This document shows positions 1-64,000 of a stretch of DNA of 64,000 bases, piece after piece. The position numbers and the translations under genes are program-made. Position 1 is the first letter of the stretch. Every line of letters starts with the position of its first letter. This DNA is from Arthrobacter sp. MYb214 (lineage in GTDB: Bacteria > Actinomycetota > Actinomycetes > Actinomycetales > Micrococcaceae): contig NZ_PCPZ01000001.1 of the NCBI RefSeq assembly GCF_002979865.1, positions 496,001 to 560,000 of the forward strand. The letters run 5' to 3'. The notes beneath the pieces were generated by a model that made no database searches, was not told the DNA's origin, and saw only the letters and a list, made by a program, of their open reading frames with translations.

Positions 1-773
1 TCCCATGCACCGGCGCTGAAGAGCCGCACTTGTTCCACCGCCTGGTGCACCAGCATATGCAGCCCGCTGATCACGGTTCCCTGCCAGGCCTGGGCCAAGG
101 CCGAAGGCCACGGATCGTAGGCGACATCCAGCAGGATTCCGGTGCCTGCGCCGATCGCCGGCACCCAGTCATCGGCCGCGTGCGGCGGCAGGGTGGAGAA
201 GACCAGCGGAATCTCGTTGAGCGTGGCGGCCAGCTCCTGGCCGATGCCCGAAATCTCGTGGACGGACGTTTCCATCCCGAGCTCGCGGGCCAATTCGACA
301 GCGCGGGTGGCACGGGAGGCTGCGCGCACCACCAGCGTCAGCTGCCGGGCGCCGACTTCTGCGGCGGCCTCGATGGCGGCCAGCGCGGTGTTGCCCGAAC
401 CCAGGACCATCGCTTGCGCGCTGCGGGCGAGCCCGAAATCCGCCAGGGCCTGGACCAGGCCGTCGATGTCGGTGTTTTCCCCGTAGAGGGTGCCGTCTTC
501 GCGGACCACCACGGTGTTCAGCGCACCAAGGCGTTGCACGCGGGCGGACAGATCATCCATCTGCGGCACGAACGCATCCTTCAGCGGCATGGTGACCGAG
601 CAGCCCGCCCAGTTTCCTGCGCGCAGCTCGGCCGCGTGCCCGGCAGCATCCCCCGGTTCCAGATCGATCGCGCTGTAGCTGATCGGCACGCCGAGCAGCT
701 GGTAGGCGGCGCGGTGCAGCACCGGCGACTTGGAGTGGCTGATGGGGTGGCCGAGAACGGCTGCCTGCTTCAT
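1..773 (-). CDS. aroE: Shikimate dehydrogenase (3' end cut off)
   Basis: The gene reduces 3-dehydroshikimate to shikimate with NADPH in aromatic amino-acid synthesis. It runs off the left edge, so about 257 N-terminal residues are present. The protein opens MKQAAVLGHPISHSKSP, the substrate-binding start of the family with the paired serines. It continues with NTDIDG and a glycine-rich VLGSGNTALAA nucleotide-binding turn. The ATG at 773 is chosen because the conserved motif begins six residues later and an AGAAAG lies upstream. It follows mltG by 73 nt in the same direction, as in other actinobacteria. The missing C-terminus is due to the window edge only. Confidence 0.93.
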   Translation of the reverse strand, partial: MKQAAVLGHPISHSKSPVLHRAAYQLLGVPISYSAIDLEPGDAAGHAAELRAGNWAGCSVTMPLKDAFVPQMDDLSARVQRLGALNTVVVREDGTLYGENTDIDGLVQALADFGLARSAQAMVLGSGNTALAAIEAAAEVGARQLTLVVRAASRATRAVELARELGMETSVHEISGIGQELAATLNEIPLVFSTLPPHAADDWVPAIGAGTGILLDVAYDPWPSALAQAWQGTVISGLHMLVHQAVEQVRLFSAGAW

Positions 774-846
774 GGCTTCATGGACTTTCTGCTTGTGGCT
801 GCCCGCACAGCGGCAACAGCGCGACTGGCAAGCACGGGAATCCGCG

Positions 847-2295
847 CTAGCAGACTCCTGGATTCTGGTTGCACCAGGCGCGGAATTCCGCCTGGTTCTG
901 CCGGTGCTCAGCGTAGGTCGAGGCGAACTTGGTTTCACCGGTTTCGATGTTGACCGTCACCCAGTAGTAGTAGCCGTTGCTTTCCGGATGGGCAGCAGCC
1001 TCAATCGCAGAATTCGCCGGCGAGCCCAAGGGGGTTGGCGGCAGGCCAGTGTGCACATAAGTGTTGTACTTGTTCGACGCGTCCTGCTTCTCCTGGGCGC
1101 TGAACTGCAGCGAGTAGCGGTCCAGCCCGTAGATCACCGAGGAGTCGACCTGCAGCAGCCCGTGGGTTTCGCGGTTGCCCGGGTCCAGGCGGTTCTCGAT
1201 CGCGCCGGCGACCGTGGCGTAGTCCGGGGTGCGTGCCTCGGCCTGCAGGATCGAGGCGACCTTCAGGGTGCGGTAGCCCTCTTCGAGGTCGGTGATGCCG
1301 GCCTGCTCCAGGGAAGCCTTGGTGGCCTTGACCAGTTCGCCCAGGACTTCTTCGGCGTCGGCGTTCAGCGGGAAGCGGTACTCCCCCGGGTGCAGCCAGC
1401 CTTCGAGGCTCGGCACCGAGGCAGGCAGGCCGAATTGCTGCGGCTTCTTGGCCAGCTCCTGCAGATCCTTTTCCGCCAGGCCCGAGCCCTTGGCAATCTC
1501 CTTGATCGCCGCGTCCAGGCGCATATTGGCCTTCAGCCCGATGTAGAAGACCTTGTCAGGACGCTGGTTCACGAGGATATCTGCCGCGTCGGCCGCTGGC
1601 ATCTGCTTCTTGAGCAGGTAGGTGCCGGGGTGGATCAGCTTGCTCTGCGCTTCGGAGTCCGCGACGGCGTCGGTGAACAGGCCGTCGCTGGAGACGACAT
1701 CGAGCTCCTCGAGCTTGCGCGAAATGATCTTCAAGCCCCAGCCATCTTCCACGGTGAATTCCACCGCGGCGCCGCCTGGGCCTGGATAGTCGTCCGGGTT
1801 GAACTGCTTGAGCACGGACTTGACGAAGTAGACCGAGCCGGTGACCACCAGTGCGAAGATCAGCACGGTGGCCAGCATGACCAGGTTGCGCTTGCGCTTG
1901 GTGCGCTTGCGCCGCTGGGCCTTGCCGGCGGCGGCCTGGGCAACTTGGTCATCGTGGGGATCGCCGCTGAGCACCGCGGCCTGCTGCGCGGCTTCGGGCT
2001 CGTGCGAGTAGTGCTGGGCGGCATCTTCGTGCCCGGCAAATGCTGGCGCATCGGAGGCGGCGGCTGCCTGGGCGGGGAGGAACCTGGTGTCGGTTCCTTC
2101 CCCGTCCGGGGCTTCGTGGTCTGCGGGCTCCTGCCAGCTGTCCTCGGCCGCCGCCAGCGATGGGCGGTAATGCCCGGTGCCGGTCAGTTCCGGTTCTGAG
2201 GGTTGTTCGATCGGCAAGCCAGTGCCGGCGGCAAAGCGTTCGTATAGCGCGCGATGCGTTTCGCGTTGCCGTTCATGGCGGGCTTCTTCTCGCAT
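847..2295 (-). CDS. mltG: Endolytic murein transglycosylase MltG (YceG-like)
   Basis: This membrane-anchored lytic transglycosylase cuts nascent glycan strands and so sets their length. The 482-residue protein has a long cytosolic acidic/alanine-rich tail (about 1-125), a basic stretch RRKRTKRKR, and one membrane segment at about 138-158. The extracytoplasmic YceG domain follows. Its active-site motif is seen as ASILQAEA at roughly residue 350, with the conserved Glu, followed by the family-type VDSSVIYGL and NTYVHTGLPPTPL blocks. The ATG at 2295 is preferred over a TTG one codon earlier because GAGAG lies just upstream. It sits between ruvX (42-45 nt upstream) and aroE, as in many Micrococcales. 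Confidence 0.95.
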   Translation of the reverse strand: MREEARHERQRETHRALYERFAAGTGLPIEQPSEPELTGTGHYRPSLAAAEDSWQEPADHEAPDGEGTDTRFLPAQAAAASDAPAFAGHEDAAQHYSHEPEAAQQAAVLSGDPHDDQVAQAAAGKAQRRKRTKRKRNLVMLATVLIFALVVTGSVYFVKSVLKQFNPDDYPGPGGAAVEFTVEDGWGLKIISRKLEELDVVSSDGLFTDAVADSEAQSKLIHPGTYLLKKQMPAADAADILVNQRPDKVFYIGLKANMRLDAAIKEIAKGSGLAEKDLQELAKKPQQFGLPASVPSLEGWLHPGEYRFPLNADAEEVLGELVKATKASLEQAGITDLEEGYRTLKVASILQAEARTPDYATVAGAIENRLDPGNRETHGLLQVDSSVIYGLDRYSLQFSAQEKQDASNKYNTYVHTGLPPTPLGSPANSAIEAAAHPESNGYYYWVTVNIETGETKFASTYAEHRQNQAEFRAWCNQNPGVC

Positions 2296-2340
2296 CAACT
2301 CTCATCTCTCGGGTCTTTGTGGTGCCCTAGCGGTTGTGGG

Positions 2341-2806
2341 CTAGCGCAGCACAATCCGGCTGGCTTGTACGCGCACATTGTTGCGTCGCATTTCCAGCAC
2401 TTGCTGCAAGATCTCAGTGGCCGCGACCTGGTCGACCACCTTGCGGTGATCTTCCATCTTCTTGCCCGAGGCGTGCAACGAGCGATGCGCGTTCACGGTG
2501 CTCAGGCGTTCGTCGACCATGAAAACCTCAAGCTCGATATTAGCGCTTGCAGCTTCCTGGGCCAAGGCAATCGCGTAGTCACGTGCCATTTTAGTGGATT
2601 CGGTCGCGTTGCCAGCCAGTGATTTCGGCTCCCCGATGAATACCTCGGTGACGCCGCGATCGGCAATGATGCGCAGAAGCATCCGCAGATCCGAGTTCTT
2701 CTTCGCATCCCGGCGCAGGGTCATCACCGGAGTGGCGAGGATTCCGGAGGGATCAGATGCGGCGACGCCGACGCGGGCCAGGCCCACGTCGACCCCGAGA
2801 GCGGCA

Positions 2807-2814
<8 letters not shown>
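2341..2814 (-). CDS. ruvX: Putative pre-16S rRNA nuclease / Holliday-junction resolvase-like protein RuvX (YqgF)
   Basis: YqgF-family RNase H-fold protein that matures the 5' end of 16S rRNA in bacteria. The chosen ATG gives 157 residues, the usual size, starting MANAALGVDVGLARVGVA with the catalytic Asp in GVDVG. The VFIGEPKSLAG and MVDERLST blocks of the family follow. A longer open frame upstream lies inside alaS and has no conserved content. The start codon overlaps the alaS stop by 8 nt (ATGGCTAA), so the two genes are translationally coupled. The order alaS-ruvX-mltG-aroE is standard for actinobacteria. Confidence 0.94.
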
Positions 2815-5497
<2,683 letters not shown>

Positions 5498-5516
5498 CGT
5501 GTTACGGATGATCCCT

Positions 5517-5726
5517 TCACTTAGCGGCGTCCACGCCCAAGGCGGAACGTAATTCTTCTTCGCGGGAGCTCATTCCTTGGCGGAAGGCTTCCCAATATTC
5601 CGAGACGCGGTCGGTGTACTTGCCGACCTGGCGGTTTAGCGCCGCCCCGGATGAAACTTCAGCGTATTTCTTGGACGCGAGCACGCCAACGCCCACTCCA
5701 ATCGAAACCCACAAGAGCTTTTTCAT
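5517..5726 (-). CDS. Small membrane-anchored protein (DUF6167-like)
   Basis: A 69-residue protein starting MKKLLWVSIGVGVGVLASKKY, a short basic start followed by a glycine/valine-rich hydrophobic helix. The rest is a soluble, charged helical tail (YTDRVSEYWEAFRQGMSSREEEL). The start at 5726 is chosen because GGAGAC sits just upstream; a start seven codons earlier has no ribosome site. It lies between the DUF948 gene and alaS, where actinobacteria often carry such a small conserved protein. The function is unknown. Confidence 0.8.
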   Translation of the reverse strand: MKKLLWVSIGVGVGVLASKKYAEVSSGAALNRQVGKYTDRVSEYWEAFRQGMSSREEELRSALGVDAAK

Positions 5727-5806
5727 TCTAGTCTCCTTGGCGGCCACCAGTTGGCCGTATCCTATTCAGCGCGCCGATACGTGTTCGATCAAACAGCGTT
5801 GCTTGC

Positions 5807-6178
5807 TTAGCGGCTGCGGCGAGCCTTGCCGCTTGGCTTGGTGTTCATCGCGACCTTCACGCCTTCGGTGAACGCGGCAACCTTGATCAGCGGTTTGCCA
5901 ACGGTGGCTGCTACCAGCGAGGACAGCGCGGACACATTGGCGGTGGTGTCAGAAACGTTGCTGGTGATGGCATCGACCTTCTTGAGCTGGTCGTTGGTGG
6001 TCGCCACGGTGTTGGCGACTTCGCCGATCAGCGGAGTGGTGCCGTCGGCCAGGTCCTTGATCGATTTGCGCAGCTCGTCGAACACCTTGCCCAACTTCAT
6101 GATCGGCACTGCCAGCAGCACAACTAGTACAACAAACGCGCCGGCGGCGATGAGCCCTGCAATATCCGAACCCGACAT
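5807..6178 (-). CDS. DUF948 membrane protein
   Basis: A 123-residue protein with one N-terminal membrane helix (about 7-26, IAGLIAAGAFVVLVVLLAVPI). A long amphipathic helical region follows, rich in Asp/Thr/Val (VANTVATTNDQLKKVDAITSNVSDTTANVSA would form a coiled coil), and a basic tail RRSR ends it. This layout is that of the DUF948 family, found before alaS in actinobacteria. Its role is unknown; a stress or envelope link is suggested in the family. In the uninfected chromosome it would follow rpsD directly. Confidence 0.85.
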   Translation of the reverse strand: MSGSDIAGLIAAGAFVVLVVLLAVPIMKLGKVFDELRKSIKDLADGTTPLIGEVANTVATTNDQLKKVDAITSNVSDTTANVSALSSLVAATVGKPLIKVAAFTEGVKVAMNTKPSGKARRSR

Positions 6179-6256
6179 GTGCTTCCTCTTCTGCTTTGGG
6201 TTTTTGGTGCCAGTCCACCTTATCGAAGTCAGAGCCCAGATAGGTAGTTAAGCGAC

Positions 6257-6286
6257 AAGCCCGCAACCGTTTCCGGTTGCGGGCTT
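6257..6286 (-). terminator. Displaced rpsD terminator
   Basis: Perfect 13-bp stem AAGCCCGCAACCG / CGGTTGCGGGCTT with a 4-nt loop. It lies only 17 bp from the attL core on the chromosomal side. If the prophage is removed, this hairpin falls just downstream of the rpsD stop codon, so it is most likely rpsD's own terminator, now 46.7 kb away. The run of T after the stem is weak. Confidence 0.75.
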
Positions 6287-6303
6287 GGAACTAGCGCACG
6301 GAT

Positions 6304-6317
6304 TTAGCGTGCGTAGT
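6304..6317. other. attL core (14-bp direct repeat)
   Basis: TTAGCGTGCGTAGT, identical to 53014-53027. On the minus strand it reads the last codons of rpsD (Tyr-Ala-Arg-stop), but no rpsD sequence continues beyond it here, so this is the copy left by integration. Confidence 0.85.
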
Positions 6318-6456
6318 CCGACGCATATTAAGTGTTATAGGTGCAGTGGCCTGTATTGATGCTGAATTCCGGGGCAAAAACGTGGATTTCGCTGGTGGTC
6401 GGAATTGCCTCAGTGCAGTCACTTCAAGGCTGAAACAGGTGTCTACTGGGAGCCAT

Positions 6457-6476
6457 CCGCCACAAAACCGCCACAA
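6457..6476. repeat. Integrase arm-type binding repeats, left arm
   Basis: Two direct copies of CCGCCACAA at 6457-6465 and 6468-6476, spaced 11 bp apart, about 140 bp inside the attL core. The same 9-mer occurs at the other prophage end next to the integrase gene. Spacing and placement fit the arm sites of lambda-type tyrosine integrases. Confidence 0.6.
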
Positions 6477-6481
6477 CTCCC

Positions 6482-6631
6482 CTACCGTTCCCGATCCACC
6501 ATAATGCTCAGTGTTTCAGCATCCTCCGGCACCAGATCGAAGGCTTGGTCTCGGGCTGTTTCGTAGTCATCACCGATGACTGACACGGCGCCGGGTTCGC
6601 CGTTTTGCAGGTAGTTCACTTTTACTTCCAC
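6482..6631 (-). CDS. Small phage protein, 49 aa, unknown
   Basis: A short frame reading VEVKVNYLQNGEPGAV and ending ETLSIMVDRER. It begins with a GTG at 6631, 10 nt after the stop of the upstream gene. A second GTG at 6619 has a better ribosome site (GGAAG six bases before it), so the true product may be 45 residues. The acidic body (DDYETARDQAFDLVPEDAE) and co-directional spacing support a real gene. No family is recognised. Confidence 0.55.
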   Translation of the reverse strand: MEVKVNYLQNGEPGAVSVIGDDYETARDQAFDLVPEDAETLSIMVDRER

Positions 6632-6641
6632 AAGGCGAATT

Positions 6642-6983
6642 CTATCGGGCTTCTTGTTGGTAGACGGTCCATGGGTCTGCCCGGTATTTGATTCTCTCGT
6701 CTTCGACTTGGTGCCAGTCGTGGTCGTCTTCGTTTGAGAGCCAGATGCTGTCCGACCGTCGGATGCGTATGGCGGTGGCGGTAGGTATCCATGCGACTTC
6801 TAGTTGCCCGGTGGTTACGTAGTCGAGAATTTTGATCGGATACTCAATGAACACTTCCCCTGGGATCCAGCCGATAACCCGCGCATGGTACTTCCCTAGG
6901 TCTGGACAGGTAACTTGCACGTAAGGTCTGCGCCTTGGTTCGTACCGGCTCATACGCTCGAAACGCGGATCCCGTTCAGTCAT
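6642..6983 (-). CDS. Phage protein, 113 aa, unknown
   Basis: A soluble protein starting MTERDPRFERMSRYEPRRRPYV. The basic N-terminal part is followed by a region rich in beta-prone residues (YVQVTCPDLGKYHARVIGWIPGEVFIEY) and an acidic, Trp-rich end (SNEDDHDWHQVEDERIKY). It is followed at 10 nt by a 49-residue gene, forming the last small operon before attL. It is isolated from the lysis genes by the tRNA-like element and the HNH-like gene, so it may be expressed separately. No family is recognised. Confidence 0.65.
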   Translation of the reverse strand: MTERDPRFERMSRYEPRRRPYVQVTCPDLGKYHARVIGWIPGEVFIEYPIKILDYVTTGQLEVAWIPTATAIRIRRSDSIWLSNEDDHDWHQVEDERIKYRADPWTVYQQEAR

Positions 6984-7263
6984 AACCTAATTGTGCCTTA
7001 ACGCAGAAATCCGCCCCACCCTAGCAATCGGGTTGGATTGGTGCTGGATCTGCCAGCTTTTTGTTCTACGTCGGCTACCTTAATCGGGTGTTAATTTGTG
7101 TCATATAGTGCCATACTGTTCGTACCGGGACTTGCGCCCGGGGTTCCGTGTGACACCGAATGAGCAAGGTGGCTACCTGGACGTACGGGCCAGGAAGAAT
7201 AGTAGCGATGAGCGCATCTCTATGTGGAGTGCAAATCCCACCACGGAACAAAAATTGAATATG

Positions 7264-7372
7264 GTGGCGTGTTTGCAGGAAGCGGACAAACCTGCAGCAC
7301 CAGTACGCGTACTGGACGAATGCTAGCTGGCACGATCGTGGTGGCTCGGAAGTTCGAATCCTCCCACGCCAC
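7264..7372 (+). tRNA. tRNA-like element with long variable arm, unassigned
   Basis: A cloverleaf can be drawn by eye. The acceptor is 8 bp (7264-7271 with 7365-7372, GTGGCGTG/CACGCCAC). The D stem is 6 bp (7274-7279 with 7291-7296) around an AAGCGGACAAA loop. A CCAGT/ACTGG stem encloses a 6-nt loop. A 9-bp variable hairpin with one mismatch spans 7325-7346. The T arm has the canonical loop TTCGAAT and one A-C mismatch in its stem. No CCA is encoded. The even-sized anticodon loop and lack of T33 prevent an anticodon call. The 8-bp acceptor, 6-bp D stem and long variable arm recall selenocysteine-type tRNAs, but no UCA is present. It may be degenerate. Confidence 0.45.
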
Positions 7373-7376
7373 ACTT

Positions 7377-8096
7377 CTAGAAGTTCCTCAAGCTACTCAC
7401 TTCGTGAAATTCCTCGTAGGTGAGGAACGATTCGGGGTATAACGGCCATTCGATAACTGTCCTCTCAAGCGCTAGATGCCTCCTGTAAGGACCAACTCTT
7501 CCCAAACTAAGTTCAGTGGTCATGGCCCACAACGGTGACGCTACGACAAATATTGCTTGACCGATCCAAAGCCAACCTACCCATCCTTTGTTGCCTTCCA
7601 GATCTTCACCCCATTGAAACCTGGTTGGCCAGTCGGACCGGTTCTCACCTTGGATAATCCAGAAGCAATAACCCTCTGGAACCCCATCCCGTGCTCGGAT
7701 TTGCAAACGATCTACTTTGCTGATGTGACCATGTTTAGCCATACTTCCACGTACCATGCACGCAATCGTGGCCCACAAAGCAAGATCTTTTTGAGCACTG
7801 TCGTCTAGCGAGATTCTATTACCCTTAGCCAAGTCAACTAAGGTCTCAGCAACAGTGTTCTCGTGCCCTTCCATCCAAATGTTATTGCACGTCGCACACA
7901 AAGAATTTGGCTTATACTCCCTCGGGTCAGAATCGTTCACGCGAGCAACAGGTTTGTGTTCCGGGTCGCTGGAAAACTCTGAGTACCCACTAGCATCATT
8001 TGTTCCGGGCAACGCCGTCAATAGCCTTTTTCCTATGACGTGTGAGCTCGTCAGTTTTTCGTCAGAACCGCAGAACAAGCACACGCGTTTCGCCAT
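7377..8096 (-). CDS. HNH-like zinc protein, probable nuclease (accessory gene)
   Basis: A 239-residue protein. Its N-terminus carries CLFCGSDEKLTSSHVI, then LCATCNNIW with a histidine soon after (Cys6, Cys9, His19, Cys67, Cys70, Asn71, His78). This is the pattern of HNH/treble-clef endonucleases in which two CxxC knuckles bracket a catalytic SHVI block. The rest is Trp-rich and shows no known domain. It has its own promoter-like sequence upstream and is shut off from the lysis genes by a terminator. Position between lysis cassette and attL is usual for lysogenic-conversion or defence genes. Nuclease activity is inferred only. Confidence 0.7.
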   Translation of the reverse strand: MAKRVCLFCGSDEKLTSSHVIGKRLLTALPGTNDASGYSEFSSDPEHKPVARVNDSDPREYKPNSLCATCNNIWMEGHENTVAETLVDLAKGNRISLDDSAQKDLALWATIACMVRGSMAKHGHISKVDRLQIRARDGVPEGYCFWIIQGENRSDWPTRFQWGEDLEGNKGWVGWLWIGQAIFVVASPLWAMTTELSLGRVGPYRRHLALERTVIEWPLYPESFLTYEEFHEVSSLRNF

Positions 8097-8142
8097 TAGA
8101 ATCCTTTGCCGGGGTTTGAGATCGTTTCATCGCCTAGCTAGG

Positions 8143-8172
8143 TGTATAGCATTAATTCTTTGCGTGTATTAA
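8143..8172 (-). promoter_or_regulatory. Putative promoter of the HNH-like gene
   Basis: On the minus strand, TTAATA and TATACA are separated by 18 bp, with a TG one base before the -10. It lies 46 bp before the ATG at 8096, which has AAGGA upstream. Confidence 0.4.
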
Positions 8173-8190
8173 ACCTGTGACTTAAACACG

Positions 8191-8224
8191 AAATGCTCCC
8201 CACCTATAAAGGTGGGGAGCATTT
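8191..8224. terminator. Terminator after the lysis genes
   Basis: Perfect 14-bp stem AAATGCTCCCCACC / GGTGGGGAGCATTT with a 6-nt loop, directly after the holin stop. It is symmetric, with A/T at its base on both sides, and may act in both directions. Confidence 0.8.
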
Positions 8225-8225
8225 T

Positions 8226-8510
8226 CTATTCTGCCAGGTGCTTCGCTGGCGAGTCCGCGGTGTAGCTATCCGGGGACTTCGCGTAACCGAGCAGCCAGCC
8301 GAGCTTCGGGCTGATGTAGGTTTCGAAGAGCCGCACGGCCACGTAATAGGCCGTGGTGAACAGGAGCGTGAGCAGCGCGGTGAGCGTGCCCTCGAACTCC
8401 GTATCCAGCGGGATATTCGCGCCGGCGAACCAGCCCAGTACGCAGCCGACGATGATCGGCACGATGGTTCGGACGGTGGATGCCCAGAGGGCCAAGAATG
8501 CTTCGGACAT
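8226..8510 (-). CDS. Putative holin
   Basis: A 94-residue protein with two predicted membrane helices (about 11-29, VRTIVPIIVGCVLGWFAGA, and 43-62, LTALLTLLFTTAYYVAVRL). A polar C-terminal tail follows. It lies 9 nt after the endolysin gene and before a terminator, the normal place for an actinophage holin. The holin would release the endolysin through the membrane at the end of the lytic cycle. Family assignment rests on topology and context, not on a signature motif. Confidence 0.78.
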   Translation of the reverse strand: MSEAFLALWASTVRTIVPIIVGCVLGWFAGANIPLDTEFEGTLTALLTLLFTTAYYVAVRLFETYISPKLGWLLGYAKSPDSYTADSPAKHLAE

Positions 8511-8519
8511 GGTGTCTCC

Positions 8520-9458
8520 TTAGTTGTTGTCGTTGAGCCATCGCTGGATGGCCTTGCAGGTTTCCTTCAACGGCTTGCCGTCGAGGCGCCACTTGCGGGT
8601 GTCGTAGTAGACCTTGCCGCGGTGTCCCAGGTCGTCGGCCAGCATGCGCTGGAACTCGACCCAGAACCAGTAACCGTCGTCGCCGTCCTTCTTGAGCGGG
8701 GTGCCCTTCTTGGCACCACGGGCGGCGAATGGGGTCTTGAGGTAGTAGCCGTTGCGCTGCATGAGCGTCATGGTGTCGGTGATGGTCAGCTTCTCGAACT
8801 TGCCATCCCACTGCTTGTTGAGACCGTTCACGACGTTCTCCAGCAGGATCTGCAGCGCACCGACCTCCCACGACTTGAAGTTGCCGTTGATCTTCAGATC
8901 GGCGTAGTTGTCCGGGAAGTTCGTGGAACCGTTCGGAACGTTGTCCGGCGACTGGTCCTTGACCTTCGGACGCGACATGACCGGGACAGGCTTACCGGTC
9001 AGCTTCCCGCCCAGCTCCCGCTCCCACAACTCGATGGTGTCGTCCTTGTCGCGGCGCGCAGCCGACCAAGAGAACTCCACGTGCAGGTGGTCGGTGTGCG
9101 GGTTCACGCCGGTGTAGTTATACCAGCCCTTGTTCTTGTACCCGCCGGAGAAGATCTTGCGGTTGAAGATGATGCACTGGATACCGAGCTCCTCGGAGTT
9201 CAAGCGCAGCTGCTCGGCGAACTCTTCGAAGATTTCGATCTTGTCGTACCAGCGCAGGCCGAAGTCCATTGCACGGCCTTCTCCATGCAACGAGGTGGTG
9301 CGAGTGGATCCGCGCACTGGCCGGCAGTTGTAGATGCCGGAGTTGCGGCCGCCGAATTCCTTGTACTTGGCGAGGAACCAGGCCATGGCACCGAGAGCGC
9401 CCTGGGCTGGCCCCTTGGTGCAGGACTTCGCGCCGGTGTATCCGTTGTAGATCGCCAT
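8520..9458 (-). CDS. Endolysin, peptidase M15-type with C-terminal cell-wall binding region
   Basis: The N-terminal domain (about 1-165) has the zinc-peptidase pattern SLHGEGRAMDFGLRW (His58, Asp65) and HTDHLHVEF (His124/His126), typical of the M15/extensin-like carboxypeptidases used as L-Ala-D-Glu or D-Ala-D-Ala peptidases. A proline-rich linker (about 155-180) leads to a C-terminal region with ALQILLENVVNGLNKQWDGK and FWVEFQRMLADDLG. These look like two half-repeats, probably for peptidoglycan binding. There is no signal peptide, so release needs the downstream holin. The 312-residue length is usual for phages of Arthrobacter-like hosts. Confidence 0.88.
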   Translation of the reverse strand: MAIYNGYTGAKSCTKGPAQGALGAMAWFLAKYKEFGGRNSGIYNCRPVRGSTRTTSLHGEGRAMDFGLRWYDKIEIFEEFAEQLRLNSEELGIQCIIFNRKIFSGGYKNKGWYNYTGVNPHTDHLHVEFSWSAARRDKDDTIELWERELGGKLTGKPVPVMSRPKVKDQSPDNVPNGSTNFPDNYADLKINGNFKSWEVGALQILLENVVNGLNKQWDGKFEKLTITDTMTLMQRNGYYLKTPFAARGAKKGTPLKKDGDDGYWFWVEFQRMLADDLGHRGKVYYDTRKWRLDGKPLKETCKAIQRWLNDNN

Positions 9459-9460
9459 GC

Positions 9461-9595
9461 TTACTTTCCTCCTAGCGGCTTGATGCCCTTGGCCGGCGCC
9501 ACGTAGTCCGGATGGTTCGGGTCGGTGATCTCTTCGGGGTTCGGGTCCTGGTAGTTGTCCTGGTCGATGGCTTCCATCGGGTTACGGTCAGACAT
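9461..9595 (-). CDS. Small phage protein, 44 aa
   Basis: Frame starting MSDRNPMEAIDQDNYQDPNPEE, very rich in Asp, Asn and Pro, ending KGIKPLGGK. The start is supported by GAAAGGAA about 8 nt upstream. The stop is 2 nt from the endolysin start, so the two are probably translated together. The function is unknown. Confidence 0.65.
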   Translation of the reverse strand: MSDRNPMEAIDQDNYQDPNPEEITDPNHPDYVAPAKGIKPLGGK

Positions 9596-9627
9596 GATGT
9601 GTTCCTTTCGGGTTTCGGGCATAAGAA

Positions 9628-9655
9628 AAGCCCTGACCGGGCTGGTTCAGGGCTT
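9628..9655 (-). terminator. Rho-independent terminator
   Basis: Stem AAGCCCTGA / TCAGGGCTT, extended by a CC/GG pair with one bulge. On the minus strand it is followed by TTTTCTTAT. It follows the DUF2746-like gene and may limit read-through from the tail operon into the lysis genes. Confidence 0.7.
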
Positions 9656-9668
9656 GGGTTAGTTCGAA

Positions 9669-10097
9669 TTATTCGGCAGGTGGCTTCTTTGAGTACAGCT
9701 CATGCAAGTCCGTCAGCATGGGAGTCCAGTTTTCTGTCTGCTTCGTGTGCTCAGAGAACTCTTGGCGTAGCTTTTGGGTCTCCCTACGACCTGCCCGATC
9801 CTCGGCATGGAGCATGCCAATGTCCTTGCGGGTCTCGTAGTTTTCCTCCCGCAGGCCTCGCACGTCACGGCCTAGCTCTTTGAGCAGATCCATTGTTGCT
9901 AGGTGCCGTTCGTCTTGCTCTTCACGCAGATTTGTTGAGTGCGAGTTCTTCACCTGCACCCGGGCTTCTTTCGCATCCTTGCCGATTTCAGCAAGCTTTG
10001 ACTTGAATACGAAATAGGCAGGGATGCCCGCGCCGAGTATCACACCCACGGTAATCAACGCCTGGATAATAACGGCTTCTGTGAGCCATTCAGGCAT
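9669..10097 (-). CDS. Membrane protein with coiled coil (DUF2746-like)
   Basis: A 142-residue protein with one N-terminal membrane helix (about 8-30, VIIQALITVGVILGAGIPAYFVF). A long charged helical region follows (about 33-120). It is probably a coiled coil (DLLKELGRDVRGLREENYETRKDIG). The layout matches the DUF2746-type proteins found near the lysis genes of mycobacterio- and arthrobacteriophages. It may help lysis as a second membrane factor. Its upstream neighbour is the divergent asparagine-synthase-like gene. Confidence 0.72.
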   Translation of the reverse strand: MPEWLTEAVIIQALITVGVILGAGIPAYFVFKSKLAEIGKDAKEARVQVKNSHSTNLREEQDERHLATMDLLKELGRDVRGLREENYETRKDIGMLHAEDRAGRRETQKLRQEFSEHTKQTENWTPMLTDLHELYSKKPPAE

Positions 10098-10199
10098 GGC
10101 AGCTCCTCATGTGGTTTGAACGATGATTGTGAAAGGATTTTTTCGTCTTGCATAGCGAATGTGGGAGTATTGCTTCGATACGCGAACGCAGGGGGAACA

Positions 10200-11693
10200 T
10201 TGAACGAGAACAGCACGTCGAGCCGTTATTTTGCTCCGGTTTTAGAACACGAAATTGAAGCGATCCCTCGTGATCTTCATCTTCTCTACGCTCGCGGATA
10301 CGCACTCACAGTTGAAAGTACGGAACTTGAGCTCGGTTCACACTGGGCAGAAGAGCAGATATTTGGTGGTTACCTCCACTGGGACCGGCGACAGCCAGTC
10401 GCAATAGCTTCTTCTCTATCCTGTGAGGTCATCATCATCGGACGCGCCCTAAGCGTCCATGAAGACACTCCAGATTTGGCGGGATTAACTGCACGCCTAT
10501 TAGCTGCCAGAGAGAATTCTCGTACCGAGTACCTACGCGAACTTGATGACGTAGCCGGAAGATATGTTGTTATTGATTCCGGTGCCGAAGGTTTGTTTAT
10601 CCAAACGGACGCAACGGCTATGCGCTCAGCTTTCTACGCACTGCCCGGTATCGTTGCTTCCCATGCTCGTCTCGCTGCTGACATTCGTGGCGACCGGCAG
10701 TCGTCTAAATTCCGACTCAATAAGTGGATGGGAACTTCGGGGGCTTTCACGTTCCCCGGCCATTACACGGAGTGGGAAGACGTATACCTCCTTACTCCCA
10801 ACACCGAGTTGAATATTCAGTCGGGCAAGGTCCGCCGTATCGGCCCGGCTCCGATAACTGAACAACTTAGCCCGGCCCAAGCTGCTGAAAAGCTGTTGCC
10901 CCTGTTGCAGAACCAGCTTCGTGCCTTAGCCAAAAAGTCGCCGTTGCTCGTGTCGCTCACGGCCGGGCTCGACAGTCGAGTCACGATGGCGTTGTGTAAG
11001 CCCCTGATCGACCGGGTTGAGTTCTTCACTTATGCCCGCCCTTATCTTGCTACGGCCCAGTCATCGCAAGCTGACATGGACGTGGCTAAAGATTTGGTTC
11101 ATGGTTTTGGTTTAAGCCATACGGAGCTCACCATTGAGAGCGCCGATGTTGATAGCGATCTGGCTAATGTTTTTGTCCAGAATTGCGATCGTGCTCATGG
11201 GCGTGTTTTGTCGGCCACTTACCGCAAGGAGCTTCCTGCCGACCGCGTGCATGTCCGCTCTAACCTCTACGAAATTGGTCGTTCTTTCTACCGTGGTACC
11301 GGCAATAAAGATCTACCTGAACTTGATGCGCAGCGCATGGCGAACATCCTAGTTCGAAGGAGCAAAGCCGATGCTCAGCCGGAAGTTGTGGAAGCATTCC
11401 AGGAATGGATGGATACCAGCGCATGGGTTGAAATCGAGGGTTACGACTCCTATGACCTCTACTATTGGGAACATCGCATGGCAGCATGGCTGAATTCCGT
11501 CATGATCGAGAGTGACGTAGCTCACGACACCTACACTGTGATTAATTCCCGTTCGATATTGCGGCTATTCCTGAGTGTATCTCGTGAAAACCGCGCTAAT
11601 GCGAGCGTTTTTGATCACCTCGTTAAGCTTGCATGGCCAGAAGTTTTCGATCTCCCTGTCAACGGAAAGATTAGGACGGTTCCTGAGATCTAA
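10200..11693 (+). CDS. Asparagine-synthase-like ATP-pyrophosphatase (cargo gene)
   Basis: A 497-residue protein. Its C-terminal half has a PP-loop, SLTAGLDSRVTM (about residues 252-263), the ATP-binding motif of asparagine synthetase-type enzymes that adenylate a carboxylate. The N-terminal half resembles the glutaminase fold of AsnB (LDDVAGRYVVIDS, LFIQTDATAMRSAFYA). It starts without the catalytic Cys2, so it would not use glutamine. The TTG at 10200 is chosen because AGGGGG lies 5 nt upstream; another TTG at 10116 adds 28 unconserved residues. It stands alone on the plus strand among minus-strand tail genes and shares its last 4 bases with the opposing stop. The substrate is unknown. Confidence 0.75.
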   Translation: MNENSTSSRYFAPVLEHEIEAIPRDLHLLYARGYALTVESTELELGSHWAEEQIFGGYLHWDRRQPVAIASSLSCEVIIIGRALSVHEDTPDLAGLTARLLAARENSRTEYLRELDDVAGRYVVIDSGAEGLFIQTDATAMRSAFYALPGIVASHARLAADIRGDRQSSKFRLNKWMGTSGAFTFPGHYTEWEDVYLLTPNTELNIQSGKVRRIGPAPITEQLSPAQAAEKLLPLLQNQLRALAKKSPLLVSLTAGLDSRVTMALCKPLIDRVEFFTYARPYLATAQSSQADMDVAKDLVHGFGLSHTELTIESADVDSDLANVFVQNCDRAHGRVLSATYRKELPADRVHVRSNLYEIGRSFYRGTGNKDLPELDAQRMANILVRRSKADAQPEVVEAFQEWMDTSAWVEIEGYDSYDLYYWEHRMAAWLNSVMIESDVAHDTYTVINSRSILRLFLSVSRENRANASVFDHLVKLAWPEVFDLPVNGKIRTVPEI

Positions 11694-12301
11694 ACTGTGA
11701 ACTCAACGGAGTCCCATTCTGCGTCGGACCCGGCGAACGCGAACATGCCGTGTCGGGTCTGGGTGGTCAGTTCCGGAACGGTCGCAGTGAGCGCTAGAGC
11801 ACCATTGAGCAGTACCTTTATGGCGGTGCCCGATAGGTCGATGGTGATGGTGTCACCGGGCGCTGGGTAGAGGGTTGATGCTTGCACGGTACTGGACGCG
11901 CCACCAACATACTTGCGCAAGGTTAACTGCGGGACGCTTTTGGTCGTTTCCAGAACGATGTAGTTCTGCATGTCTTGGAACCGGACAGCCAGCCCATAAC
12001 GGTTTCCGGTTAGGTTCGCATCAAAGCGAGCCAGCTTAGCTACCAGCTGTCCGTCGGATGCGAGAGCATCCACGACTGCGGTGTGGGTCTGAGTTGCTGC
12101 GGATTTCATTTTGGCTGTGCCATTGCCCGTGGTGCCCCACGTGCCGACCTCTGAGCCAGCATCGAGTGTTACCCATGGCTTGCCCTCAGCTGTCACACCG
12201 AGGGTGTCGGCTGCAGATCGGTTGAAGTCATCAGTGAAACCATAGATGGGGATCTTGGGCAGGTTCGGATTATTGAATACGGTGTTCAGGACAATGTCCA
12301 T
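11690..12301 (-). CDS. Tail fibre / minor tail protein with jelly-roll domain
   Basis: A 203-residue protein starting MDIVLNTVFNNPNLPKIPIYGF. It is rich in beta-strands and has the feel of a concanavalin-like (LamG/glucanase) fold (FTDDFNRSAADTLG, YGLAVRFQDMQNYIVLETT, MFAFAGSDAEWDSVEF). It could bind surface glycans. The ATG at 12301 lies 2 nt after the stop of the esterase tail gene. The stop overlaps that of the plus-strand asparagine-synthase-like gene by 4 nt. The role is inferred from position. Confidence 0.72.
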   Translation of the reverse strand: MDIVLNTVFNNPNLPKIPIYGFTDDFNRSAADTLGVTAEGKPWVTLDAGSEVGTWGTTGNGTAKMKSAATQTHTAVVDALASDGQLVAKLARFDANLTGNRYGLAVRFQDMQNYIVLETTKSVPQLTLRKYVGGASSTVQASTLYPAPGDTITIDLSGTAIKVLLNGALALTATVPELTTQTRHGMFAFAGSDAEWDSVEFTV

Positions 12302-12303
12302 GG

Positions 12304-14346
12304 TTAGGCTCCAATCGAGTAAACAGGGGTGGAAGGTGCCGACTCCAACGAGTCGTGCAATGCGATAACACGCACTTGGGCAGGGCCAGTGACACCAGCA
12401 ATGATTTCTTGCAGGTCCATCGGGTAGGCACGCGTCGCAGGGACCCATGCGGTGCCGTTGTAGTGCTCCACGCGGTAGCCGGTGACTCGTGAGAATGGGG
12501 CATCCCATTGCACGGTGAGTAAAGTGCCGACCAGCTGGGCGGTGACGTTCTGCGGACGCAACGGCTGAGACGTTGCCGTGTTCACAAGGGCACGCCAGTA
12601 GGCATCTACATAGTTCTTTCCGAGGGCTTGGACTGCCATGCGGGAGAAGTGCGTGGTGTCGCCGTAGCGTCCTCCGTCTGGGATGACGGGCGCGAACGCG
12701 GAACGCATGATCCGGCCCGGCACCGCCTTATGCGCTTGGTCAATCTCTGCGCGGGAGGCATTGAAGCCTTCCGGGTTCATCTGCCCCACAAGGAACGGCA
12801 GGTCAGCGTTTCCAAGATCTGCACGGTAGTCAGCAACCAGCGTGTCCATGCGCGCCCCATAGCCTGCGAAACCATCTGCGGATGATCCCTCACCCTGATG
12901 CCATAGGATGCCCTTTAGCGGAGTGCAACGTGGATCTGCTGCCATGGCCTCTAACGCCTGGTCCACCGACTTCTGGTAAAGATCATTCGCCGGTTCACCG
13001 TTGACTACCGCTGCCGCATGGTTCCAAGTAAGCGTTCCTGGCACGTCGGTGAAGTTCGTTCCGCCGTGCGCGGCAGGGATCAGCAACACACCAACATGCG
13101 CGGGCTGAGTCTTCAAGTACTCGCGTGCGAACACCGTTGCTGGTGAAAGCCCGGTAGACGTGTCGTGCATGTCTAGAGGAACAGGCGCTACTTCGACAAC
13201 GAGGTTATGCGAACCGAATTGGAAGATCCGAGGATCTGTCGGATCCAGTTCTGCACGATTGCCTTCATCGGCTCGGCCGGACATATTCGATTGGCCTACG
13301 GCGAGGAACGGATGCAGCTCCGTAACACCAGCGGCCCCGCCACCGCCTCCCGCCAGATCGTAGATATGGGTTTTCCCGTCCGGTGTCACCTCGAAAGCGA
13401 TAGCCCCATGGGCATCCGCAACACGGTACGGTGCAGTAGTCGCCTTGTGTGTTGCTCCAGCCAGTTTCGTCTCACCATCACCCGTGACTTCCAGCGCGAC
13501 GTTTCCAGCCTTGTCCCGCACACGGTACGAGCCATCATCAGCGGGCTCGATCGGTCCGGTCTTTTCATCCAGGGAGGCGATCTTCGGGTTCGCGTCCACT
13601 GCGGCCGCAGCCGCGTTGGCCACAGTCGGATCGGAAGCAATCGACTGGGCTACCATCCCGTCAACCACTGGCCCCATGACTTGCTGGATCGCGTCTGGGG
13701 TCTTCGACTCGATCACTCCATCGAGCACGCCGGAGAACTGCGAGGAAGGATTGCTGGCCGTGCTGGCCATCATCTGATCCGTCGGTGCTTCGGCCCGGTC
13801 GGCAGCATCCTCAGCCCGCTGCATGAGCAGCTGGGCATCGGCAACTGTACCTGCCGCCTCAACTGCCTGCTGGAGCAGAGCCAGCGCCTGCGGTGTGCCA
13901 ATACCGGGCGATGCGGGGACCGGCACGACCGTGGCCAGGTCCACGGTCTCACCTTCCAGCAACGCCATCGAGTGCGCGGGCATCTTCGGAATGATGCCCT
14001 TCACCGGCTGGAACGTGTACACCACAGACCAAGTCCAGTTCTCCACCGACAAGTCCGGATCATCCGTTGCGAAGAGCCTGATGCCCCGGTAGAACGGGGT
14101 AACCCCGTCCGGACCCGGGGTGCATAGATACCCTTCGCTATCCAGGACAGCTACGATTGCGCCGGTCACGATCGTGATTGCGTTCGGCTCCGAGGTTGGA
14201 TTCGGCAGGTACGGCACGTTCGGGGTGAACGCCACTGTTCCGGCCAGTGGAATGACTTCGGGTTCCTTATCGGCATCCAGCCCATCGGCCACGCCCAACC
14301 CGAACTGGCCTACAACCATTCCGGTGCCAACATTCGTTGGTTTCAT
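12304..14346 (-). CDS. Tail protein with SASA-type carbohydrate esterase and FN3 domain
   Basis: A 680-residue protein. Residues about 1-150 are a structural start, and a helical alanine-rich region spans about 150-270. The segment from about 345 to 595 is a sialate-O-acetylesterase-like (DUF303/SGNH) domain: LAVGQSNMSGRA holds the nucleophile Ser, ILWHQGEGSSADG the oxyanion block, and YGDTTHFSRMAVQALG the catalytic His. A fibronectin III-like domain ends the protein (SQPLRPQNVTAQLVG, VTGYRVEHYNG). It probably removes acetyl groups from host wall glycans during adsorption. An intergenic hairpin precedes it. Confidence 0.82.
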   Translation of the reverse strand: MKPTNVGTGMVVGQFGLGVADGLDADKEPEVIPLAGTVAFTPNVPYLPNPTSEPNAITIVTGAIVAVLDSEGYLCTPGPDGVTPFYRGIRLFATDDPDLSVENWTWSVVYTFQPVKGIIPKMPAHSMALLEGETVDLATVVPVPASPGIGTPQALALLQQAVEAAGTVADAQLLMQRAEDAADRAEAPTDQMMASTASNPSSQFSGVLDGVIESKTPDAIQQVMGPVVDGMVAQSIASDPTVANAAAAAVDANPKIASLDEKTGPIEPADDGSYRVRDKAGNVALEVTGDGETKLAGATHKATTAPYRVADAHGAIAFEVTPDGKTHIYDLAGGGGGAAGVTELHPFLAVGQSNMSGRADEGNRAELDPTDPRIFQFGSHNLVVEVAPVPLDMHDTSTGLSPATVFAREYLKTQPAHVGVLLIPAAHGGTNFTDVPGTLTWNHAAAVVNGEPANDLYQKSVDQALEAMAADPRCTPLKGILWHQGEGSSADGFAGYGARMDTLVADYRADLGNADLPFLVGQMNPEGFNASRAEIDQAHKAVPGRIMRSAFAPVIPDGGRYGDTTHFSRMAVQALGKNYVDAYWRALVNTATSQPLRPQNVTAQLVGTLLTVQWDAPFSRVTGYRVEHYNGTAWVPATRAYPMDLQEIIAGVTGPAQVRVIALHDSLESAPSTPVYSIGA

Positions 14347-14376
14347 CTTGCCTCCTCAGGCACAAGCGATACGTCA

Positions 14377-14421
14377 AAGCGCTCACAGAGGGCATAAAAA
14401 AATGCGCCCCTGTGAGCGCTT
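14377..14421 (-). terminator. Long intergenic hairpin between tail genes
   Basis: Outer stem AAGCGCTCACAG / CTGTGAGCGCTT (12 bp) enclosing an inner GGGC/GCCC-type pairing and a run of seven T on the minus strand in the loop region. It lies between the two esterase tail genes. It may attenuate the downstream gene or protect mRNA; the T run is inside rather than after the stem, so classical termination is uncertain. Confidence 0.5.
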
Positions 14422-14435
14422 GGTGAACGGAATTA

Positions 14436-16346
14436 TTAGGCTGCGACAGCTGACAGCGCGCCAGCATTATCCACGGCCAGCCGGAACATCGTTCCGTTCG
14501 GGCTGGCGATAGTGTGACCATTGATGCTGATGACTTTCACAATCGCATCGGACAGTCGTTGATGGCCGGCGGTGTTCATGTGCGTTCCGTCCGCGTTGTA
14601 CTGCGGCAGGATATTGTCATCATCCGCACTGACCGGACTATTCAGGTCATGCCAGTCACGAACGTTGCCAGGCTTGGTTTTCAGCCACGTGTTATGCAGC
14701 CGCCGAACCACTTCGTAGTTGCCCACGTTTGTGTTTCTCGGCTTCAACAGACCCACGTGCATGATTGGAGAAATCAGGTCCTCGGCTATTGCCGCAACAG
14801 CCAAGAATCGGCGCTGAGCTTCAGCCGCCTCCAACGTTCCAGATCCCATGTCATTGGACCCCAGCATCAGCAGTACTGCATCTACTGCGTCCAAGTGGCT
14901 CCACCGCGTCCACTTGTGCTGGTTGGGGTTCTCCCACCCAGCCCATGAATCACCGGATGCCGAGTAGTGGACCGGCAGAGCGCCGATACGCCGGCAGTAC
15001 ACCGACAGATACGAATCATGCACCGGCACGGACGTACCCACACCACAGGAGTTTGAATCGCCCAGGACTGCGATGACCGGCACGTAGGCCGGCACTTCAG
15101 CTTCGACCCACATCTCGAACGGCATCGAAGTCGCAGCAGACCCGTTGATCGTTCCGCCACCGACCTGCGCGATCGGCTCAAGCTGCGCGGAGTAGCTAAA
15201 CGACAGGGACCCCTGCGGTTTGCCGGTGAACCAGGGCGACATCCAAAACGAACCATCACCAGGTGTGGTTGCCGAGGACAGCAGCGATACACCATTAGCC
15301 CGCAGGTCCGTGATGGTGATCCGGTTGGATTTGCCGATACCGAAGCGCGGGTTCCCATCACGCATAACCATCCGCCAGCGGGTGATCGGTGCATTCCAAT
15401 TCATCGGATACGCGACCGATGCGCTGATCGGACTATTACCAGACCCACCATTGCCTGAAGTGAGCGAGAGCGGAACAGTCTTGAAGCCGGAACTCTTGGA
15501 AACCGGCACGCTCGTCCCGCCGCCGCCAGCGTTCCCGCCTTGCTTCTGCCAAGAGGTCCACCCGCCAGAGAGCAGTGCACGCTTATACGTGGCGACTTCC
15601 AAGGCGCGAGTTTCGTACGTCTGCACTGCTGCGGAAGCACCCCAGCGAACCGTGGTCACCACACCCAAAGCAACAGCTGGCAGGCCAAGCGCTTCGGCAA
15701 CAGTTCCGGACCACACGGTCCGCACACCACTGGTCAGATCATCGAGATTATCCGACGAGGAAAGGGCCGTGGTGTCGTACCACGGGCTAACGTCCTTCCA
15801 AGCACTCCACCCACCGGAAAGCAGCTGACGGCGCAACACCTTCACGGTAGTTACGCCGCGAGCCTTCGCCGTTTGGATTCCAGCCGAGAGGCCCCAGCGT
15901 TCCGTGGTGATCGTGTGCATCAAGTTATCCGGCAAACCCAATGCTTGCGCGGTTTCACCGGACCAGATTGTCCTAACACCCGACGGAAGCAGATCAAGGT
16001 TGTCTGAGACGGTGAGCGTGTTCTCTACGAACCAGAGGTCCGCGAGCTTCTTCCAGCCGCTCCACTCGCTGTTGATCTTCGTGTTGATGAGAAGCTCGGG
16101 TGTGGTGGACCGGGTCAGATATGTTGCCGTACCCGAATTGCCTCCCGTACCCCAGGTGAGGATCTCCAATGATCCAAGCACGTTTGGCAGGCCAAGATTC
16201 ATTGCCACCGCGCCACTGCTGGTCGCGTACGAACCATTAGTGAGCGTGTCCATTGTGTCTGAGGCTCCTACGGCACGCTGGTACCAGGTACCGACGTCGC
16301 CCTTCGGGCCTTTGAGTGCTGCGAGTGCTACCCATTTCAATGGCAT
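14436..16346 (-). CDS. Receptor-binding tail protein with pyocin-knob repeats and SGNH hydrolase
   Basis: A 636-residue protein. After a short collagen-like start (KGPKGDVG) come three knob-type repeats (about 30-100, 105-190, 195-270). Each ends in a W..W pattern such as INSEWSGWKKL, LLSGGWSAWKDV and LLSGGWTSWQKQ. A beta-rich middle follows. The last 210 residues are a GDSL/SGNH hydrolase with AVLGDSNSCG (Ser), LLMLGSNDMG (Asn) and DGTHMNTAGH (Asp/His). The knobs probably bind surface sugar and the hydrolase deacylates it. It is the upstream partner of a second, different esterase tail gene. Confidence 0.83.
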   Translation of the reverse strand: MPLKWVALAALKGPKGDVGTWYQRAVGASDTMDTLTNGSYATSSGAVAMNLGLPNVLGSLEILTWGTGGNSGTATYLTRSTTPELLINTKINSEWSGWKKLADLWFVENTLTVSDNLDLLPSGVRTIWSGETAQALGLPDNLMHTITTERWGLSAGIQTAKARGVTTVKVLRRQLLSGGWSAWKDVSPWYDTTALSSSDNLDDLTSGVRTVWSGTVAEALGLPAVALGVVTTVRWGASAAVQTYETRALEVATYKRALLSGGWTSWQKQGGNAGGGGTSVPVSKSSGFKTVPLSLTSGNGGSGNSPISASVAYPMNWNAPITRWRMVMRDGNPRFGIGKSNRITITDLRANGVSLLSSATTPGDGSFWMSPWFTGKPQGSLSFSYSAQLEPIAQVGGGTINGSAATSMPFEMWVEAEVPAYVPVIAVLGDSNSCGVGTSVPVHDSYLSVYCRRIGALPVHYSASGDSWAGWENPNQHKWTRWSHLDAVDAVLLMLGSNDMGSGTLEAAEAQRRFLAVAAIAEDLISPIMHVGLLKPRNTNVGNYEVVRRLHNTWLKTKPGNVRDWHDLNSPVSADDDNILPQYNADGTHMNTAGHQRLSDAIVKVISINGHTIASPNGTMFRLAVDNAGALSAVAA

Positions 16347-16349
16347 TGC

Positions 16350-16853
16350 TCAGTCCTCCCATCGGAGCTGGTGGTAGATCCCGGTGTTGGCTGGGTTCAA
16401 AGGATTATTCATGTCGTTGGGATCGGCTTGCAGCCATTGGGCTCCAGGACCGAAGATGATCGACGGTTGAGTCGGTGACACGATGACCATCTGGAAGTTC
16501 GGGCGCGGAGGGCGGGCGTTGTCACCGATAGGACCACCACCGGAGAGTACTTCGATTTCCCAGCCGGTATCGTGCTGCGCGACGCCCGGTCCGCTATCCC
16601 CGGTGATGCCGGGGTTCCGCCACTCGATAATCACCTTGTAGTGAGCGCCTGCTGTCAGCATCGTGTCTGTGCGCTCAAGCGTGGCCGAGAACGACGAGTC
16701 AGCCTGCGGAGTGACCCTCACATCGGGACCGGAGAAGATGTTGTCGGCGCCGAGATGCGCCGAAGAGGCCCGGAAGATGATCACCGGGTCCAGATAATTG
16801 AAGTTCGCCCCGCCAAACGTGCGCAAGCTACCCGTGATGATCTCTGTCGCCAT
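16350..16853 (-). CDS. Minor tail protein, 167 aa
   Basis: A beta-rich soluble protein starting MATEIITGSLRTFGGANFNYL, with an N-terminal immunoglobulin-like stretch (VIIFRASSAHLG, SFSATLERTD, HYKVIIEWRNPG). The end is rich in Pro/Asn (DPNDMNNPLNPANTG). The ATG is 3 nt after the SGNH tail gene start in the operon order, and that tail gene begins immediately downstream. It probably forms part of the baseplate or fibre base. No specific family is recognised. Confidence 0.7.
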   Translation of the reverse strand: MATEIITGSLRTFGGANFNYLDPVIIFRASSAHLGADNIFSGPDVRVTPQADSSFSATLERTDTMLTAGAHYKVIIEWRNPGITGDSGPGVAQHDTGWEIEVLSGGGPIGDNARPPRPNFQMVIVSPTQPSIIFGPGAQWLQADPNDMNNPLNPANTGIYHQLRWED

Positions 16854-16873
16854 GCGTTCCCCCTCTAATAGTT

Positions 16874-16902
16874 GAGGACCCCACCTATTCGGTGGAGTCC
16901 TC
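16874..16902 (-). terminator. Hairpin at the end of the coiled-coil gene
   Basis: GAGGAC-CCACC paired with GGTGG-GTCCTC around a 5-nt loop, one mismatch, overlapping the stop codon of the upstream gene. The following sequence is not T-rich, so it may be an mRNA-processing or stability element. Confidence 0.4.
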
Positions 16903-17094
16903 AGAGTCTTGTAGTTCGTTGAGTTTCTTTCTCAGGTTGTCGTTCTCATCTTGCAGTTCGCGGATCAGCTGATCTTTCGCGTGACAATTCGCGAGAGCCT
17001 CGGCATGCTTGAACTGTTCGTTCGCCAACCAGCTCCGGTACTGACTGATCATCACCTGCTGAGCGGCGATCCTTGTCCGGTCATCTACTGCCAT
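16885..17094 (-). CDS. Small coiled-coil phage protein, 69 aa
   Basis: Starts MAVDDRTRIAAQQVMISQYR and ends in a heptad-like acidic coiled coil (LIRELQDENDNLRKKLNELQD). GAAAGG lies upstream of the ATG. It is the first minus-strand gene after the plus-strand lipoprotein, with only 30 bp between the divergent start codons. The function is unknown; it could be a small structural or trimerising factor. Confidence 0.62.
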   Translation of the reverse strand: MAVDDRTRIAAQQVMISQYRSWLANEQFKHAEALANCHAKDQLIRELQDENDNLRKKLNELQDSEDSTE

Positions 17095-17111
17095 TTACTG
17101 TGCCTTTCGAA

Positions 17112-17117
17112 TAATCT
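17112..17117 (+). promoter_or_regulatory. -10 box 7 nt before lipoprotein start
   Basis: TAATCT followed by 7 nt and then the ATG, with no clear ribosome-binding site. This spacing would give a leaderless mRNA. No good -35 is visible. Confidence 0.45.
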
Positions 17118-17124
17118 GTGAAGT

Positions 17125-17547
17125 ATGCGCATCAAGCACCTCGCCCTCCTGGCCCTGTCAGCACTAGCACTCGTCAGTTGCGGTACTGCGGAACAGTCCC
17201 AAAACGTGGCAGCTACTCCGAGTGAGACAGCGGCCACGGCGAGCGCTGAGAGTGTGAGCGGTGCTTCTGATGGTGATCCGGAGTTGTTTGTGAAGAGCAT
17301 CAATTTCCGGTGGATTGGTGAGCAGCAGTTCTCCGAGACGGAACTCATCGATGCTGGGCGTGACGCGTGCGAACAGATGCGCGACGGAGTTGATTCTCTC
17401 GAAACCAAGTCGGGGCTTGAAGGTGTCAGCGATGAGAATGAACATGCGATTGCCGTCGCTGCGAAGGACGGATTCTGTGCCGAGCTTCAGCATGAGGCGC
17501 TAGCTCCTTCTGAATTGCCAGAGCGTATTAAGCCCAATACTGATTAG
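17125..17547 (+). CDS. Lipoprotein cargo gene (DUF732-like)
   Basis: A 140-residue protein with a signal peptide and lipobox (LALVSC, acylated Cys19). A Thr/Ser/Ala-rich linker (about 22-55) leads to a small secreted domain with two cysteines (DACEQMRDG and DGFCAELQHE), likely one disulfide. The size and DACEQ-type pattern recall DUF732 proteins of actinobacteria. It lies alone on the plus strand within the minus-strand tail operon and shares its last 4 bases with the opposing stop. The placement suits expression in the lysogen. Phage lipoproteins of this kind often block superinfection, but that is inference. Confidence 0.75.
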   Translation: MRIKHLALLALSALALVSCGTAEQSQNVAATPSETAATASAESVSGASDGDPELFVKSINFRWIGEQQFSETELIDAGRDACEQMRDGVDSLETKSGLEGVSDENEHAIAVAAKDGFCAELQHEALAPSELPERIKPNTD

Positions 17548-18413
17548 AGGGCGACCATTAGCTGTTTGGTCGTGCTATTCCAGTAAACATTCGCGACCGC
17601 GCCACTTGGAGCGCTAGCCATTTCGCCCACAGATAGCTCTTTTGAGATGTCCAGGTTTCCGATTGCTGCAATGGTGTCACCGCTTGACTGCACGGACACT
17701 TTGGATCCTTGCATCACCCAGTCACCTGCATCGTCTACGGCCATGATTGCCCCGGTAGGTCCGGCCCCGATCGACGCTGTATTCAAGCCCGCGGTGAAAC
17801 CTATACCTGATGCTGAGGACTTCACCTGCACCGTGCCGGCCACCGAAGTAACCCTCGAACCGTCCTGGAACGAGATCGACCCGCCGTCGGCAGAGGGGGT
17901 CAAGGTCATGTTCGTGCCGACGTTGATCTCACCGCCCTCTTCGACGTTCACATCGTTACGCACAGTCAGCACACCATCGGCGTCGATGCCGAGCGTTCCG
18001 AAATCCGCTGACCCATCAGGGTTGAGTTTGAACTGGCCAGCTTCCAACGTGCCATCCGGCGAGATGTCCAAACCTCCGAATTGAGCCGATCCGTCAGGAT
18101 TGATGATCGAATCGCCCGCCTTGAACTGGCCACCGGCGACGATCTCAAAATCACCGGCTACTGTCGTCGGGCCGTTCATCTCCGTCGTGCCGTTGAAAAT
18201 ATTCTCACCGTTGGAGATCAGCCGACCAGTGATGAATGCGGTACCAGTGACTTCAAGGCCACCATTCTCGATCCGGATCCAACCGCCGTCATAGACACGC
18301 AGGCCCTTGCGGCCAATCGCAGAACCGTTCTGCGGGGTAGCGTAGCGCTGTGCCCGGATCTGCTTCGGGATTGATTTCAGATTGCTCTTGGCAAGATTGC
18401 GTTTCTTCGTCAC
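17544..18413 (-). CDS. Tail protein with glycine-rich beta repeats
   Basis: A 289-residue protein with a basic start (MTKKRNLAKSNLKSIPKQIRAQRY). A series of short repeats follows, such as FNGTTEMNGPTTVAGDFEI, INPDGSAQFGGLDISPDG and LNPDGSADFGTLGIDADG, which would fold as a beta-helix or prism. This is a typical minor tail or fibre-shaft protein. It lies between the Gp37-like baseplate gene and the distal fibre genes, and its 3' end meets the plus-strand lipoprotein gene with a 4-nt overlap of stops. Confidence 0.75.
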   Translation of the reverse strand: MTKKRNLAKSNLKSIPKQIRAQRYATPQNGSAIGRKGLRVYDGGWIRIENGGLEVTGTAFITGRLISNGENIFNGTTEMNGPTTVAGDFEIVAGGQFKAGDSIINPDGSAQFGGLDISPDGTLEAGQFKLNPDGSADFGTLGIDADGVLTVRNDVNVEEGGEINVGTNMTLTPSADGGSISFQDGSRVTSVAGTVQVKSSASGIGFTAGLNTASIGAGPTGAIMAVDDAGDWVMQGSKVSVQSSGDTIAAIGNLDISKELSVGEMASAPSGAVANVYWNSTTKQLMVAL

Positions 18414-18425
18414 ACCAACCCCCGT

Positions 18426-19487
18426 CTAGAAGTCCTGGAACTCAAGCTTCACCGTGTCCGACAAATCTCCCGAATACTGGATCACCCGCATCACGTGATG
18501 GCCATCCACAATCATCGGGTCACCATGCGAGTACAAATCGAACTGGCGTCCAAGCTTCACCATCGTCACCCGGAAAGCATCCGACGCGTTCATGCTCGCC
18601 GACCACTGCTCTACTGGGCCTGAAGCAACATCAGCTTCAGCCCATGTCCGGTCATACAGCATGTTCCCGTCCTTCTCCTTCGGGAACGACGCATCCTTCA
18701 CCAAATGCGGGTACGGCGAACCACCGATTGATGCGACCTGGTACTCAAGATCCTGCTCCGAACCTTCACCCGTTCCGATCACCACCGTGGCGACTTCAGT
18801 CGCGTCCCTCTTGATTTTCAGGCCGTGGATCATCTTGTGATTCGCAGACAAGTTCACTGGGATCAGGCCACTCACTTCGACACCGTTGTAGATGAGCCAC
18901 TCCAGCTTCGTTCCGTCAGTGGACCAGCGGGGCACCATCGCGATATCCGGTCCGCCATCTGCGTCCATGAGCGTTTCCAGCTCGTCGGCGACCATCGGCA
19001 GCTCGTACCCATACCAGGTACGCGAGCGAGTGCCACCAGTAGTTCCCTGCATGAAGATCGGCAATGAGTAAGCGCCGGCAGTGCCAGCCTCGATGACGCC
19101 ACGGACCATGTCCCACAACGATGCTGACGCGATCGTGAATTTCTTCTTCATCAGATCCGTATACGTGGTGAACAGCATCCGTTTAGCGAGCAACGACCAC
19201 AGATCAGAATGATTCACTGTGAGCCGCTTCGTGTCGTAGTCGTAATCCCAGGACCAGATCACGCCCGCATATACCGCTGATCCCTCCCATTCAATAACCA
19301 GTGTCCTGCGCACTACGTCTAGCAGGCCCCACCAGTCCAGCCCTTTCGACGTTGCTGCATTGAGCACCGCCGAAGCGGTACCGCCGGAGCCGCCGTTGAG
19401 TGCACAGGTCCAGGTGAATCCAGTAACCGGGATGACCGACTGTTTCTGCCCTGTGCGGGTGTCTACGCTCCAAACGCGCCAAGCCAT
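18426..19487 (-). CDS. Baseplate / minor tail protein (Gp37-like)
   Basis: A 353-residue protein starting MAWRVWSVDTRTGQKQ. It is rich in beta-strand and Trp, with the hub-like feature VWSWDYDYDTKRLTVNHSDLWSLLAKR near residue 80-110 and a C-terminal VDGHHVMRVIQYSGDLSDTV. It follows the distal-tail gene by 10 nt. In actinophages this position is held by the baseplate or tail-tip protein equivalent to siphovirus Gp37. It probably joins the tail tube to fibres. The assignment is by order and general character. Confidence 0.75.
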   Translation of the reverse strand: MAWRVWSVDTRTGQKQSVIPVTGFTWTCALNGGSGGTASAVLNAATSKGLDWWGLLDVVRRTLVIEWEGSAVYAGVIWSWDYDYDTKRLTVNHSDLWSLLAKRMLFTTYTDLMKKKFTIASASLWDMVRGVIEAGTAGAYSLPIFMQGTTGGTRSRTWYGYELPMVADELETLMDADGGPDIAMVPRWSTDGTKLEWLIYNGVEVSGLIPVNLSANHKMIHGLKIKRDATEVATVVIGTGEGSEQDLEYQVASIGGSPYPHLVKDASFPKEKDGNMLYDRTWAEADVASGPVEQWSASMNASDAFRVTMVKLGRQFDLYSHGDPMIVDGHHVMRVIQYSGDLSDTVKLEFQDF

Positions 19488-19496
19488 GAGACCGCC

Positions 19497-20246
19497 TTAG
19501 AAATAGGTGTCGTACAGTTCGATCCGGCCACCCTTGGACAAGGTCACCGGAACCTTTCCGCCCGGAGGGATCGTAAAGGTTTGCGCGTCGCCGACCAATC
19601 CGCCCCCGGCCGCCATGGACAGATTGACGCGGAGCATCCCATCCCACATATCCACATGGTGTGTGGATGAAGATCCGGGAGAAGCAGTCACCGTGTATTT
19701 TTCACCGTTCGGACCAGTGATGGTGTATCCGCCCACTGTGACTGGGCCAGGCACCACGACGACAGGCCAGGCCGGAGCCGACCCGCGGTTCTCCACCATG
19801 GCCGCCACACCAGCACCAGCCGTGACAATCCGTCGCTCGCCAAAGATCCTGGGATCAGTGGAACGCAAACTAATCTGGAATGAGGTGTGCACATCCGTTA
19901 CTGGGACAGCTTTGGTCTGCCGGGCCAGCATGACGTTCGCCCACTGATCAGGTCCATGACCAAAAACTTGGAGGGTTTTGATTTCCCCAGGCATGATGCA
20001 ACCTTTCAGCGCGTTGATCGCCTCATGCTGGTGTGAATGAGTTTTCGAGCGTACACGTCCCGTGATGGTGATCAGGCGCTCCCGGTAGAACTCAGGGAGG
20101 ACATACCCGCCGTGTCCGTATGGCACGTCCTCCCTGTTTTCCTTGACGTCAGGGGTATCCCACCAGCCGTCGACCGAGTTGACTTTCCATTCATGGGCGT
20201 GGGTATCGCCGGTGAGCGTTTGCACGCCAAGCTTTACGAGGTTCAT
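19497..20246 (-). CDS. Distal tail (Dit-like) protein
   Basis: A 249-residue protein that begins MNLVKLGVQTLTG. The early blocks VDGWWDTPDVKENREDVPYGHGG and ERLITITGRVRSK fit the N-terminal domain of phage distal tail proteins, and the C-terminus is beta-rich. The ATG at 20246 is preferred over a GTG two codons upstream because GGCGGTGAG lies just before it. It follows the tape measure gene by 9 nt, where Dit proteins always lie. It would form the hub between tail tube and baseplate. Confidence 0.82.
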   Translation of the reverse strand: MNLVKLGVQTLTGDTHAHEWKVNSVDGWWDTPDVKENREDVPYGHGGYVLPEFYRERLITITGRVRSKTHSHQHEAINALKGCIMPGEIKTLQVFGHGPDQWANVMLARQTKAVPVTDVHTSFQISLRSTDPRIFGERRIVTAGAGVAAMVENRGSAPAWPVVVVPGPVTVGGYTITGPNGEKYTVTASPGSSSTHHVDMWDGMLRVNLSMAAGGGLVGDAQTFTIPPGGKVPVTLSKGGRIELYDTYF

Positions 20247-20255
20247 ACTCACCGC

Positions 20256-23200
20256 CTAACTGCGAAATTGGTTCTCAAAGAAGAACTTCAACTCGTCGGA
20301 CAATTCACGGCGGACAGCATTAGCGTCCGTCGCACCATATATCGGGATGTTCAGGGTTACTGTTGTCCCCCCACTGCCCACCGATGATGGGTTGCCACTC
20401 GCCCGTCCCCCGCTGGCGAAGCTGGCGAGGTGCTGTACGGATGGGTCGTCGGCGTTAATTGCTCCAAGTACTCGGTTGTACTTGTTGGCTGACGATTTGC
20501 GGATGATCCACTCTTCGTCGTCCACGTTCGCAATCGGGCGGCCCTCGGACGTTACTCCGAGGATCATGTCCCGTCCAAGACCGGTACGTGGGAGCTTCCC
20601 GCCGTCCTCGTAGCCAGGCAAACTGATTTGCCCGCCGCGATAGTTGCCGGTCAGCCCGCCTGTACCGCCACGATGCACCGCTGATGCGCCCGAGTCAGTG
20701 AATCGGGTGCTTACTGCGATGGTGGCGAAGCGTGTGCGTGCCGCGTTCTTCAGTGCTTCTTCTGCGGCGCCGGTGATCGCTTGCGCGTTGATCTTCGCGA
20801 CCCGCTTCTTAGCCGCGGTCTCGTCGATCTTCTTACCGGTTTCGTCGGTGCCGGTTTCCGACACTTCGATACGACCATCAGGCAGTTCGGTAACGATGTA
20901 CCCGAGGGTTTCCAACGCCGAACGCACTTCAGGCGAGTTCTCCGTGATGGTTACGTTGCCCTCCGGAGTGGACTGCACCAACTCGTGAATCTCAGTGATC
21001 TTCCCCGCCAACGAATCAGTGTTGGAGTTGAACTGCACGTACACGCTGCCAGGTATCAGGCCCAGCTGGTCTGCGTAGGCTGCAGCTGCTTCCTTGCTGT
21101 AGCCCATCGCAGTCGCCTGCTTGATGAAGTTCTCCCGGCCGTGCGCGAGCTCTTCGGACATCTCAGCGGTGGTCGCACCGGCTTCACGCATCGGGTCAAT
21201 GACCGCCAGCGTACTGGATGCGATACCGTCGAGCGCCGACGAACTCGCAAGGTACTTCTCTGAGGTCCGGTCGAACGCTTCACCGTTCTTGTCGACGACC
21301 TCACCGTTTTCCTTAATGGTCTTCGTTGCCGAGTTGATCGATTCCTGCAGTCGCCGGATCGCTTCGTTCTCACCAATGATGACCATGCCAGAATTGACCA
21401 GCGAGTCGTACCATTCGTCGACAGCATCGGCCGCTTCTTCCGCCGCCTTAGCCGCGTTCTCATAAGCGGTGGCCATGCCATCGATACTGTCTTTCGCACC
21501 CGGTGCTTCAGCCTTTACGCGCCCAAGGGCGATACCAACTAACCCAAGCTCATCGTTCGGATCGAGCTGTATGCCGTTCTCGGTCGCAAGGTTAGTGAGC
21601 GCCGACTTGAGCTCGGGGGTGCTGTTGATCAGGGTTGCCATTTCCTGATCGGTAAATTCGAGCTGTTCAGCAAGACCCTTGAGCGAATCAATACCCAAGT
21701 CCGACTCGCCCATGTCGAAAGCACGCGCAATACCACGAGCCGCTTCCTGCAATTGCAGAGCGTCCTCGGTAGCGCCACGCACGTCTCCCACAGACAGGTT
21801 CTTAGAAAACCATCCGGTTAGTCCGGTCAGTCCGCTAGTGTTATCAAGTTGCTCGATAGCGCGCTTCGCGTTACCAGCCTCTACGGAGACAGTACCGAAG
21901 TGTTCCTTAGCTAGATCGCCGGAGTTCTTGAAAACTGATCCGGACCAGCCATCGTCCTCGCCGAGGTTCAGGGCTCCACGGAGGTCTCCGCCTGTGGCGA
22001 GAATGTTGAAGTACTCTTCAAGATCGGGGCGGCCAGAGCGAGCCTCGGTGTTGATCGCCTCAATAAGCTCTTTGCCTATGAGCAGTCCGGCGCCAACGGT
22101 GGTAATTCCGCCGATAGCTTTTCCTACGCCACGAGCACGGGTTTCAAGCTGAGTCATCGGGCCTTCTGCGCGCTGTGTGGCAGCACGAAGGTCCCTAAGT
22201 CCAGTGACAGTGGAGACGATGTTTGGTGCGATCTTCATGAAGGCGCCCGCAACCAGCGCGCCAACACCGATGAATCCAGTGAGTATGGTTAGCGCAGTCT
22301 GTGCTGGTTCCGGCAGGTCCGTGTACCAGCCAACGAGATCGGCGATGCCTTCTGCCAGTCCGGCAATGACAGGTAGCAGGGCGGCTCCCGCGTCGATTCC
22401 TGCGTCCTTGATGTTGTTCCAAGCGACTTTGACCTTGGATTCAGCGGTGGCGTAGCGTTGAGCGGCTTCGTCGGCCAACGCCGAGTTTTCCTCCCACGCC
22501 TTGGACCCGAGCTCCAAGGACTCGGTAAGCAGGTCGCCGGAGTTCGCCAAGGCGAGCATGACCTGCATTTCCTCGGTGCCCTTGATGCCCATGTCCTTCA
22601 ATGTGGCTGTCAGGTTTCCGCCAGCGTCGTTGGTGCGGGCGATGCCTTCGGCAACGTCCTGCAGGGCTTCCATTGGGGAGCTGCTGAACTTGGAAGCGAA
22701 TTCCTCGGCTGAGGTGCCTGCTACGCCTGCGAATGCTTCGAGGGATTCTCCGCTTTCGTCGACTGCGGTGCGCATTTTCAGCAGGACACGGGTGGCGACA
22801 CCGCCACCGAGCTCTGAACGCACGCCCATGGATGCCAGGGTGTTAGACAGCGCCAGCACGTCAGCTTCGGAAGCGCCCAATGATGCGGCGGCGCCAGCGA
22901 TGCGTTGGGCCATGGACAGGATTTCTGCTTCAGTGGATGCACCATCGTTACCCAGTGCTACCAGTGCGGAGCCGAAGCGTTCCACGCCTTGCGCGCCTTC
23001 GCGTTCCATGGTGCCCATGACGTTGGAGATCTGCGCAATGTTCGTGGCAGCGTCTTCCGCGGTCAGGTTGGTGGTTTCGCCGAGGTCGATCATGGTGGCG
23101 GTGAAGCCTAGAACGTCGTCGCGGGCTACGCCCAGCTGGCCGGCGGCCTCGGCCACGCCTGCGATCTCAGCGTGCGTTGACGGTAGTTCCTTGGCTAGGT

Positions 23201-23540
23201 CGCGTAGACCGTCGGAGAGCTCTGCGTAGCCTTCTTCGGTGTCGTCGATGGTCTTGCGGACACCAGCGAATTGGGACTGCCAGTCCATGGCTGCTTTGGC
23301 TGACAGGACAAGCCCGCCGGTGATGGCGGTACCGGCGCCGACCATGGTGTTGGCGACTTGGCCCCACGCTTTTTCGTGCTGGTTCGCTACGTCTGTCAGG
23401 CGGCCTATGCCGGACTGGGATTGTGTGCCCGCGTCTTCGGTCTTTTTGGCGGTTTCCTTGGCTTTTGCGGAAACCCGGTCCATGTCCTTGATGAACGCAC
23501 CGATTTCGGCGCTAACAAGAACTCTCAGCTTTTTGTCCAC
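20256..23540 (-). CDS. Tape measure protein
   Basis: The largest gene of the window, 1094 residues. The N-terminal third contains a TP901-type core (AKAAMDWQSQFAGVRKTIDD, LGETTNLTAEDAATNIAQIS, DVLALSNTLASMGVRSELGGG). A hydrophobic pair of segments lies at about 375-430 (LLPVIAGLAEGIADLVGWY, ALTILTGFIGVGALVAGAF), followed by long alanine/glutamate-rich helices (AYENAAKAAEEAADAVDEW). The protein sets tail length and is ejected into the host. Its length predicts a tail of roughly 160 nm by the usual 0.15 nm per residue. It follows the tail chaperone pair. Confidence 0.95.
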   Translation of the reverse strand: MDKKLRVLVSAEIGAFIKDMDRVSAKAKETAKKTEDAGTQSQSGIGRLTDVANQHEKAWGQVANTMVGAGTAITGGLVLSAKAAMDWQSQFAGVRKTIDDTEEGYAELSDGLRDLAKELPSTHAEIAGVAEAAGQLGVARDDVLGFTATMIDLGETTNLTAEDAATNIAQISNVMGTMEREGAQGVERFGSALVALGNDGASTEAEILSMAQRIAGAAASLGASEADVLALSNTLASMGVRSELGGGVATRVLLKMRTAVDESGESLEAFAGVAGTSAEEFASKFSSSPMEALQDVAEGIARTNDAGGNLTATLKDMGIKGTEEMQVMLALANSGDLLTESLELGSKAWEENSALADEAAQRYATAESKVKVAWNNIKDAGIDAGAALLPVIAGLAEGIADLVGWYTDLPEPAQTALTILTGFIGVGALVAGAFMKIAPNIVSTVTGLRDLRAATQRAEGPMTQLETRARGVGKAIGGITTVGAGLLIGKELIEAINTEARSGRPDLEEYFNILATGGDLRGALNLGEDDGWSGSVFKNSGDLAKEHFGTVSVEAGNAKRAIEQLDNTSGLTGLTGWFSKNLSVGDVRGATEDALQLQEAARGIARAFDMGESDLGIDSLKGLAEQLEFTDQEMATLINSTPELKSALTNLATENGIQLDPNDELGLVGIALGRVKAEAPGAKDSIDGMATAYENAAKAAEEAADAVDEWYDSLVNSGMVIIGENEAIRRLQESINSATKTIKENGEVVDKNGEAFDRTSEKYLASSSALDGIASSTLAVIDPMREAGATTAEMSEELAHGRENFIKQATAMGYSKEAAAAYADQLGLIPGSVYVQFNSNTDSLAGKITEIHELVQSTPEGNVTITENSPEVRSALETLGYIVTELPDGRIEVSETGTDETGKKIDETAAKKRVAKINAQAITGAAEEALKNAARTRFATIAVSTRFTDSGASAVHRGGTGGLTGNYRGGQISLPGYEDGGKLPRTGLGRDMILGVTSEGRPIANVDDEEWIIRKSSANKYNRVLGAINADDPSVQHLASFASGGRASGNPSSVGSGGTTVTLNIPIYGATDANAVRRELSDELKFFFENQFRS

Positions 23541-23563
23541 CGCTGGGCACCGCCTTTATTTAG

Positions 23564-23920
23564 TTATCCGTCAAGATGGGTGTCTTTCAGGTGGAGTTTC
23601 TGGCCCGGCCATGTGGTGCGGTTCTTGTTGGACGTGAATGTTTCCAACGCTTCGCAGCCGTGGCACATGGTGTCGTCGTGCACTTCGAACCGTCCGACGT
23701 TGTCGTCCCCGCGGGTGATGTGCGCGGGTAGGCCGCAGCCGGAGCAGATCGTTTTCAGGTATTTCGTGTATGCGATCTGCATGATTTTGTCTTGGTCGCA
23801 GTACGTCCCGTCGTCTTCCCGTACGCCCAGGAGCACGGTGACGGGGATGCGGCAGTCCCGCGCTGTTTCCACCAGGTCGAGCAGGTGGGCCCAGCGCGGG
23901 GTTCCGAGGGCTTCTACGAT
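23564..23920 (-). CDS. Tail assembly chaperone, frameshifted C-terminal part
   Basis: This part is read only after a -1 shift at the end of the upstream chaperone gene. The 0-frame coding reads GTC-CCA-AAA; after slipping back one base it continues ATC-GTA-GAA and runs 118 codons to the stop at 23564. The extension begins IVEALGTPRWAHLLDLVETARD and contains a zinc-ribbon-like pair, CSGCG and CHGCE. The fused G-T protein (about 334 residues) would act with the shorter form to assemble the tail tube around the tape measure protein. It has no ribosome site of its own near the internal GTG at 23872. Confidence 0.82.
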   Translation of the reverse strand: MVEALGTPRWAHLLDLVETARDCRIPVTVLLGVREDDGTYCDQDKIMQIAYTKYLKTICSGCGLPAHITRGDDNVGRFEVHDDTMCHGCEALETFTSNKNRTTWPGQKLHLKDTHLDG

Positions 23921-24567
23921 TTTGGGACGGTCACCTCGGGGATGTCCTGGGTGGCGCGTGCGTTCGCGTCGGCAAGCAACCGCATTTGTGCTTCGCCGAG
24001 CTTTTCGTAGAGGGTGCGGGCCTGCTCTAGGTCTAGGCTGACCAGTTGCCCCTTGTTCATGAGTGTGGTGGATGCTGCGATGATGCGGAGCCGAGACTCA
24101 CGCTCAATGAATTTCCGAGTGAACTCGTTGACGTTCAATCGAACTAGGGCGTTTACGTCGGCCGGGGTCTTCACTTCCATGCGCGCTGCGGTCTTGCGGG
24201 CTTCGTTTTTGCCCAGCTCTGCTTGCTTGTCGATTTCCTCGGAGCACTCGGTGAGGACGGTTTCGCGGATGCCGGCAATTTCAGCGTCGGTGAGTGAGGT
24301 GACTCGGAAGATCCTCTTCGACGCATGGATGCGCATTTTCAGTTCATCAATCTCAGCGTCGATTGCGGCGTTCGGGTCACTGTTCCCGCCGAGGGCTTCG
24401 TCGCCCTCGGGGACTTCTTCCACGGGCTGTTTCTGTGCTTCGAGTGCGTCGATTTCGGCGATCAGGTCGAAGCGTGCGTACAGGTTGACGTTATGGACGG
24501 TGCGTTCGCCCATGGCCAGCCACTCGTCGAGGTCTAGCTCGCTGTTTGGTGCAATGTTTTCGGACAT
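23914..24567 (-). CDS. Tail assembly chaperone, short form
   Basis: A 217-residue, highly charged helical protein (DLDEWLAMGERTVHNVNLYARFDL, then LYEKLGEAQMRLLADANARATQ). It lies between the tail tube and tape measure genes, the fixed place of the siphovirus chaperone. It ends PEVTVPKS, and its last codons hold the slippery heptamer that allows a second, longer product. The start at 24567 is set by AGGAG upstream. The chaperone binds the tape measure protein and is absent from the virion. Confidence 0.85.
   Translation of the reverse strand: MSENIAPNSELDLDEWLAMGERTVHNVNLYARFDLIAEIDALEAQKQPVEEVPEGDEALGGNSDPNAAIDAEIDELKMRIHASKRIFRVTSLTDAEIAGIRETVLTECSEEIDKQAELGKNEARKTAARMEVKTPADVNALVRLNVNEFTRKFIERESRLRIIAASTTLMNKGQLVSLDLEQARTLYEKLGEAQMRLLADANARATQDIPEVTVPKS
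23920..23926 (-). promoter_or_regulatory. -1 ribosomal slippery site CCCAAAA
   Basis: On the minus strand the heptamer reads C-CCA-AAA in the 0 frame, a perfect X-XXY-YYZ site, two codons before the stop of the short chaperone. The -1 frame stays open for 118 codons. This is the standard G/GT arrangement of long-tailed phages. Confidence 0.85.
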
Positions 24568-24593
24568 GATGATTGACTCCTAAAGGATGGGTG

Positions 24594-24812
24594 TTACTTG
24601 ACTTGCAGGGTGTAGCATCGGCGGTCGAAGCCTTCGAACGCTTCGTTGAGGATCCGGGCACCGTTCTCGTCGCGCACGTATTCAATGACACGGACACGAT
24701 CTGCTGTCATGTTGATTGACACCGTGTTTTCGGGCTTCAGCCCCAACGCTTCAACAGTTGCTTTCAGCTGGTCGCGGGACACCGTGCCCTCATAGTGGCG
24801 TTTCTCGGCCAT
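24594..24812 (-). CDS. Small phage protein, 72 aa, after tail tube
   Basis: Starts MAEKRHYEGTVSRDQLKATVEALG. The helix-strand pattern (NTVSINMTADRVRVIEYVRDENG) suggests a small alpha/beta fold. It lies between the tail tube gene and the chaperone gene. It has its own ribosome site (TTAGGAGTC). No family is recognised. Confidence 0.68.
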   Translation of the reverse strand: MAEKRHYEGTVSRDQLKATVEALGLKPENTVSINMTADRVRVIEYVRDENGARILNEAFEGFDRRCYTLQVK

Positions 24813-24853
24813 GGTTGACTCCTAATGTTTGTGGTGACCCCAGAAAGGTTTAG

Positions 24854-24894
24854 AGTCCGGGCAGGAGCGGGAGTCAAGCACCCCTACCCGGACT
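24854..24894 (-). terminator. Hairpin after the tail tube gene
   Basis: Stem AGTCCGGG / CCCGGACT (8 bp) enclosing a GC-rich loop that can pair further. It follows the tail tube stop and may keep the abundant tube mRNA level above the genes downstream. T-tract weak. Confidence 0.45.
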
Positions 24895-24903
24895 GGTCTT
24901 TGG

Positions 24904-25422
24904 TTACGCTGCAGCGACCACGGCGCGAGGCGCGAAGGACTGCGGAGCGAACGACTGGTTGAACTTCTCGTAACCCGCAGTCGCCGGCGACAGAGTGCGT
25001 GGCGACAAGGTCAGGACCTCCATCACGGCTACTTCATCACCAGTGGCCAGTGGCACCTCTGATGGGTCTTCACCGTCAGCGACCTGGCCGATACGCTCCA
25101 CGAGGTACCCGCCGATGCCCTTGTCGGTGAACGTAGTCCACGCGATGTCTTCGACAGCGTCCTTGAAGCGGAACATGTCGAAGCCAGCTTCGACGGTGTC
25201 CATGCCTGGGGCGCCGGCTTCGATGGAGTCGCACGGCGAAGGGTCGGTAATCACGGCGGTGCCGGTGATACCGAACTGGTAGTTCGCTACGGTCACGAGG
25301 CACGTCAGCTGGATGCCAGCTGCGACCTCGGCGACCGTTGGTGCGTTCTTGTTAGCGATGGTTGGTACCCACCACAGGGCGCGGTTTTTCATGTTGAGCA
25401 TCTTTGGACCCTTGGCGGCCAT
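24904..25422 (-). CDS. Major tail tube protein
   Basis: A 172-residue protein starting MAAKGPKMLNMKNRALWWVPT. It has alternating beta segments (GIQLTCLVTVANYQFGITGTA, GDEVAVMEVLTLSPRTLSPAT) and a C-terminal variable end FAPQSFAPRAVVAAA. The size, the position before the frameshifted chaperone, and the terminator after it fit the tail tube subunit. It polymerises into hexameric rings around the tape measure protein. Confidence 0.82.
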   Translation of the reverse strand: MAAKGPKMLNMKNRALWWVPTIANKNAPTVAEVAAGIQLTCLVTVANYQFGITGTAVITDPSPCDSIEAGAPGMDTVEAGFDMFRFKDAVEDIAWTTFTDKGIGGYLVERIGQVADGEDPSEVPLATGDEVAVMEVLTLSPRTLSPATAGYEKFNQSFAPQSFAPRAVVAAA

Positions 25423-25424
25423 AG

Positions 25425-25643
25425 CTACTTACCTTCTTTCGAGGATGGTACTGGTGCGAGGTTTGGGAAGCGTCCGTCCAGCCAGGTTTCTGGTACTGGG
25501 CGGCGCACTACCTGCTTGGTGTTGGTGTCGTATACCTTGACCTTCTTGCGCGGGTCGTAGACGCGGTCTGGTTGTGATGGTTCGGTGATCCGGGCTACCA
25601 CCGCGGGGGTGGCTGGCTCGGTGACCTGTTTAGGGGTTGCCAC
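25425..25643 (-). CDS. Small phage protein, 72 aa, before tail tube
   Basis: A proline-rich, basic-acidic protein (MATPKQVTEPATPAVVARITEP, then VYDTNTKQVVRRPVPETWLDGRFPNL). It is 2 nt upstream of the tail tube gene and is preceded by GGAGG. Proteins of this kind in actinophages sit between tail terminator and tube; their role is unknown. The repeated V(Y/K)YD block is noticeable. Confidence 0.7.
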   Translation of the reverse strand: MATPKQVTEPATPAVVARITEPSQPDRVYDPRKKVKVYDTNTKQVVRRPVPETWLDGRFPNLAPVPSSKEGK

Positions 25644-25655
25644 GGTGGGCCTCCT

Positions 25656-26078
25656 TTAGGTGGTGGTGAGCCGCCACGAGAGCGGCAGGAAAAACCGGGC
25701 TGGTGTTGCCTGGTCGTCTTTGATGGGCACGGCGACCCGGAACGCGTCGGTGTCGACGTGCAGCCGGTGGTTCCCGATTCGTGTGTTGGTCAGCGCGGCG
25801 GCGACTATTTCTGCGCATTTGCGTGCGTGGCCCGGCGTGGGTCCGACGCAGTTCGTCTGCGGTGCCCAGTCATGCACGAGGGTGTCCGTCATGCCAGTCA
25901 GATCTGGGTCGCCGATGTCTGCCGGGATTCCAGCGAAGAACAAAACGTATGGCAGGACGTATCCTGCGCCGTCGGTGGGGATCTTGCCCGGGATGTACCC
26001 GTCGTAGGCTCGCCCGACAAGGGCTGGGATAGCTTTCAGCTTGGCTTCGAGCTCAGCACTGAATTGTGTTGCGTCCAT
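25656..26078 (-). CDS. Tail terminator-like protein
   Basis: A 140-residue protein (MDATQFSAELEAKLKAIPALVG start) with central LPYVLFFAGIPADIG and C-terminal RVAVPIKDDQATPARFFLPLSWR. The size and the order, after the gp10-like gene and before the tail tube gene, fit a tail terminator or tail completion protein. The start codon overlaps the upstream stop (TGATG), so translation is coupled. The assignment rests on order rather than a motif. Confidence 0.68.
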   Translation of the reverse strand: MDATQFSAELEAKLKAIPALVGRAYDGYIPGKIPTDGAGYVLPYVLFFAGIPADIGDPDLTGMTDTLVHDWAPQTNCVGPTPGHARKCAEIVAAALTNTRIGNHRLHVDTDAFRVAVPIKDDQATPARFFLPLSWRLTTT

Positions 26079-26443
26079 CAGCTGTTCACTGCTTTCTCGA
26101 TGATTTGCGCCATCGCCTGTTCGAACGCGTCAGCATGCTTGTCTGCGGCTGGTCGCATGAACGGTTGAGGGGCCATGCGGCTGGTACCGAATTCGAGGTA
26201 CGGGCTGTAGCTGGCGGATGCCGCGACTTCAGCGGACGGTGATTCCTGGCTGACATTGCGCAGGTCGGAGGTTTTGATTCCAGAGCGGAGGAAACCGGTG
26301 TCCACCGGGGCCAAGGTTTTGGCTGTGCCCTCGATGTCCTTCGCGGTTTTCTTGACCACGGTCTTCGCCAGTTGACCAACCACCTTGGGAACAGTTCCGA
26401 ATTCCACGCTTAGGTTGCGTAACTCTGAAGCATCAAAGCTCAT
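26078..26443 (-). CDS. Tail component, HK97 gp10-like
   Basis: A 121-residue protein starting MSFDASELRNLSVEFG. It has LAKTVVKKTAKDIEGTAKTLAPVDTG FLRSGI and YSPYLEFGTSRMAPQPFMRPA; these APVDTG-LR and YLEFGTS blocks are the signature of the HK97 gp10 family, which joins the head connector to the tail. The ATG at 26443 has GGGGAGG upstream; a longer frame overlaps the divergent plus-strand gene and is not conserved. It is 31 bp from that divergent start. Confidence 0.85.
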   Translation of the reverse strand: MSFDASELRNLSVEFGTVPKVVGQLAKTVVKKTAKDIEGTAKTLAPVDTGFLRSGIKTSDLRNVSQESPSAEVAASASYSPYLEFGTSRMAPQPFMRPAADKHADAFEQAMAQIIEKAVNS

Positions 26444-26462
26444 GACGCCTCCCCTCGCTGGG

Positions 26463-26468
26463 TAAGGT
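26463..26468 (+). promoter_or_regulatory. -10 box 6 nt before small membrane gene
   Basis: TAAGGT followed by GGATGG and then the ATG. The same bases could act as a ribosome site (AAGGTGG), so leaderless use is less certain here than at the other cargo genes. Confidence 0.35.
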
Positions 26469-26474
26469 GGATGG

Positions 26475-26669
26475 ATGACTGAGAAACCAATCAAGCCTGT
26501 GAAGTTGAACCGGGCAGCGCTGTTCTTCCTCGTGGTCGCCGTACTCGGGTTCCTTGCCGGTACCGCAGCCCCGTTCTTCACCGTGATTGGTGTAATTGGT
26601 GCCGTGATGTGCTTGATCACCGGCGCCTTATGGTGGATCAACTGGGCCAACGGCCGGAAGGGACTCTAG
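26475..26669 (+). CDS. Small two-helix membrane protein, 64 aa (cargo gene)
   Basis: Starts MTEKPIKPVKLNRAALFF. A basic N-terminus is followed by two hydrophobic helices at about 15-34 and 37-57 (VVAVLGFLAGTAAPFFTVIG, IGAVMCLITGALWWINW), ending NGRKGL. It lies alone on the plus strand between head-tail connector genes. It starts 31 bp from the divergent gp10-like gene and ends sharing CTAG with the opposing stop. The placement suggests independent expression, possibly in the lysogen. No family is recognised. Confidence 0.65.
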   Translation: MTEKPIKPVKLNRAALFFLVVAVLGFLAGTAAPFFTVIGVIGAVMCLITGALWWINWANGRKGL

Positions 26670-27082
26670 GCCGGGTTTTGCTGGGTTTGGTTTTCCCATG
26701 CGATGAAGTCGTGTGCCCAGAGTTCAGAGCCGGTCATGCGCTGTTTGAGGATGTACTCAGTGGCGTTGCTGGTGATGATGTCGCCGCGCTCCCCCACATG
26801 AAGTTCAGGCAGCGTGCGGTCGTATGGGAGTTGGATCAGGTATTGGCGTGACTCGGTGGGCTGGCCTGCAAGGTCTGCGGCTTGTTCTCGCTTCAGCTCT
26901 TGGATGCGGGCCTTGCCAGACCAGAGTTGAGTGCGCCCTGTCCAGCCTTCAGGCAACGGGAATGGTGCAGGGCCGTCGGTGACACGGTCGATGACACAAT
27001 CAGCGGTCATGCCGCCCGCGGCGACTGGCCGGTGATGCTCAGACCAGCCGTCTGGAATGATTTTGGTTCCGGGGAATGGCAT
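26666..27082 (-). CDS. Head-tail connector-type protein, 138 aa (DUF6093-like)
   Basis: A protein with PFPGTKIIPDGWSEHHRPVAAGG near the start and GQPTESRQYLIQLPYDRTLPEL and GDIITSN in the second half. The HRPVA-type opening and the length fit the DUF6093 family at this position in actinophages, between adaptor and gp10-like genes. The ATG at 27082 overlaps the upstream stop as TGATG; an ATG five codons earlier has a poorly spaced ribosome site. It is probably a head completion or stopper protein. Confidence 0.72.
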   Translation of the reverse strand: MPFPGTKIIPDGWSEHHRPVAAGGMTADCVIDRVTDGPAPFPLPEGWTGRTQLWSGKARIQELKREQAADLAGQPTESRQYLIQLPYDRTLPELHVGERGDIITSNATEYILKQRMTGSELWAHDFIAWENQTQQNPA

Positions 27083-27453
27083 CAGAAGACCCGCCATTCC
27101 TCAGCTTCGAGACGGCTACGGCCGGCGTCGATGATTTCAAACGTTCCACCCAAGGTTGGGTCGTCGTCATCGGCTTGGGCACGTAGGCCTGCGGCGAGTT
27201 TTCGGAGCGACTCAGCCACGGCGGGGCCGTCGCTGGTCAGGTCTTGCGTGCGGATCTTCTTCGATACCAACACCTCGGACACTGCGATAGCTTCAAGCGC
27301 GTCGGCGGCTGCGCGCTTCACAGCCCATCGGGCGCCTTCGGCCCAGTCCTGCAGTTCCAGATAGGTTTGCAGGGTTGGGTCGTTGATTAGTGGAGGGGTG
27401 CCCATGTCTGCGATCAGTACGCGTACCTGTCGGATTGCTGCTTCGTAGTCCAT
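27082..27453 (-). CDS. Head-tail adaptor (gp6-like)
   Basis: A 123-residue helical protein starting MDYEAAIRQVRVLIADMG, with DPTLQTYLELQDW, ARWAVKRAAADALEAIA and LTSDGPAVAESLRKLAAG. This is the typical helical layout of the HK97 gp6 connector family. The ATG at 27453 is preferred because GAGGTGG lies directly before it; an earlier GTG is two codons upstream. It follows the major capsid gene and begins the connector series. Confidence 0.78.
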   Translation of the reverse strand: MDYEAAIRQVRVLIADMGTPPLINDPTLQTYLELQDWAEGARWAVKRAAADALEAIAVSEVLVSKKIRTQDLTSDGPAVAESLRKLAAGLRAQADDDDPTLGGTFEIIDAGRSRLEAEEWRVF

Positions 27454-27530
27454 GACCACCTCTTCGAAAGTTTTGGGTATAGCTGAGGGGCATCACCGAT
27501 GGTGGTGCCCCTCAGCCCTACGGGTTTGGG

Positions 27531-28607
27531 CTAAGCGCCCTTGGAGCCGTAGACGGCTACGGTGAAGCCCTTGGCGCCACCGGTTACGTGGCGGCCACGG
27601 AACCAGATGGTGTCGTCGTTGAACGAACCGTCGTTCACTGGCACCTGGCCACCGCCGACGCGCTCGCCCTGGTCACGCTTCACGCGGATATCCACGTTCT
27701 CGTGACCGATCAGGCCGGTCTTGACCACAGCCGGGTTAGCGGTAGCCTTGCCCGGCAGGAGCGCCCAGCTGGTGTTCTTGGTGGCCGCGCCGTTCAGGTT
27801 GATGAACTCGCGGGATACCTGCAGCTGCACCAGACCGCGGAACGGGTTGGTTTCCTCGGTCTCGGTGACGTTGCCGGCACCGTCGTCGACCTTGCGGACG
27901 ATCTTCTCCGCGTTGAGGATCTGGCGTGCACGCATGGCCAGGCCCGGGCCTACCACGAGAACGATGGTGCTGACGTCGACCAGTTCCTTGCGGTGGTTCT
28001 CCTTCAGCGACATGCCCTCGATGGCGGCGATCATGTTCTCAGCGGTGAGTGGCTTGGTGTCCACGGTGCCGAAGAAGCCGGTCTTCAAACCGGTCGATCC
28101 TACGAGTACCTCGTAGATCTTGCGGTTCTCGGTGTTCACCGCGGCGTTGCCGAGTACCTTCGGGAAGTCAGCGAGGTCGGAGAAGTCGCGGGACAGCTGC
28201 AGCTCCCAGGTGAGGCCGAAGTTCTTACCGGTCTTGCCGGTCTTGATCTCGACGTCAGTCTCGGCCAGCTTGCCGCCCTTGTACTCTTCGCCTTCCTTCA
28301 CGTCTTCGAAGTACTCGTTGCCGAACAGGTCGACCATCTTCTTCGGACGGAAGTCGGACAGGTTCTTCTCGAACGCGAACAGGTCGTATTCCTTGACCGC
28401 GTCCTTCTGAGCACCCATCGCTTCCTTCTCGAAAGCGGCACCGAGCAGCTTCGGGAAGTCGGAAGTGGTGAACGCTTCCATCAGGGTGTTCTGGCGGGAG
28501 AAGTTCGCGGGGTTGCGTCCTTCGCCGAACAGCTTGGCGGCTTCAAAGACGCGCTCTTCCTCAGTAGGTGCGGCGCGGAAGCCTTCACGTGCTAGTTCAA
28601 TAGTCAT
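27531..28607 (-). CDS. Major capsid protein
   Basis: A 358-residue protein (MTIELAREGFRAAPTEEERV). Early it has LMEAFTTSDFPKLLGAAFE, in the middle GKNFGLTWELQLSRDFSDLAD, and later FRGLVQLQVSREFINLNG. This matches the HK97-fold capsid proteins of actinophages that carry the AFTTSDFP block. It has a strong ribosome site (AAGGAAG) and is preceded by the decoration protein gene and the protease/scaffold gene. It would form the icosahedral shell. Confidence 0.92.
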   Translation of the reverse strand: MTIELAREGFRAAPTEEERVFEAAKLFGEGRNPANFSRQNTLMEAFTTSDFPKLLGAAFEKEAMGAQKDAVKEYDLFAFEKNLSDFRPKKMVDLFGNEYFEDVKEGEEYKGGKLAETDVEIKTGKTGKNFGLTWELQLSRDFSDLADFPKVLGNAAVNTENRKIYEVLVGSTGLKTGFFGTVDTKPLTAENMIAAIEGMSLKENHRKELVDVSTIVLVVGPGLAMRARQILNAEKIVRKVDDGAGNVTETEETNPFRGLVQLQVSREFINLNGAATKNTSWALLPGKATANPAVVKTGLIGHENVDIRVKRDQGERVGGGQVPVNDGSFNDDTIWFRGRHVTGGAKGFTVAVYGSKGA

Positions 28608-28625
28608 GGTGTGTGACTTCCTTTC

Positions 28626-28976
28626 TTAGGCGCCGGCCGGAGCAGGAGCGGTGTAGCCGAACGGAACGACTTCCAACGGGGCCGCGGTGGCGGTCTTGGT
28701 GGCCAAGGCGACGCCCCATGGGGTGTTGCCGGTGGCGGTTGCGTCGAGCTTTCGGTCGCTGGTGATGTAGACGGGGTCGCCTACGTTGGTGATGGCACCG
28801 GTGACTTCGATGTCCCAGGAGCCGTCGAGCCATACGGTGGCGTTGCCGTCTTCCTGGCGGTCGATCTGGGCGACACCGGAGATGCGGCCGATCTGGACTG
28901 GTTCGCCGGATTTGGTGCCGGATGGTACTGGCAGTGCGATGTGCAGTGCGTTGGGGTAGCGCTGGTTCAGAGCCAT
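28626..28976 (-). CDS. Capsid decoration protein (DUF2190-like)
   Basis: A 116-residue beta-rich protein (LHIALPVPSGTKSGEPVQIGRISGVAQ, then GDPVYITSDRKLDAT and WGVALATKTATAA). The pattern PSGTxSGDPV... and final GVALATK are those of small capsid-cement proteins of the DUF2190 type. It lies between scaffold and capsid genes, 18 nt before the capsid gene. It probably binds the outer capsid surface. Confidence 0.83.
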   Translation of the reverse strand: MALNQRYPNALHIALPVPSGTKSGEPVQIGRISGVAQIDRQEDGNATVWLDGSWDIEVTGAITNVGDPVYITSDRKLDATATGNTPWGVALATKTATAAPLEVVPFGYTAPAPAGA

Positions 28977-28979
28977 GGT

Positions 28980-29393
28980 TTAGGCCTTTCCGTGCAGGGC
29001 GGCGATCAGTTCGTCGTCGCTGATCTTCTTGGATTCGGTGGCGCGTGGGGTGTAGGTTCCCATGCCTCGTGGGGTGCCTGCGCCCTGGTCGGCTTCGGAC
29101 TTGGCTGCCGCCTCAGTGACTTCGGCGCGGAACTTGTCTGCGTCGAAGTCCTCTGGGGTTGCGACGGATTCTGCGAGGCGGGTGTAGAGCGCTGGTGCGT
29201 CTTCACCGAAAGCTTCGGCGACGATGCGCTTGGCTTCCTTGACCCGGTTCGCAGCGGCTTCGGTTGCGCGCTCTGCGGCTTCCTTGGCTCGTGCGTCCTT
29301 TTCGGCCTGCAGTTCTGCTTCCAGCGCGGTGGCCCGGCCGGCGGACTCGCGGAGCTGGGTCAGTTCCGCTTCCTCAATCTGGGTGGTTGCCAT
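28980..29393 (-). CDS. Scaffolding protein from internal start
   Basis: An in-frame ATG at 29393, codon 261 of the protease gene, is preceded by AAGGAGGA with 7 nt spacing, the best ribosome site of the late operon. It gives a 137-residue acidic coiled-coil protein (MATTQIEEAELTQLRESAGRA, then ALEAELQAEKDARAKEAAERA). This is the nested protease-scaffold arrangement known from lambda C/Nu3. The scaffold shapes the prohead and is then removed by the protease. Confidence 0.75.
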   Translation of the reverse strand: MATTQIEEAELTQLRESAGRATALEAELQAEKDARAKEAAERATEAAANRVKEAKRIVAEAFGEDAPALYTRLAESVATPEDFDADKFRAEVTEAAAKSEADQGAGTPRGMGTYTPRATESKKISDDELIAALHGKA

Positions 29394-30173
29394 GGTGGCA
29401 TCCTCCTTCTTGTTTTCGGTTACCCCGGCCGGAGTGGCGGGGAGAATGACGGGGTCGTATTCGACCCGTCGGCGAACCTCTACAGGTTCCCCGGAGAGGG
29501 TGACGTTGACACCGGTCAGCTCGTAGGCTTGCCGGAAGTACTTGTCACCGATTTCGTAGTAGACGTAGGTGTCATCGTGGTCAGCGACCCATGCGTAGTC
29601 GTCGTGGGATCCGCGGATGGTGGCTTGCAGCCACATGCGGATGTCGCTGGCGGTGGCTTCGGCGATGATGGACCGTGACTCAATGACCTTGGCAGCTTCG
29701 AGGACTTGCTCGATCTTCCCGCCGCGACCTGCTACGGTCACGAGGTCTGCCCTGTTGAAAGGGTTGGGGATAATGCGTTCCACGATCTTCTGTCCGGATT
29801 CGTTCACGCTGATTTCAGCGCTGGCGAAGATGCTGGCACCGATGTGCTCGTGGAAGTCGTCTACGAGGTCACGCCACGCGGAAGCGACTTTGGCTTCTGC
29901 CTGCAGTGCCCCGCCTTCGCCAACGTATGCGTCTTCTTCAAGGACGATCGCGAGGTTCCGCAGGGAACCTTCGGGGCGTTCCATCATCTCGGTTGGGGTG
30001 TCGTGGTCGATCATGCCCAATGTGCCACGAGGGAACGCACACTCAGCTGCAGCCGTTGCCAGTACTTCGGGCGTGTAGTCGCCGCTGGATCCTTGGCCGG
30101 GGCTGATCAGGGTCAGCAGGATACGGCCGGGGCCGCGCCGGGTAGCTGTCGCGGATTCGCGGATGTGTTTCAT
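28980..30173 (-). CDS. Capsid maturation protease with fused scaffold
   Basis: A 397-residue protein. The first half (about 1-240) resembles phage head proteases: ILLTLISPGQGSSGDYTPEVL, GTLGMIDHDTPTEMMERPEGS and IFASAEIS, with His and Ser residues fit for catalysis. The second half (about 261-397) is a charged alanine/glutamate-rich coil of scaffold type ending KKISDDELIAALHGKA. A strong internal ribosome site in between lets the scaffold part also be made alone. The long product would be packed in the prohead and cleave scaffold and capsid. Confidence 0.85.
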   Translation of the reverse strand: MKHIRESATATRRGPGRILLTLISPGQGSSGDYTPEVLATAAAECAFPRGTLGMIDHDTPTEMMERPEGSLRNLAIVLEEDAYVGEGGALQAEAKVASAWRDLVDDFHEHIGASIFASAEISVNESGQKIVERIIPNPFNRADLVTVAGRGGKIEQVLEAAKVIESRSIIAEATASDIRMWLQATIRGSHDDYAWVADHDDTYVYYEIGDKYFRQAYELTGVNVTLSGEPVEVRRRVEYDPVILPATPAGVTENKKEDATMATTQIEEAELTQLRESAGRATALEAELQAEKDARAKEAAERATEAAANRVKEAKRIVAEAFGEDAPALYTRLAESVATPEDFDADKFRAEVTEAAAKSEADQGAGTPRGMGTYTPRATESKKISDDELIAALHGKA

Positions 30174-30186
30174 CTGGTGGATCTCC

Positions 30187-30192
30187 TAAACT
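30187..30192 (+). promoter_or_regulatory. -10 box 7 nt before small zinc protein gene
   Basis: TAAACT followed by GGTGTCC and then the ATG at 30200; no ribosome site is visible, so a leaderless mRNA is likely if the gene is expressed. Confidence 0.45.
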
Positions 30193-30199
30193 GGTGTCC

Positions 30200-30367
30200 A
30201 TGAGTGCTGACGACGCGAATGACACCCCGGGCGAGCCGGGCGCTTGCCCTGGCCATGAGTGGAAGGTGGGACGCGTTTTCTTGCGTCCTACGGGTGGTTC
30301 CATGTCTGTGGTGTGCAAGTGGTGCGAGACTGTCGAGTACTGGCCGTCAGCCAGCGACGGCACCTAG
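30200..30367 (+). CDS. Small zinc-knuckle-like protein, 55 aa (cargo gene)
   Basis: The protein reads MSADDANDTPGEPGACPGHE, then WKVGRVFLRPTGGSMSVVCK and WCETVEYW. The CPGH and CKWC pairs would bind one zinc. It lies on the plus strand between the protease and MuF genes, 26 bp from the divergent start, and its last 21 nt overlap the end of the MuF gene. Its coding character and conserved-looking cysteines argue against chance. The function is unknown. Confidence 0.55.
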   Translation: MSADDANDTPGEPGACPGHEWKVGRVFLRPTGGSMSVVCKWCETVEYWPSASDGT

Positions 30368-31405
30368 CAGGTCTTTCACCGGTGTTTGGATGTAGGAGTC
30401 GCGCCAGCCGTCTGCGGTGCGGAGGGTTGCGAGGTCTTCCCAGCCGATCTTGCCGTCGTTGAGCAGCTGCATCCTGGTGGGGCCCATGATCGATAGTTTC
30501 GAGTCGTCGGTCAGCCCGTCGTACCAAGCTCGGGCGTCGGGGAACGCGTCGGCTGGTTCTTCAATGTTGAACCCGAGCTCTTTCCACGACTTGGTGATGT
30601 CGATGCGTGCGCAGCGCCCATTCTGGTGATCCTCTGGGCCGAAGTCATCAACCGGGTACAGGGTGCCGTGCTTGGACAGGCAGGATGGGCAGGTGCGCCG
30701 GTCCAGGGTGCATTGCCATTTCCAGCCGGTCAGCAGGTCTTTGTTCTGCTTCGCGGAGGTGAGCGACCCGTTCCGGTGGGCATCGAGCATTTCAGTGCGT
30801 GCGATCCGTGTAGCCCGGGCTAGTCCACCGTTGAAGTGTCCCTCGGTTGCGCGGATCAGTTTGCGGGCAACCTCGCGGGGGTTGTCCCCCACGACGATGC
30901 CGCGGACCAACTCTTTACGCATCGCAGCGGCCACCCAGCCGGCCAGTGGCCGTGTTGCCGAGTGGATCTGCTGGGTTGTGCGCAAAACGATCGCATCTAA
31001 CGCGTCCGGTGCTGGTGCGTCCAGCTCCAAACCGACGCCAGCCGCTTGTGGCGGCAGTTGGGAGCGCAGGACTGCTTCATGCGATTGCACCGCGTCCAGC
31101 ACTGCATCAGCCAAACTGTTCTCGATGACTTCGTTAGCGCCCCGGGTGAGTTCATTCAGCACGGTGCGCGCTTGCCTAAGCGCTGCCTGCAGTTTCCGGT
31201 TGCGTGCGACTACTGCACGGGGCAACCGGTCAGGAGCGCCCTGCAGCAAGTCCAGCAACGCTTCGTTGAACAACGGGGTGAGCGTATCCCAGGCATCTAC
31301 CCAAGCCTTGGTGAGTGCGACGGCTTGCTCGTCGGTCATCCGTTGGAGGCGACGGCGGGTGTCGGCGGCTATCAGCAGGGTTTCATCTGTGACAGCCACC
31401 GACAA
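30347..31405 (-). CDS. Minor capsid protein, MuF-like
   Basis: A 352-residue protein. The N-terminal half is helical (LTKAWVDAWDTLTPLFNEALLDL). The C-terminal half holds the MuF head-morphogenesis signature ARTEMLDAHRNGSL, then CTLDRRTCPSCLSKHG and DHQNGRCARIDI with its Cys/His set. It follows the portal gene by 7 nt, as usual. MuF proteins sit in the capsid near the portal and are ejected with DNA. No toxin domain is fused at the C-terminus. Confidence 0.88.
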   Translation of the reverse strand: MSVAVTDETLLIAADTRRRLQRMTDEQAVALTKAWVDAWDTLTPLFNEALLDLLQGAPDRLPRAVVARNRKLQAALRQARTVLNELTRGANEVIENSLADAVLDAVQSHEAVLRSQLPPQAAGVGLELDAPAPDALDAIVLRTTQQIHSATRPLAGWVAAAMRKELVRGIVVGDNPREVARKLIRATEGHFNGGLARATRIARTEMLDAHRNGSLTSAKQNKDLLTGWKWQCTLDRRTCPSCLSKHGTLYPVDDFGPEDHQNGRCARIDITKSWKELGFNIEEPADAFPDARAWYDGLTDDSKLSIMGPTRMQLLNDGKIGWEDLATLRTADGWRDSYIQTPVKDLLGAVAG

Positions 31406-31412
31406 TCACCGC

Positions 31413-32945
31413 CTATTCTTGTCCAGCCCGGTACGCGTCAGCCGCGGCCTGCCCGGCCGCCACGAGAGGGTCGAGGAAGTTGCCTTCCTCGTCGATCATC
31501 TCTTCCAGCCACTCGTCAACGTCACGCACGCCCAGGGCGCGCATGATCATCTCAGCCAACAGCAGTGGCGGGATGTGCCCGTCGGCCTTCTCCAAAGCGT
31601 CCATCATGGTTTTCGGATCAACCTTGGTGATGTCCGGGAACGCGATGGTGAGCGTCCGGTCGTCTTCTTTGGTGAGCACCGTTTGGAGCCGGTCGCCGTC
31701 ACGCACCGTCCTGCCTTGGCCACGCAGCACACCACGCGGGGCGATGACTGCCTGGTCGATGACGTAGCCGAGGATCTGCCGGCGCGCTTCACGCCAAACC
31801 TCTTGGCGACCTTGCATCGTCAGCGTGGTCGGGAAGTCCAACGTCTCCGCCACGGCACGGGCACCGGTCTGGCCGGGATCCGCCAGCAACATGGTCACTG
31901 GAATGCCCAACGCGGTGGCGACCATGGCTGCCAGTGGTTTCGCAGAGTCAGAGTCGATGGTGGCGCCGGTCTTCGGGACCGCTTCGAGTTTCGTATCATC
32001 GGTGGCGTTCACACCACCACCAGGTGCCATGCCGGCAACCTTTTCCAGCTCACGACGACCAGCCGCCGCGGTACGCTTCCCGCCCTTGCCGACGCGCTGC
32101 CAAACGATCTTGGACAAGGCGTTCATCATGATCGCCCACGCTTCAAGGAACTCCTTGTACCCGCGGGCCCACGGCAGCGCGGCGAATGCGTCGCCGATGC
32201 CGTATTGCCAGCCGGTGAGGGCGTTGACCTTGATGTGGTAGATCGGTGCATCCCAGATGATGTCGTGGCCGACACTGTTCGGGGTGGCCCCGTATCGGCG
32301 TTGGCGCATCTGCGGGCGGTAGTCGTACCGAGGGTGGTACGTGGTGACCTCTTGCTCTATGCCGGATGCGTCGCGTCGGTTCCAGACCCGCTTGTAGTAG
32401 CGGACAGACAGGGAATCTTCCGGGTCGGTGATCTGCTCTTGGATTTCCTCGAACGGGATCACACGGGGCTTCACACGTCCGGTAAGTGGGTTGGTGAACA
32501 GTGCGAAGAACACGTTGCCATCAGTGCCCAAAGCGAGTTCGTTGCGTGCCTGTGCTTCGGATCCGGCGAACACTTCCCGTACTTCCGGGTCATCCAACCA
32601 AGTCTGCACGAGGTCGTTCACGCGTTCACCGGTAGCTGTGGTGCCAACGCCCTGCCCGAAAACGTACGCTGCACGCAGTTCCAGGCCACGCTTGATCAGC
32701 GGGTTAGCGATCGCATACACACGGCACAGCTCAGCATTGCGGCGGCGCGCCTCCGGCGTGAGTTCGCGTTGCCCGTCCTGCAGGATCCGTTCCCAACCAG
32801 CATCTTCACGAGCCAATGACAGCTGGGCCATGGACTCAGTCAAGGTTTCTAGCTTGTGCTCCAACGAGGACACGGTGCCTACAGGGACGCGCTCGGTTGT
32901 GTCAGCTTCGGCTAGTGGCGCCCAATCTTCGAGGTTCAGATCCAC
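31413..32945 (-). CDS. Portal protein
   Basis: A 510-residue protein. It has RRNAELCRVYAIANPLIKRGLELRA near residue 60-90, then NELALGTDGNVFFALFTN and GVNALTGWQYGIGDAFAALPW. An extended C-terminal helical region follows (SDSAKPLAAMVATALGIPV, LLLAEMIMRALGVRDVDEW). This is the portal of actinophages with the MuF neighbour. It forms the ring through which DNA enters and leaves. It lies between terminase and MuF. Confidence 0.9.
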   Translation of the reverse strand: MDLNLEDWAPLAEADTTERVPVGTVSSLEHKLETLTESMAQLSLAREDAGWERILQDGQRELTPEARRRNAELCRVYAIANPLIKRGLELRAAYVFGQGVGTTATGERVNDLVQTWLDDPEVREVFAGSEAQARNELALGTDGNVFFALFTNPLTGRVKPRVIPFEEIQEQITDPEDSLSVRYYKRVWNRRDASGIEQEVTTYHPRYDYRPQMRQRRYGATPNSVGHDIIWDAPIYHIKVNALTGWQYGIGDAFAALPWARGYKEFLEAWAIMMNALSKIVWQRVGKGGKRTAAAGRRELEKVAGMAPGGGVNATDDTKLEAVPKTGATIDSDSAKPLAAMVATALGIPVTMLLADPGQTGARAVAETLDFPTTLTMQGRQEVWREARRQILGYVIDQAVIAPRGVLRGQGRTVRDGDRLQTVLTKEDDRTLTIAFPDITKVDPKTMMDALEKADGHIPPLLLAEMIMRALGVRDVDEWLEEMIDEEGNFLDPLVAAGQAAADAYRAGQE

Positions 32946-32960
32946 ACGGCACCACCATTC

Positions 32961-34505
32961 CTAGTAGGGCGACAGATAGTATCCATCGCTTTCGAGTTGG
33001 TCATATTCATCCGGCTGCACAATGTCATCCCCCAGCCCGTCGATTCGGTGCAGGAGCAACTGATTCACTGCTTGGGACATGGTGTCCAGCTGGTCATCGT
33101 TGGCGCCTGCAGGGAAGGACAGGGCTTCTTGGGTGAAGTGTTCCACCCAAGGACACAAGCTGGTTGCTGGGAGCACGATGTTCTTGGAGAACGCCAACGG
33201 GCTGACAGCTGACACGCGAGCGTATTTCGAACCGACTGGTTCGACTGGGATCAGCCCGATCACTGTTTTCTGCAGGGCGTTCATGACCGCGGGGCCGTTG
33301 GCTTTGTCTTCAACGAGTTTCGCGGTAGCTTCCGGCCACTTCGCTGTCATGGTTTCGATAGCGTCGCACGTCTCGTTGAAGTTCATCCGCCGGCGGACTT
33401 GGTCGAGCAGGTAGGCGACGTTGCCGACGCGTAACCAGATTTGGCCTACAACGTAGTCGCTGGTGTTCTCGCCCTTGAAAGCGAGGTCCCAAGACTGTAT
33501 GAGCTCGTGGTCGTCACGGTCGATGCCGGGCACTGTGTGCCGGCCGTCTGCGTGTTCGATCCACATTGGTTGTTCGTAGCGGGCCCACTCAGTTGGCAGT
33601 ACGCCGCCGTCATCCAGTGTCGGGTTGCCCTGGTAGAGGGACTGCCACACTTTAGGACCGACAGACACCTTGATCTGTTCCCACTGGTGCGGTGTGCGCT
33701 GGCGTGCTGATTCGAGCCACTCGCCGGGTTTACGGTCTAGTGGGTCGTTCTCCACGGCTTCGGCAGGAATGTTGAGTACGGTCCAACGGTCAGCGTCTTC
33801 ACCGGCGAGCAGGCGGCCGGCTAGGTCGTCAGCGTGCCAACGAGTTAGCACGAGGATTACTGGTGCGCCGGGGGCGAGTCGGGTGATGCCGACTGACTGC
33901 CAGAACCCCCATGCTTGTTCGCGGTAGGTTTTCGAGTAGGCCTGCTCAAGGTTGCTGATGGGGTCGTCAATGAACAGAGCGTCCACGGCGCGACCGGTAA
34001 GGCCACCGCGGATACCAACTGACCGGACACCGCCCTTTACGGGTACTTGCTTTGTCACGCCCTTGTCGTCGGTAACGCTGCGCGTGCCGTCAAGTTTCCA
34101 ACGTCGTGCTGCACCGTTGTCTTTGGCGACGCGTAGGCCGAGGTCGAGGGTTTCGTCGTCACCGTCGTTGCTGATGATGTGGTTGCGGATGTTGCGGCCG
34201 AACTCGTCTGCGAGGTCTTGGGCGTAGGAGACGATGGCGATGCGTCGGTCCGGGTTCTTGGTGAGGAACCAGAGCGGGCCGATGGTCGTAACCCGGGTGG
34301 ACTTGCCTTCCTGGGGCGGCAGGTTGATGATCAGACGATCAATCTCCCCCGCCTCAACCTTGACCAGGTACTCGTCAATCAGATCCAGCGCCGGGGTCTG
34401 CAGCGTCGTTGGTTCGATAGCCTTCGCCAGCTGGCCGGGGGTCCCCCAGTCATGCTCGGGAACTTCGAATGCGCGGGCCGCGTACTCCGCCCAATCCAAT
34501 AGCAC
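32961..34505 (-). CDS. Terminase large subunit
   Basis: A 514-residue packaging motor. The ATPase has Walker A LPPQEGKST (62-70) and Walker B ALFIDDP (176-182). The nuclease begins at about 340 with IQSWDLAFKGE and holds KLVEDKANGP and DDQLDTMSQA acidic residues. The GTG at 34505 opens the protein (MLLDWAEYAA). The start lies only 22 bp from that of a divergent plus-strand membrane gene. The small subunit gene is not adjacent but about 3 kb upstream, with a tRNA and cargo genes in between. Confidence 0.95.
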   Translation of the reverse strand: MLLDWAEYAARAFEVPEHDWGTPGQLAKAIEPTTLQTPALDLIDEYLVKVEAGEIDRLIINLPPQEGKSTRVTTIGPLWFLTKNPDRRIAIVSYAQDLADEFGRNIRNHIISNDGDDETLDLGLRVAKDNGAARRWKLDGTRSVTDDKGVTKQVPVKGGVRSVGIRGGLTGRAVDALFIDDPISNLEQAYSKTYREQAWGFWQSVGITRLAPGAPVILVLTRWHADDLAGRLLAGEDADRWTVLNIPAEAVENDPLDRKPGEWLESARQRTPHQWEQIKVSVGPKVWQSLYQGNPTLDDGGVLPTEWARYEQPMWIEHADGRHTVPGIDRDDHELIQSWDLAFKGENTSDYVVGQIWLRVGNVAYLLDQVRRRMNFNETCDAIETMTAKWPEATAKLVEDKANGPAVMNALQKTVIGLIPVEPVGSKYARVSAVSPLAFSKNIVLPATSLCPWVEHFTQEALSFPAGANDDQLDTMSQAVNQLLLHRIDGLGDDIVQPDEYDQLESDGYYLSPY

Positions 34506-34515
34506 GCTAACCGCC

Positions 34516-34521
34516 TAAGAT
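34516..34521 (+). promoter_or_regulatory. -10 box 6 nt before membrane cargo gene
   Basis: TAAGAT followed by ACGAAT and then the GTG at 34528; no ribosome site. The -35 region would lie within the first codons of the terminase gene on the other strand. Confidence 0.5.
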
Positions 34522-34527
34522 ACGAAT

Positions 34528-35148
34528 GTGAAGAAATTGAATATCAAGAAATGGCTTGAAGACAAAACAAGCCGTAGATCTGCAGGAGCTCTCGTAGCTT
34601 GTTTGGCAATTGCGCTTGGAATGCTGCTACTCGCCATAGCGTTGATCCGCTTTATAGTTGAGCAGCGAGGAATCGGCCTCATCGCCCCTGCTGCAACGAT
34701 AATCGCGACAGGCCTTGCCTCGTTTGCCGCAATTATAGGCATCGAGACCTGGGCCGAAAAACATGATGAGGATCGGCAGAGAGCGGAGTATAAGAATCGC
34801 GAAGAAGTCTATGGCGAAATGGCGCAAATAATGCTCTCCAGATTTCCTAACTCGGACGATGACGCAACACCGTACGATAAAAAACGAGATCGCGAGCTGA
34901 GGGCAATTGCCGCATTGTGGGCAAGTTCCGAAGTCATCAATACTCTTGGCTGTTGGCAAGCCCAGCTATCAGAAATTATGAAAGCGCATCAAGTCACTTC
35001 AGGAAGCATTGCGCTAACTGAACATCAACAGACATTGATCAGACGCCGATTCGGAGACTGTGTCGCTGCCATGCGACGCGATCTTTCCTCCGGCAATGGT
35101 CAGGCTGTGTCGTCCGAGGCGATACTCGCATCAATTTTCAACAGTTAA
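34528..35148 (+). CDS. Two-helix membrane protein, 206 aa (cargo gene)
   Basis: A protein with a lysine-rich start (MKKLNIKKWLEDKTSRRS) and two membrane helices at about 20-42 and 50-72 (LACLAIALGMLLLAIALI-type, then APAATIIATGLASFAAIIGI). A cytosolic helical domain of about 130 residues follows (TWAEKHDEDRQRAEYKNREEVYG, IAALWASSEVINTLGCWQAQLSE). Codon use is more AT-rich than in the structural genes, which suggests late acquisition. It lies head-on to the packaging operon. Topology resembles small membrane exclusion or defence proteins, but no family is recognised. Confidence 0.7.
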   Translation: MKKLNIKKWLEDKTSRRSAGALVACLAIALGMLLLAIALIRFIVEQRGIGLIAPAATIIATGLASFAAIIGIETWAEKHDEDRQRAEYKNREEVYGEMAQIMLSRFPNSDDDATPYDKKRDRELRAIAALWASSEVINTLGCWQAQLSEIMKAHQVTSGSIALTEHQQTLIRRRFGDCVAAMRRDLSSGNGQAVSSEAILASIFNS

Positions 35149-35354
35149 AAAGCCCAGTTTTCAGTTAATCATCTCATTGACGGCGGTCTTTTTGTCCGCG
35201 GTGTGCGCCTCGCGTAGCGGGTCGCATGTGTGTTGTGTCGGCTTGTTGGCCGCCGTCAAGTTTGGTGGGGCAGGTTGGCCTCGGGCTGTTGAAGACTAGG
35301 TTTCCCTACTCGCAGCCTTCATGGGCGCCTTCACACATTGGTGTGTTTACCCCT

Positions 35355-35427
35355 CGTGCGACTGGCAGGACTCGAACCTGCGATTCACGGCCCTCACGCC
35401 GTGGGCTCATGCCACCGAGCTACAGTC
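35355..35427 (-). tRNA. Phage tRNA with unusual anticodon loop (anticodon uncertain)
   Basis: Clear class I cloverleaf: 7-bp acceptor GCGACTG/CAGTCGC, 4-bp D stem GCTC/GAGC with an 8-nt loop, and T arm GCAGG-TTCGAGT-CCTGC. The anticodon arm is CACGGC/GCCGTG around a 6-nt loop GTGAGG (35390-35395); opening the last pair gives an 8-nt loop. Neither is the normal seven. If T33 is the T of that loop, the anticodon reads GAG (Leu CTC), but this body lacks the long variable arm of tRNA-Leu. No CCA is encoded. Confidence 0.82.
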
Positions 35428-35679
35428 GCTCCCCCCGGGCTCGTGCACCTGGGGGCTATTCAGTTATTGATGCCGAAGCTGGCGCGGGTCTTGGTGTCAG
35501 ATCGAACAGGATCAGTATTCGTCTCACTCGCCACGGTATCGGTTTGCAGCAGATTCCAGCTTGGGCACCGGTTTTGCCCAACTTTGGGGGTATGGGCAAA
35601 TCTTCGGGTTCTCACACTGCTCCGATCTTGATTTCATCCTAGGGACAAAACTGCGATAAATCAACTTCTGGTTGGTATT
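35428..35679. other. Non-coding stretch upstream of the phage tRNA
   Basis: About 250 bp with no credible gene. A GC-rich hairpin (CCCCCGG/CCTGGGGG, about 35430-35453) stands directly before the tRNA 5' end. Open frames here on both strands are short, lack ribosome sites and run through the tRNA. Confidence 0.5.
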
Positions 35680-36477
35680 TCACCGCTTACTAAGCGGTAT
35701 GGATTGAAAAACAATGAGAACATCGGCTGGCGAGTGGCCCTCCTGTCGTGATTTGAGGTCGCATCGTGGGTGGAGCTTGCCTCGTTGAGCCCATTTCTTA
35801 GCGCGTTCGTACTTGATTGGGTAGCCGGCATCGTTCAACGCTCGGACGACCACGCTCAGTGGTGCGATGTGGTGCCATGCTTGGGCGAATCTGTCGGTGA
35901 TGCGTTGGGTGAGGTCGTGTTCTCGGTGGCATTCCCGGCAGCGGCCCGTGGTGGCTGTTTCGTGGCCTTCAACGACACCCGCGCATCGGGTGATGACGTT
36001 GGTGGCGTCGTCCATGAGCAGTGCCCCGCACTCCCCGAGTGGGCGTTTCTGGATGGGCCGGTCAGCTGCTGAGATGACGCGCCGTTCAAGGTCGCGTAGC
36101 TCTAGGTAGATGTCGGCGACGAACTCGCGTTTGCGGAGGTGGTGTGCCATGGCGCGCAGGTATTCGGCAGCGTGGAACGTGGTGGTGAAGATCCGCAGGT
36201 GCTTTGGTTCCTCGCGCCCGTTCACCCAATGCGCGAGCTCGGTCAACCGACGCTCGTATTCACCGAGACGTTCAGCCATGTCCAGGTTCAACGGTGCTCC
36301 AGGCGCCGACGTACCGGCGGACCCGACCCGGGGCTGCACACCCTGATTCGCCAACGTCGCCGCCGCGGTCCGCAACGTCGCAGGCACACGATCCAAAACC
36401 GCCCTCAGCCTCGTGTCGCAATGATTGCAAAGGCACAAACCCTCAACAGTCGTGTACTCACAAACTAGGCAGGTCAT
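35680..36477 (-). CDS. Zinc-finger protein with C-terminal HTH-like region
   Basis: A 265-residue protein starting MTCLVCEYTTVEGLCLCNHCD, which has two CxxC knuckles. A helical middle follows (ERLGEYERRLTELAHWVNG), then a second cluster with CGALLMDD, CAGVVEG and CRECHREHD. The last 70 residues look like a winged HTH or MerR-like DNA reader (LNDAGYPIKYERAKKWAQRGKLHP). AAGGAG lies before the ATG at 36477. It overlaps the preceding membrane gene by 20 nt. It is probably a regulator or late-gene activator; this is inference from the DNA-binding look and place before the late genes. Confidence 0.72.
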   Translation of the reverse strand: MTCLVCEYTTVEGLCLCNHCDTRLRAVLDRVPATLRTAAATLANQGVQPRVGSAGTSAPGAPLNLDMAERLGEYERRLTELAHWVNGREEPKHLRIFTTTFHAAEYLRAMAHHLRKREFVADIYLELRDLERRVISAADRPIQKRPLGECGALLMDDATNVITRCAGVVEGHETATTGRCRECHREHDLTQRITDRFAQAWHHIAPLSVVVRALNDAGYPIKYERAKKWAQRGKLHPRCDLKSRQEGHSPADVLIVFQSIPLSKR

Positions 36478-37147
36478 GCTTCTCCTTGGTGAACTGAACG
36501 TTTCGCGCACTTTCTATGAGTTGAAGCGCAAATTCTTCCGCTATCTCGCCTCGATGCAGACGCATGGTGGCCACACGAATAATCTGTTCCGCCTGTGTCG
36601 TGCGTCCTACTGATTCGACAACCTTCCAGAAACCTTCGTCGTCTTCCTCGCCATTTTCTCCGATTTCGATTGCAGCGTCCATTAGCTCATAAGTATAAAT
36701 AACCTCATTTTCAATGAACGAGATTGTTTTGTCTAAGCTGCCAGCTCTGAATAGTTGGTCATAAGAAATAGCCCATATTTCCGCTTTGAACCGGGCTTCA
36801 CTTGCCGCGGAACGCAGCTTGGCTTCGTCCACCACCTTGGAGTCAACGGCCACTAAAGCATGCAGTGCCGTCAAGAACTCAGTAAGTGCAGGTAGCCGTT
36901 GCTGCTCGACGGCAATAGTCCTGGTTAGATCTATTTGGTCATTAGCGGTCCGCCACGCTTTCCACGCGTACCGCGCCACAAATATCGTGATCAGCATGGC
37001 CCCGAATGCCCCAATTGCGCCGATAGCAATCCACATTAGTTCGAGTCCCTTAGCGGAGTCGATGAGGCTGGTTGAACAGTTGATCAGTTCGACTTTGGCC
37101 GCGTTCGGATCAGCTATTTGGCACGTTATTTCATCAGCGAGAATCAT
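36458..37147 (-). CDS. Single-helix membrane protein, 229 aa
   Basis: A protein with a short N-terminal part, one membrane helix at about 38-60 (WIAIGAIGAFGAMLITIFVARY) and a cytosolic helical domain (AVEQQRLPALTEFLTALHALV, AEIWAISYDQLFRAGSLDKT). TAGAAT stands six bases before the ATG with no ribosome site, the same pattern as the plus-strand cargo genes. Its architecture echoes the membrane protein encoded beyond the tRNA at 34528. The 3' end overlaps the zinc-finger gene by 20 nt. No family is recognised. Confidence 0.68.
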   Translation of the reverse strand: MILADEITCQIADPNAAKVELINCSTSLIDSAKGLELMWIAIGAIGAFGAMLITIFVARYAWKAWRTANDQIDLTRTIAVEQQRLPALTEFLTALHALVAVDSKVVDEAKLRSAASEARFKAEIWAISYDQLFRAGSLDKTISFIENEVIYTYELMDAAIEIGENGEEDDEGFWKVVESVGRTTQAEQIIRVATMRLHRGEIAEEFALQLIESARNVQFTKEKHDLPSL

Positions 37148-37153
37148 GCTCTT

Positions 37154-37159
37154 ATTCTA
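37154..37159 (-). promoter_or_regulatory. -10 box 6 nt before membrane gene
   Basis: On the minus strand TAGAAT, then AAGAGC, then the ATG at 37147. This fits a leaderless promoter and overlaps the end of the upstream gene. Confidence 0.45.
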
Positions 37160-37420
37160 TCCGTCCTGATCAAGTACTGATCGGTGGAGGTTTAGGCCTG
37201 GCGGGGTGTCGGTGCCGGTGATGGTGACGGGTTCGCCTGCTCGGATTAGTCGGTATCCATTGCCGGTGTCGATGCTGACGCAGTCGTCTTCGTGTTCAAT
37301 CGCGACGATGGTTCCCTTGGTGCGGTAGGTCAGCCCATCTCCTGGTTCCTTTCCGAGAAACTCGATGGTTTTGCCGAGGTCTGCGCCGGATAGGTGGCGG
37401 GCTTCGCGGGTGGTGGTCAT
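37157..37420 (-). CDS. Phage protein, 87 aa, possible SH3-like fold
   Basis: Starts MTTTREARHLSGADLGKTIEF and continues with a compact beta pattern (RTKGTIVAIEHEDDCVSIDTGNG, then YRLIRAGEPVTITG). The GKTI-F...G...I..I.H.......G........PVTI order resembles small SH3-like proteins found in actinophage early regions. AGGAGG precedes the start. It is 4 nt after the previous gene. Confidence 0.7.
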   Translation of the reverse strand: MTTTREARHLSGADLGKTIEFLGKEPGDGLTYRTKGTIVAIEHEDDCVSIDTGNGYRLIRAGEPVTITGTDTPPGLNLHRSVLDQDG

Positions 37421-37424
37421 GGGG

Positions 37425-37742
37425 TCACTTCCTCCTACTGGCCCACGCTGGTGCGCTGGTGGGGTATCTCATGTTGGTGTTCATGTGGCGTTGCGGAGGC
37501 CGGGGTTTCTCGAAGACGTGCGCGTCGAGTGCTTTAGCGAGGTCCCGCAGGGAGCCACAGGCAACGTCTGGTCTGATACCCATGGCCGTGGCCATTTGTT
37601 CCGCTGCACGCCGTATGCCGGCTTCGCATCTCAGGCCGCTATCGGTCACGTAGTCAGTGAGGTCGACGGCGTTACCCAACTCGTCCAGGGTTGGCGGATT
37701 GGTGCTGAGCGGGGTGTCGGGCAGGTAGTAGATGCGCTTCAT
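37425..37742 (-). CDS. Phage protein, 105 aa, unknown
   Basis: Starts MKRIYYLPDTPLSTNPPTLDE. A helical centre (DSGLRCEAGIRRAAEQMATAMG, SLRDLAKALDAHVFEKP) leads to a basic, Pro/Arg/Met-rich tail. It overlaps the terminase small subunit stop by 4 nt (ATGA) and is preceded by AGGAAC. No family is recognised. Confidence 0.68.
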   Translation of the reverse strand: MKRIYYLPDTPLSTNPPTLDELGNAVDLTDYVTDSGLRCEAGIRRAAEQMATAMGIRPDVACGSLRDLAKALDAHVFEKPRPPQRHMNTNMRYPTSAPAWASRRK

Positions 37743-38437
37743 GGTGTTCCTCCGGTGAGTTGGCGTAGGGCGTTGGGGACGATGGTTGGGAGCATGTCGG
37801 CTTGTAGCTTGGACAGGTTCAGTTGTGCGAAGATCTGCTTCAGCGCGACTACCACGAGTTCGGCTTTCTGCTCTTCCAGTTCGATGCGGCGCTGTTCGAT
37901 GCCGGCTTTCAAAGCCATCGTGGTGAGCTTTGCGAAGTGCTCACGTTCCTTGGTGTAGAGCGTGTACCAGGTGTTGAATCCTGCTTCCTGGACGGTCATA
38001 TCCACGGGCCCTTGGGCACCGATACCAGCTTCAGTTTTTGTTATCCCCCATACAAGCTCGTTGGGTTCGACCTCAGCGACCTTTGTGCGGAGCCATTGGA
38101 CGTGTGCGTGGCTGATCCTGATCTCCTGCAGGAGTGCTTGGGCGGGGTCGATGTCGGGGTATTTGTCGGTGATGCCGAGGGTGCCTATGGCGTAGTTCAA
38201 TTCTTGTTCCGCGATCCTTTCTTCTGCTGCTGCCTTCGCTTTCGGACTGTTCCCGCCGTGCCTGCCACAGCGCACACCACCGGGCACTGGGGAGGATCCG
38301 CAAGCCTCGTCTTTACCGCGCTTCTTCGCCCCGCAGATCAGTTTCCCGTCGCGCTCCTGCCCTGGGGCGTAGGTGGGGTCGCCTTTGTAGCGTTTGATCG
38401 CTTTGCCCAGGTTCTCAGCGGTTACTCTAACGACCAT
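37739..38437 (-). CDS. Probable terminase small subunit
   Basis: A 232-residue protein. It has a zinc-like N-terminal block LICGAKKRGKDEACGSSPV followed by GGVRCGRHGGNSPKAKAAAEER. Long helices follow (AQALLQEIRISHAHVQWLRTK, HFAKLTTMALKAGIEQRRIELE). The CG-K..G..RC..HGG.SP pattern is found in small terminase-type DNA-recognition proteins of actinophages. The ATG at 38437 has AGGAGG upstream and overlaps the preceding stop by 11 nt. It should bind the packaging site; it is separated from the large subunit by cargo genes and a tRNA. Confidence 0.68.
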   Translation of the reverse strand: MVVRVTAENLGKAIKRYKGDPTYAPGQERDGKLICGAKKRGKDEACGSSPVPGGVRCGRHGGNSPKAKAAAEERIAEQELNYAIGTLGITDKYPDIDPAQALLQEIRISHAHVQWLRTKVAEVEPNELVWGITKTEAGIGAQGPVDMTVQEAGFNTWYTLYTKEREHFAKLTTMALKAGIEQRRIELEEQKAELVVVALKQIFAQLNLSKLQADMLPTIVPNALRQLTGGTP

Positions 38438-38753
38438 TGGCGGGTTCCTCCTTGTACTGGTTTGCGCGGGCACGGAGCCATGCCGTGATTGGCTGAGCGA
38501 CGTGCACCCGGTCTTGTAGGCTGCCTTGGATCAGTTCGCTCCATGCCTTGTACTGAAAAGCGTTGGCTACCTCGTTGAGCGCTTCTGCTTTCGCTTCGGC
38601 GCGGACGGTTTCAAGCCAGCGATTGAACTGGGCAGCGCGACCGGGAATAGGGTAACCGTCAGTGTCGCTTGTATAGAACGTTCGTATGGTCGCAGTGTCC
38701 GGCGTGTATTCCCCGGCGTGGTAGGTGGCTACGTGCTTCTCATTAGCGCCCAT
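38427..38753 (-). CDS. Phage protein, 108 aa, unknown
   Basis: Starts MGANEKHVATYHAGEYTPDTA, with TDGYPIPGRAAQFNRWLETV and a helical second half ending EEPANGR. The ATG at 38753 is preferred because AGGAG is 9 nt upstream; an ATG three codons earlier touches that site. It overlaps the small-terminase start by 11 nt. The function is unknown. Confidence 0.65.
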   Translation of the reverse strand: MGANEKHVATYHAGEYTPDTATIRTFYTSDTDGYPIPGRAAQFNRWLETVRAEAKAEALNEVANAFQYKAWSELIQGSLQDRVHVAQPITAWLRARANQYKEEPANGR

Positions 38754-38871
38754 GGGAATCATCTCCTATGTTTTTGATTAGTAATTCCTGTGCCCCGACC
38801 TGTAGTGTTTTCCCTTGTGCATCTCAGTCCTGGTGCTGAACGAAGTCACTCGATCCCAACAGGAGGAAGTT

Positions 38872-39132
38872 ATGGGTTTCATTGGTTGGATTGTTTTAGG
38901 CCTTATTGCTGGTGCGATCGCTAAGGCGATCAAGCCTGGTGAGCAGGGTGGCGGCTGGCTCGCTACCCTGGTGCTTGGTGTTGTTGGCGCTATCGTAGGC
39001 GGGTGGATTGGATCCGCGATCTTCGGAGTCGGAGTAAACGAATTCTGGGATCTGTCTACATGGTTGCTGGCCATCGGCGGCTCGCTGATCGTCCTCGTTA
39101 TCTGGGGACTGATCACACGCAAGAAGGCGTAG
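38872..39132 (+). CDS. GlsB/YeaQ/YmgE family membrane protein (cargo gene)
   Basis: An 86-residue protein with three short membrane helices (IGWIVLGLIAGAIAKAI, GWLATLVLGVVGAIVGGWIG, WLLAIGGSLIVLVIWGLI) and the family's glycine pattern, with KPGEQGGGW between the first two. AGGAGGAAG precedes the ATG at 38872. GlsB/YeaQ proteins are small general-stress membrane proteins, common in actinobacterial chromosomes but unusual in phages. It stands alone on the plus strand with its own UUCG-loop terminator, so it is an independent unit. Confidence 0.85.
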   Translation: MGFIGWIVLGLIAGAIAKAIKPGEQGGGWLATLVLGVVGAIVGGWIGSAIFGVGVNEFWDLSTWLLAIGGSLIVLVIWGLITRKKA

Positions 39133-39146
39133 TTTGCGCGACAGAA

Positions 39147-39176
39147 CGGGGTCTTACCTTTCGAGGTGAGGCCCCG
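39147..39176 (+). terminator. UUCG-loop terminator of the GlsB gene
   Basis: A 13-bp stem (CGGGGTCTTACCT with AGGTGAGGCCCCG, two G-T pairs) closed by a TTCG tetraloop, 14 bp after the GlsB stop. The T-tract is short. Confidence 0.7.
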
Positions 39177-39186
39177 TTCGCCATGC

Positions 39187-39567
39187 CTAGGCATCGTCCA
39201 CCTCCGGGCGTTGGATGTTCAGCGTGTACTTATCCGCTGGCGACCATGCGCGGTCGGACTTTACGATCAATCCGACGAACGTTTCATCAGGTGCCAGCTT
39301 CCAGCACTCGTGTTCTGGTTCTTCTTCCCAACTGATCACCTGCACCTGTGCCGGGATCCCTTCCACGCTGTTCACTACAGGCTGGGCGACGGCTAGGACA
39401 GCGCGTGCGTTGCCCCGGTAGTGTTCCATGCTGGTTTCGGTGAGGTCTTCCCAGTTCGGAGGTTCTGGGCATTCAATGCTCGGCGTGTGGTACTTCCGTT
39501 CACGCAGGAACAACGCTTTCGCACCCGCTTCGAGCGCGTCCGGGTTTAGCGGGGGCTGGTCGGTCAT
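39187..39567 (-). CDS. Phage protein, 126 aa, unknown
   Basis: Starts MTDQPPLNPDALEAGAKALFL. The helical start resembles the LEAAAKAL...R segment common in actinophage early proteins; the end is beta-rich (AQVQVISWEEEPEHECWKLAP, DKYTLNIQRPEV). GAGGAAA precedes the ATG. The start overlaps the stop of a 37-residue Cys-rich gene (ATGA). Confidence 0.68.
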   Translation of the reverse strand: MTDQPPLNPDALEAGAKALFLRERKYHTPSIECPEPPNWEDLTETSMEHYRGNARAVLAVAQPVVNSVEGIPAQVQVISWEEEPEHECWKLAPDETFVGLIVKSDRAWSPADKYTLNIQRPEVDDA

Positions 39568-39677
39568 TTGGTTTCCTCGTGATCGTGGTAGTCGTTTTCG
39601 GGGTGTGTGCAGCAATAGGATCCGGGGCCGCAGCAGTCACCGATGCAGCACGGTGGTCCATAGTCTGCGGCGTTCAC
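39564..39677 (-). CDS. Cys-rich microprotein, 37 aa
   Basis: Reads VNAADYGPPCCIGDCCGPGS then YCCTHPENDYHDHEETK, with six cysteines in three pairs and a His-rich end. The GTG start overlaps the upstream stop (GTGA) and its stop overlaps the next start (ATGA), so it is held in a translationally coupled chain. Metal binding is likely from composition. The function is unknown. Confidence 0.58.
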   Translation of the reverse strand: MNAADYGPPCCIGDCCGPGSYCCTHPENDYHDHEETK

Positions 39678-39919
39678 TTCTCTGCCCTCATTCCCAGTCC
39701 TTCAGAAAGCTGTCGGGCGGCTTCGGCGTAGTCCACGCCGGGAATCGCGCTGCCATCGGGGAGGTTGAACAGCGTTGCCAAGGTGACCAAGCGCTGCTCG
39801 TACGCGAGGGCGAGGGCGGCGCTGATTTCGTAGGCAAGGTGGGATTTGCCCAATTCATGTAAAGTCTCCCGATAATTGTCGGGCCCCTCTGCAAACGGGT
39901 TGCCTGGTAGGTTACTCAT
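39674..39919 (-). CDS. Phage protein, 81 aa, unknown
   Basis: A helical protein (MSNLPGNPFAEGPDNYRETLH start, then LAYEISAALALAYEQRLVTLA) with ARQLSEGLGMRAEK at the end. AAGGAG lies before the ATG. It overlaps both neighbours by 4 nt, as part of a coupled early operon. No family is recognised. Confidence 0.65.
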   Translation of the reverse strand: MSNLPGNPFAEGPDNYRETLHELGKSHLAYEISAALALAYEQRLVTLATLFNLPDGSAIPGVDYAEAARQLSEGLGMRAEK

Positions 39920-40308
39920 TTGTTTTCTCCTTGGTTGGTTCGTGCCATACGATCGGCGTAGGCAATAGCTTCAGCGTGAGTGGGGAAATACTCTGGCTCC
40001 CCGTATTTCGACTCAATGGCCACCCACTCATATCCACCATCTGGCAGTTGATCCCACGTCTGGATGACAATCGGGCGACTCGGGTTGTCGATATGAAACT
40101 TGTGAAGCTTGATCTTGCTTGTTCGATCCACTCCGTCTGACCATGTGCCGTCAGCGAGCTTGTAGGGGCCAGTGCGCCAGTGGTCGTAATCGCACGTCTG
40201 GCAGTCGTTCGGGCAGTCGGAAACATCCAAGTGCTTGCAGGTCACGCACGCACTGCACGGCGGAGCCCAGGGGCACCGGCAGTCATGACACTCAGCCACG
40301 GGTATCAT
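39916..40308 (-). CDS. Zinc-ribbon phage protein, 130 aa
   Basis: The ATG at 40308 opens MIPVAECHDCRCPWAPPC. Many cysteine pairs follow (CSACVTCKHLDVSDCPNDCQ, then CDYDHW), giving perhaps three zinc knuckles in the first 55 residues. The second half is beta-rich with GGYEWVAIESKYGEPEYFPTH. It overlaps the upstream gene by 17 nt. DNA or RNA binding is plausible but not shown. Confidence 0.65.
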   Translation of the reverse strand: MIPVAECHDCRCPWAPPCSACVTCKHLDVSDCPNDCQTCDYDHWRTGPYKLADGTWSDGVDRTSKIKLHKFHIDNPSRPIVIQTWDQLPDGGYEWVAIESKYGEPEYFPTHAEAIAYADRMARTNQGENK

Positions 40309-40801
40309 CGTCCAGGGCTTCTTGGAAGTCAGCGACCGTGCACTTGCAGCAGTCGCCATCCGAGTTGCACATGCAGGTCAGGCAGTCCGGGTCGTACTCG
40401 TGGACAACCTCCCGCACCCTCGCGACGGCCTGCTCAGCCTGTTCGAGGCGGGACAGGAGCGCGAGGACGGTTGGCGGGTCGAACGTGGCGATGTGGGTGG
40501 CGAGCGGCTCGCGCTCTTCCTCGTTGATCCCGTCCTGTGCGGCGATCATGGCAACATGCTCGCCGCCGCTGGCGACGTACCAATGATCACCATGCCAAGG
40601 CCCAGTGGTGCGGGGTTCCCAGTCCCCAGCCGGAGTTGCTTCTGCGATCTTGCGCAGGGTGTCCAGGTTGGTGGCGTGCGGTCCTGTGCTGGTTGTTGGC
40701 ACCCCCATGCTGCCTACACCCGGCACAGAGCCAGAATGCATTCGGCGCTGTTTGCCTGAAGGATTGGCCGTTGGTTGAACTTTTTTGGATGGCTGGCTCA
40801 T
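40292..40801 (-). CDS. Ead/Ea22-like phage protein with Cys-rich end
   Basis: A 169-residue protein. After a basic, low-complexity start it has LDTLRKIAEATPAGDWEPRT, the L..IA.A.TPG.W motif of the Ead/Ea22-like family. Further blocks are HIATFDPPTVLALLSRLEQAE and a final CLTCMCNSDGDCCKC. The family motif usually marks early-region accessory genes of unclear role. The C-terminal cysteine cluster adds to a series of Cys-rich genes around it. GGAGGTG precedes the ATG at 40801. Confidence 0.72.
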   Translation of the reverse strand: MSQPSKKVQPTANPSGKQRRMHSGSVPGVGSMGVPTTSTGPHATNLDTLRKIAEATPAGDWEPRTTGPWHGDHWYVASGGEHVAMIAAQDGINEEEREPLATHIATFDPPTVLALLSRLEQAEQAVARVREVVHEYDPDCLTCMCNSDGDCCKCTVADFQEALDDDTRG

Positions 40802-41070
40802 TTCGCACCTCCAGCATGAGTTTCGTAAACGTCGGCCACGCACTCGGCGAGTGGTGCGGCTGCTGGGTGGTCTGGTGCGTGGTCTGCTGGGATCGGGTGC
40901 GCTTCCAGACAGCCGCGTAAGTCTTGTTCGAACTCGGGGCTGGTGCCGAACAGGTCAGCCTTCACCTCGTCGGCGGTGACAGGTGCCGTGTCCGCTACCC
41001 GGTCAGCCGGCGCGCAACCAGCCAGCGTGACCAGGGTGGCCGTGACGGCTACCAAAGATTTCTTGTACAT
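40798..41070 (-). CDS. Small lipoprotein with G-tract leader
   Basis: A 90-residue protein with signal peptide and lipobox (MYKKSLVAVTATLVTLAGCA, acylated Cys19). A small secreted domain with two further cysteines follows (RGCLEAHPIP, ECVADVYETH), probably a disulfide. The ATG at 41070 lies 7 nt after a run of eleven G. In this place such a run would serve as the ribosome site and could change length by slippage. It is on the minus strand with the early genes, unlike the other lipoprotein of the prophage. A role in blocking superinfection is possible. Confidence 0.72.
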   Translation of the reverse strand: MYKKSLVAVTATLVTLAGCAPADRVADTAPVTADEVKADLFGTSPEFEQDLRGCLEAHPIPADHAPDHPAAAPLAECVADVYETHAGGAK

Positions 41071-41077
41071 GATGGTT

Positions 41078-41088
41078 CCCCCCCCCCC
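41078..41088. repeat. C/G homopolymer run of 11
   Basis: Eleven C on the plus strand (G on the coding strand) in the leader of the small lipoprotein gene, at ribosome-site distance from the ATG. It may vary by slipped-strand replication; its exact length is also prone to sequencing error. Confidence 0.8.
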
Positions 41089-41159
41089 GCGCTCAGATGG
41101 CGGGGTGATCATTGTGTTTCTGCTGCTGGTTGTCAGACTACCGTCTAACAGTTGGTATT

Positions 41160-41552
41160 TCAACCACGCGTAAGCGGTTCAAGCGAACGAATTTCCAATA
41201 CGAGCTTTTCGTTCCCATATCCGCCATGGTGGACAAATGGGCCGACCAGGTACTCGCTCGAATCATCAACCAGTAGCCCGCAATCAACCAGCCCGTCGAT
41301 CACGGGTTTCAGTGTGGGCATGAGGTTGTGCGGGTCATAACGCACCCGAGTTTTCTTCCACACGTACGCATCCACCTGAACCCGTTGCAGGCCCTTCGGG
41401 AGCTTGGCCTGCCGGGCCATGATGTGCGCACCGTGGCGCCAAGCCTGGGCACGCTTGTTTCGTGGCGCCCAATGTTCCTTCTGGTTGAGGTTGAGCCAGT
41501 CGGCGAGTTTGGGGATTTCGAGGGTGAAACTTTCAGAAGCCGTAGAATCCAT
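41160..41552 (-). CDS. RusA-like Holliday-junction resolvase
   Basis: A 130-residue nuclease that cuts four-way DNA junctions made during phage replication and recombination. It shows the RusA layout: LNQKEHWAPRNKRAQAWRHG near residue 22-40, then VDAYVWKKTRVRYDPHNLMP and TLKPVIDGLVDCGLLVDDSS. The acidic residues in YDPHN, IDGL and VDDS are those used for catalysis in the family. It is the most distal gene of the early recombination set. Confidence 0.83.
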   Translation of the reverse strand: MDSTASESFTLEIPKLADWLNLNQKEHWAPRNKRAQAWRHGAHIMARQAKLPKGLQRVQVDAYVWKKTRVRYDPHNLMPTLKPVIDGLVDCGLLVDDSSEYLVGPFVHHGGYGNEKLVLEIRSLEPLTRG

Positions 41553-41693
41553 TGTGAGGGCCTTTCAGGAGGTTGAACGGGGAAACGCTCACGCAGTGCG
41601 CCAAAGTCACACCTAGGCAGGTTTCTGCCCGAGCAGCGGTGGTTCACCGTCTGTTGGTTGGTGTGGGTTGCAAATAAAAGTTTTAGAATGGGG

Positions 41694-42155
41694 CTACGCC
41701 CCGGGTTGTTGCGGAAGGTATTCTTCTGCGTGCTCGGGGCTTTTGAGTGTCCGGAGTGCTTGTTTGACGGCTTGGGCGCCGAAGGCGTTGGGTTTGCCTT
41801 CTGCGTGGATTCGTTTGCCGATCATGGTTTCTGGTCTTTCGCCGAGGAGGATGTCTGCTTGGCAGCAGCGGCAGGTGTGTGCGTCTTCGCCTGCGTGTTC
41901 TTCGCATGGCGGGTTTTTTGGTCGTTTGGTGTTTCTGCCGAGGTTCCAGTGTTTGCCGTCGAGGAAGATCACGGTGGGTGATTTGATGTCTGGGTTGTTG
42001 GCTGCTCGGATGGCGACTTCGGCGATGTCACGGAATGGGTGGGGTGTTGTCCGGTGTTCGTAGAACAGGTCAGTGAGCTGTTGTTGTCGCCAGTCGCCTG
42101 GGCGGATCATGGCGAGGAGGTTGGCGAGGGTGATGGCTTGTTGTTCGGTGATCAT
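41694..42155 (-). CDS. Phage protein, 153 aa, with zinc-like motif
   Basis: Starts MITEQQAITLANLLAMIRPGD, with helices suited to DNA or protein contact (DIAEVAIRAANNPDIKSP). A later block, CEEHAGEDAHTCRCCQADI, could bind zinc. AAGGAG precedes the ATG at 42155. It lies just downstream of a 240-bp repeat-bearing region and near the replication-type gene, so a replication role is possible. Family not recognised. Confidence 0.65.
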   Translation of the reverse strand: MITEQQAITLANLLAMIRPGDWRQQQLTDLFYEHRTTPHPFRDIAEVAIRAANNPDIKSPTVIFLDGKHWNLGRNTKRPKNPPCEEHAGEDAHTCRCCQADILLGERPETMIGKRIHAEGKPNAFGAQAVKQALRTLKSPEHAEEYLPQQPGA

Positions 42156-42262
42156 TTTTTGGGTGTCTCCTTTCGATCGAGCGTTTTGGTGTCTCACGTT
42201 TAAGTACTGAACGATCGACGATTTTCTTTAGCCATTTCTTTTAAACTGAACCAAGAGTGTCC

Positions 42263-42391
42263 GTAGGTTTTGCCACCTACGTAAGTAGGTTCTTAACTTC
42301 TTAAGTTCTGCCACTGTGTTTGCTAGTTGGCGACTTGGGGTTTTGCGTCTAGCTAGAGTGGCATTTGCTAGAATTTTGCCACTTTTGCTAG
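42263..42391. repeat. Repeat region: possible replication origin or control region
   Basis: Within a 240-bp AT-rich gap are TGCCAC at 42271, 42309 and 42377, its inverse GTGGCA at 42358, and TTGCTAG at 42320, 42365 and 42385. A hairpin GTAGGT/ACCTAC spans 42263-42280. It lies between the replication-type gene and the next early gene. The clustered short repeats resemble iterons or operator arrays. Confidence 0.5.
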
Positions 42392-42395
42392 GCAG

Positions 42396-42824
42396 TTAGA
42401 ACGGTGGTTCTTCCGGAATGACTTGGGCATTCACTTGTTCTTTCTGGTCTTCTTGGCAGTACTCGCAATCTGTAGCAAAAATACCCTTGTTTTTGTGGTT
42501 CTTCGTATGACCTCCCCGAGCACCGGAAATGGCTCGTTTTTTGGATAATTCATGCACGGTTTGATGCTTCTCGTAGTCGTGGATCCGGTAGGTTTTCGGG
42601 TCTTCCTTGACGAGCAGTTTCCCGTCGGTGAGTTCCTTGAGAACAGCCTTGCCCCGTTGCTCCGCGACTCGTGCTGACACCTTTCCGCCCGACCGTTGCT
42701 GGGCTGCCCGGAGCATCAGGGCGAGGTGCAGGAGGATCGCCTGGTCACTGAGTCCGTCGATCTTCGGGTTGTCGAGATAATCGATGGAGAGCTTGATCCA
42801 GGGCCGTTCATCCTTGGCACTCAT
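42396..42824 (-). CDS. Replication initiator-like protein (winged helix N-terminus)
   Basis: A 142-residue protein starting MSAKDERPWIKLSIDYLDNP. The early KIDGLSDQAILLHLALMLRAA and GKAVLKELTDGKLLVKEDPK blocks match the N-terminal winged-helix domain of phage replisome organisers. The following YRIHDYEKHQ is also typical. A CEYCQED pair lies near the end. The protein is short compared with full organisers (about 250 residues), so loader contacts may lie elsewhere. GGAGG precedes the ATG. The repeat region directly downstream may be its binding site. Confidence 0.7.
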   Translation of the reverse strand: MSAKDERPWIKLSIDYLDNPKIDGLSDQAILLHLALMLRAAQQRSGGKVSARVAEQRGKAVLKELTDGKLLVKEDPKTYRIHDYEKHQTVHELSKKRAISGARGGHTKNHKNKGIFATDCEYCQEDQKEQVNAQVIPEEPPF

Positions 42825-42884
42825 TTTGTACCTCCGTTCTGTCATAATGAAAGTTCTTTGTTGGGCAAACTTTTAGGAGTCGGA

Positions 42885-43115
42885 ATGGCTATTGGCATTC
42901 GCATTGAGTTCGAACACAACCCGGATTCTGATGACAAGGCAACGATTGGGGATTTGCGCCGTTGGCTGGCCATAGTCGACCGGAATGGCGTAGATGACGA
43001 TGAAGAACTCCTTCCGCTATTTGAAGGCCATTACAACAAGATGACTGAGTCGTCAGAGCTGAGCGGATTCTTTGTTTATGGTTCGCCATCTGCACAGAAT
43101 GGCTTGCAGTCCTGA
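42885..43115 (+). CDS. Small acidic protein, 76 aa (plus strand)
   Basis: Starts MAIGIRIEFEHNPDSDDKAT with a beta-strand opening and an acidic helical body (LRRWLAIVDRNGVDDDEELLP). AGGAGTCGGA precedes the ATG at 42885. It lies on the plus strand, 60 bp from the divergent replication-type gene. Unlike the other plus-strand cargo genes it has a real ribosome site and leader. The function is unknown. Confidence 0.62.
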   Translation: MAIGIRIEFEHNPDSDDKATIGDLRRWLAIVDRNGVDDDEELLPLFEGHYNKMTESSELSGFFVYGSPSAQNGLQS

Positions 43116-43128
43116 CACATTCTGACTT

Positions 43129-43344
43129 CTAGGACTGCCAAATCGGTTTTACGATTTCTCGTGTCCAGTGCCAGCCGCCGGCGTGTTCGTAATATCGGAC
43201 GCGTTCGGCGGCTGTTCCTTTCTCCGCGATGATTTCAGCGCGCAGCTGCTTGGCTGTGCGCTTGTCTGGTGCCCAAACTTTCGTGCAGTGGGGGTCTGGG
43301 CATTGAGGCCTTGGCGAACGGTGCGGATGCGGTTGCGCGGTCAT
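43129..43344 (-). CDS. Small phage protein, 71 aa, zinc-like
   Basis: Reads MTAQPHPHRSPRPQCPDPHC then KVWAPDKRTAKQLRAEIIAE and YYEHAGGWHWTRE. The C..H-C start and the YYEHAGGWHWT end match a common small actinophage protein in which CxxC pairs and GGWH form a zinc site. One expected Cys pair is replaced by EHA here. The start overlaps the methyltransferase stop by 4 nt. Confidence 0.68.
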   Translation of the reverse strand: MTAQPHPHRSPRPQCPDPHCTKVWAPDKRTAKQLRAEIIAEKGTAAERVRYYEHAGGWHWTREIVKPIWQS

Positions 43345-44906
43345 GCTGCTAGCAGGCTTTCTACTGCGATGGTGCCGAGGTCGCGGGCCGCTGGCGGGGT
43401 GACGCTGTTGCCGGACTGCTTGACCTGCTCACGCTTGTTCCCGGTCATCTGGTAGGTCTTGGGGAACGCCATGCCTGCCATGATTTCGTGTGGTTCAAGC
43501 ATTCGGAACTCGCATTGGTTGATATCCTCCGTAGTCCACTCGGTTAGTCCGTGGTGGTTCCCGCCGGCGGTGAGCGTGCCTAGCGGGTCACTGGCTGGCC
43601 GGGAGCTATTCTCCAACTGGTTCTCCGCGGTTCCGCGCATCGTCGTGACCATGGCGAACCGGTCCACGGTGGGGATCGTCGGGATCGCCCGAGATACCGG
43701 GTGGGTCACGCCGTTGCCGTAGTACTCCATCAACATGTGATGCCCAGGCGTGGTCAACAGCCCGGTTTCATTGCGGGTGGTCTGCGTGCGCATCACTTCA
43801 TCGGACGCTTGTGCCCACTTTCCAATGCGCCCTTCGACTGGAACCAGCAGGCCACGGGTATAGCTTGTGGTCTGGGTAGCGAAAGGGTCATCGGTGCGGG
43901 TGATGATGTTCGAACCGCGTACCGCGTCGATGGCTAGACCGACCGGATCAACCATGCAGTGCCCGGCACCTTCAGTAGTGAGGGTCTGCAGAGTGTCACT
44001 GGTGGAGTAATTTCGGGCACGCCCGGATCGCATGAGAGACAGGAAAGGTTCGGTCTGTCCGTACTTTTCCAGCCCTGCCCGGATGCGCGCCATCGTCTTA
44101 TCCGCCAGCGGTCGAGCACGGTCGCCGATCCTCTGCCCACGAATCGACCAGTCGATGGCGTGCGCTGCCGGGAGCCAGCCAGGTTCGATGATCTGGTTCC
44201 GGCAGGCAGAGTTCGGGCAACGGTAGTTGTACTGGGCCCGGTAGCGCCCCCAGCGCTCGTTTGGCTTCTTGAAGATCTGCATGGCCCGAACTGTTTCATC
44301 GCAGGTTGGGCAGTACGCCATGGGCCGTAGCTTGTCGAAGTCCGGGCGAGGATTGCCCTTGAGCCAGAACATCACGTACATGCGGTCGCGTGACTGAGGG
44401 GCTGGCAGTCCGCCAAGCTGGGCGTGCATCGAGTTCATGTAAACGATGTGGTGGTTATAGCCGAGGGAGCTCATGGCCATCAGCCATGCGTCGAACATGA
44501 CCCACTTTGCCGCGTCCACAACGTTCTCGGTGATAATCAGCTTGTACTTGTGCTGTTCGGCGAACCGAGGCACATCCCACATCGTTGCGCGGGATTTCTC
44601 CGCTGCTTCGTCAGCGATGGAATCACCGAACAAATCCGGCTGGTTAGTGATCCGCTTCCTGCCCTTGGCCACCGAGTGATTAGTGCACTCCGGTGACGCC
44701 CAAAGGATATCCGACGATGCGACGTAGCGCGGGTCAGTCACCTGGATATCCGCGAGCACGTGGTCAGTCGATGGGTGATTCAGGCTATGAGTCTCTACGG
44801 CGCGTTCCCAGTGGTTCATCGCCGTTTTCACGGTCACACCGGGAATCTCTAGCAGGCCGGTGGATGATCCGCCCGCACCGCAGAACATGTCAGTAATGGT
44901 TAGCAA
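43341..44906 (-). CDS. Phage DNA cytosine-5 methyltransferase
   Basis: A 521-residue enzyme. The SAM site is MFCGAGGSSTG (7-17). The catalytic loop reads WASPECTNHS with Cys74, where most enzymes have PC. The ENVV block is at about 127-130, and a zinc-knuckle insert lies at about 197-235 (CPTCDETV, CPNSACRNQI). Motif X is QSGNSVTPPAARDL near the end. It probably modifies phage DNA to escape host restriction. No partner endonuclease is adjacent. It sits in the early operon after a Cys-rich small gene that it overlaps by 7 nt. Confidence 0.88.
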   Translation of the reverse strand: MLTITDMFCGAGGSSTGLLEIPGVTVKTAMNHWERAVETHSLNHPSTDHVLADIQVTDPRYVASSDILWASPECTNHSVAKGRKRITNQPDLFGDSIADEAAEKSRATMWDVPRFAEQHKYKLIITENVVDAAKWVMFDAWLMAMSSLGYNHHIVYMNSMHAQLGGLPAPQSRDRMYVMFWLKGNPRPDFDKLRPMAYCPTCDETVRAMQIFKKPNERWGRYRAQYNYRCPNSACRNQIIEPGWLPAAHAIDWSIRGQRIGDRARPLADKTMARIRAGLEKYGQTEPFLSLMRSGRARNYSTSDTLQTLTTEGAGHCMVDPVGLAIDAVRGSNIITRTDDPFATQTTSYTRGLLVPVEGRIGKWAQASDEVMRTQTTRNETGLLTTPGHHMLMEYYGNGVTHPVSRAIPTIPTVDRFAMVTTMRGTAENQLENSSRPASDPLGTLTAGGNHHGLTEWTTEDINQCEFRMLEPHEIMAGMAFPKTYQMTGNKREQVKQSGNSVTPPAARDLGTIAVESLLAA

Positions 44907-45067
44907 TTTCGTTTCCCCTTGAGCTGAAGGACCGCGTTGGCCCGAGTGATTTCTTCGAATGTGAGCCGCTCGTAAACCGGCCGCTCACTCGTATGGCAAC
45001 CGCATTCTTTCTTGGTCGCGCACACCTGGAACGGGGTCCAGCAGCAAGACTTCTTGCAGAAGCTCAC
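44900..45067 (-). CDS. Cys-rich small protein, 55 aa
   Basis: Reads VSFCKKSCCWTPFQVCATKK then ECGCHTSERPVYERLTFEEI. It has seven cysteines, six of them in the first 24 residues. The GTG at 45067 overlaps the upstream stop (GTGA) and its end overlaps the methyltransferase start, so it is translated as a link in the chain. It is probably a metal-binding protein of unknown role. Confidence 0.58.
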   Translation of the reverse strand: MSFCKKSCCWTPFQVCATKKECGCHTSERPVYERLTFEEITRANAVLQLKGKRNC

Positions 45068-45429
45068 GATGCTTTCTCCAACCAGCCGTCAGCCATGACG
45101 AACCTCTTGCAGTCCTTGCAGAAGTACTCGTCAACACCATGAGTGACGGCTTTCTCCACCCCGCACCGGTCGCATTCCCGCGCATACTTGTGGCCTACGA
45201 TCCGGGTCGGCGGGACTTCGACTACGGGCGACTCGACGACAACCACGAGCGCTGCAGGGCCAGCACCAGGGATCTCATTACCTAGACGGACGAATACTTT
45301 CGGTTCGCCGATGGTGATGACTCCGTGGCGGCGTGCGACCTTGGGCAGGTCGGCGAGGGCTTCGGCCTTCAGTTCTTCGTATGGAATCGTGCTATCCACG
45401 ACTGGCCATAAAGCTTGGAAGGTTCGCAT
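45064..45429 (-). CDS. Phage protein with C-terminal zinc ribbon, 121 aa
   Basis: Starts MRTFQALWPVVDSTIPYEELK. A helical first part (ALADLPKVARRHGVITIGEPK) is followed by a beta-rich middle and a clear zinc ribbon, CDRCGVEKAVTH with YFCKDCKRFV. It overlaps the NrdH-like gene by 1 nt. DNA binding is plausible; family not recognised. Confidence 0.7.
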   Translation of the reverse strand: MRTFQALWPVVDSTIPYEELKAEALADLPKVARRHGVITIGEPKVFVRLGNEIPGAGPAALVVVVESPVVEVPPTRIVGHKYARECDRCGVEKAVTHGVDEYFCKDCKRFVMADGWLEKAS

Positions 45430-45719
45430 TACGCAGCATCCTCCGCGTCTCGTACCAATGCGTAGTCGGTGATCTTGCCGGGCTGTAAGCCGAACCAGTC
45501 AGCGATCAGCGTGTTGTGGATGTCGTAAACGGTCACGTACGGCATAGTCGCTGACACACCGAGTTCGGCTGCTCGTTCGCGGATCGCATCTGCAAGCTGA
45601 ACCTTGTCGGCTGCATCGGCTTGGACGGTTTCGTATTCGACCCCGGCTTTGTCCAGGACTCGCTTTGTTCTGCGGCATTGCTGGCAATTCTCGGTGGTGT
45701 AGACGGTGACGATAGGCAT
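45429..45719 (-). CDS. NrdH-like glutaredoxin
   Basis: A 96-residue thioredoxin-fold protein (MPIVTVYTTENCQQCRRTKR) with the CQQC redox site at 12-15, where NrdH usually has CVQC. A family-type later block is seen as TMPYVTVYD, the cis-Pro region. It would feed electrons to ribonucleotide reductase for phage DNA synthesis or reduce other phage proteins. The start is set by AGGAG 6 nt upstream. No phage reductase gene is present, so it must use the host enzyme. Confidence 0.82.
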   Translation of the reverse strand: MPIVTVYTTENCQQCRRTKRVLDKAGVEYETVQADAADKVQLADAIRERAAELGVSATMPYVTVYDIHNTLIADWFGLQPGKITDYALVRDAEDAA

Positions 45720-45798
45720 TTTTTCTCCTGAAGATTGGTGTGGTGCGGGGTGGCCTGGTCCGACTGCTGGCCAGACCACCCCGGGGTGTTACTGCGGG

Positions 45799-45936
45799 TT
45801 ACTGCTTTGGTGGGATCTCATAGGTGAGAGAGCACTTCCTGCAGACAAGCCACCCGCATAAACGCTTCCTGCAATGCGGGAGTGAATGGTTGACTGCAGG
45901 TCGTTTACAGCGTGGGCAGACGATTAGCGTTGCCAC
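45799..45936 (-). CDS. Small zinc-ribbon protein, 45 aa
   Basis: From the GTG at 45936 it reads VATLIVCPRCKRPAVNHSLP then HCRKRLCGWLVCRKCSLTYE. CPRC and CRKC would hold one zinc. It starts 4 nt after the SSB stop in the same operon. The GTG has no strong ribosome site, so coupling to SSB translation is likely. Confidence 0.58.
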   Translation of the reverse strand: MATLIVCPRCKRPAVNHSLPHCRKRLCGWLVCRKCSLTYEIPPKQ

Positions 45937-45940
45937 GGGC

Positions 45941-46423
45941 TTAGAACGGTGGATCCTGCGCGGGTGGGTTGCCCCATCCCCCGCCACCGGTGCTGTTGTT
46001 CCAGCCGGCCCCCGAGCTGCTGTTTTGTGCCCGGCCGGCGGCGCCTTCGCCGTTGCCCCGCTGTGTGCGGGTGACCTTGGCTGATGCGTAGCGCAGTGAC
46101 GGGCCGATCTCCTGAATTTCCAGCTCCATGACGGTTCGGCGTTCGCCTTCTTTGGTGTCGTACGAGCGGGATTTCAAGAAGCCCTGGGCGACTACGCGCA
46201 TGCCCTTGGTCAGGGTTTCGGCGACGTTCTCCGCAGCTTCCTTCCAGACCGAGGCCCGGAGGAATAGCGCTTCGCCGTCCTTCCATTCATTCGACTGCCG
46301 GTCAAACGTGCGTGGAGTACTAGCGATAGTGAATTTCGCTATCGCGCTGCCGGACGGCGTGAACCGCAGTTCCGGGTCAGCAGTCAGGTTGCCGATAACA
46401 GTGATTAGAGTTTCGCCAGCCAT
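45941..46423 (-). CDS. ssb: Single-stranded DNA-binding protein
   Basis: A 160-residue OB-fold protein ([20 protein letters not shown], then [20 protein letters not shown]). The core [16 protein letters not shown] and a Gly/Asn-rich tail follow. The end, AQDPPF, is the conserved acidic tip used to recruit partners. The ATG at 46423 is preferred because GAGGTGG lies 7 nt upstream. It overlaps the AAA ATPase gene by 19 nt, in one recombination operon with RecT and the exonuclease. Confidence 0.9.
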
Positions 46424-47634
46424 GGTTCGGCCACCTCTCCGTCGATGATGGTGTATGCGTCTTCGATGTCGTCGCCGACTACTTCGAGCCAAATCTGGTA
46501 ACCGTGCTCCTGCGCGGTTTCCTCGATCAGGGCGAGGCTGTCGGTGTCCAGCAGGGAGCCGTCCTGGATGCGGATGACCTTGAGCTTCGGGTTCAGTGCG
46601 ATGGCCATGGCCATGGACACGCGGATCTGCTCGGCGCTGGATGCTTGCTTGAATGGGACGCCCTGGTAGGTGACGCCGTCCTCGGTGAAGCCGAGACCCT
46701 GAACTGGGAACTGCGCGGCGGCCAGCCCGTCGGCCTTGGTCTTGGCGATCTGGTCGAGCTTCGCGGTGAGCTGGTTCGCTTGGCCCTTGGCTGCCTCGAA
46801 CTGGAAGGACAGTGCACCGCGTTCCTGGGCCTTGCGTACGAGCCGGTTCGTTTCCTCAGCACCATCGATCTGGGCTTGGATCGCGGTGAGGTCGATTGGC
46901 TTGGCGTTCGGGTCCACGCCTGCCAGTGCTTCAGATAGATCGTTCTTGGCCTTGGCCAGCTGTTCTTCCAGTTGCTCGATCTGCGCTTGCAAAGATTCGA
47001 CGAACTGCTGGCTCCGCTGAAGAACTTCGTTCTTATTTCGTGCCTCGTGGTATTCGCTGAGCAACCCGGAAACGGATACCTCAGCTGTTGGTAGGTCCGC
47101 TGGCAGGTCGCCGAACTGGGCCAGTGCGGATTCGAATTCCTTCACCCGGCGGTTCACCGCGGTGCGTTCTTCGAACACCTGCTTGCGTTCAGCTTCCAAC
47201 TGGTCAGGATTGAATGGCAGGTCTACCAGATCTAGAAGTTGGGCCAGCTGCTTCTTGTCATCCAAGAGCGTGAACGCGAGCGGATCCATGGACAGGTTGC
47301 CGACCAATTCGTCGAGCTTCGCCTGCGCCTTCGGGTACTTCGCCCCGTCCTTGCTGGTTAGAGTGAGGCGGGAACCCGATGGGGTGAACACCCGAGTGAC
47401 GGTGAGATCCTCAGTTTCGAGAACAATCTCGGCCCGGTCTTCGCCGTCGCGGATCGGCTTCGGCGTGGTCTTGGAATTGGCGCCACCGAGTGCCGCAGCG
47501 ATCGAGTCGAGGACGCTGGACTTGCCCTGCCCGTTCTTCCCGGCAACGATGACCAGGTTGCCGTCCGGGTCGGGCTTGATCTCGACGTGCTTGGCACGCT
47601 TGTAGTTCGTGGTGGTTAGCGAAATAACTTTCAT
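46405..47634 (-). CDS. AAA ATPase of RecF/RecN/SMC type
   Basis: A 409-residue ATPase. The N-terminal part holds Walker [11 protein letters not shown] (31-40) in a RecF/Rad50-like context ([21 protein letters not shown]). A coiled coil with hinge runs from about 145 to 280 ([21 protein letters not shown]). The C-terminal half closes the ATPase with [19 protein letters not shown] and a [14 protein letters not shown] Walker B-like block. Such proteins are common next to RecT and exonuclease in actinophages and probably handle DNA ends. Confidence 0.85.
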
Positions 47635-47714
47635 GATGGTTGACTCCTACTAGTTGGTTGGTGGATGCCCTGCCCCCAAGACAGGGCACCCACCGGGTTT
47701 GGTTGGTGTTGCGG

Positions 47715-48599
47715 TTAGGCGAACTTGGATCCGGCATCGACGATGCGGGACACCATTTCCGCCGGTGCGCCTTCAGCTACTGCACGGTTCCAGAGGGTGA
47801 GCAGTGCATCCCGGCTGCTGCTGGCCTCGGCAAGTTCGGCTTCCCAGTCGGTTTCGAGTACCGCGGCCGGGCCGTCGTCCTGTATTTCACCGGTGGTTTC
47901 ATCCGCAACCAGCTCCGGTGCCGGGGCGGGGCGCGCCGGGCGCGCCGCGGCCTCCGCCTTCTTCTCGGCAGGCTTGCGGGTGAGCTTGCGAGTCTTCACG
48001 GGAGCTTCGGCAGCTGGTGGCTTCTCCCCCATGTCTTCCAGTTCCATTTCCTCGGCGCTGTACGGCATGCCTGCCAGTACGTCTGGTGCGATGGTTCGGC
48101 AAGCTTCTGCCTGCGCCTTCGCGGTCAGCATCGCAATCGGGTCGGACTGGTACTTGCTGTTCGACGTGTACCCGGCGGTCTTGGCCCGGTCGATAGTCCA
48201 GGTGAATTCCTGCCAGCGTTCCTGCCCCTTGCGGCGGCCGGCCACAGTCACAGATTCTGGGGTGGCTTCCGTGCGGACCACTTCGTGTCCCTGAGCCATC
48301 ACCAGCGCGGTCATCGTCCGGGCGTACAGGGCTGGGCGGCCGTGGACAACGAAGATGTTCGACAGTGCGTTCATCGGGTCAAGGCCGAGGCTCTTGCCGG
48401 CGAGGATCGCAGCTGCTGCGGCTTCCGGTTTCCCCATGAAATCTTTGGGGACGAAAGCGGTCTTGCACAGGGCGGTTCCGAGCTGGTGCGCGGCGCCCAG
48501 TTCGGCGGCCCACTCTGCGAGCTGGATCGTGCCAGTGCTGGTTGGGAGGTTGGTCTGGGTGGCGACTTCGCCAGCGGGGTTGAATGGCTGGATGCTCAT
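47715..48599 (-). CDS. RecT-like single-strand annealing protein
   Basis: A 294-residue protein. Residues about 20-200 hold the RecT-family pattern: LGTALCKTAFVPKDFMGKPEA, ILAGKSLGLDPMNALSNIFV, RPALYARTMTALVMAQGHEV. A low-complexity Ala/Pro/Lys linker leads to a helical C-terminus. It pairs with the RecE-like exonuclease two genes upstream. It would anneal 3' tails during phage replication and recombination. The gene is followed by an ATPase and SSB. Confidence 0.87.
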   Translation of the reverse strand: MSIQPFNPAGEVATQTNLPTSTGTIQLAEWAAELGAAHQLGTALCKTAFVPKDFMGKPEAAAAAILAGKSLGLDPMNALSNIFVVHGRPALYARTMTALVMAQGHEVVRTEATPESVTVAGRRKGQERWQEFTWTIDRAKTAGYTSNSKYQSDPIAMLTAKAQAEACRTIAPDVLAGMPYSAEEMELEDMGEKPPAAEAPVKTRKLTRKPAEKKAEAAARPARPAPAPELVADETTGEIQDDGPAAVLETDWEAELAEASSSRDALLTLWNRAVAEGAPAEMVSRIVDAGSKFA

Positions 48600-48622
48600 T
48601 GTGGTTTGACTCCTTCTGGTGG

Positions 48623-48862
48623 TTAGGCTGCTCGGGCTTGGCGTGCCCGGATTTCGGTGATCATGTCCTGCAAGGCAGCGACCAGGCTGTCGGCGTTCTC
48701 GACAGGGACGATGGCTTCAAAGTCAGGGCGGTCAAGCTTCGGGAGCTTCCCCCAAACGGGGTGCTGGTCCGTGGGTTCCATGTCGACTGCGATCGCATCG
48801 TCCTCGTAGTAGAGGGAAAGATTGCTGTGCTGGACTTCGCACTCAAACTTGTAGGCGCTCAT
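48623..48862 (-). CDS. Small phage protein, 79 aa, between exonuclease and RecT
   Basis: Starts MSAYKFECEVQHSNLSLYYED and shows a beta-rich first half, then a helix with DSLVAALQDMITEIRARQARA. It overlaps the exonuclease stop by 4 nt and would be co-translated with it. It may be a partner of one of its neighbours. Family not recognised. Confidence 0.68.
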   Translation of the reverse strand: MSAYKFECEVQHSNLSLYYEDDAIAVDMEPTDQHPVWGKLPKLDRPDFEAIVPVENADSLVAALQDMITEIRARQARAA

Positions 48863-49704
48863 GCTGCTACCTGCATTTCGGTTGGTGGGTTGATGGGTTC
48901 GAGCTTCTGCTTGCCCCGCGCTTTCGCGTCCTCGTGGACTGCCTTGGCGTGCAGGAACTGCTGGAAGTGTTCGTCGATCTCCGCCGGCGACGTAGCCAGC
49001 GGGTACAAGCTGGTGCCCAACGGTGAACCCTCGTACCGGGCGTTGATGCCCTCACGGTCCATGGGGGTGACGTGCCCAACGAAGTTCTTGATGACTTCCG
49101 GCATGGGAACTTCCTTGCCGCCGTCCATGTAGAACTCGGCACGGGCATAAGCTGCTGTCTGCAGAGCGGTTTCCATGTACACGCCCTTGGAAGTTTTCAA
49201 GTCGATCTGGATCAACTTGCCAGCATCGATGTCCGCCTGGGACATGAGCAGTGGCGACGTGGCCAAGAGGTCGACCTTGCCCGAGTACCAGTGCTCACGG
49301 TTCGCCAGCACCACTTCCACCAGGACGGGGGTGATCTGCCACCTGTCGAGGAAGTCCAAGTACCCTTCAATGAATCCGACCAGATCCTCTGGTGCGTCAA
49401 CTTCACCGGTGGTGGCGAGCTTCTCCGCGAGGTCGTGCACCTCGGTGCCACGCTCGGCAGCACTGTCGCGTTCCTTGTTCGGGAGCAGCTGCAAGAACTT
49501 GATGGACTGGTCCCGGTCGCCGGCGAGCAGCTCCGAGACCTTCCCCGCGTTGTCCGGGTCGGTAACGAACTTGGCGACCACACCCGGCGCCCACCAAACC
49601 AAAGCAGGCTTCGGGATACCGCCACCCAAAATGGTGGTGGCACCACTGACCGGTTTTCCATCGAGCCTGTACCGATGCGATGCTTCGTTGAATACGAGCG
49701 ACAT
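48859..49704 (-). CDS. RecE/RecB-type exonuclease (PD-(D/E)XK)
   Basis: A 281-residue nuclease with the full motif series: GTEVHDLAEKL (His90), VEVVL with WYSGKVDLLA (Glu130, Asp145), and IQIDLKTSKG (Asp168, Lys170), then LQTAAYARAE (Gln182, Tyr186). This is the layout of RecB/Cas4-like exonucleases that make 3' tails. With RecT and SSB it forms a phage recombination set. Its start is at 49704 and is separated by 3 nt from a small membrane protein gene. Confidence 0.88.
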   Translation of the reverse strand: MSLVFNEASHRYRLDGKPVSGATTILGGGIPKPALVWWAPGVVAKFVTDPDNAGKVSELLAGDRDQSIKFLQLLPNKERDSAAERGTEVHDLAEKLATTGEVDAPEDLVGFIEGYLDFLDRWQITPVLVEVVLANREHWYSGKVDLLATSPLLMSQADIDAGKLIQIDLKTSKGVYMETALQTAAYARAEFYMDGGKEVPMPEVIKNFVGHVTPMDREGINARYEGSPLGTSLYPLATSPAEIDEHFQQFLHAKAVHEDAKARGKQKLEPINPPTEMQVAA

Positions 49705-49707
49705 GAC

Positions 49708-49854
49708 CTATGCCCCAATCTGAGAGTTGATGAATGCTTCAAACAGGAACCCGGCACCGCACAAGGTGACGATTCCCAAACCGGCCAAGCTGACCAGGAC
49801 CCGCTCCCCCAAACTGGTGAGCTTCAAACCATTGCGTTCCATCCACCGGCTCAT
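49708..49854 (-). CDS. Small membrane protein, 48 aa
   Basis: Reads MSRWMERNGLKLTSLGERVL then VSLAGLGIVTLCGAGFLFEA. One hydrophobic helix (about 20-40) follows a basic start. The ATG overlaps the stop of the HTH gene upstream (ATGA), and it is followed directly by the exonuclease. This arrangement supports a real coupled gene. The function is unknown. Confidence 0.55.
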   Translation of the reverse strand: MSRWMERNGLKLTSLGERVLVSLAGLGIVTLCGAGFLFEAFINSQIGA

Positions 49855-50054
49855 GCTGCGTACTCCTGCCGGCGCAGGAACCGTTCGATACTGGACTCAC
49901 GGATCTTCCACGTTCCGTGCCGGTTAGCGGAAGAGAATTTGATGCCGACCAGGTCGCCACGGCGAAGCATCTGGCGGACTGTTTCCGGATGCGAACGGAG
50001 TCGTTCAGCGGTTTCCGGGACTGTGAGCAGCGGGTCTGGGTCTGGTTTAGCCAA
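49851..50054 (-). CDS. Excisionase-like HTH protein, 67 aa
   Basis: From the TTG at 50054 it reads LAKPDPDPLLTVPETAERLR then SHPETVRQMLRRGDLVGIKF. This is a MerR/excisionase-type winged helix (helix-turn-helix_17). The end IRESSIERFLRR is also typical. TTG is chosen because GGAGGGATC precedes it with good spacing, and a longer frame upstream is not conserved. It overlaps the neighbour upstream by 8 nt. Placed in the early operon, it may direct excision or act as a regulator. Confidence 0.75.
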   Translation of the reverse strand: MAKPDPDPLLTVPETAERLRSHPETVRQMLRRGDLVGIKFSSANRHGTWKIRESSIERFLRRQEYAA

Positions 50055-50331
50055 GGTGATCCCTCCAGGTCTTTCCGATCCATTCGTATTGGTGTCCGCC
50101 GTTGCGGGATTTGACCCGGCTGATGGCGTTAGCGTTTTTCGTGATCCATCCGCGTCGCTGGGCGGTGGTGAAGATCGCGCCGACCATGTTCTTATGCGGC
50201 GCTGGCCGTCGCATCGCGGCGCGGAGATCGTCTGCAGTGAACCGCCGGCCCTGGGTGGCCCAGCGTTCAACGATGTCCAGTGCGTCTTCGCGCCATGTGG
50301 TGTCTTCGAGTGCCATTGGTTGTGCAGTCAC
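50047..50331 (-). CDS. Winged-helix-like early protein, 94 aa
   Basis: Starts MTAQPMALEDTTWREDALDIV, followed by FTADDLRAAMRRPAPHKNMVG, IFTTAQRRGWITKNANAISR and GGHQYEWIG. The layout helix-helix-recognition helix-wing is that of a small DNA-binding winged helix. It is the second gene transcribed from the early promoter. Its target is unknown. Confidence 0.7.
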   Translation of the reverse strand: MTAQPMALEDTTWREDALDIVERWATQGRRFTADDLRAAMRRPAPHKNMVGAIFTTAQRRGWITKNANAISRVKSRNGGHQYEWIGKTWRDHLG

Positions 50332-50346
50332 CGGCGTGTCCTTTCT

Positions 50347-50646
50347 CTAGGCCGCTAGCGTCGCTTGACGCTGGTTAGGTTGCCGCCTGACAGTTGGTTC
50401 TTCTGGCAAAAAAATTACATTCAGTGGTACGCCAAGTGCCCCGGCAATGCTTTCCGCAGTGTGTGGGTCGCAGGATTTCTTGCGACCCGAAGTTAGGTGG
50501 TTGATAAAGCTGGGATGGACGTTGGCCTTTTCAGCAAGATGCCTTTGGGAAATCTTTTGCTCGATTGGCTTCCCTGCCCTATAGGCGTCGATATCTTCTT
50601 TCGTGACAACGAACGCTCGCAGGAGGTCGACTGATTTGAGTCGCAT
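50347..50646 (-). CDS. HTH regulator, Cro-like (first early gene)
   Basis: A 99-residue protein starting MRLKSVDLLRAFVVTKEDID. The HTH_3 core is KISQRHLAEKANVHPSFINH LTSG, followed by AESIAGALGVPLNVIFLPEE. AAGGAAG precedes the ATG at 50646. It is the first gene of the leftward early operon and lies divergent to the repressor. It may bind the shared operator region to shut off repressor synthesis, as Cro does. Confidence 0.78.
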   Translation of the reverse strand: MRLKSVDLLRAFVVTKEDIDAYRAGKPIEQKISQRHLAEKANVHPSFINHLTSGRKKSCDPHTAESIAGALGVPLNVIFLPEEPTVRRQPNQRQATLAA

Positions 50647-50747
50647 GTAGCTTCCTTTCGCATATCGTTTGCGCTGCTTCCAGGGGGACATTTGCGATCC
50701 TTTCGAATATGCCAGGTAGGCATCTTTTTGTTTTCTGCTGCAAAAAC

Positions 50748-50777
50748 AGTATTGCCTACCGGTAGGCGGTATGTCAA
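50748..50777 (-). promoter_or_regulatory. Early promoter (PR-like)
   Basis: On the minus strand a perfect TTGACA (50772-50777) and AATACT (50748-50753) are 18 bp apart. A 14-bp palindrome fills the spacer, so a repressor bound there would block polymerase. It drives the Cro-like gene and the early operon. Confidence 0.7.
50754..50767. promoter_or_regulatory. Repressor operator 1
   Basis: Perfect palindrome GCCTACCGGTAGGC, lying exactly between the -35 and -10 of the early promoter. The same 14-mer occurs at 50868; half-sites GGTAGGC are at 50715 and 50839. Confidence 0.8.
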
Positions 50778-50780
50778 CAA

Positions 50781-50797
50781 CCAATAAGCGTTATTGG
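50781..50797. promoter_or_regulatory. Second inverted repeat in the switch region
   Basis: CCAATAA-GCG-TTATTGG, a perfect 7-bp inverted repeat of different sequence from the two repressor operators, just upstream of the early -35. It may be the site of another regulator, for instance the Cro-like protein. Confidence 0.5.
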
Positions 50798-50867
50798 CCA
50801 ATGAATGCCCCGCTTCCGCGAGAAACCAGCGATTATTTGGTAGGCACGAACTAGAATTTTGAGTACC

Positions 50868-50881
50868 GCCTACCGGTAGGC
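50868..50881. promoter_or_regulatory. Repressor operator 2
   Basis: Second copy of GCCTACCGGTAGGC. With flanks it repeats 19 bp (TGCCTACCGGTAGGCGGTA) in inverted orientation to operator 1. It lies about 11 bp after a TAGAAT box (50852-50857) on the plus strand, so it probably lets the repressor control itself. Confidence 0.8.
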
Positions 50882-50936
50882 ATGATGCCCTCCGGCACGT
50901 TTGAAGTCGACAGCAACCGAAGGAAAACTTGAAGCC

Positions 50937-51428
50937 ATGGACAACAACCAAGCCGAAAACTTCCAACAACTAGTCCTGCGACTCAAAGCCGACAAGAGCT
51001 ACGACGCCATTGAGAAGCTCTCAGGGGGTGCGCCGACGAGTAGATCCCTACAAAAGCTCGTCACCAAAGGCTTCACTCGAATGCCGGATCCAGAGACCTT
51101 CCAGGGTCTTTCTCGCGCCCTCAATGTTTCACAAAGAGATCTCGTCTTAGCGGCAGCCAGAACCTTGGGCATCTATATTGAGGCCGAGAATCCAGCTGAT
51201 TTGACCTTGATCGGCGCGGGTCGATTGCCAAATGAGTCGCAAGAGCTTCTTCGCTCCACATCAAGAGAACTTCAGAGGTGGATGGAGCGAGAGCAGATCG
51301 CGAATTCAAAGACCGACGCGCCAGACCCGGCGGTGGATGCTGAAGTGCATGAACTTTTCCCAACCCGTCGAATGGCCGCGGACAAGGGTGAGCCTGGCTT
51401 GGATCCGGAGCAATTGCCGGAGTCGTAA
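50937..51428 (+). CDS. Phage repressor (immunity protein)
   Basis: A 163-residue protein starting MDNNQAENFQQLVLRLKADK. The N-terminal DNA-binding part contains YDAIEKLSGGAPTSRSLQKL and PDPETFQGLSRALNVSQRDL, an HTH-type block. The acidic C-terminal region (SKTDAPDPAVDAEVHELFPT) shows no S24 serine-protease signature. It is followed 53 nt later by an ImmA-like metalloprotease, so induction probably works by proteolysis of this repressor rather than by RecA-driven self-cleavage. Palindromic operators precede it. Confidence 0.8.
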   Translation: MDNNQAENFQQLVLRLKADKSYDAIEKLSGGAPTSRSLQKLVTKGFTRMPDPETFQGLSRALNVSQRDLVLAAARTLGIYIEAENPADLTLIGAGRLPNESQELLRSTSRELQRWMEREQIANSKTDAPDPAVDAEVHELFPTRRMAADKGEPGLDPEQLPES

Positions 51429-51481
51429 TTTCCGGAAGCTTGAACTCTAAAGTGTCGTAGTGTGCGTTTATCTTCGAAAGT

Positions 51482-51871
51482 ATGTTCGAAGAAGTTCTAT
51501 CACGCATACGACCGCGAATCATAGAAACCGACCTCCCCGGCAATCTTTGGGGAGCATACGACCTCGTCACCCACACCATCTTGTTGCGGCCCAGGCTGGC
51601 GCCCATCCAGCGGCGGTCCACGCTCTCTCATGAGACCGCGCACGCCCTCCTGCAACACGAGGGCTGCTCACCACGCCAAGAACGCGCTGCAGAGGAACTC
51701 AGCGCCTCCTGGCTAATACACCACGACCAGTTCACCCAAGCATCACTCGTCTACGGCACAGCAACAGCCCTAGCCAACGAACTCGACGTGCTCCCCCGAG
51801 ACATCCACGCATACATGCGCCTACTAAAGCGCACCCAAAAACAGGAGACATCATGGCGACCGGAAGAGTAA
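51482..51871 (+). CDS. ImmA/IrrE-like metalloprotease
   Basis: A 129-residue protein with the zinc motif LSHETAHALLQHEG (His50, Glu51, His54). A third ligand is likely in EEL of ERAAEELSAS. In ICEBs1 and related phages ImmA cuts the repressor to start excision. Here it sits between repressor and integrase, overlaps the integrase start by 19 nt, and would be co-expressed with both. It begins MFEEVLSRIRPRIIETDLPG. Confidence 0.85.
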   Translation: MFEEVLSRIRPRIIETDLPGNLWGAYDLVTHTILLRPRLAPIQRRSTLSHETAHALLQHEGCSPRQERAAEELSASWLIHHDQFTQASLVYGTATALANELDVLPRDIHAYMRLLKRTQKQETSWRPEE

Positions 51872-52947
51872 ACGACCTCTGGCACCGTAAAGACCGAACC
51901 CGAACTACCAGATACGGCAAGGGGAAGCGCTGGCAAGCTGTCTGGACCGACGGCACCGGCAAAGAAACCAAGCGCTCCTTCGACTACAAGGACGCCGCCC
52001 AGGCGTGGCTCGATAGCAAGACTACCGACCACACATTGAATCCTCACGGGCTCAAAGCAGACATGCTGTTCAAGGACTTCTGGGCTAAATGGCGCCAACA
52101 GCAAACACATCAGCGTCCCAGCTCGCTACGCATGATTGACTCCGCCGGCCGCCAAAGGATCCTGCCATCGTTCAACGAGAAGTACCTGACCGAAATCAAG
52201 CGTGAGGACGTTCAGGTAGTCATCAACGCCTGGACTGCGAGTGGGCTCGCCCCATCCACTGCCAGGCTCTACTACACGTACATGCGTCAGGTATTCAAGG
52301 AGGCCGTGTTCCAGCGGGTCATTCGGGAATCTCCGTGCGTGAAGATCAGCTTGCCGCAGGTGGAGAGCAAGAACTTTCAGTTCAGCAAAGAAACTCTAGA
52401 ACAGCTGATTTCGATTGTTCCAGAACCATACGCGACAGCCATGCGTGTTGGAGCTGCGACGGGATTGCGTCCCAGTGAGCTTTTCGGGCTCTCGAAACAG
52501 GACATTGATTTCCCGAACAGTGTCATCCGCATGACGCTTCAGGATTCGAGCCGTCGCACCGGTGAACTGGTGCGTGGCCCGCTCAAAACTAAGTCCTCAA
52601 GGCGGAGCGTTAGTTTCGGTCCAGTGATGCGGAATATCCTGCTGTCGCTCTGCAATGCTGCAGGGCCAGAAGGCCGGCTCTTCCACACGGCTGGCGTGGT
52701 GCAGGTCTGGAAGTACGAGGCAGTGTGGGTGAAAGCCCGCAAGAGCTTGCCGGAGATCGGCCCGGGGTGGCACCAGCTGCGCCACTACCATGCGAGTGTG
52801 TTGATCTCCCACGGCTTCTCGCCCGTGGCTGTGGCGGCTCGTCTGGGGCATAAGGACGCCAATGAAACATTGCGTACTTACGCGCATATGTGGGACAGTG
52901 ACGGGTCCGCGATGGCAGCTGTGGCAGATACAGTTGTGGCGGCCTAA
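51853..52947 (+). CDS. int: Tyrosine integrase
   Basis: A 364-residue recombinase. It has an N-terminal arm-binding domain (about 1-65), a core-binding domain (about 70-165) and a catalytic domain. Active residues are Arg206 in ATGLRPSELFGL, His307/Arg310 in WHQLRHYHAS, His333 in LGHKDANETL and Tyr343 in RTYAHMW. AGGAG precedes the ATG. It lies next to attR, with arm-type repeats in its 3' end and just after it. It would recombine the phage with the rpsD 3' end and, with an excisionase, reverse the step. Confidence 0.93.
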   Translation: MATGRVNDLWHRKDRTRTTRYGKGKRWQAVWTDGTGKETKRSFDYKDAAQAWLDSKTTDHTLNPHGLKADMLFKDFWAKWRQQQTHQRPSSLRMIDSAGRQRILPSFNEKYLTEIKREDVQVVINAWTASGLAPSTARLYYTYMRQVFKEAVFQRVIRESPCVKISLPQVESKNFQFSKETLEQLISIVPEPYATAMRVGAATGLRPSELFGLSKQDIDFPNSVIRMTLQDSSRRTGELVRGPLKTKSSRRSVSFGPVMRNILLSLCNAAGPEGRLFHTAGVVQVWKYEAVWVKARKSLPEIGPGWHQLRHYHASVLISHGFSPVAVAARLGHKDANETLRTYAHMWDSDGSAMAAVADTVVAA

Positions 52948-52977
52948 CTAGGTTAGACCGCCACAAAACCGCTACAG
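52934..52977. repeat. Integrase arm-type binding repeats, right arm
   Basis: Inverted TTGTGGCGG at 52934-52942, direct CCGCCACAA at 52958-52966 and a variant CCGCTACAG at 52969-52977, 37-80 bp inside the attR core. They match the left-arm repeats near 6457. Confidence 0.6.
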
Positions 52978-52983
52978 CTAAGC

Positions 52984-53009
52984 TGATTCCCTTTGTTTAT
53001 AAGGGATCA
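52984..53009. terminator. Bidirectional hairpin between int and rpsD
   Basis: TGATTCCCTT and AAGGGATCA pair around a T-rich 7-nt loop with one bulge. It lies between the converging integrase and rpsD genes, directly beside the attR core. It may replace the displaced rpsD terminator in the lysogen. Confidence 0.6.
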
Positions 53010-53013
53010 GGTA

Positions 53014-53027
53014 TTAGCGTGCGTAGT
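53014..53027. other. attR core (14-bp direct repeat)
   Basis: TTAGCGTGCGTAGT, the stop and last four codons of rpsD. The same 14 bp at 6304-6317 mark attL. Confidence 0.85.
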
Positions 53028-53637
53028 ACTCGACCACGAGGTTCTCTTCGCAGGTCACTGGGATTTCGGTGCGCTCTGGGGTGCGCACGAAGGTAGCCTG
53101 GAGGGCTTCCAGCTTTACGTCCAGGTAAGCAGGAGCGGCTGGCAGCACCTTCGAGTGCTCACCTGCTGCAGCCATCTGGAATGGAACCATCTTCTCGCTC
53201 TTCTCGTGTACGTGGATCAGCTGACCCGGCTGTACCTTGAAGGACGGACGGTCTACACGCTGGCCGTTGACCAGGATGTGGCGGTGAACAACCATCTGGC
53301 GGGCCTGCTGGATGGTGCGGGCGAAGCCTGCACGCAGAACCAGGGCATCCAGACGGGACTCGAGCAGAGCCAGCAGGTTACCGCCGGTTTCGCCGCCGAG
53401 GCGCTTAGCTTCCTTGAAGGCGCTCAGCATCTGAGCTTCGCGGATGCCGTACTGGGCACGCAAACGCTGCTTTTCGCGCAGACGTACTGCGTAGTCGCTG
53501 TCCTGCTTCTTACGGGCGCGGCCGTGCTGGCCTGGACCGTATGGACGGCGCTCCATGTACTTTTCAGCTTTTGGAGTCAATGCAAGGCCGAGCGCACGCG
53601 AAAGGCGTACGGTGCGGCGGGCACGGGCGTTAGCCAT
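53014..53637 (-). CDS. rpsD: 30S ribosomal protein S4
   Basis: A 207-residue primary 16S rRNA-binding protein (MANARARRTVRLSRALGLAL). The S4 RNA-binding domain is ARQMVVHRHILVNGQRVDRP. It ends VEYYAR, and these last codons lie within the prophage attachment core, so the reading frame is kept. The ribosome site is AAAGGGAC. Its 3' flank is now phage DNA with a new hairpin, so the mRNA 3' end differs between lysogen and uninfected cells. The 187-bp leader up to rarA may hold promoter and control sites. Confidence 0.96.
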   Translation of the reverse strand: MANARARRTVRLSRALGLALTPKAEKYMERRPYGPGQHGRARKKQDSDYAVRLREKQRLRAQYGIREAQMLSAFKEAKRLGGETGGNLLALLESRLDALVLRAGFARTIQQARQMVVHRHILVNGQRVDRPSFKVQPGQLIHVHEKSEKMVPFQMAAAGEHSKVLPAAPAYLDVKLEALQATFVRTPERTEIPVTCEENLVVEYYAR

Positions 53638-53824
53638 AATGTGTCCCTTTCGATTAGCGACGGTATCTACTGGCCTCCAGGTGGGAGAGTGTGTGGGCGT
53701 CGCGTCCCTGCTTCACTTCAACCCTGCCTCCACGCTCGATGACTCGAATGCGGGACAAGGCTTGCCAGCCAAAGATCAAGTTTACACGAAACGGCAGCAG
53801 CTTTCGCTGAGGCTTAGCGCACAA

Positions 53825-55231
53825 TCAGCGCTTGCCCTTGGAGCGCTGCGGATCCTTGCCCCGGATGATTTCACGCAAACGGGACAGGCGGGACCCTATG
53901 GTTTTTTCCGCACCGTTATTGGTCGGCGTGTAGTAGTCGGTGCCCACCAGATCATCGGGCAGGTACTGCTGGGTTGCGATGGAGTGCGGAGCATCATGGG
54001 CGTAGATGTAGCCCACGCCATGGCCCAGCTGCTTGGCGCCGGGATAGTGCGCGTCACGCAGGTGGTCGGGAACCAGCGAACCCTTGCCTTCGGATACGTC
54101 GGCCAGGGCGGCGTTGATCGCATTGTATGAAGCGTTGGACTTCGGGGCCGTAGCCAGATGAACCGTTGCCTGCCCGAGCATGATCCGTGCTTCCGGCATG
54201 CCGGTGAGCTGCACCGATTGAGCGGCTGCTACGGCAACGGGAAGTGCGGTGGGATCGGCCATGCCGATATCCTCCGAGGCCGAGATCATCAGGCGGCGGG
54301 CAATGAAGCGGGGGTCCTCCCCCGCAGAGAGCATGCGCGCCAGGTAATGCAGGGCCGCGTCCACATCAGAGCCACGAATGGACTTGATGAACGCGGAGAT
54401 GATGTCGTAGTGCTGGTCGCCATCCTTGTCGTAGCGCTGGACCGCCTGGTCCATGGCCAGCTGCACATGGTCGTCCGTAATCAGCACCGGCGGATCGATG
54501 CCGGCGCCCGCGGCGTTCCAAGCCACCGCGCCGGCTGCTTCCAGCACGGTCAGCGAGCGTCGGGCATCGCCCTGGGCCAGGCGGACAATGGCGTCGCGCT
54601 GCTCCTCCTTGAGGAGCACCTGGCCGTCGAAACCCCGCTCGTCGGCCACAGCGCGCTCGAGCAAGGTGGACAGGTCGCCGTCGGTCAGCGGACGCAAGGT
54701 CAGCAGCAAAGAGCGCGAAAGCAGCGGCGAGATCACCGAGAAGGAGGGATTCTCCGTCGTCGCAGCTACCAGGACGACGACACGGTTTTCCACGCCGGGC
54801 AGCAGTGCGTCCTGCTGGGCCTTGTTGAAGCGGTGGATCTCGTCGAGGAAGAGCACGGTGGTAATCCCGCGCAGATCGCGGTCATCCTTGGCCTGTTCGA
54901 TGACTCGCCGGACATCTTTGACACCGGCGGTGATGGCCGAAAGTTCCACGAATTTACGGTCGGTGGCGCGGGCGATCACGTGCGCGATGGTGGTTTTGCC
55001 AATTCCCGGAGGGCCATAGAGGATCACACTGGCAGGTCCAGCCAACCCGGTTTCAGGGTTTTCGGCCAGCTGTCGCAAGGGTGAACCCGGGCCTAGCAGG
55101 TGTTGTTGGCCGACGAGCTCATCCAAGGTCTTCGGGCGCATGCGCACCGCCAGTGGCGGACGGGGCCGGTTGACTTGGGGCTCACGCGCATCGCGTGGCT
55201 CATCGGACAGGGAATCGAACAAATCGCTCAC
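53825..55231 (-). CDS. rarA: Replication-associated recombination protein A (RarA/MgsA)
   Basis: A 468-residue clamp-loader-like AAA+ ATPase that acts at stalled replication forks. Walker A is GPPGIGKTT (about 71-79), Walker B is [16 protein letters not shown], sensor 1 lies in [11 protein letters not shown], and the C-terminal tetramerisation domain carries [19 protein letters not shown]. The GTG start gives [13 protein letters not shown] 9-nt stretch of the C-terminal tail (RSKGKR) is basic. The gene is upstream of rpsD in the same direction and divergent from dtd. Confidence 0.94.
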
Positions 55232-55286
55232 CCCCTAAGCCTACCGATATTCTGGAAGCCCCACCGTCTTTTGAAAGGTCCGCCAT

Positions 55287-55724
55287 ATGCGCGCTGTCGT
55301 CCAGGTCGCTTCCACCGCCCATGTTGAGGTTGAAGGGCAGATTACCGGCCAGCTCGACTCCCCCGGTTTGGTGATCCTACTTGGGGTGACCCATGAGGAT
55401 GATCAGGCGATCGCACGCAAGGTGGCCGAAAAGATCTGGCAGCTGCGGATCATGGAGGATGAAACCTCCGCAGCCGGGGTGAATGCACCACTGCTAGTGA
55501 TCAGCCAGTTCACCCTGTACGGTTCGGTGCGCAAGGGCCGCCGCCCATCCTGGTCCAATGCGGCGCCCGGTCCTATCAGCGAACCGTTGTACGACTACTT
55601 CGTGGAGCACCTGCGCGAATTGGGTGCGAGCGTTCAGACCGGTGTATTTGGCGCGATGATGAATGTCTCGCTAACGAATACCGGACCGTTCACGATGATC
55701 GTAGACTCGGCAGACCTCCCCTAG
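55287..55724 (+). CDS. dtd: D-aminoacyl-tRNA deacylase
   Basis: A 145-residue proofreading enzyme that removes D-amino acids from tRNA. Signature blocks are SQFTLYGSVRKGRRPSW and TGVFGAMMNVSLTNTGPFT, the latter with the cis-Pro pocket. The start MRAVVQVASTAHVEV is usual. It diverges from rarA with 55 bp between starts, and its stop overlaps the padR stop by 4 nt. Confidence 0.95.
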   Translation: MRAVVQVASTAHVEVEGQITGQLDSPGLVILLGVTHEDDQAIARKVAEKIWQLRIMEDETSAAGVNAPLLVISQFTLYGSVRKGRRPSWSNAAPGPISEPLYDYFVEHLRELGASVQTGVFGAMMNVSLTNTGPFTMIVDSADLP

Positions 55725-56050
55725 CGGCCGGTGCTCTGTACCAGTTGGGTCAGTTGGTCGAAGCTGGCTCGTTGCTCGGCTAGTTCCACTCGTCCGGTGG
55801 CGGAGAGTTCGTAGACCTTTCGCCCCGGGCCACCTTGGCCTTCTTCCCAGCGGGTTTCAACAAAACCCGAGGCCTCGAGTTTGGCCAATGCGGGGTAGAG
55901 CGTGGCTCCCTTGATCGGCCCGAAACCGCGTTCCTGCAGGGATTTCGCCAGTGCATAACCGTGGGCCTGGCCAGCCGAGAGTTCGGCGAGTAAGAGCATC
56001 GGCAACATGGCGCGTTGCCAGCTACCCGGAAAGCCTTCGGGCTTAGTCAT
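55721..56050 (-). CDS. PadR-family transcriptional regulator
   Basis: A 109-residue winged-helix regulator (AMLPMLLLAELSAGQAHGYAL, GFGPIKGATLYPALAKLEASG, GPGRKVYELSATGR). All three PadR core blocks are intact. The ATG at 56050 overlaps the stop of the upstream membrane gene by 8 nt (ATGACTAA), so both are one operon. PadR-membrane pairs often respond to envelope stress. An inverted repeat of PadR type lies upstream of the pair. Confidence 0.9.
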   Translation of the reverse strand: MTKPEGFPGSWQRAMLPMLLLAELSAGQAHGYALAKSLQERGFGPIKGATLYPALAKLEASGFVETRWEEGQGGPGRKVYELSATGRVELAEQRASFDQLTQLVQSTGR

Positions 56051-57176
56051 CGTCGCGCTCCTGCAGTGCCCGGGCATTGGCTGCTCGTTCCTTGAGCTTC
56101 TCTTGGACGTAGGCCTTGCGGTCAGCCGGACGCAGCTCGTAAACGCTCACCGCGGCAAACACCAGCACTGCGACCCCAAAGAAAATATCCCCGCCATTTC
56201 GCGCTGGATCCATCAGGCCAGCGACCGCGCCGACCGCGAATAAAGCGACTACGGTCAAGGTGGCCATGCGGCGTAGAAGCCAACGACGCTTGAGCGCCTT
56301 TTCGGTGTTCACTGCCAGCCCAATCACGAATTCATTGGGCGTTCCGAATTCAAGGTTTGGGTCAGCTTTTTCGCCTCGGGTCGCCGCATCATCGAGATGT
56401 TCTCGCGCAGTACTCAGCGACTCATTGGCTTCCTTGTGACTCATGCCGTAGCGTCCGCGCAGCAGTCTGGTGGTTTCCGCGAACCACTCGTCGGTGCCGA
56501 GAAGGATTTGTTGCCCGCCAGCGGCTTTCTGCGCTTTATAGGCAGGCATCAGATAGAAGCAAGCAACCACCAGCCCTGCGCCAAGAATTGGAGCTAACCA
56601 ATTTGGCAGGGGCAGCAGATTATTGCTTCCTCCTATCTGCACGATTAGAGCGGCAGCTCCAACCGACACGAGGATACCTACCGGTCCCAGTATCCAGGAC
56701 AGGCCGAATTTCCCCTTCAATCGGTTAAACCACCACAGGTATCCCGATAGTGCGATCCCTGCCCCGGCAGTTAGAGCAGAAAGCTGCCAGTAGTGCCACG
56801 AACTCGAGGTCCACCCATCGCGGAACCCGATCCAGATTCCAAATCCAGTGCACAGCAGGCCAACAAGCATCCCAACAACCGCCAATAGCGCAGTACTTGA
56901 TTCGACGGGAAGTTCCGCGTCCGCGCGCTGCTCTGGCGTCAATAGACATTGAGCCCGCGTCGCACCATATTCGCCCGAATGGCCAAAGAGTTCCTCGGCC
57001 CGCTGCCCGCTATCGCGAACCATGCTCAGGGTGCGGTCCAGTTCGAGCGCCACCTGCGCATTGGTGAGGTCGTTCCACACCATTGAAGCGAAAAAGGTTT
57101 TAGCCCATTCCTGGTCCGCTTCTGGGTAACGTTCGATGATATCGTGTGGTTCTTCTGCTGGCACGTATCGCTCCAA
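56043..57176 (-). CDS. PadR-linked multi-pass membrane protein
   Basis: A 377-residue protein. A soluble start (about 1-90) is followed by four membrane helices (about 95-120, 130-150, 162-180, 190-210), and two more lie near 305-345 (LTVVALFAVGAVAGLMDP, IFFGVAVLVFAAVSVYEL). It ends in a basic-acidic helix. Its neighbour padR overlaps it by 8 nt. Its layout resembles DUF1700/DUF1129-type proteins that pair with PadR regulators. Ligand or function is unknown. Confidence 0.78.
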   Translation of the reverse strand: MERYVPAEEPHDIIERYPEADQEWAKTFFASMVWNDLTNAQVALELDRTLSMVRDSGQRAEELFGHSGEYGATRAQCLLTPEQRADAELPVESSTALLAVVGMLVGLLCTGFGIWIGFRDGWTSSSWHYWQLSALTAGAGIALSGYLWWFNRLKGKFGLSWILGPVGILVSVGAAALIVQIGGSNNLLPLPNWLAPILGAGLVVACFYLMPAYKAQKAAGGQQILLGTDEWFAETTRLLRGRYGMSHKEANESLSTAREHLDDAATRGEKADPNLEFGTPNEFVIGLAVNTEKALKRRWLLRRMATLTVVALFAVGAVAGLMDPARNGGDIFFGVAVLVFAAVSVYELRPADRKAYVQEKLKERAANARALQERDDD

Positions 57177-57222
57177 AGTGGTCGTGAGAACTGGTTCTGC
57201 AAACTAAGTCAAAAACAAACCT

Positions 57223-57237
57223 AGTATTAAAAATACT
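57223..57237. promoter_or_regulatory. Putative PadR operator
   Basis: Perfect inverted repeat AGTATT-AAA-AATACT, 46 bp before the start of the membrane protein-padR operon in an AT-rich stretch. PadR regulators bind ATAC/GTAT-type repeats, so autoregulation is likely. Confidence 0.6.
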
Positions 57238-57276
57238 CATAGTCCACCAAAAGAGCTAATTCCAGGTTAAAAAGAA

Positions 57277-57310
57277 GCCGGATGGAACGCATTCAAGCGT
57301 TCCATCCGGC
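57277..57310 (-). terminator. Terminator of aspS
   Basis: Perfect 14-bp stem (GCCGGATGGAACGC and its complement) with a 6-nt loop, followed on the minus strand by TTCTTTTTAA. It lies 20 bp after the aspS stop. Confidence 0.93.
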
Positions 57311-57329
57311 GTTACGAAGCTGCGTGAAC

Positions 57330-59129
<1,800 letters not shown>

Positions 59130-59218
59130 TACGATCCTTTCGGTCGGTTGGGAAAGTTTCTTCCCATGAAGTTTAGTGCACCGTGATTGGTGCGCGGGCG
59201 GGCGATGGAGCCCGAGAA

Positions 59219-60541
59219 CTAGCTGATGGCGATCTTCAGGTCCGCTTCGGCCGGCATCCAGGTGGACGGATCCGCGGCGACCTGCTCGCCGGAACGGATG
59301 TCCTTGACCTCGTGGGCGCCATCGGCATGGGTGAACCAGACGAACGGAATCCCGCGTCGATCAGCGAATTTGATCTGCTTGCCGAACTTCTCCGCGCTGG
59401 CTGCTACCTCGCAGGCGATGCCGCGCTCGCGCAGCTGCGAGGCTACATCCTGCGCTTCGTGCCAGGACTCGTCGTTGGCCAAGGTGACATATACCACCGA
59501 AGGCACCGAACGGCTTGCGGACACGGACTCTTCTGCAAGGATGCGCGAGACCAGGCGGGTGACGCCGATGGACAAGCCCACACCCGGGTAGTTCTTCTTG
59601 CCCTTGGAAGCCAGCGATTCGTAGCGCCCGCCCGAGCAGATCGAACCCAGGGATTCGTGGCCCACCAGCACGGTTTCGTACACGGTGCCGGTGTAGTAGT
59701 CCAGCCCGCGGGCGATGGACAAATCGGCCATGACCTTGCCCGGTGCGCGCTTGGATGCGGCATCGATGACCTGCGAGAGCTCATCCAAGCCGGTATCCAG
59801 CAGTTCGTGGCTGACGCCCAGTGCGCGGACCTGCTCCACGAAGGACGTGTCCATGGTGCGGATCTTGGCCAGGGCCAGGGCGGCGGCGGCCTGCTGCGCG
59901 GTGGCGCCGACTTCTTCGACCAGGATCTTGGCGACGGCATCATCGCCGATCTTTTCCAGCTTGTCGATGGCGCGCAGGACTGCATCCGGATCTTCCAGGC
60001 CCAGGCCGCGGTAGAAGCCCTCGGCCAGCTTGCGGTTATTCACCCGCAGGCGGAAATCACCGATCGGCAGGGCGGAGAGCGCGTCGGCAATGGTCAGCGC
60101 CAGCTCCACGTCGTAGCTGAAGGGCAAGGTGCCATCGCCCACGACATCGATGTCGGCCTGGGTGAATTCGCGGAAGCGGCCATCCTGCGGGCGTTCGCCA
60201 CGCCAGACCTTCTGCATCTGGTAGCGGCGGAAGGGGAAGGCCAGGTGGCCTGCGTTCTCCACCACGTAGCGTGCGAAAGGCACGGTGAGGTCGAAGTGCA
60301 GGGCCAACGCGTTGGGATCGTTCTTCTCATCCTCCGCGGCCAGCCGTGACAGTCCGTAGACTTCCTTGTCGATTTCGCCCTTGCGCAGAAGTTGCGCTCG
60401 GGTTTCCACCGCACGGGTCTCGATGTTGGCGAATCCATGCAGTTCGAAGACGTGGCGCAAGGTATCGAGCACATGCTGTTCAACTGCCCGTTCGGCGGGA
60501 AGCCATTCCGGGAAACCTGATAGTGAGGCCTTGCGTGCCAT
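59219..60541 (-). CDS. hisS: Histidyl-tRNA synthetase
   Basis: A 440-residue class II synthetase ([20 protein letters not shown]). Motif 2 is [20 protein letters not shown], the histidine-specific block is [13 protein letters not shown], and motif 3 lies in GGRYESL with [11 protein letters not shown]. The C-terminal anticodon domain is intact. hisS-aspS order is common in actinobacteria. Its start faces the divergent DUF349 gene. Confidence 0.95.
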
Positions 60542-60614
60542 GAAACTCCTTAGTGCAAATTGGGCTACCTACCCATCTTATAGCCCGAAACCCGAGAAAC
60601 CTGTGCACGTCGGC

Positions 60615-60644
60615 TTACTAAGAAGCGGAGGTCACAGGTAGAGT
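60615..60644 (+). promoter_or_regulatory. Putative promoter of the DUF349 gene
   Basis: TTACTA and TAGAGT separated by 18 bp, 40 bp before the GTG start. Confidence 0.4.
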
Positions 60645-60684
60645 TGGCTAAAGCAAGTGCTCGTAAAGTGAAAGAGTTTCAGCG

Positions 60685-62043
60685 GTGACCACCAGTCAGC
60701 AATCCGACGACAGCCAGAAGACCCCATTGCCACAGGCCCAGAAGCCTGCCGCAAAGCCGGTTGTAGCGCCAAGCGTCGCACATACCACTCCCCTCGACGA
60801 AGCGGCAAAGTTCGCCCGTGTGACCGAGGACGGCCACGTCTTCGTGATCATTGACGGCGCCGAATTCCCAGTGGGCCAATACCCCGACGCAACCCAGGAC
60901 GAAGCCCTGGGCTACTTCGTGCGCAAATACGACGACGCGCTCTCGCAGCTGATGCTCCTGGAGCAGCGCGTCGTTGCCAAGGCCCCGGCCGGCGAGCTCA
61001 GCAAGGCTGTGCAGGCGCTCTCGGCCACCGTTGCCGAACGCCATATGGTCGGCGACATCCCGGCGCTGGAAACGCGCCTCGAGAATGCCCGCGTAGCCGT
61101 CGAGGCATTGACCAGCGAACAGCGCAAGGCCAACGACGAAGCTCGCGCGGAACAGCTCGCTGCCCGCGAAGCCATCGTCGAACAGGCTGAAGAGCTGGCC
61201 GGCAAGCGCCCGGAGCAGATCCAGTGGAAGACCGCTTCGGCGGCGATGAACGAGCTGTTCGACGCCTGGAAGGGTTCGCAGCGTTCCTCGGTGCGCCTGC
61301 CACGGTCCACCGAAGATGCGCTGTGGAAGCGATTCCGCTCCGCCCGCACCACCTTCGACCGCCATCGCCGGGCCTACTTCTCGCAGCTGGATTCGACCAA
61401 CGCGGCCGCCAAGGAAGTGAAGGAAGAGCTGATCGCTCGCGCCGAGGTGCTGCAGGGGTCCACCGACTGGACCGCTACCGCCGCCGAGTACCGCAAGCTC
61501 ATGGACGAGTGGAAGAAGTCGCGCCGTGCCTCGCGCAAGGACGACGACCAGCTCTGGAGCCGCTTCCGCGCCGCCCAGGATGTCTTCTTCCAGGCCCGCG
61601 CCGCGGCCAACGCCAAGATCGATGAAGAGTACTCCCAGAACCTCGTGGTGAAGGAAGCCCTGCTGGAAGAAGCGCGCGCGCTGCTTCCCATCAAGGATCT
61701 GGCTGTTGCCAAGAACAAGCTGGATTCGATCCGCACCCGTTGGGAAGCTGCCGGCAAGGTGCCGCGCAACGACCTGCAGCGCATTGAATCGACCCTGCGC
61801 CAGGTCGAGGACGCGGTCAAGGGTGCCGAGGACGAGCAGTGGCGCCGTTCCAACCCGGAGACCAAGGCCCGCTCCAACTCGATGCTCTCGCAGCTGCAGG
61901 ACACCATCTCCGCCTTGGAAGATGATCTGGCAGCAGCACAGGCCAAGGGCAACGCCAAGCAGATCGCGACAGCCCAGGAAGCCCTGGATGCACGCCGCAT
62001 GTGGCTGAGCACCTTGGAGAAGTCGGCTGCCGACTTCCAGTAA
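60685..62043 (+). CDS. DUF349 domain protein
   Basis: A 452-residue protein. After a Gln/Ser/Pro-rich start and a short beta domain (VTEDGHVFVIIDGAEFPVGQY) it is long and helical, with several DUF349 repeats: EYRKLMDEWKKSRRASRKDD and the LWSRFRAAQDVFFQARA-type blocks. DUF349 proteins are coiled, common in Micrococcales between relA and hisS, and of unknown role. The GTG at 60685 gives MTTSQQSDDSQ. Confidence 0.9.
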   Translation: MTTSQQSDDSQKTPLPQAQKPAAKPVVAPSVAHTTPLDEAAKFARVTEDGHVFVIIDGAEFPVGQYPDATQDEALGYFVRKYDDALSQLMLLEQRVVAKAPAGELSKAVQALSATVAERHMVGDIPALETRLENARVAVEALTSEQRKANDEARAEQLAAREAIVEQAEELAGKRPEQIQWKTASAAMNELFDAWKGSQRSSVRLPRSTEDALWKRFRSARTTFDRHRRAYFSQLDSTNAAAKEVKEELIARAEVLQGSTDWTATAAEYRKLMDEWKKSRRASRKDDDQLWSRFRAAQDVFFQARAAANAKIDEEYSQNLVVKEALLEEARALLPIKDLAVAKNKLDSIRTRWEAAGKVPRNDLQRIESTLRQVEDAVKGAEDEQWRRSNPETKARSNSMLSQLQDTISALEDDLAAAQAKGNAKQIATAQEALDARRMWLSTLEKSAADFQ

Positions 62044-62103
62044 GTAATCCACAGATCGCTTGCACACCGCCAACGCGGCGGCGCGAACTGGTTCAGTAGC
62101 TCT

Positions 62104-62727
62104 ATGGAAACGAGAAATTCCCCAGCTACCGGACCTCGCGCCGCCGCGTTGCGCATTCCCGGGGACCTGTGGATCGCTGGTGAGATGTTCACCCGCAACG
62201 AGCTGCACGCCATGGCCCACAACGGCCTGCTGATCGAGGTCCTCGGTGATTATTTTTTGCCCAGCAGCATCCGAGTCAACGCGTCGGTGCGGGCACGGAT
62301 TGCAGGTTTCGCCTGTGGCCGCGAGCTGGCCCGCGATGCGGTGCTAGCTCGCCAAACTGCAGCCTGGATCCATGGGCTCTTGCCGTCAGTGTCCACATTG
62401 TGCATCTACACCAAGAGCTACCATCGGCCGTTCTACCCCGGGCACGGGCTGAGGGCGGAATTCGCCCAAATGCAGGTGCCGGATACGGACATGGTGTTCC
62501 GCAGCCGCATCAGGGTGACCACCGCATTGCGCAGCGCCTGCGACTGCGCGAAATACGATCCATTGCCCATTGCCAGCCGCGTTCTGGGCACAGTCGCGGC
62601 GCTGGCAGATCCCTACCTGACTTTGGACGCCATCAAACAAGCCCTGGCATCTGAGGTTCCCTCACCCGAGCGCTCCCGAGCCCTGCGCCTGGTCCAGTCC
62701 TTCTCCGATACGGCGCAAGCGGCCTAG
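62104..62727 (+). CDS. AbiEi-like / DUF559-neighbour hypothetical protein
   Basis: A 207-residue protein. The first part has a winged-helix look (LWIAGEMFTRNELHAMAHNGLL, IEVLGDYFLPSSIRV) that resembles the N-terminal domain of AbiEi-type proteins. RDAVLARQTAAWIHGLLPSVS and RVTTALRSACDCAKYDPL follow, also typical of that superfamily. No toxin partner is adjacent. Such single genes are common in Arthrobacter-like genomes. It converges on relA. Confidence 0.7.
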   Translation: METRNSPATGPRAAALRIPGDLWIAGEMFTRNELHAMAHNGLLIEVLGDYFLPSSIRVNASVRARIAGFACGRELARDAVLARQTAAWIHGLLPSVSTLCIYTKSYHRPFYPGHGLRAEFAQMQVPDTDMVFRSRIRVTTALRSACDCAKYDPLPIASRVLGTVAALADPYLTLDAIKQALASEVPSPERSRALRLVQSFSDTAQAA

Positions 62728-62754
62728 GTTGCCGCCGCGGGGTGCACCGCGCTA

Positions 62755-64000
62755 TTAGCGGCGGGACCCTGCGGTGGTGCGGTAGACATCGTAGACGCCA
62801 TCGATGCGGCGTACTTGGTTCAGCACGTGGCTCAGGAACTTGGGATCGCCCATTTCGAAGGAGAAACGGGAGATTGCCACACGGTCCTTGCTTGTCTGCA
62901 CACTGGCCGAAAGGATGTTCAAGTGGCTTTCGGAGAGTATCCGGGTGACGTCGGAGAGCAGCGACTTGCGGTCCAATGCTTCGACCTGGATCTCCACCAG
63001 GAACACGCCATGGTGCTTGGTGGCCCACGTGACATTGACCAGTCGATCCGGCTGCTCGGCGAGCTGCGTCAGATTCAGGCAGTCGGTGCGGTGCACCGAG
63101 ACTCCGGCGCCACGGGTTACGAAACCCTGGATTTCATCTGGCGGCACCGGGGTGCAGCAACGCGCCAGCTTCACCAGCACATCCCCCAGGCCCTCGACGA
63201 TCACGCCGGCGTCGTTGCCCGTAGCCGGGCTGGGAGCCGTTGGGCGGACTACCGCTTCCTCATCGACCTGTTCGGCTTCTGGAGGGCCAATCAGGGCCGT
63301 TAAATGCTCAATGACGTTCTGTGCACTGGTATGGCCGTCGCCCACGGACTGGTACAGGGCCGAAATGTCCGTGTGGTGCAGTTCGTTGGCTACCGCCGTG
63401 AGCAGGTCGTGAGTCATCAATTTCTGCAATGGCAGCTGGTTGCGACGCAGTTCCTTGGTCAGCAGCTCCTTGCCCTTTTCGATGGCCTCCTCGCGGCGTT
63501 CCTTGGAGAAGTAACCGCGGATCTTTGCCTTGGCACGAGGCGAGCGGACAAAGTTCTGCCAATCCTGGGATGGGCCAGCGCCTTCGGCCTTCGAGGTGAA
63601 GACCTCCACCACATCGCCCTGCTTGAGCTCGGTATGCAGTGGGACGAGCTTGCCATTGACGCGGGAGCCGATGGTGCGGTGGCCGACGTCGGTGTGGATC
63701 GAGTAGGCGAAATCCACCGGTGTGGCACCAACCGGCAAAGACATGATGTCGCCCTTGGGGGTGAACACATAGACTTCAGCGGAGCTGATCGTGTAGCGAA
63801 GGCCGTCCAGGAACTCTTCGGAGTCGGCGGTATCCGCCTGCCACTCCATCAAGGAACGCAGCCAATCCATATTCTGTTCCGGCGAAAGCATGGAGTTATC
63901 GGTCTGCCCATGCTTGTACTGGAAGTGCGCTGCTACACCGTATTCGGCGCGTACGTGCATATCGTGGGTGCGGATCTGGATCTCTACCGGCTTGCCTTCA
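62755..64000 (-). CDS. relA: RelA/SpoT (p)ppGpp synthetase/hydrolase (5' part cut off)
   Basis: The C-terminal 415 residues of the stringent-response enzyme; the catalytic N-terminus lies beyond the right edge. Present are the synthetase end (VEIQIRTHDMHVRAEYGVAA), a TGS domain (VYVFTPKGDIMSLPVGATPVD FAYSIHT), a helical region, a zinc-finger-like segment with RCCTPVPPD, and a C-terminal ACT domain (KSLLSDVTRILSESHLNILSA). The protein ends TTAGSRR. Confidence 0.94.
   Translation of the reverse strand, partial: EGKPVEIQIRTHDMHVRAEYGVAAHFQYKHGQTDNSMLSPEQNMDWLRSLMEWQADTADSEEFLDGLRYTISSAEVYVFTPKGDIMSLPVGATPVDFAYSIHTDVGHRTIGSRVNGKLVPLHTELKQGDVVEVFTSKAEGAGPSQDWQNFVRSPRAKAKIRGYFSKERREEAIEKGKELLTKELRRNQLPLQKLMTHDLLTAVANELHHTDISALYQSVGDGHTSAQNVIEHLTALIGPPEAEQVDEEAVVRPTAPSPATGNDAGVIVEGLGDVLVKLARCCTPVPPDEIQGFVTRGAGVSVHRTDCLNLTQLAEQPDRLVNVTWATKHHGVFLVEIQVEALDRKSLLSDVTRILSESHLNILSASVQTSKDRVAISRFSFEMGDPKFLSHVLNQVRRIDGVYDVYRTTAGSRR

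Follow-up and report, generated by a model that had tools for sequence, protein, structure and literature searches.

Predicted leaderless genes facing against the late operon of an Arthrobacter prophage and of related temperate phages

Introduction

Actinobacteria are well known to have leaderless genes. Temperate phages are known to carry morons, single genes lying between virion genes, which are presumably expressed from the prophage. In the portions of the literature drawn on here, actinobacterial leaderless ('TA-led') genes are described as having TANNNT about 12 bp from its first T to the start codon, with ATG or GTG starts, no -35 motif and no ribosome site (PMC3160421, PMC3898074, PMC4633059, PMC3890552), and leaderless starts of host genes were measured via 5'-end mapping or reporters (PMC3898074, PMC4633059, PMC3890552). 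The sections used of a study on cluster O mycobacteriophages describe promoter PL2, which serves a gene (Corndog gene 53) predicted to be leaderless and lying within the structural operon but on the other strand, and report no integrase or stable lysogens for these phages (PMC4351075). In a further phage, the excerpts give Adephagia gene 90 as relatively well expressed in the lysogen and as having a predicted leaderless transcript (PMC11373665).

The window analysed here, a stretch of 64,000 nucleotides from Arthrobacter sp. MYb214, holds a prophage some of whose genes resemble the 'TA-led' genes in their TANNNT spacing, ATG or GTG starts and want of a -35 motif; here, however, the leaderless starts are predicted, and the genes belong to a phage and point against its late operon. 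They are moron-like in that each is a single head-on gene flanked by phage genes and missing from some relatives (Montesquieu and LuckyBarnes; the terminase-side slot varies), and in their presumed expression from the prophage. Unlike morons, they have no terminator of their own that could be seen and, by prediction, no leader; the start-to-start gap measures 22–31 nt, and several of the head-on genes end, at the 3' side, in a shared 4-bp double stop. With PL2 of Corndog, as far as it is described in the sections cited, they have in common a predicted leaderless gene lying head-on within the structural operon. However, in place of one promoter there are several gene families and slots in integrase-bearing Micrococcaceae phages, one family having 32 members. 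Adephagia gene 90 is likewise a phage gene with a predicted leaderless transcript, though according to the same excerpts it codes for a HicB-like antitoxin and lies outside the structural operon (genes 6–29) (PMC11373665).

Results

Direct reading of the sequence bore out the position and the 6–7 nt spacing of the -10-like boxes named in the original prediction. On the plus strand these are TAATCT at 17112–17117 (7 nt, then ATG at 17125), TAAGGT at 26463–26468 (6 nt, ATG at 26475; the box contains AAGG), TAAACT at 30187–30192 (7 nt, ATG at 30200) and TAAGAT at 34516–34521 (6 nt, GTG at 34528). On the minus strand TAGAAT at 37159–37154 stands 6 nt before the ATG at 37147, again as predicted. 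A distance of 22–31 bp to the divergent phage gene had been claimed for the four plus-strand genes, and the measured start-to-start gaps are 30, 31, 26 and 22 nt. The 37147 gene had been grouped with the head-on genes; it does have the box but runs the same way as the operon. All five genes start with ATG or GTG, never TTG. A box is also present at the minus-strand gene 6482–6631, and TATCTT lies 7 nt before the ATG of the plus-strand gene 51482–51871, with the same TATCTT at 7 nt in phage BIM BV-113. On reading the sequence, no ribosome site was seen upstream of 30200 and 34528; possible letters of such a site are a weak GAAG before 17125, AAGAG before 37147 and AAGG within the 26475 box, which could serve as a weak ribosome site. 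No convincing -35 element was found in the prophage genes. A promoter scan of 16800–36000 gave 2 sigma-70-like sites against 5.2 expected, one of which (CTGCCA-16-AATAAT) overlaps the 17125 box.

In the prophage, with a gene list that was partly hand-edited (four calls dropped, five added), 4 of the 7 head-on genes before the immunity region have the box, compared with 2 of the 55 minus-strand genes (Fisher p = 0.0009). Four or more out of 7 would have a binomial probability of 3e-7 on a 1% background, 0.0013 on the overall box rate of the host and 0.007 on its rate for operon-first genes. The head-on genes without a box are 10116–11693 (gap 18, start codon uncertain), 38872–39132 (gap 118, strong ribosome site) and 42885–43115 (gap 60, ribosome site). 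The leaderless type does not cover every head-on gene of the prophage.

The same signature exists in the host. An 800-kb part of the host chromosome has 637 called genes, 52 of which carry TANNNT 6 or 7 nt ahead of the start (30 and 22, respectively), as compared to a mean of 3.6 genes (range 0–12) over the remaining 36 spacings between 0 and 37 nt. A ribosome site was scored in 4 of these 52 genes versus 278 of the 585 others. The 52 start with ATG (40) or GTG (12) and never with TTG, while the others include 37 TTG starts, and no -35 signal is found in the host box genes. TANNNT at 6–7 nt is the predicted leaderless signature of the host. The head-on box genes of the prophage are probably leaderless as well: polymerase would bind at TANNNT, the 5' end would fall at the start codon, and the compact unit would be active in the lysogenic state, when the operon is silent.

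Homologues of 30200–30367 (plus strand) form the largest group. The gene codes for a 55-aa protein which in the alignment of homologues shows CxxH...CxxC and is zinc-ribbon-like by motif; dN/dS is about 0.1–0.3 in the comparisons where dS could be estimated. Its structure model is a beta-hairpin of low confidence, and a fold search with this model gave no significant match. A first viral scan gave the box in 21 of 21 complete copies, one of them the window prophage itself. After the HMM search the final set has 32 non-duplicate members, window included; for 31 of them the start follows from alignment to residue 1, and for L076 it was chosen with the box in view. TANNNT lies at 6–8 nt in 32/32 (8 nt in L066/L068 and L080) as 12 different hexamers, the commonest being TAGAAT (13), TAAACT, TATAAT and TATGCT (3 each), and the start codons are ATG or GTG only. 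T1, A2 and T6 are the kept positions; their count of zero changes follows largely from the alignment itself, whose rows were set on the box. Left out of the set were the truncated copy L059, repeat copies of the same sequence, L150 (a 27-residue partial match without a box) and the weak matches with E above 0.01, namely L100 (E 0.011), L091 (E 0.035), L082 (E 0.17) and L110, of which L110 alone has a box.

The 26475 gene (26475–26669, plus strand), which codes for a 64-aa small membrane protein and shares CTAG at 26666–26669 with the minus-strand gene, belongs to a family where the box is found at 6–8 nt in 5 of 5: TAAGGT at 6 nt in the window, TAGGAT at 7 nt in BV-113 and L065, and TAGGGT at 7 nt in L050 and at 8 nt in L066. 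Could it be a false reading frame opposite a longer gp10? This was rejected since in the window the annotated BV-113 extension is interrupted by a stop and a frame change, and the head-on frame is conserved among homologues with dN well below dS. All five boxes hold AGG or AAGG 7–9 nt before the ATG and therefore this family could be leadered. The motif as a whole might be a weak ribosome-binding site with an AGG core (TAGGNT or TAAGGT), transcription coming from further upstream within the divergent gene; two boxes of the terminase-side slot, TAGGAT in L045 and TAGGGT in L048, contain AGG too. However, AGG is absent from the commonest boxes of the 30200 family and from those of 17125, 34528, 37147 and 51482, what stays constant is T1, A2 and T6, and the host box genes mostly have no ribosome site. 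We consider this explanation unlikely for the motif in general.

For the leaderless reading, the original prediction had proposed checking whether the box-to-start distance is kept in homologues while flanks vary. The distance is kept in the 30200 and 26475 families and also, at exactly 6 nt, in all three copies of the 229-aa protein gene 36458–37147 (minus strand; N-terminal membrane segment by eye), which is co-directional with the operon: TAGAAT in the window, TAAGAT in BV-113 and TAGAAT in L062. These results support the prediction, with the reserve that the boxes of the 26475 family also admit a ribosome-site reading. The flank of the L062 copy differs, and its box and spacing are kept. 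The terminase-side slot is occupied in the window by 34528–35148 (plus strand), coding for a 206-aa membrane protein that is 33% identical to L040 9310–9945; comparison found no homology between this protein and that of 36458. Five phages have a box at 6 nt in this slot (TAAGAT in the window, TAGAAT in L040, TATATT in BV-113, and those of L045 and L048), in front of genes for four protein types that show no detectable mutual similarity; the genes of L045, L048 and BV-113 are dissimilar to 34528. A first look at the slot genes picked reading frames by the box, and the BV-113 gene at 23905 comes from that look alone. A resident slot promoter with genes swapped behind it is ruled out by the differing flanks and by the distance from terminase start to box, which varies between phages; each slot gene brings its own box. 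The 30200 gene is not recent cargo but widely resident in related temperate phages.

Box conservation could also be forced by the neighbours. In most 30200 relatives the first T of the box is part of the CTCCT|A that complements the ribosome site of the divergent gene, that of the 34528 box falls in the complement of the AGGCGG preceding the terminase gene, and the membrane-gene box begins with a TAG or TAA stop in the window, BV-113 and L062, the TAG in the window being the stop codon of the preceding gene 37157–37420. Yet T6, which lies outside both constraints, is kept without exception; the box persists in L060, L105 and L124, where CTCC is lacking; and no neighbour signal overlaps the box of 17125 or that of 26475. 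Such forcing is very improbable as the explanation, and a leaderless start remains the preferred one.

A survey of gaps, blind to the box, covered 50 of 58 related portal loci, eight being dropped on gene-call quality, and gave 85 head-on reading frames, many of which are wrong frames. The box stood at 6–8 nt in 28 of them as against 0–10 in other three-base windows. These 28 comprise 15 of the 30200 family, 4 of the 26475 family, 4 of the terminase-side slot and 5 others. Outside the three groups there is no excess in this survey (5 of 62, background about 4 of 85 per window), so the survey supports no general rule beyond them. That the boxes are chance matches selected by eye is hardly credible: scanning antisense frames of the structural operon does yield some (5 in Montesquieu, 2 in LuckyBarnes), but the host peak is specific to the spacing and the spacing is conserved in homologues. 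Montesquieu and LuckyBarnes have homologous head genes and lack an annotated integrase; their structural operons contain no head-on gene in the annotation, and their minor-head and protease genes are 1 bp apart or overlapping. BV-113, TripleJ and Kukla have both an integrase and head-on genes; TAACTT stands at 5 nt in TripleJ gp17, and no box was found upstream of Kukla gp16.

Among the other genes, 17125–17547 (plus strand) codes for a 140-aa putative lipoprotein with a lipobox-like Cys by eye, a weak DUF732 match below the cut-off and a match to phrog_658 (E 1.1e-7). It shares the 4-bp double stop TTAG at 17544–17547 with the minus-strand gene. No homologue turned up in phage records; of 295 family genomes 5 gave matches, one being that of the window and the other four weak. 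The gene 51482–51871 codes for an IrrE/ImmA-type metallopeptidase (Pfam Peptidase_M78, E 3.8e-9). Ten proteins searched against PADLOC defence models at E 0.1 gave zero matches. Terminator-like sites in 16800–36000 number 15 against 18.3 expected, i.e. no more than in shuffled sequence; the scan put none directly after 17125, 26475 or 30200, and one (35059–35080) within the 3' part of 34528.

Discussion

The leaderless reading draws on box position, conservation in homologues, the host signature, the mostly absent ribosome sites and coding constraint on two gene families. In the proposed mechanism the housekeeping RNA polymerase would recognise the TANNNT box and transcription would begin 6–7 nt downstream, with the A or G that opens the start codon; the transcripts probably begin at the start codon itself. 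Ribosomes would then initiate on the 5'-terminal AUG or GUG with no need of a ribosome site. With promoter and start codon fused, the whole expression unit could fit into 22–31 nt in which the divergent phage gene also has its start and ribosome site. A unit as compact as this would make it possible for single genes to be placed backwards in the late operon and to be active in the lysogen at a time when the operon is silent. We infer the 5' end at the start codon, the expression in lysogens and the shut-off by late transcription after induction.

More tentatively, Micrococcaceae temperate phages may possess exchangeable slots for head-on genes without a leader, the layout itself acting as the switch. 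The leaderless promoter would run the gene in the lysogen, giving an unterminated transcript antisense to the late genes. On induction late transcription would overrun the promoter and silence the gene, and hence no repressor site would be needed at any slot. We regard this as a possibility of rather low probability. The layout allows direct testing of head-on transcription as a switch between lysis and lysogeny.

The predicted arrangement would let a dormant virus hold a few genes active in an unusually compact way, and it is kept in many related phages. The proteins perhaps change the host surface or serve in defence, and if expressed in lysogens the genes would be candidates for lysogenic conversion or defence. 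Annotators miss or mis-start such phage genes. The three head-on genes found in BIM BV-113 all lack annotation, two of them being covered by what is annotated on the other strand as gp10 and the protease; in Kukla, the annotated start of gp4 is later than the predicted one.

Organization of the head-on genes in the prophage

In the window, the genome of Arthrobacter sp. MYb214 (3.72 Mb, 19 contigs) carries a prophage whose estimated extent is about 6.9 to 53 kb; its integrase gene (Pfam Phage_integrase) lies at 51853-52947. Among annotated phages, the prophage is closest to Glutamicibacter phage BIM BV-113 (53% of a 25-kb query matched, 81% identity), so the host is probably a Glutamicibacter-like bacterium within the Micrococcaceae. 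Plus-strand genes here face the minus-strand late operon, and on sequence grounds those with a -10-like box (TANNNT) are most likely leaderless, the box being fused to the start codon and used in the lysogen. The boxes and spacings originally noted for the genes at 17125, 26475, 30200, 34528 and 37147 were all correct when the sequence was read. A box 6-7 nt before the start was found in four of the seven head-on genes ahead of the immunity region, versus 2 of 55 minus-strand genes, and for the four boxed head-on genes the start-to-start gap measures 22-31 nt. The remaining three do not fit: an ORF without a box at 10116-11693 (gap 18, start codon uncertain), with weak NAD-synthase and Asn-synthase matches that are both below cut-off, and two genes at 38872-39132 (gap 118, strong ribosome-binding site) and 42885 (gap 60, with a ribosome-binding site). 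The 10116-11693 ORF sits in a lower-GC stretch, fitted between late genes. The 38872-39132 product is a transglycosylase-associated membrane protein (Pfam E 5.3e-10), and the same N-terminus is found in a gene of locus L069.

None of 89 divergent host pairs was closer than 41 nt, so that, as far as the gene caller sees, the boxed head-on phage genes are more tightly packed than any sampled host pair. The lone pair at 41-61 nt has a box on both sides; at wider spacings, one or both sides carry it in 2/6 pairs at 62-100 nt, 6/13 at 101-150, 8/26 at 151-250 and 8/43 at 251-2000.

The leaderless signature in the host

Host genes were called by a codon-usage script in 40 stretches of 20 kb (L011-L030, L125-L144) and TANNNT was tabulated by its distance to the start. 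Among 637 genes it occurs 30 times at 6 nt and 22 times at 7 nt, while 36 other spacings have a mean of 3.6 (range 0-12); the pattern was already present in the first half of the sample (32 of 308 genes at 6-7 nt). The largest of the other spacings, 33 nt (12) and 34 nt (8), form a secondary peak consistent with leadered genes whose leaders measure about 26-27 nt. By an in-house score, a ribosome-binding site precedes 4 of the 52 boxed genes versus 278 of the 585 others; TTG starts number 0/52 versus 37/585, and no -35 signal was seen in the host set. This signature matches published leaderless genes. In bacteria, TANNNT is placed around 12 bp before the start, and Actinobacteria supply many of the examples (PMC3160421); in M. 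tuberculosis the motif comes with no -35 element (PMC3898074), and in C. glutamicum the starts are AUG or GUG only (PMC3890552). In mycobacteria a 5' ATG or GTG is reported as both necessary and sufficient for leaderless translation (PMC4633059).

Conservation of the box in related phages

One proposed check was whether homologous prophages keep the box-to-start distance. Relatives of the 55-aa protein encoded at 30200 occur in 22 viral contigs; the copy is complete in 21 (one of these being the same prophage), and each complete copy carries TANNNT at a spacing of 6 or 7 nt. An HMM built from 20 sequences and run on the compared loci gave 32 non-duplicate genes with a start, the window's included. 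Every one has the box at 6-8 nt (25 at 6, six at 7, one at 8), the starts being placed by alignment to residue 1 except in L076, where the candidate with a box was chosen. Twelve different hexamers are used, and starts are ATG or GTG only. The sources include BV-113, Arthrobacter phages Kukla and TripleJ, and Pseudarthrobacter, Paenarthrobacter and Arthrobacter genomes; a Paeniglutamicibacter stretch (L147) is a full match to viral contig L049 across the 6 kb compared. In annotated phages the gene is flanked by a minor-head gene (in Kukla, an unnamed gene) on one side and by a protease gene on the other. It is a genuine protein-coding gene: each of the 15 pairs tested gave a dN well below dS. 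D4 and N7 are invariant in the family alignment (A4), which favours the present start over the later start of the Kukla annotation. Weak HMM matches lack the box in L100 (E 0.011), L091 (E 0.035) and L082 (E 0.17); L110 (E 0.016) is a further such match and carries TACGGT 7 nt before the start.

The distance is likewise kept in the 26475 family, five related proteins (38-94% identity) with TANNNT at 6 nt (window), 7 nt (BV-113, L065, L050) and 8 nt (L066). AGG or AAGG is present in all five of these boxes, which suggests that they could possibly act as a ribosome-binding site. For the minus-strand membrane gene at 36458-37147, the distance stays at 6 nt as the flank varies: TAGAAT in the window, TAAGAT in BV-113 and TAGAAT in L062, where the upstream sequence differs. 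In all three the T-A of the box doubles as part of the preceding gene's stop codon. In BV-113, three head-on genes at 15868-16059, 19572-19739 and 23905-24120 are left unannotated. The first two are overrun by backward extensions of the gp10 and protease annotations, the gene under gp10 being the homologue of 26475.

Beside the terminase gene, the same spacing of 6 nt precedes different proteins: the window's 206-aa membrane protein (34528, TAAGAT), an L040 membrane protein 33% identical to it (TAGAAT), a 92-aa protein in L045 (TAGGAT), a 100-aa protein in L048 (TAGGGT) and an unannotated 71-aa protein in BV-113 (TATATT). Apart from the window/L040 pair, pairwise comparison gave no similarity above chance level. 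These genes come from five of 20 terminase 5' flanks, the remaining flanks being partly inspected; in that of L041/L069 a head-on gene encodes a 284-aa protein and has GGGGAG, which resembles a ribosome-binding site. Because this survey had selected ORFs by box, it was repeated blind to the box on 50 of 58 portal-containing loci. A box at 6-8 nt was found in 28 of 85 head-on gap ORFs, other three-base windows giving 0-10, and the window, L040, L045 and L048 genes were recovered. Fifteen of the 28 belong to the 30200 family, four to the 26475 family and four to the terminase-side slot; the remaining 5 of 62 ORFs (L091, L105, L114, L119, L124) are about the chance expectation. What the survey bears out is thus a box rule for these three groups rather than a general one for head-on genes. 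In L110, a related phage locus, a HicA-type toxin gene (7923-8132, minus strand, Pfam E 5.6e-9) has TAGACT 6 nt before its ATG and a start-to-start gap of 185 nt.

Head-on transcription and the lysogen

Leaderless genes as such are well known. For cluster O mycobacteriophages, a gene opposing the structural operon has been predicted to be leaderless (PMC4351075), and Adephagia has a lysogen-expressed gene with a predicted leaderless transcript (PMC11373665). In the open-licence literature we found no account of a conserved multi-slot set of leaderless head-on genes and no 5'-end map for Arthrobacter-type phages.

Head-gene sequence is common to the window prophage and to phages Montesquieu and LuckyBarnes, which are inferred to be virulent: no integrase is listed in Montesquieu (whole record) or LuckyBarnes (66 of 67 features), no gene is annotated head-on within the structural operon of either, and between the minor-head and protease genes there is a 1-bp gap or an overlap. 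In this small sample, by contrast, TripleJ and Kukla have integrase and repressor-like genes and two head-on genes each; the box of TripleJ gp17 is 5 nt from the start, and Kukla gp16 lacks one. Head-on transcription could conceivably serve as a lysogen-only switch.

At their 3' ends, the head-on genes at 10116, 17125 and 26475 overlap the convergent late gene by a double stop of 4 bp (CTAA, TTAG or CTAG), as do the two head-on genes of TripleJ and the two of Kukla. The 30200 gene overlaps its convergent late gene by 21 nt, and 34528 has no overlap. Since no terminator stands out at the head-on genes, their transcripts may continue across the late genes as antisense RNA.

The late operon also encodes a protein with a SASA carbohydrate esterase domain (12304-14346, Pfam E 3.1e-32), and a C-5 cytosine DNA methylase gene lies at 43341-44906 (Pfam E 2.6e-24). 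A 178-bp segment (35177-35353) separates the 34528 gene from a tRNA-like gene (35356-35429, minus strand, ARAGORN could not assign an anticodon) and is 95% identical to BV-113, the head region being about 80% identical. The segment is perhaps a cos or packaging site; near the terminase gene of L050 a sequence resembling it contains TTGACGGCGG...CGCCGCCGTCA.
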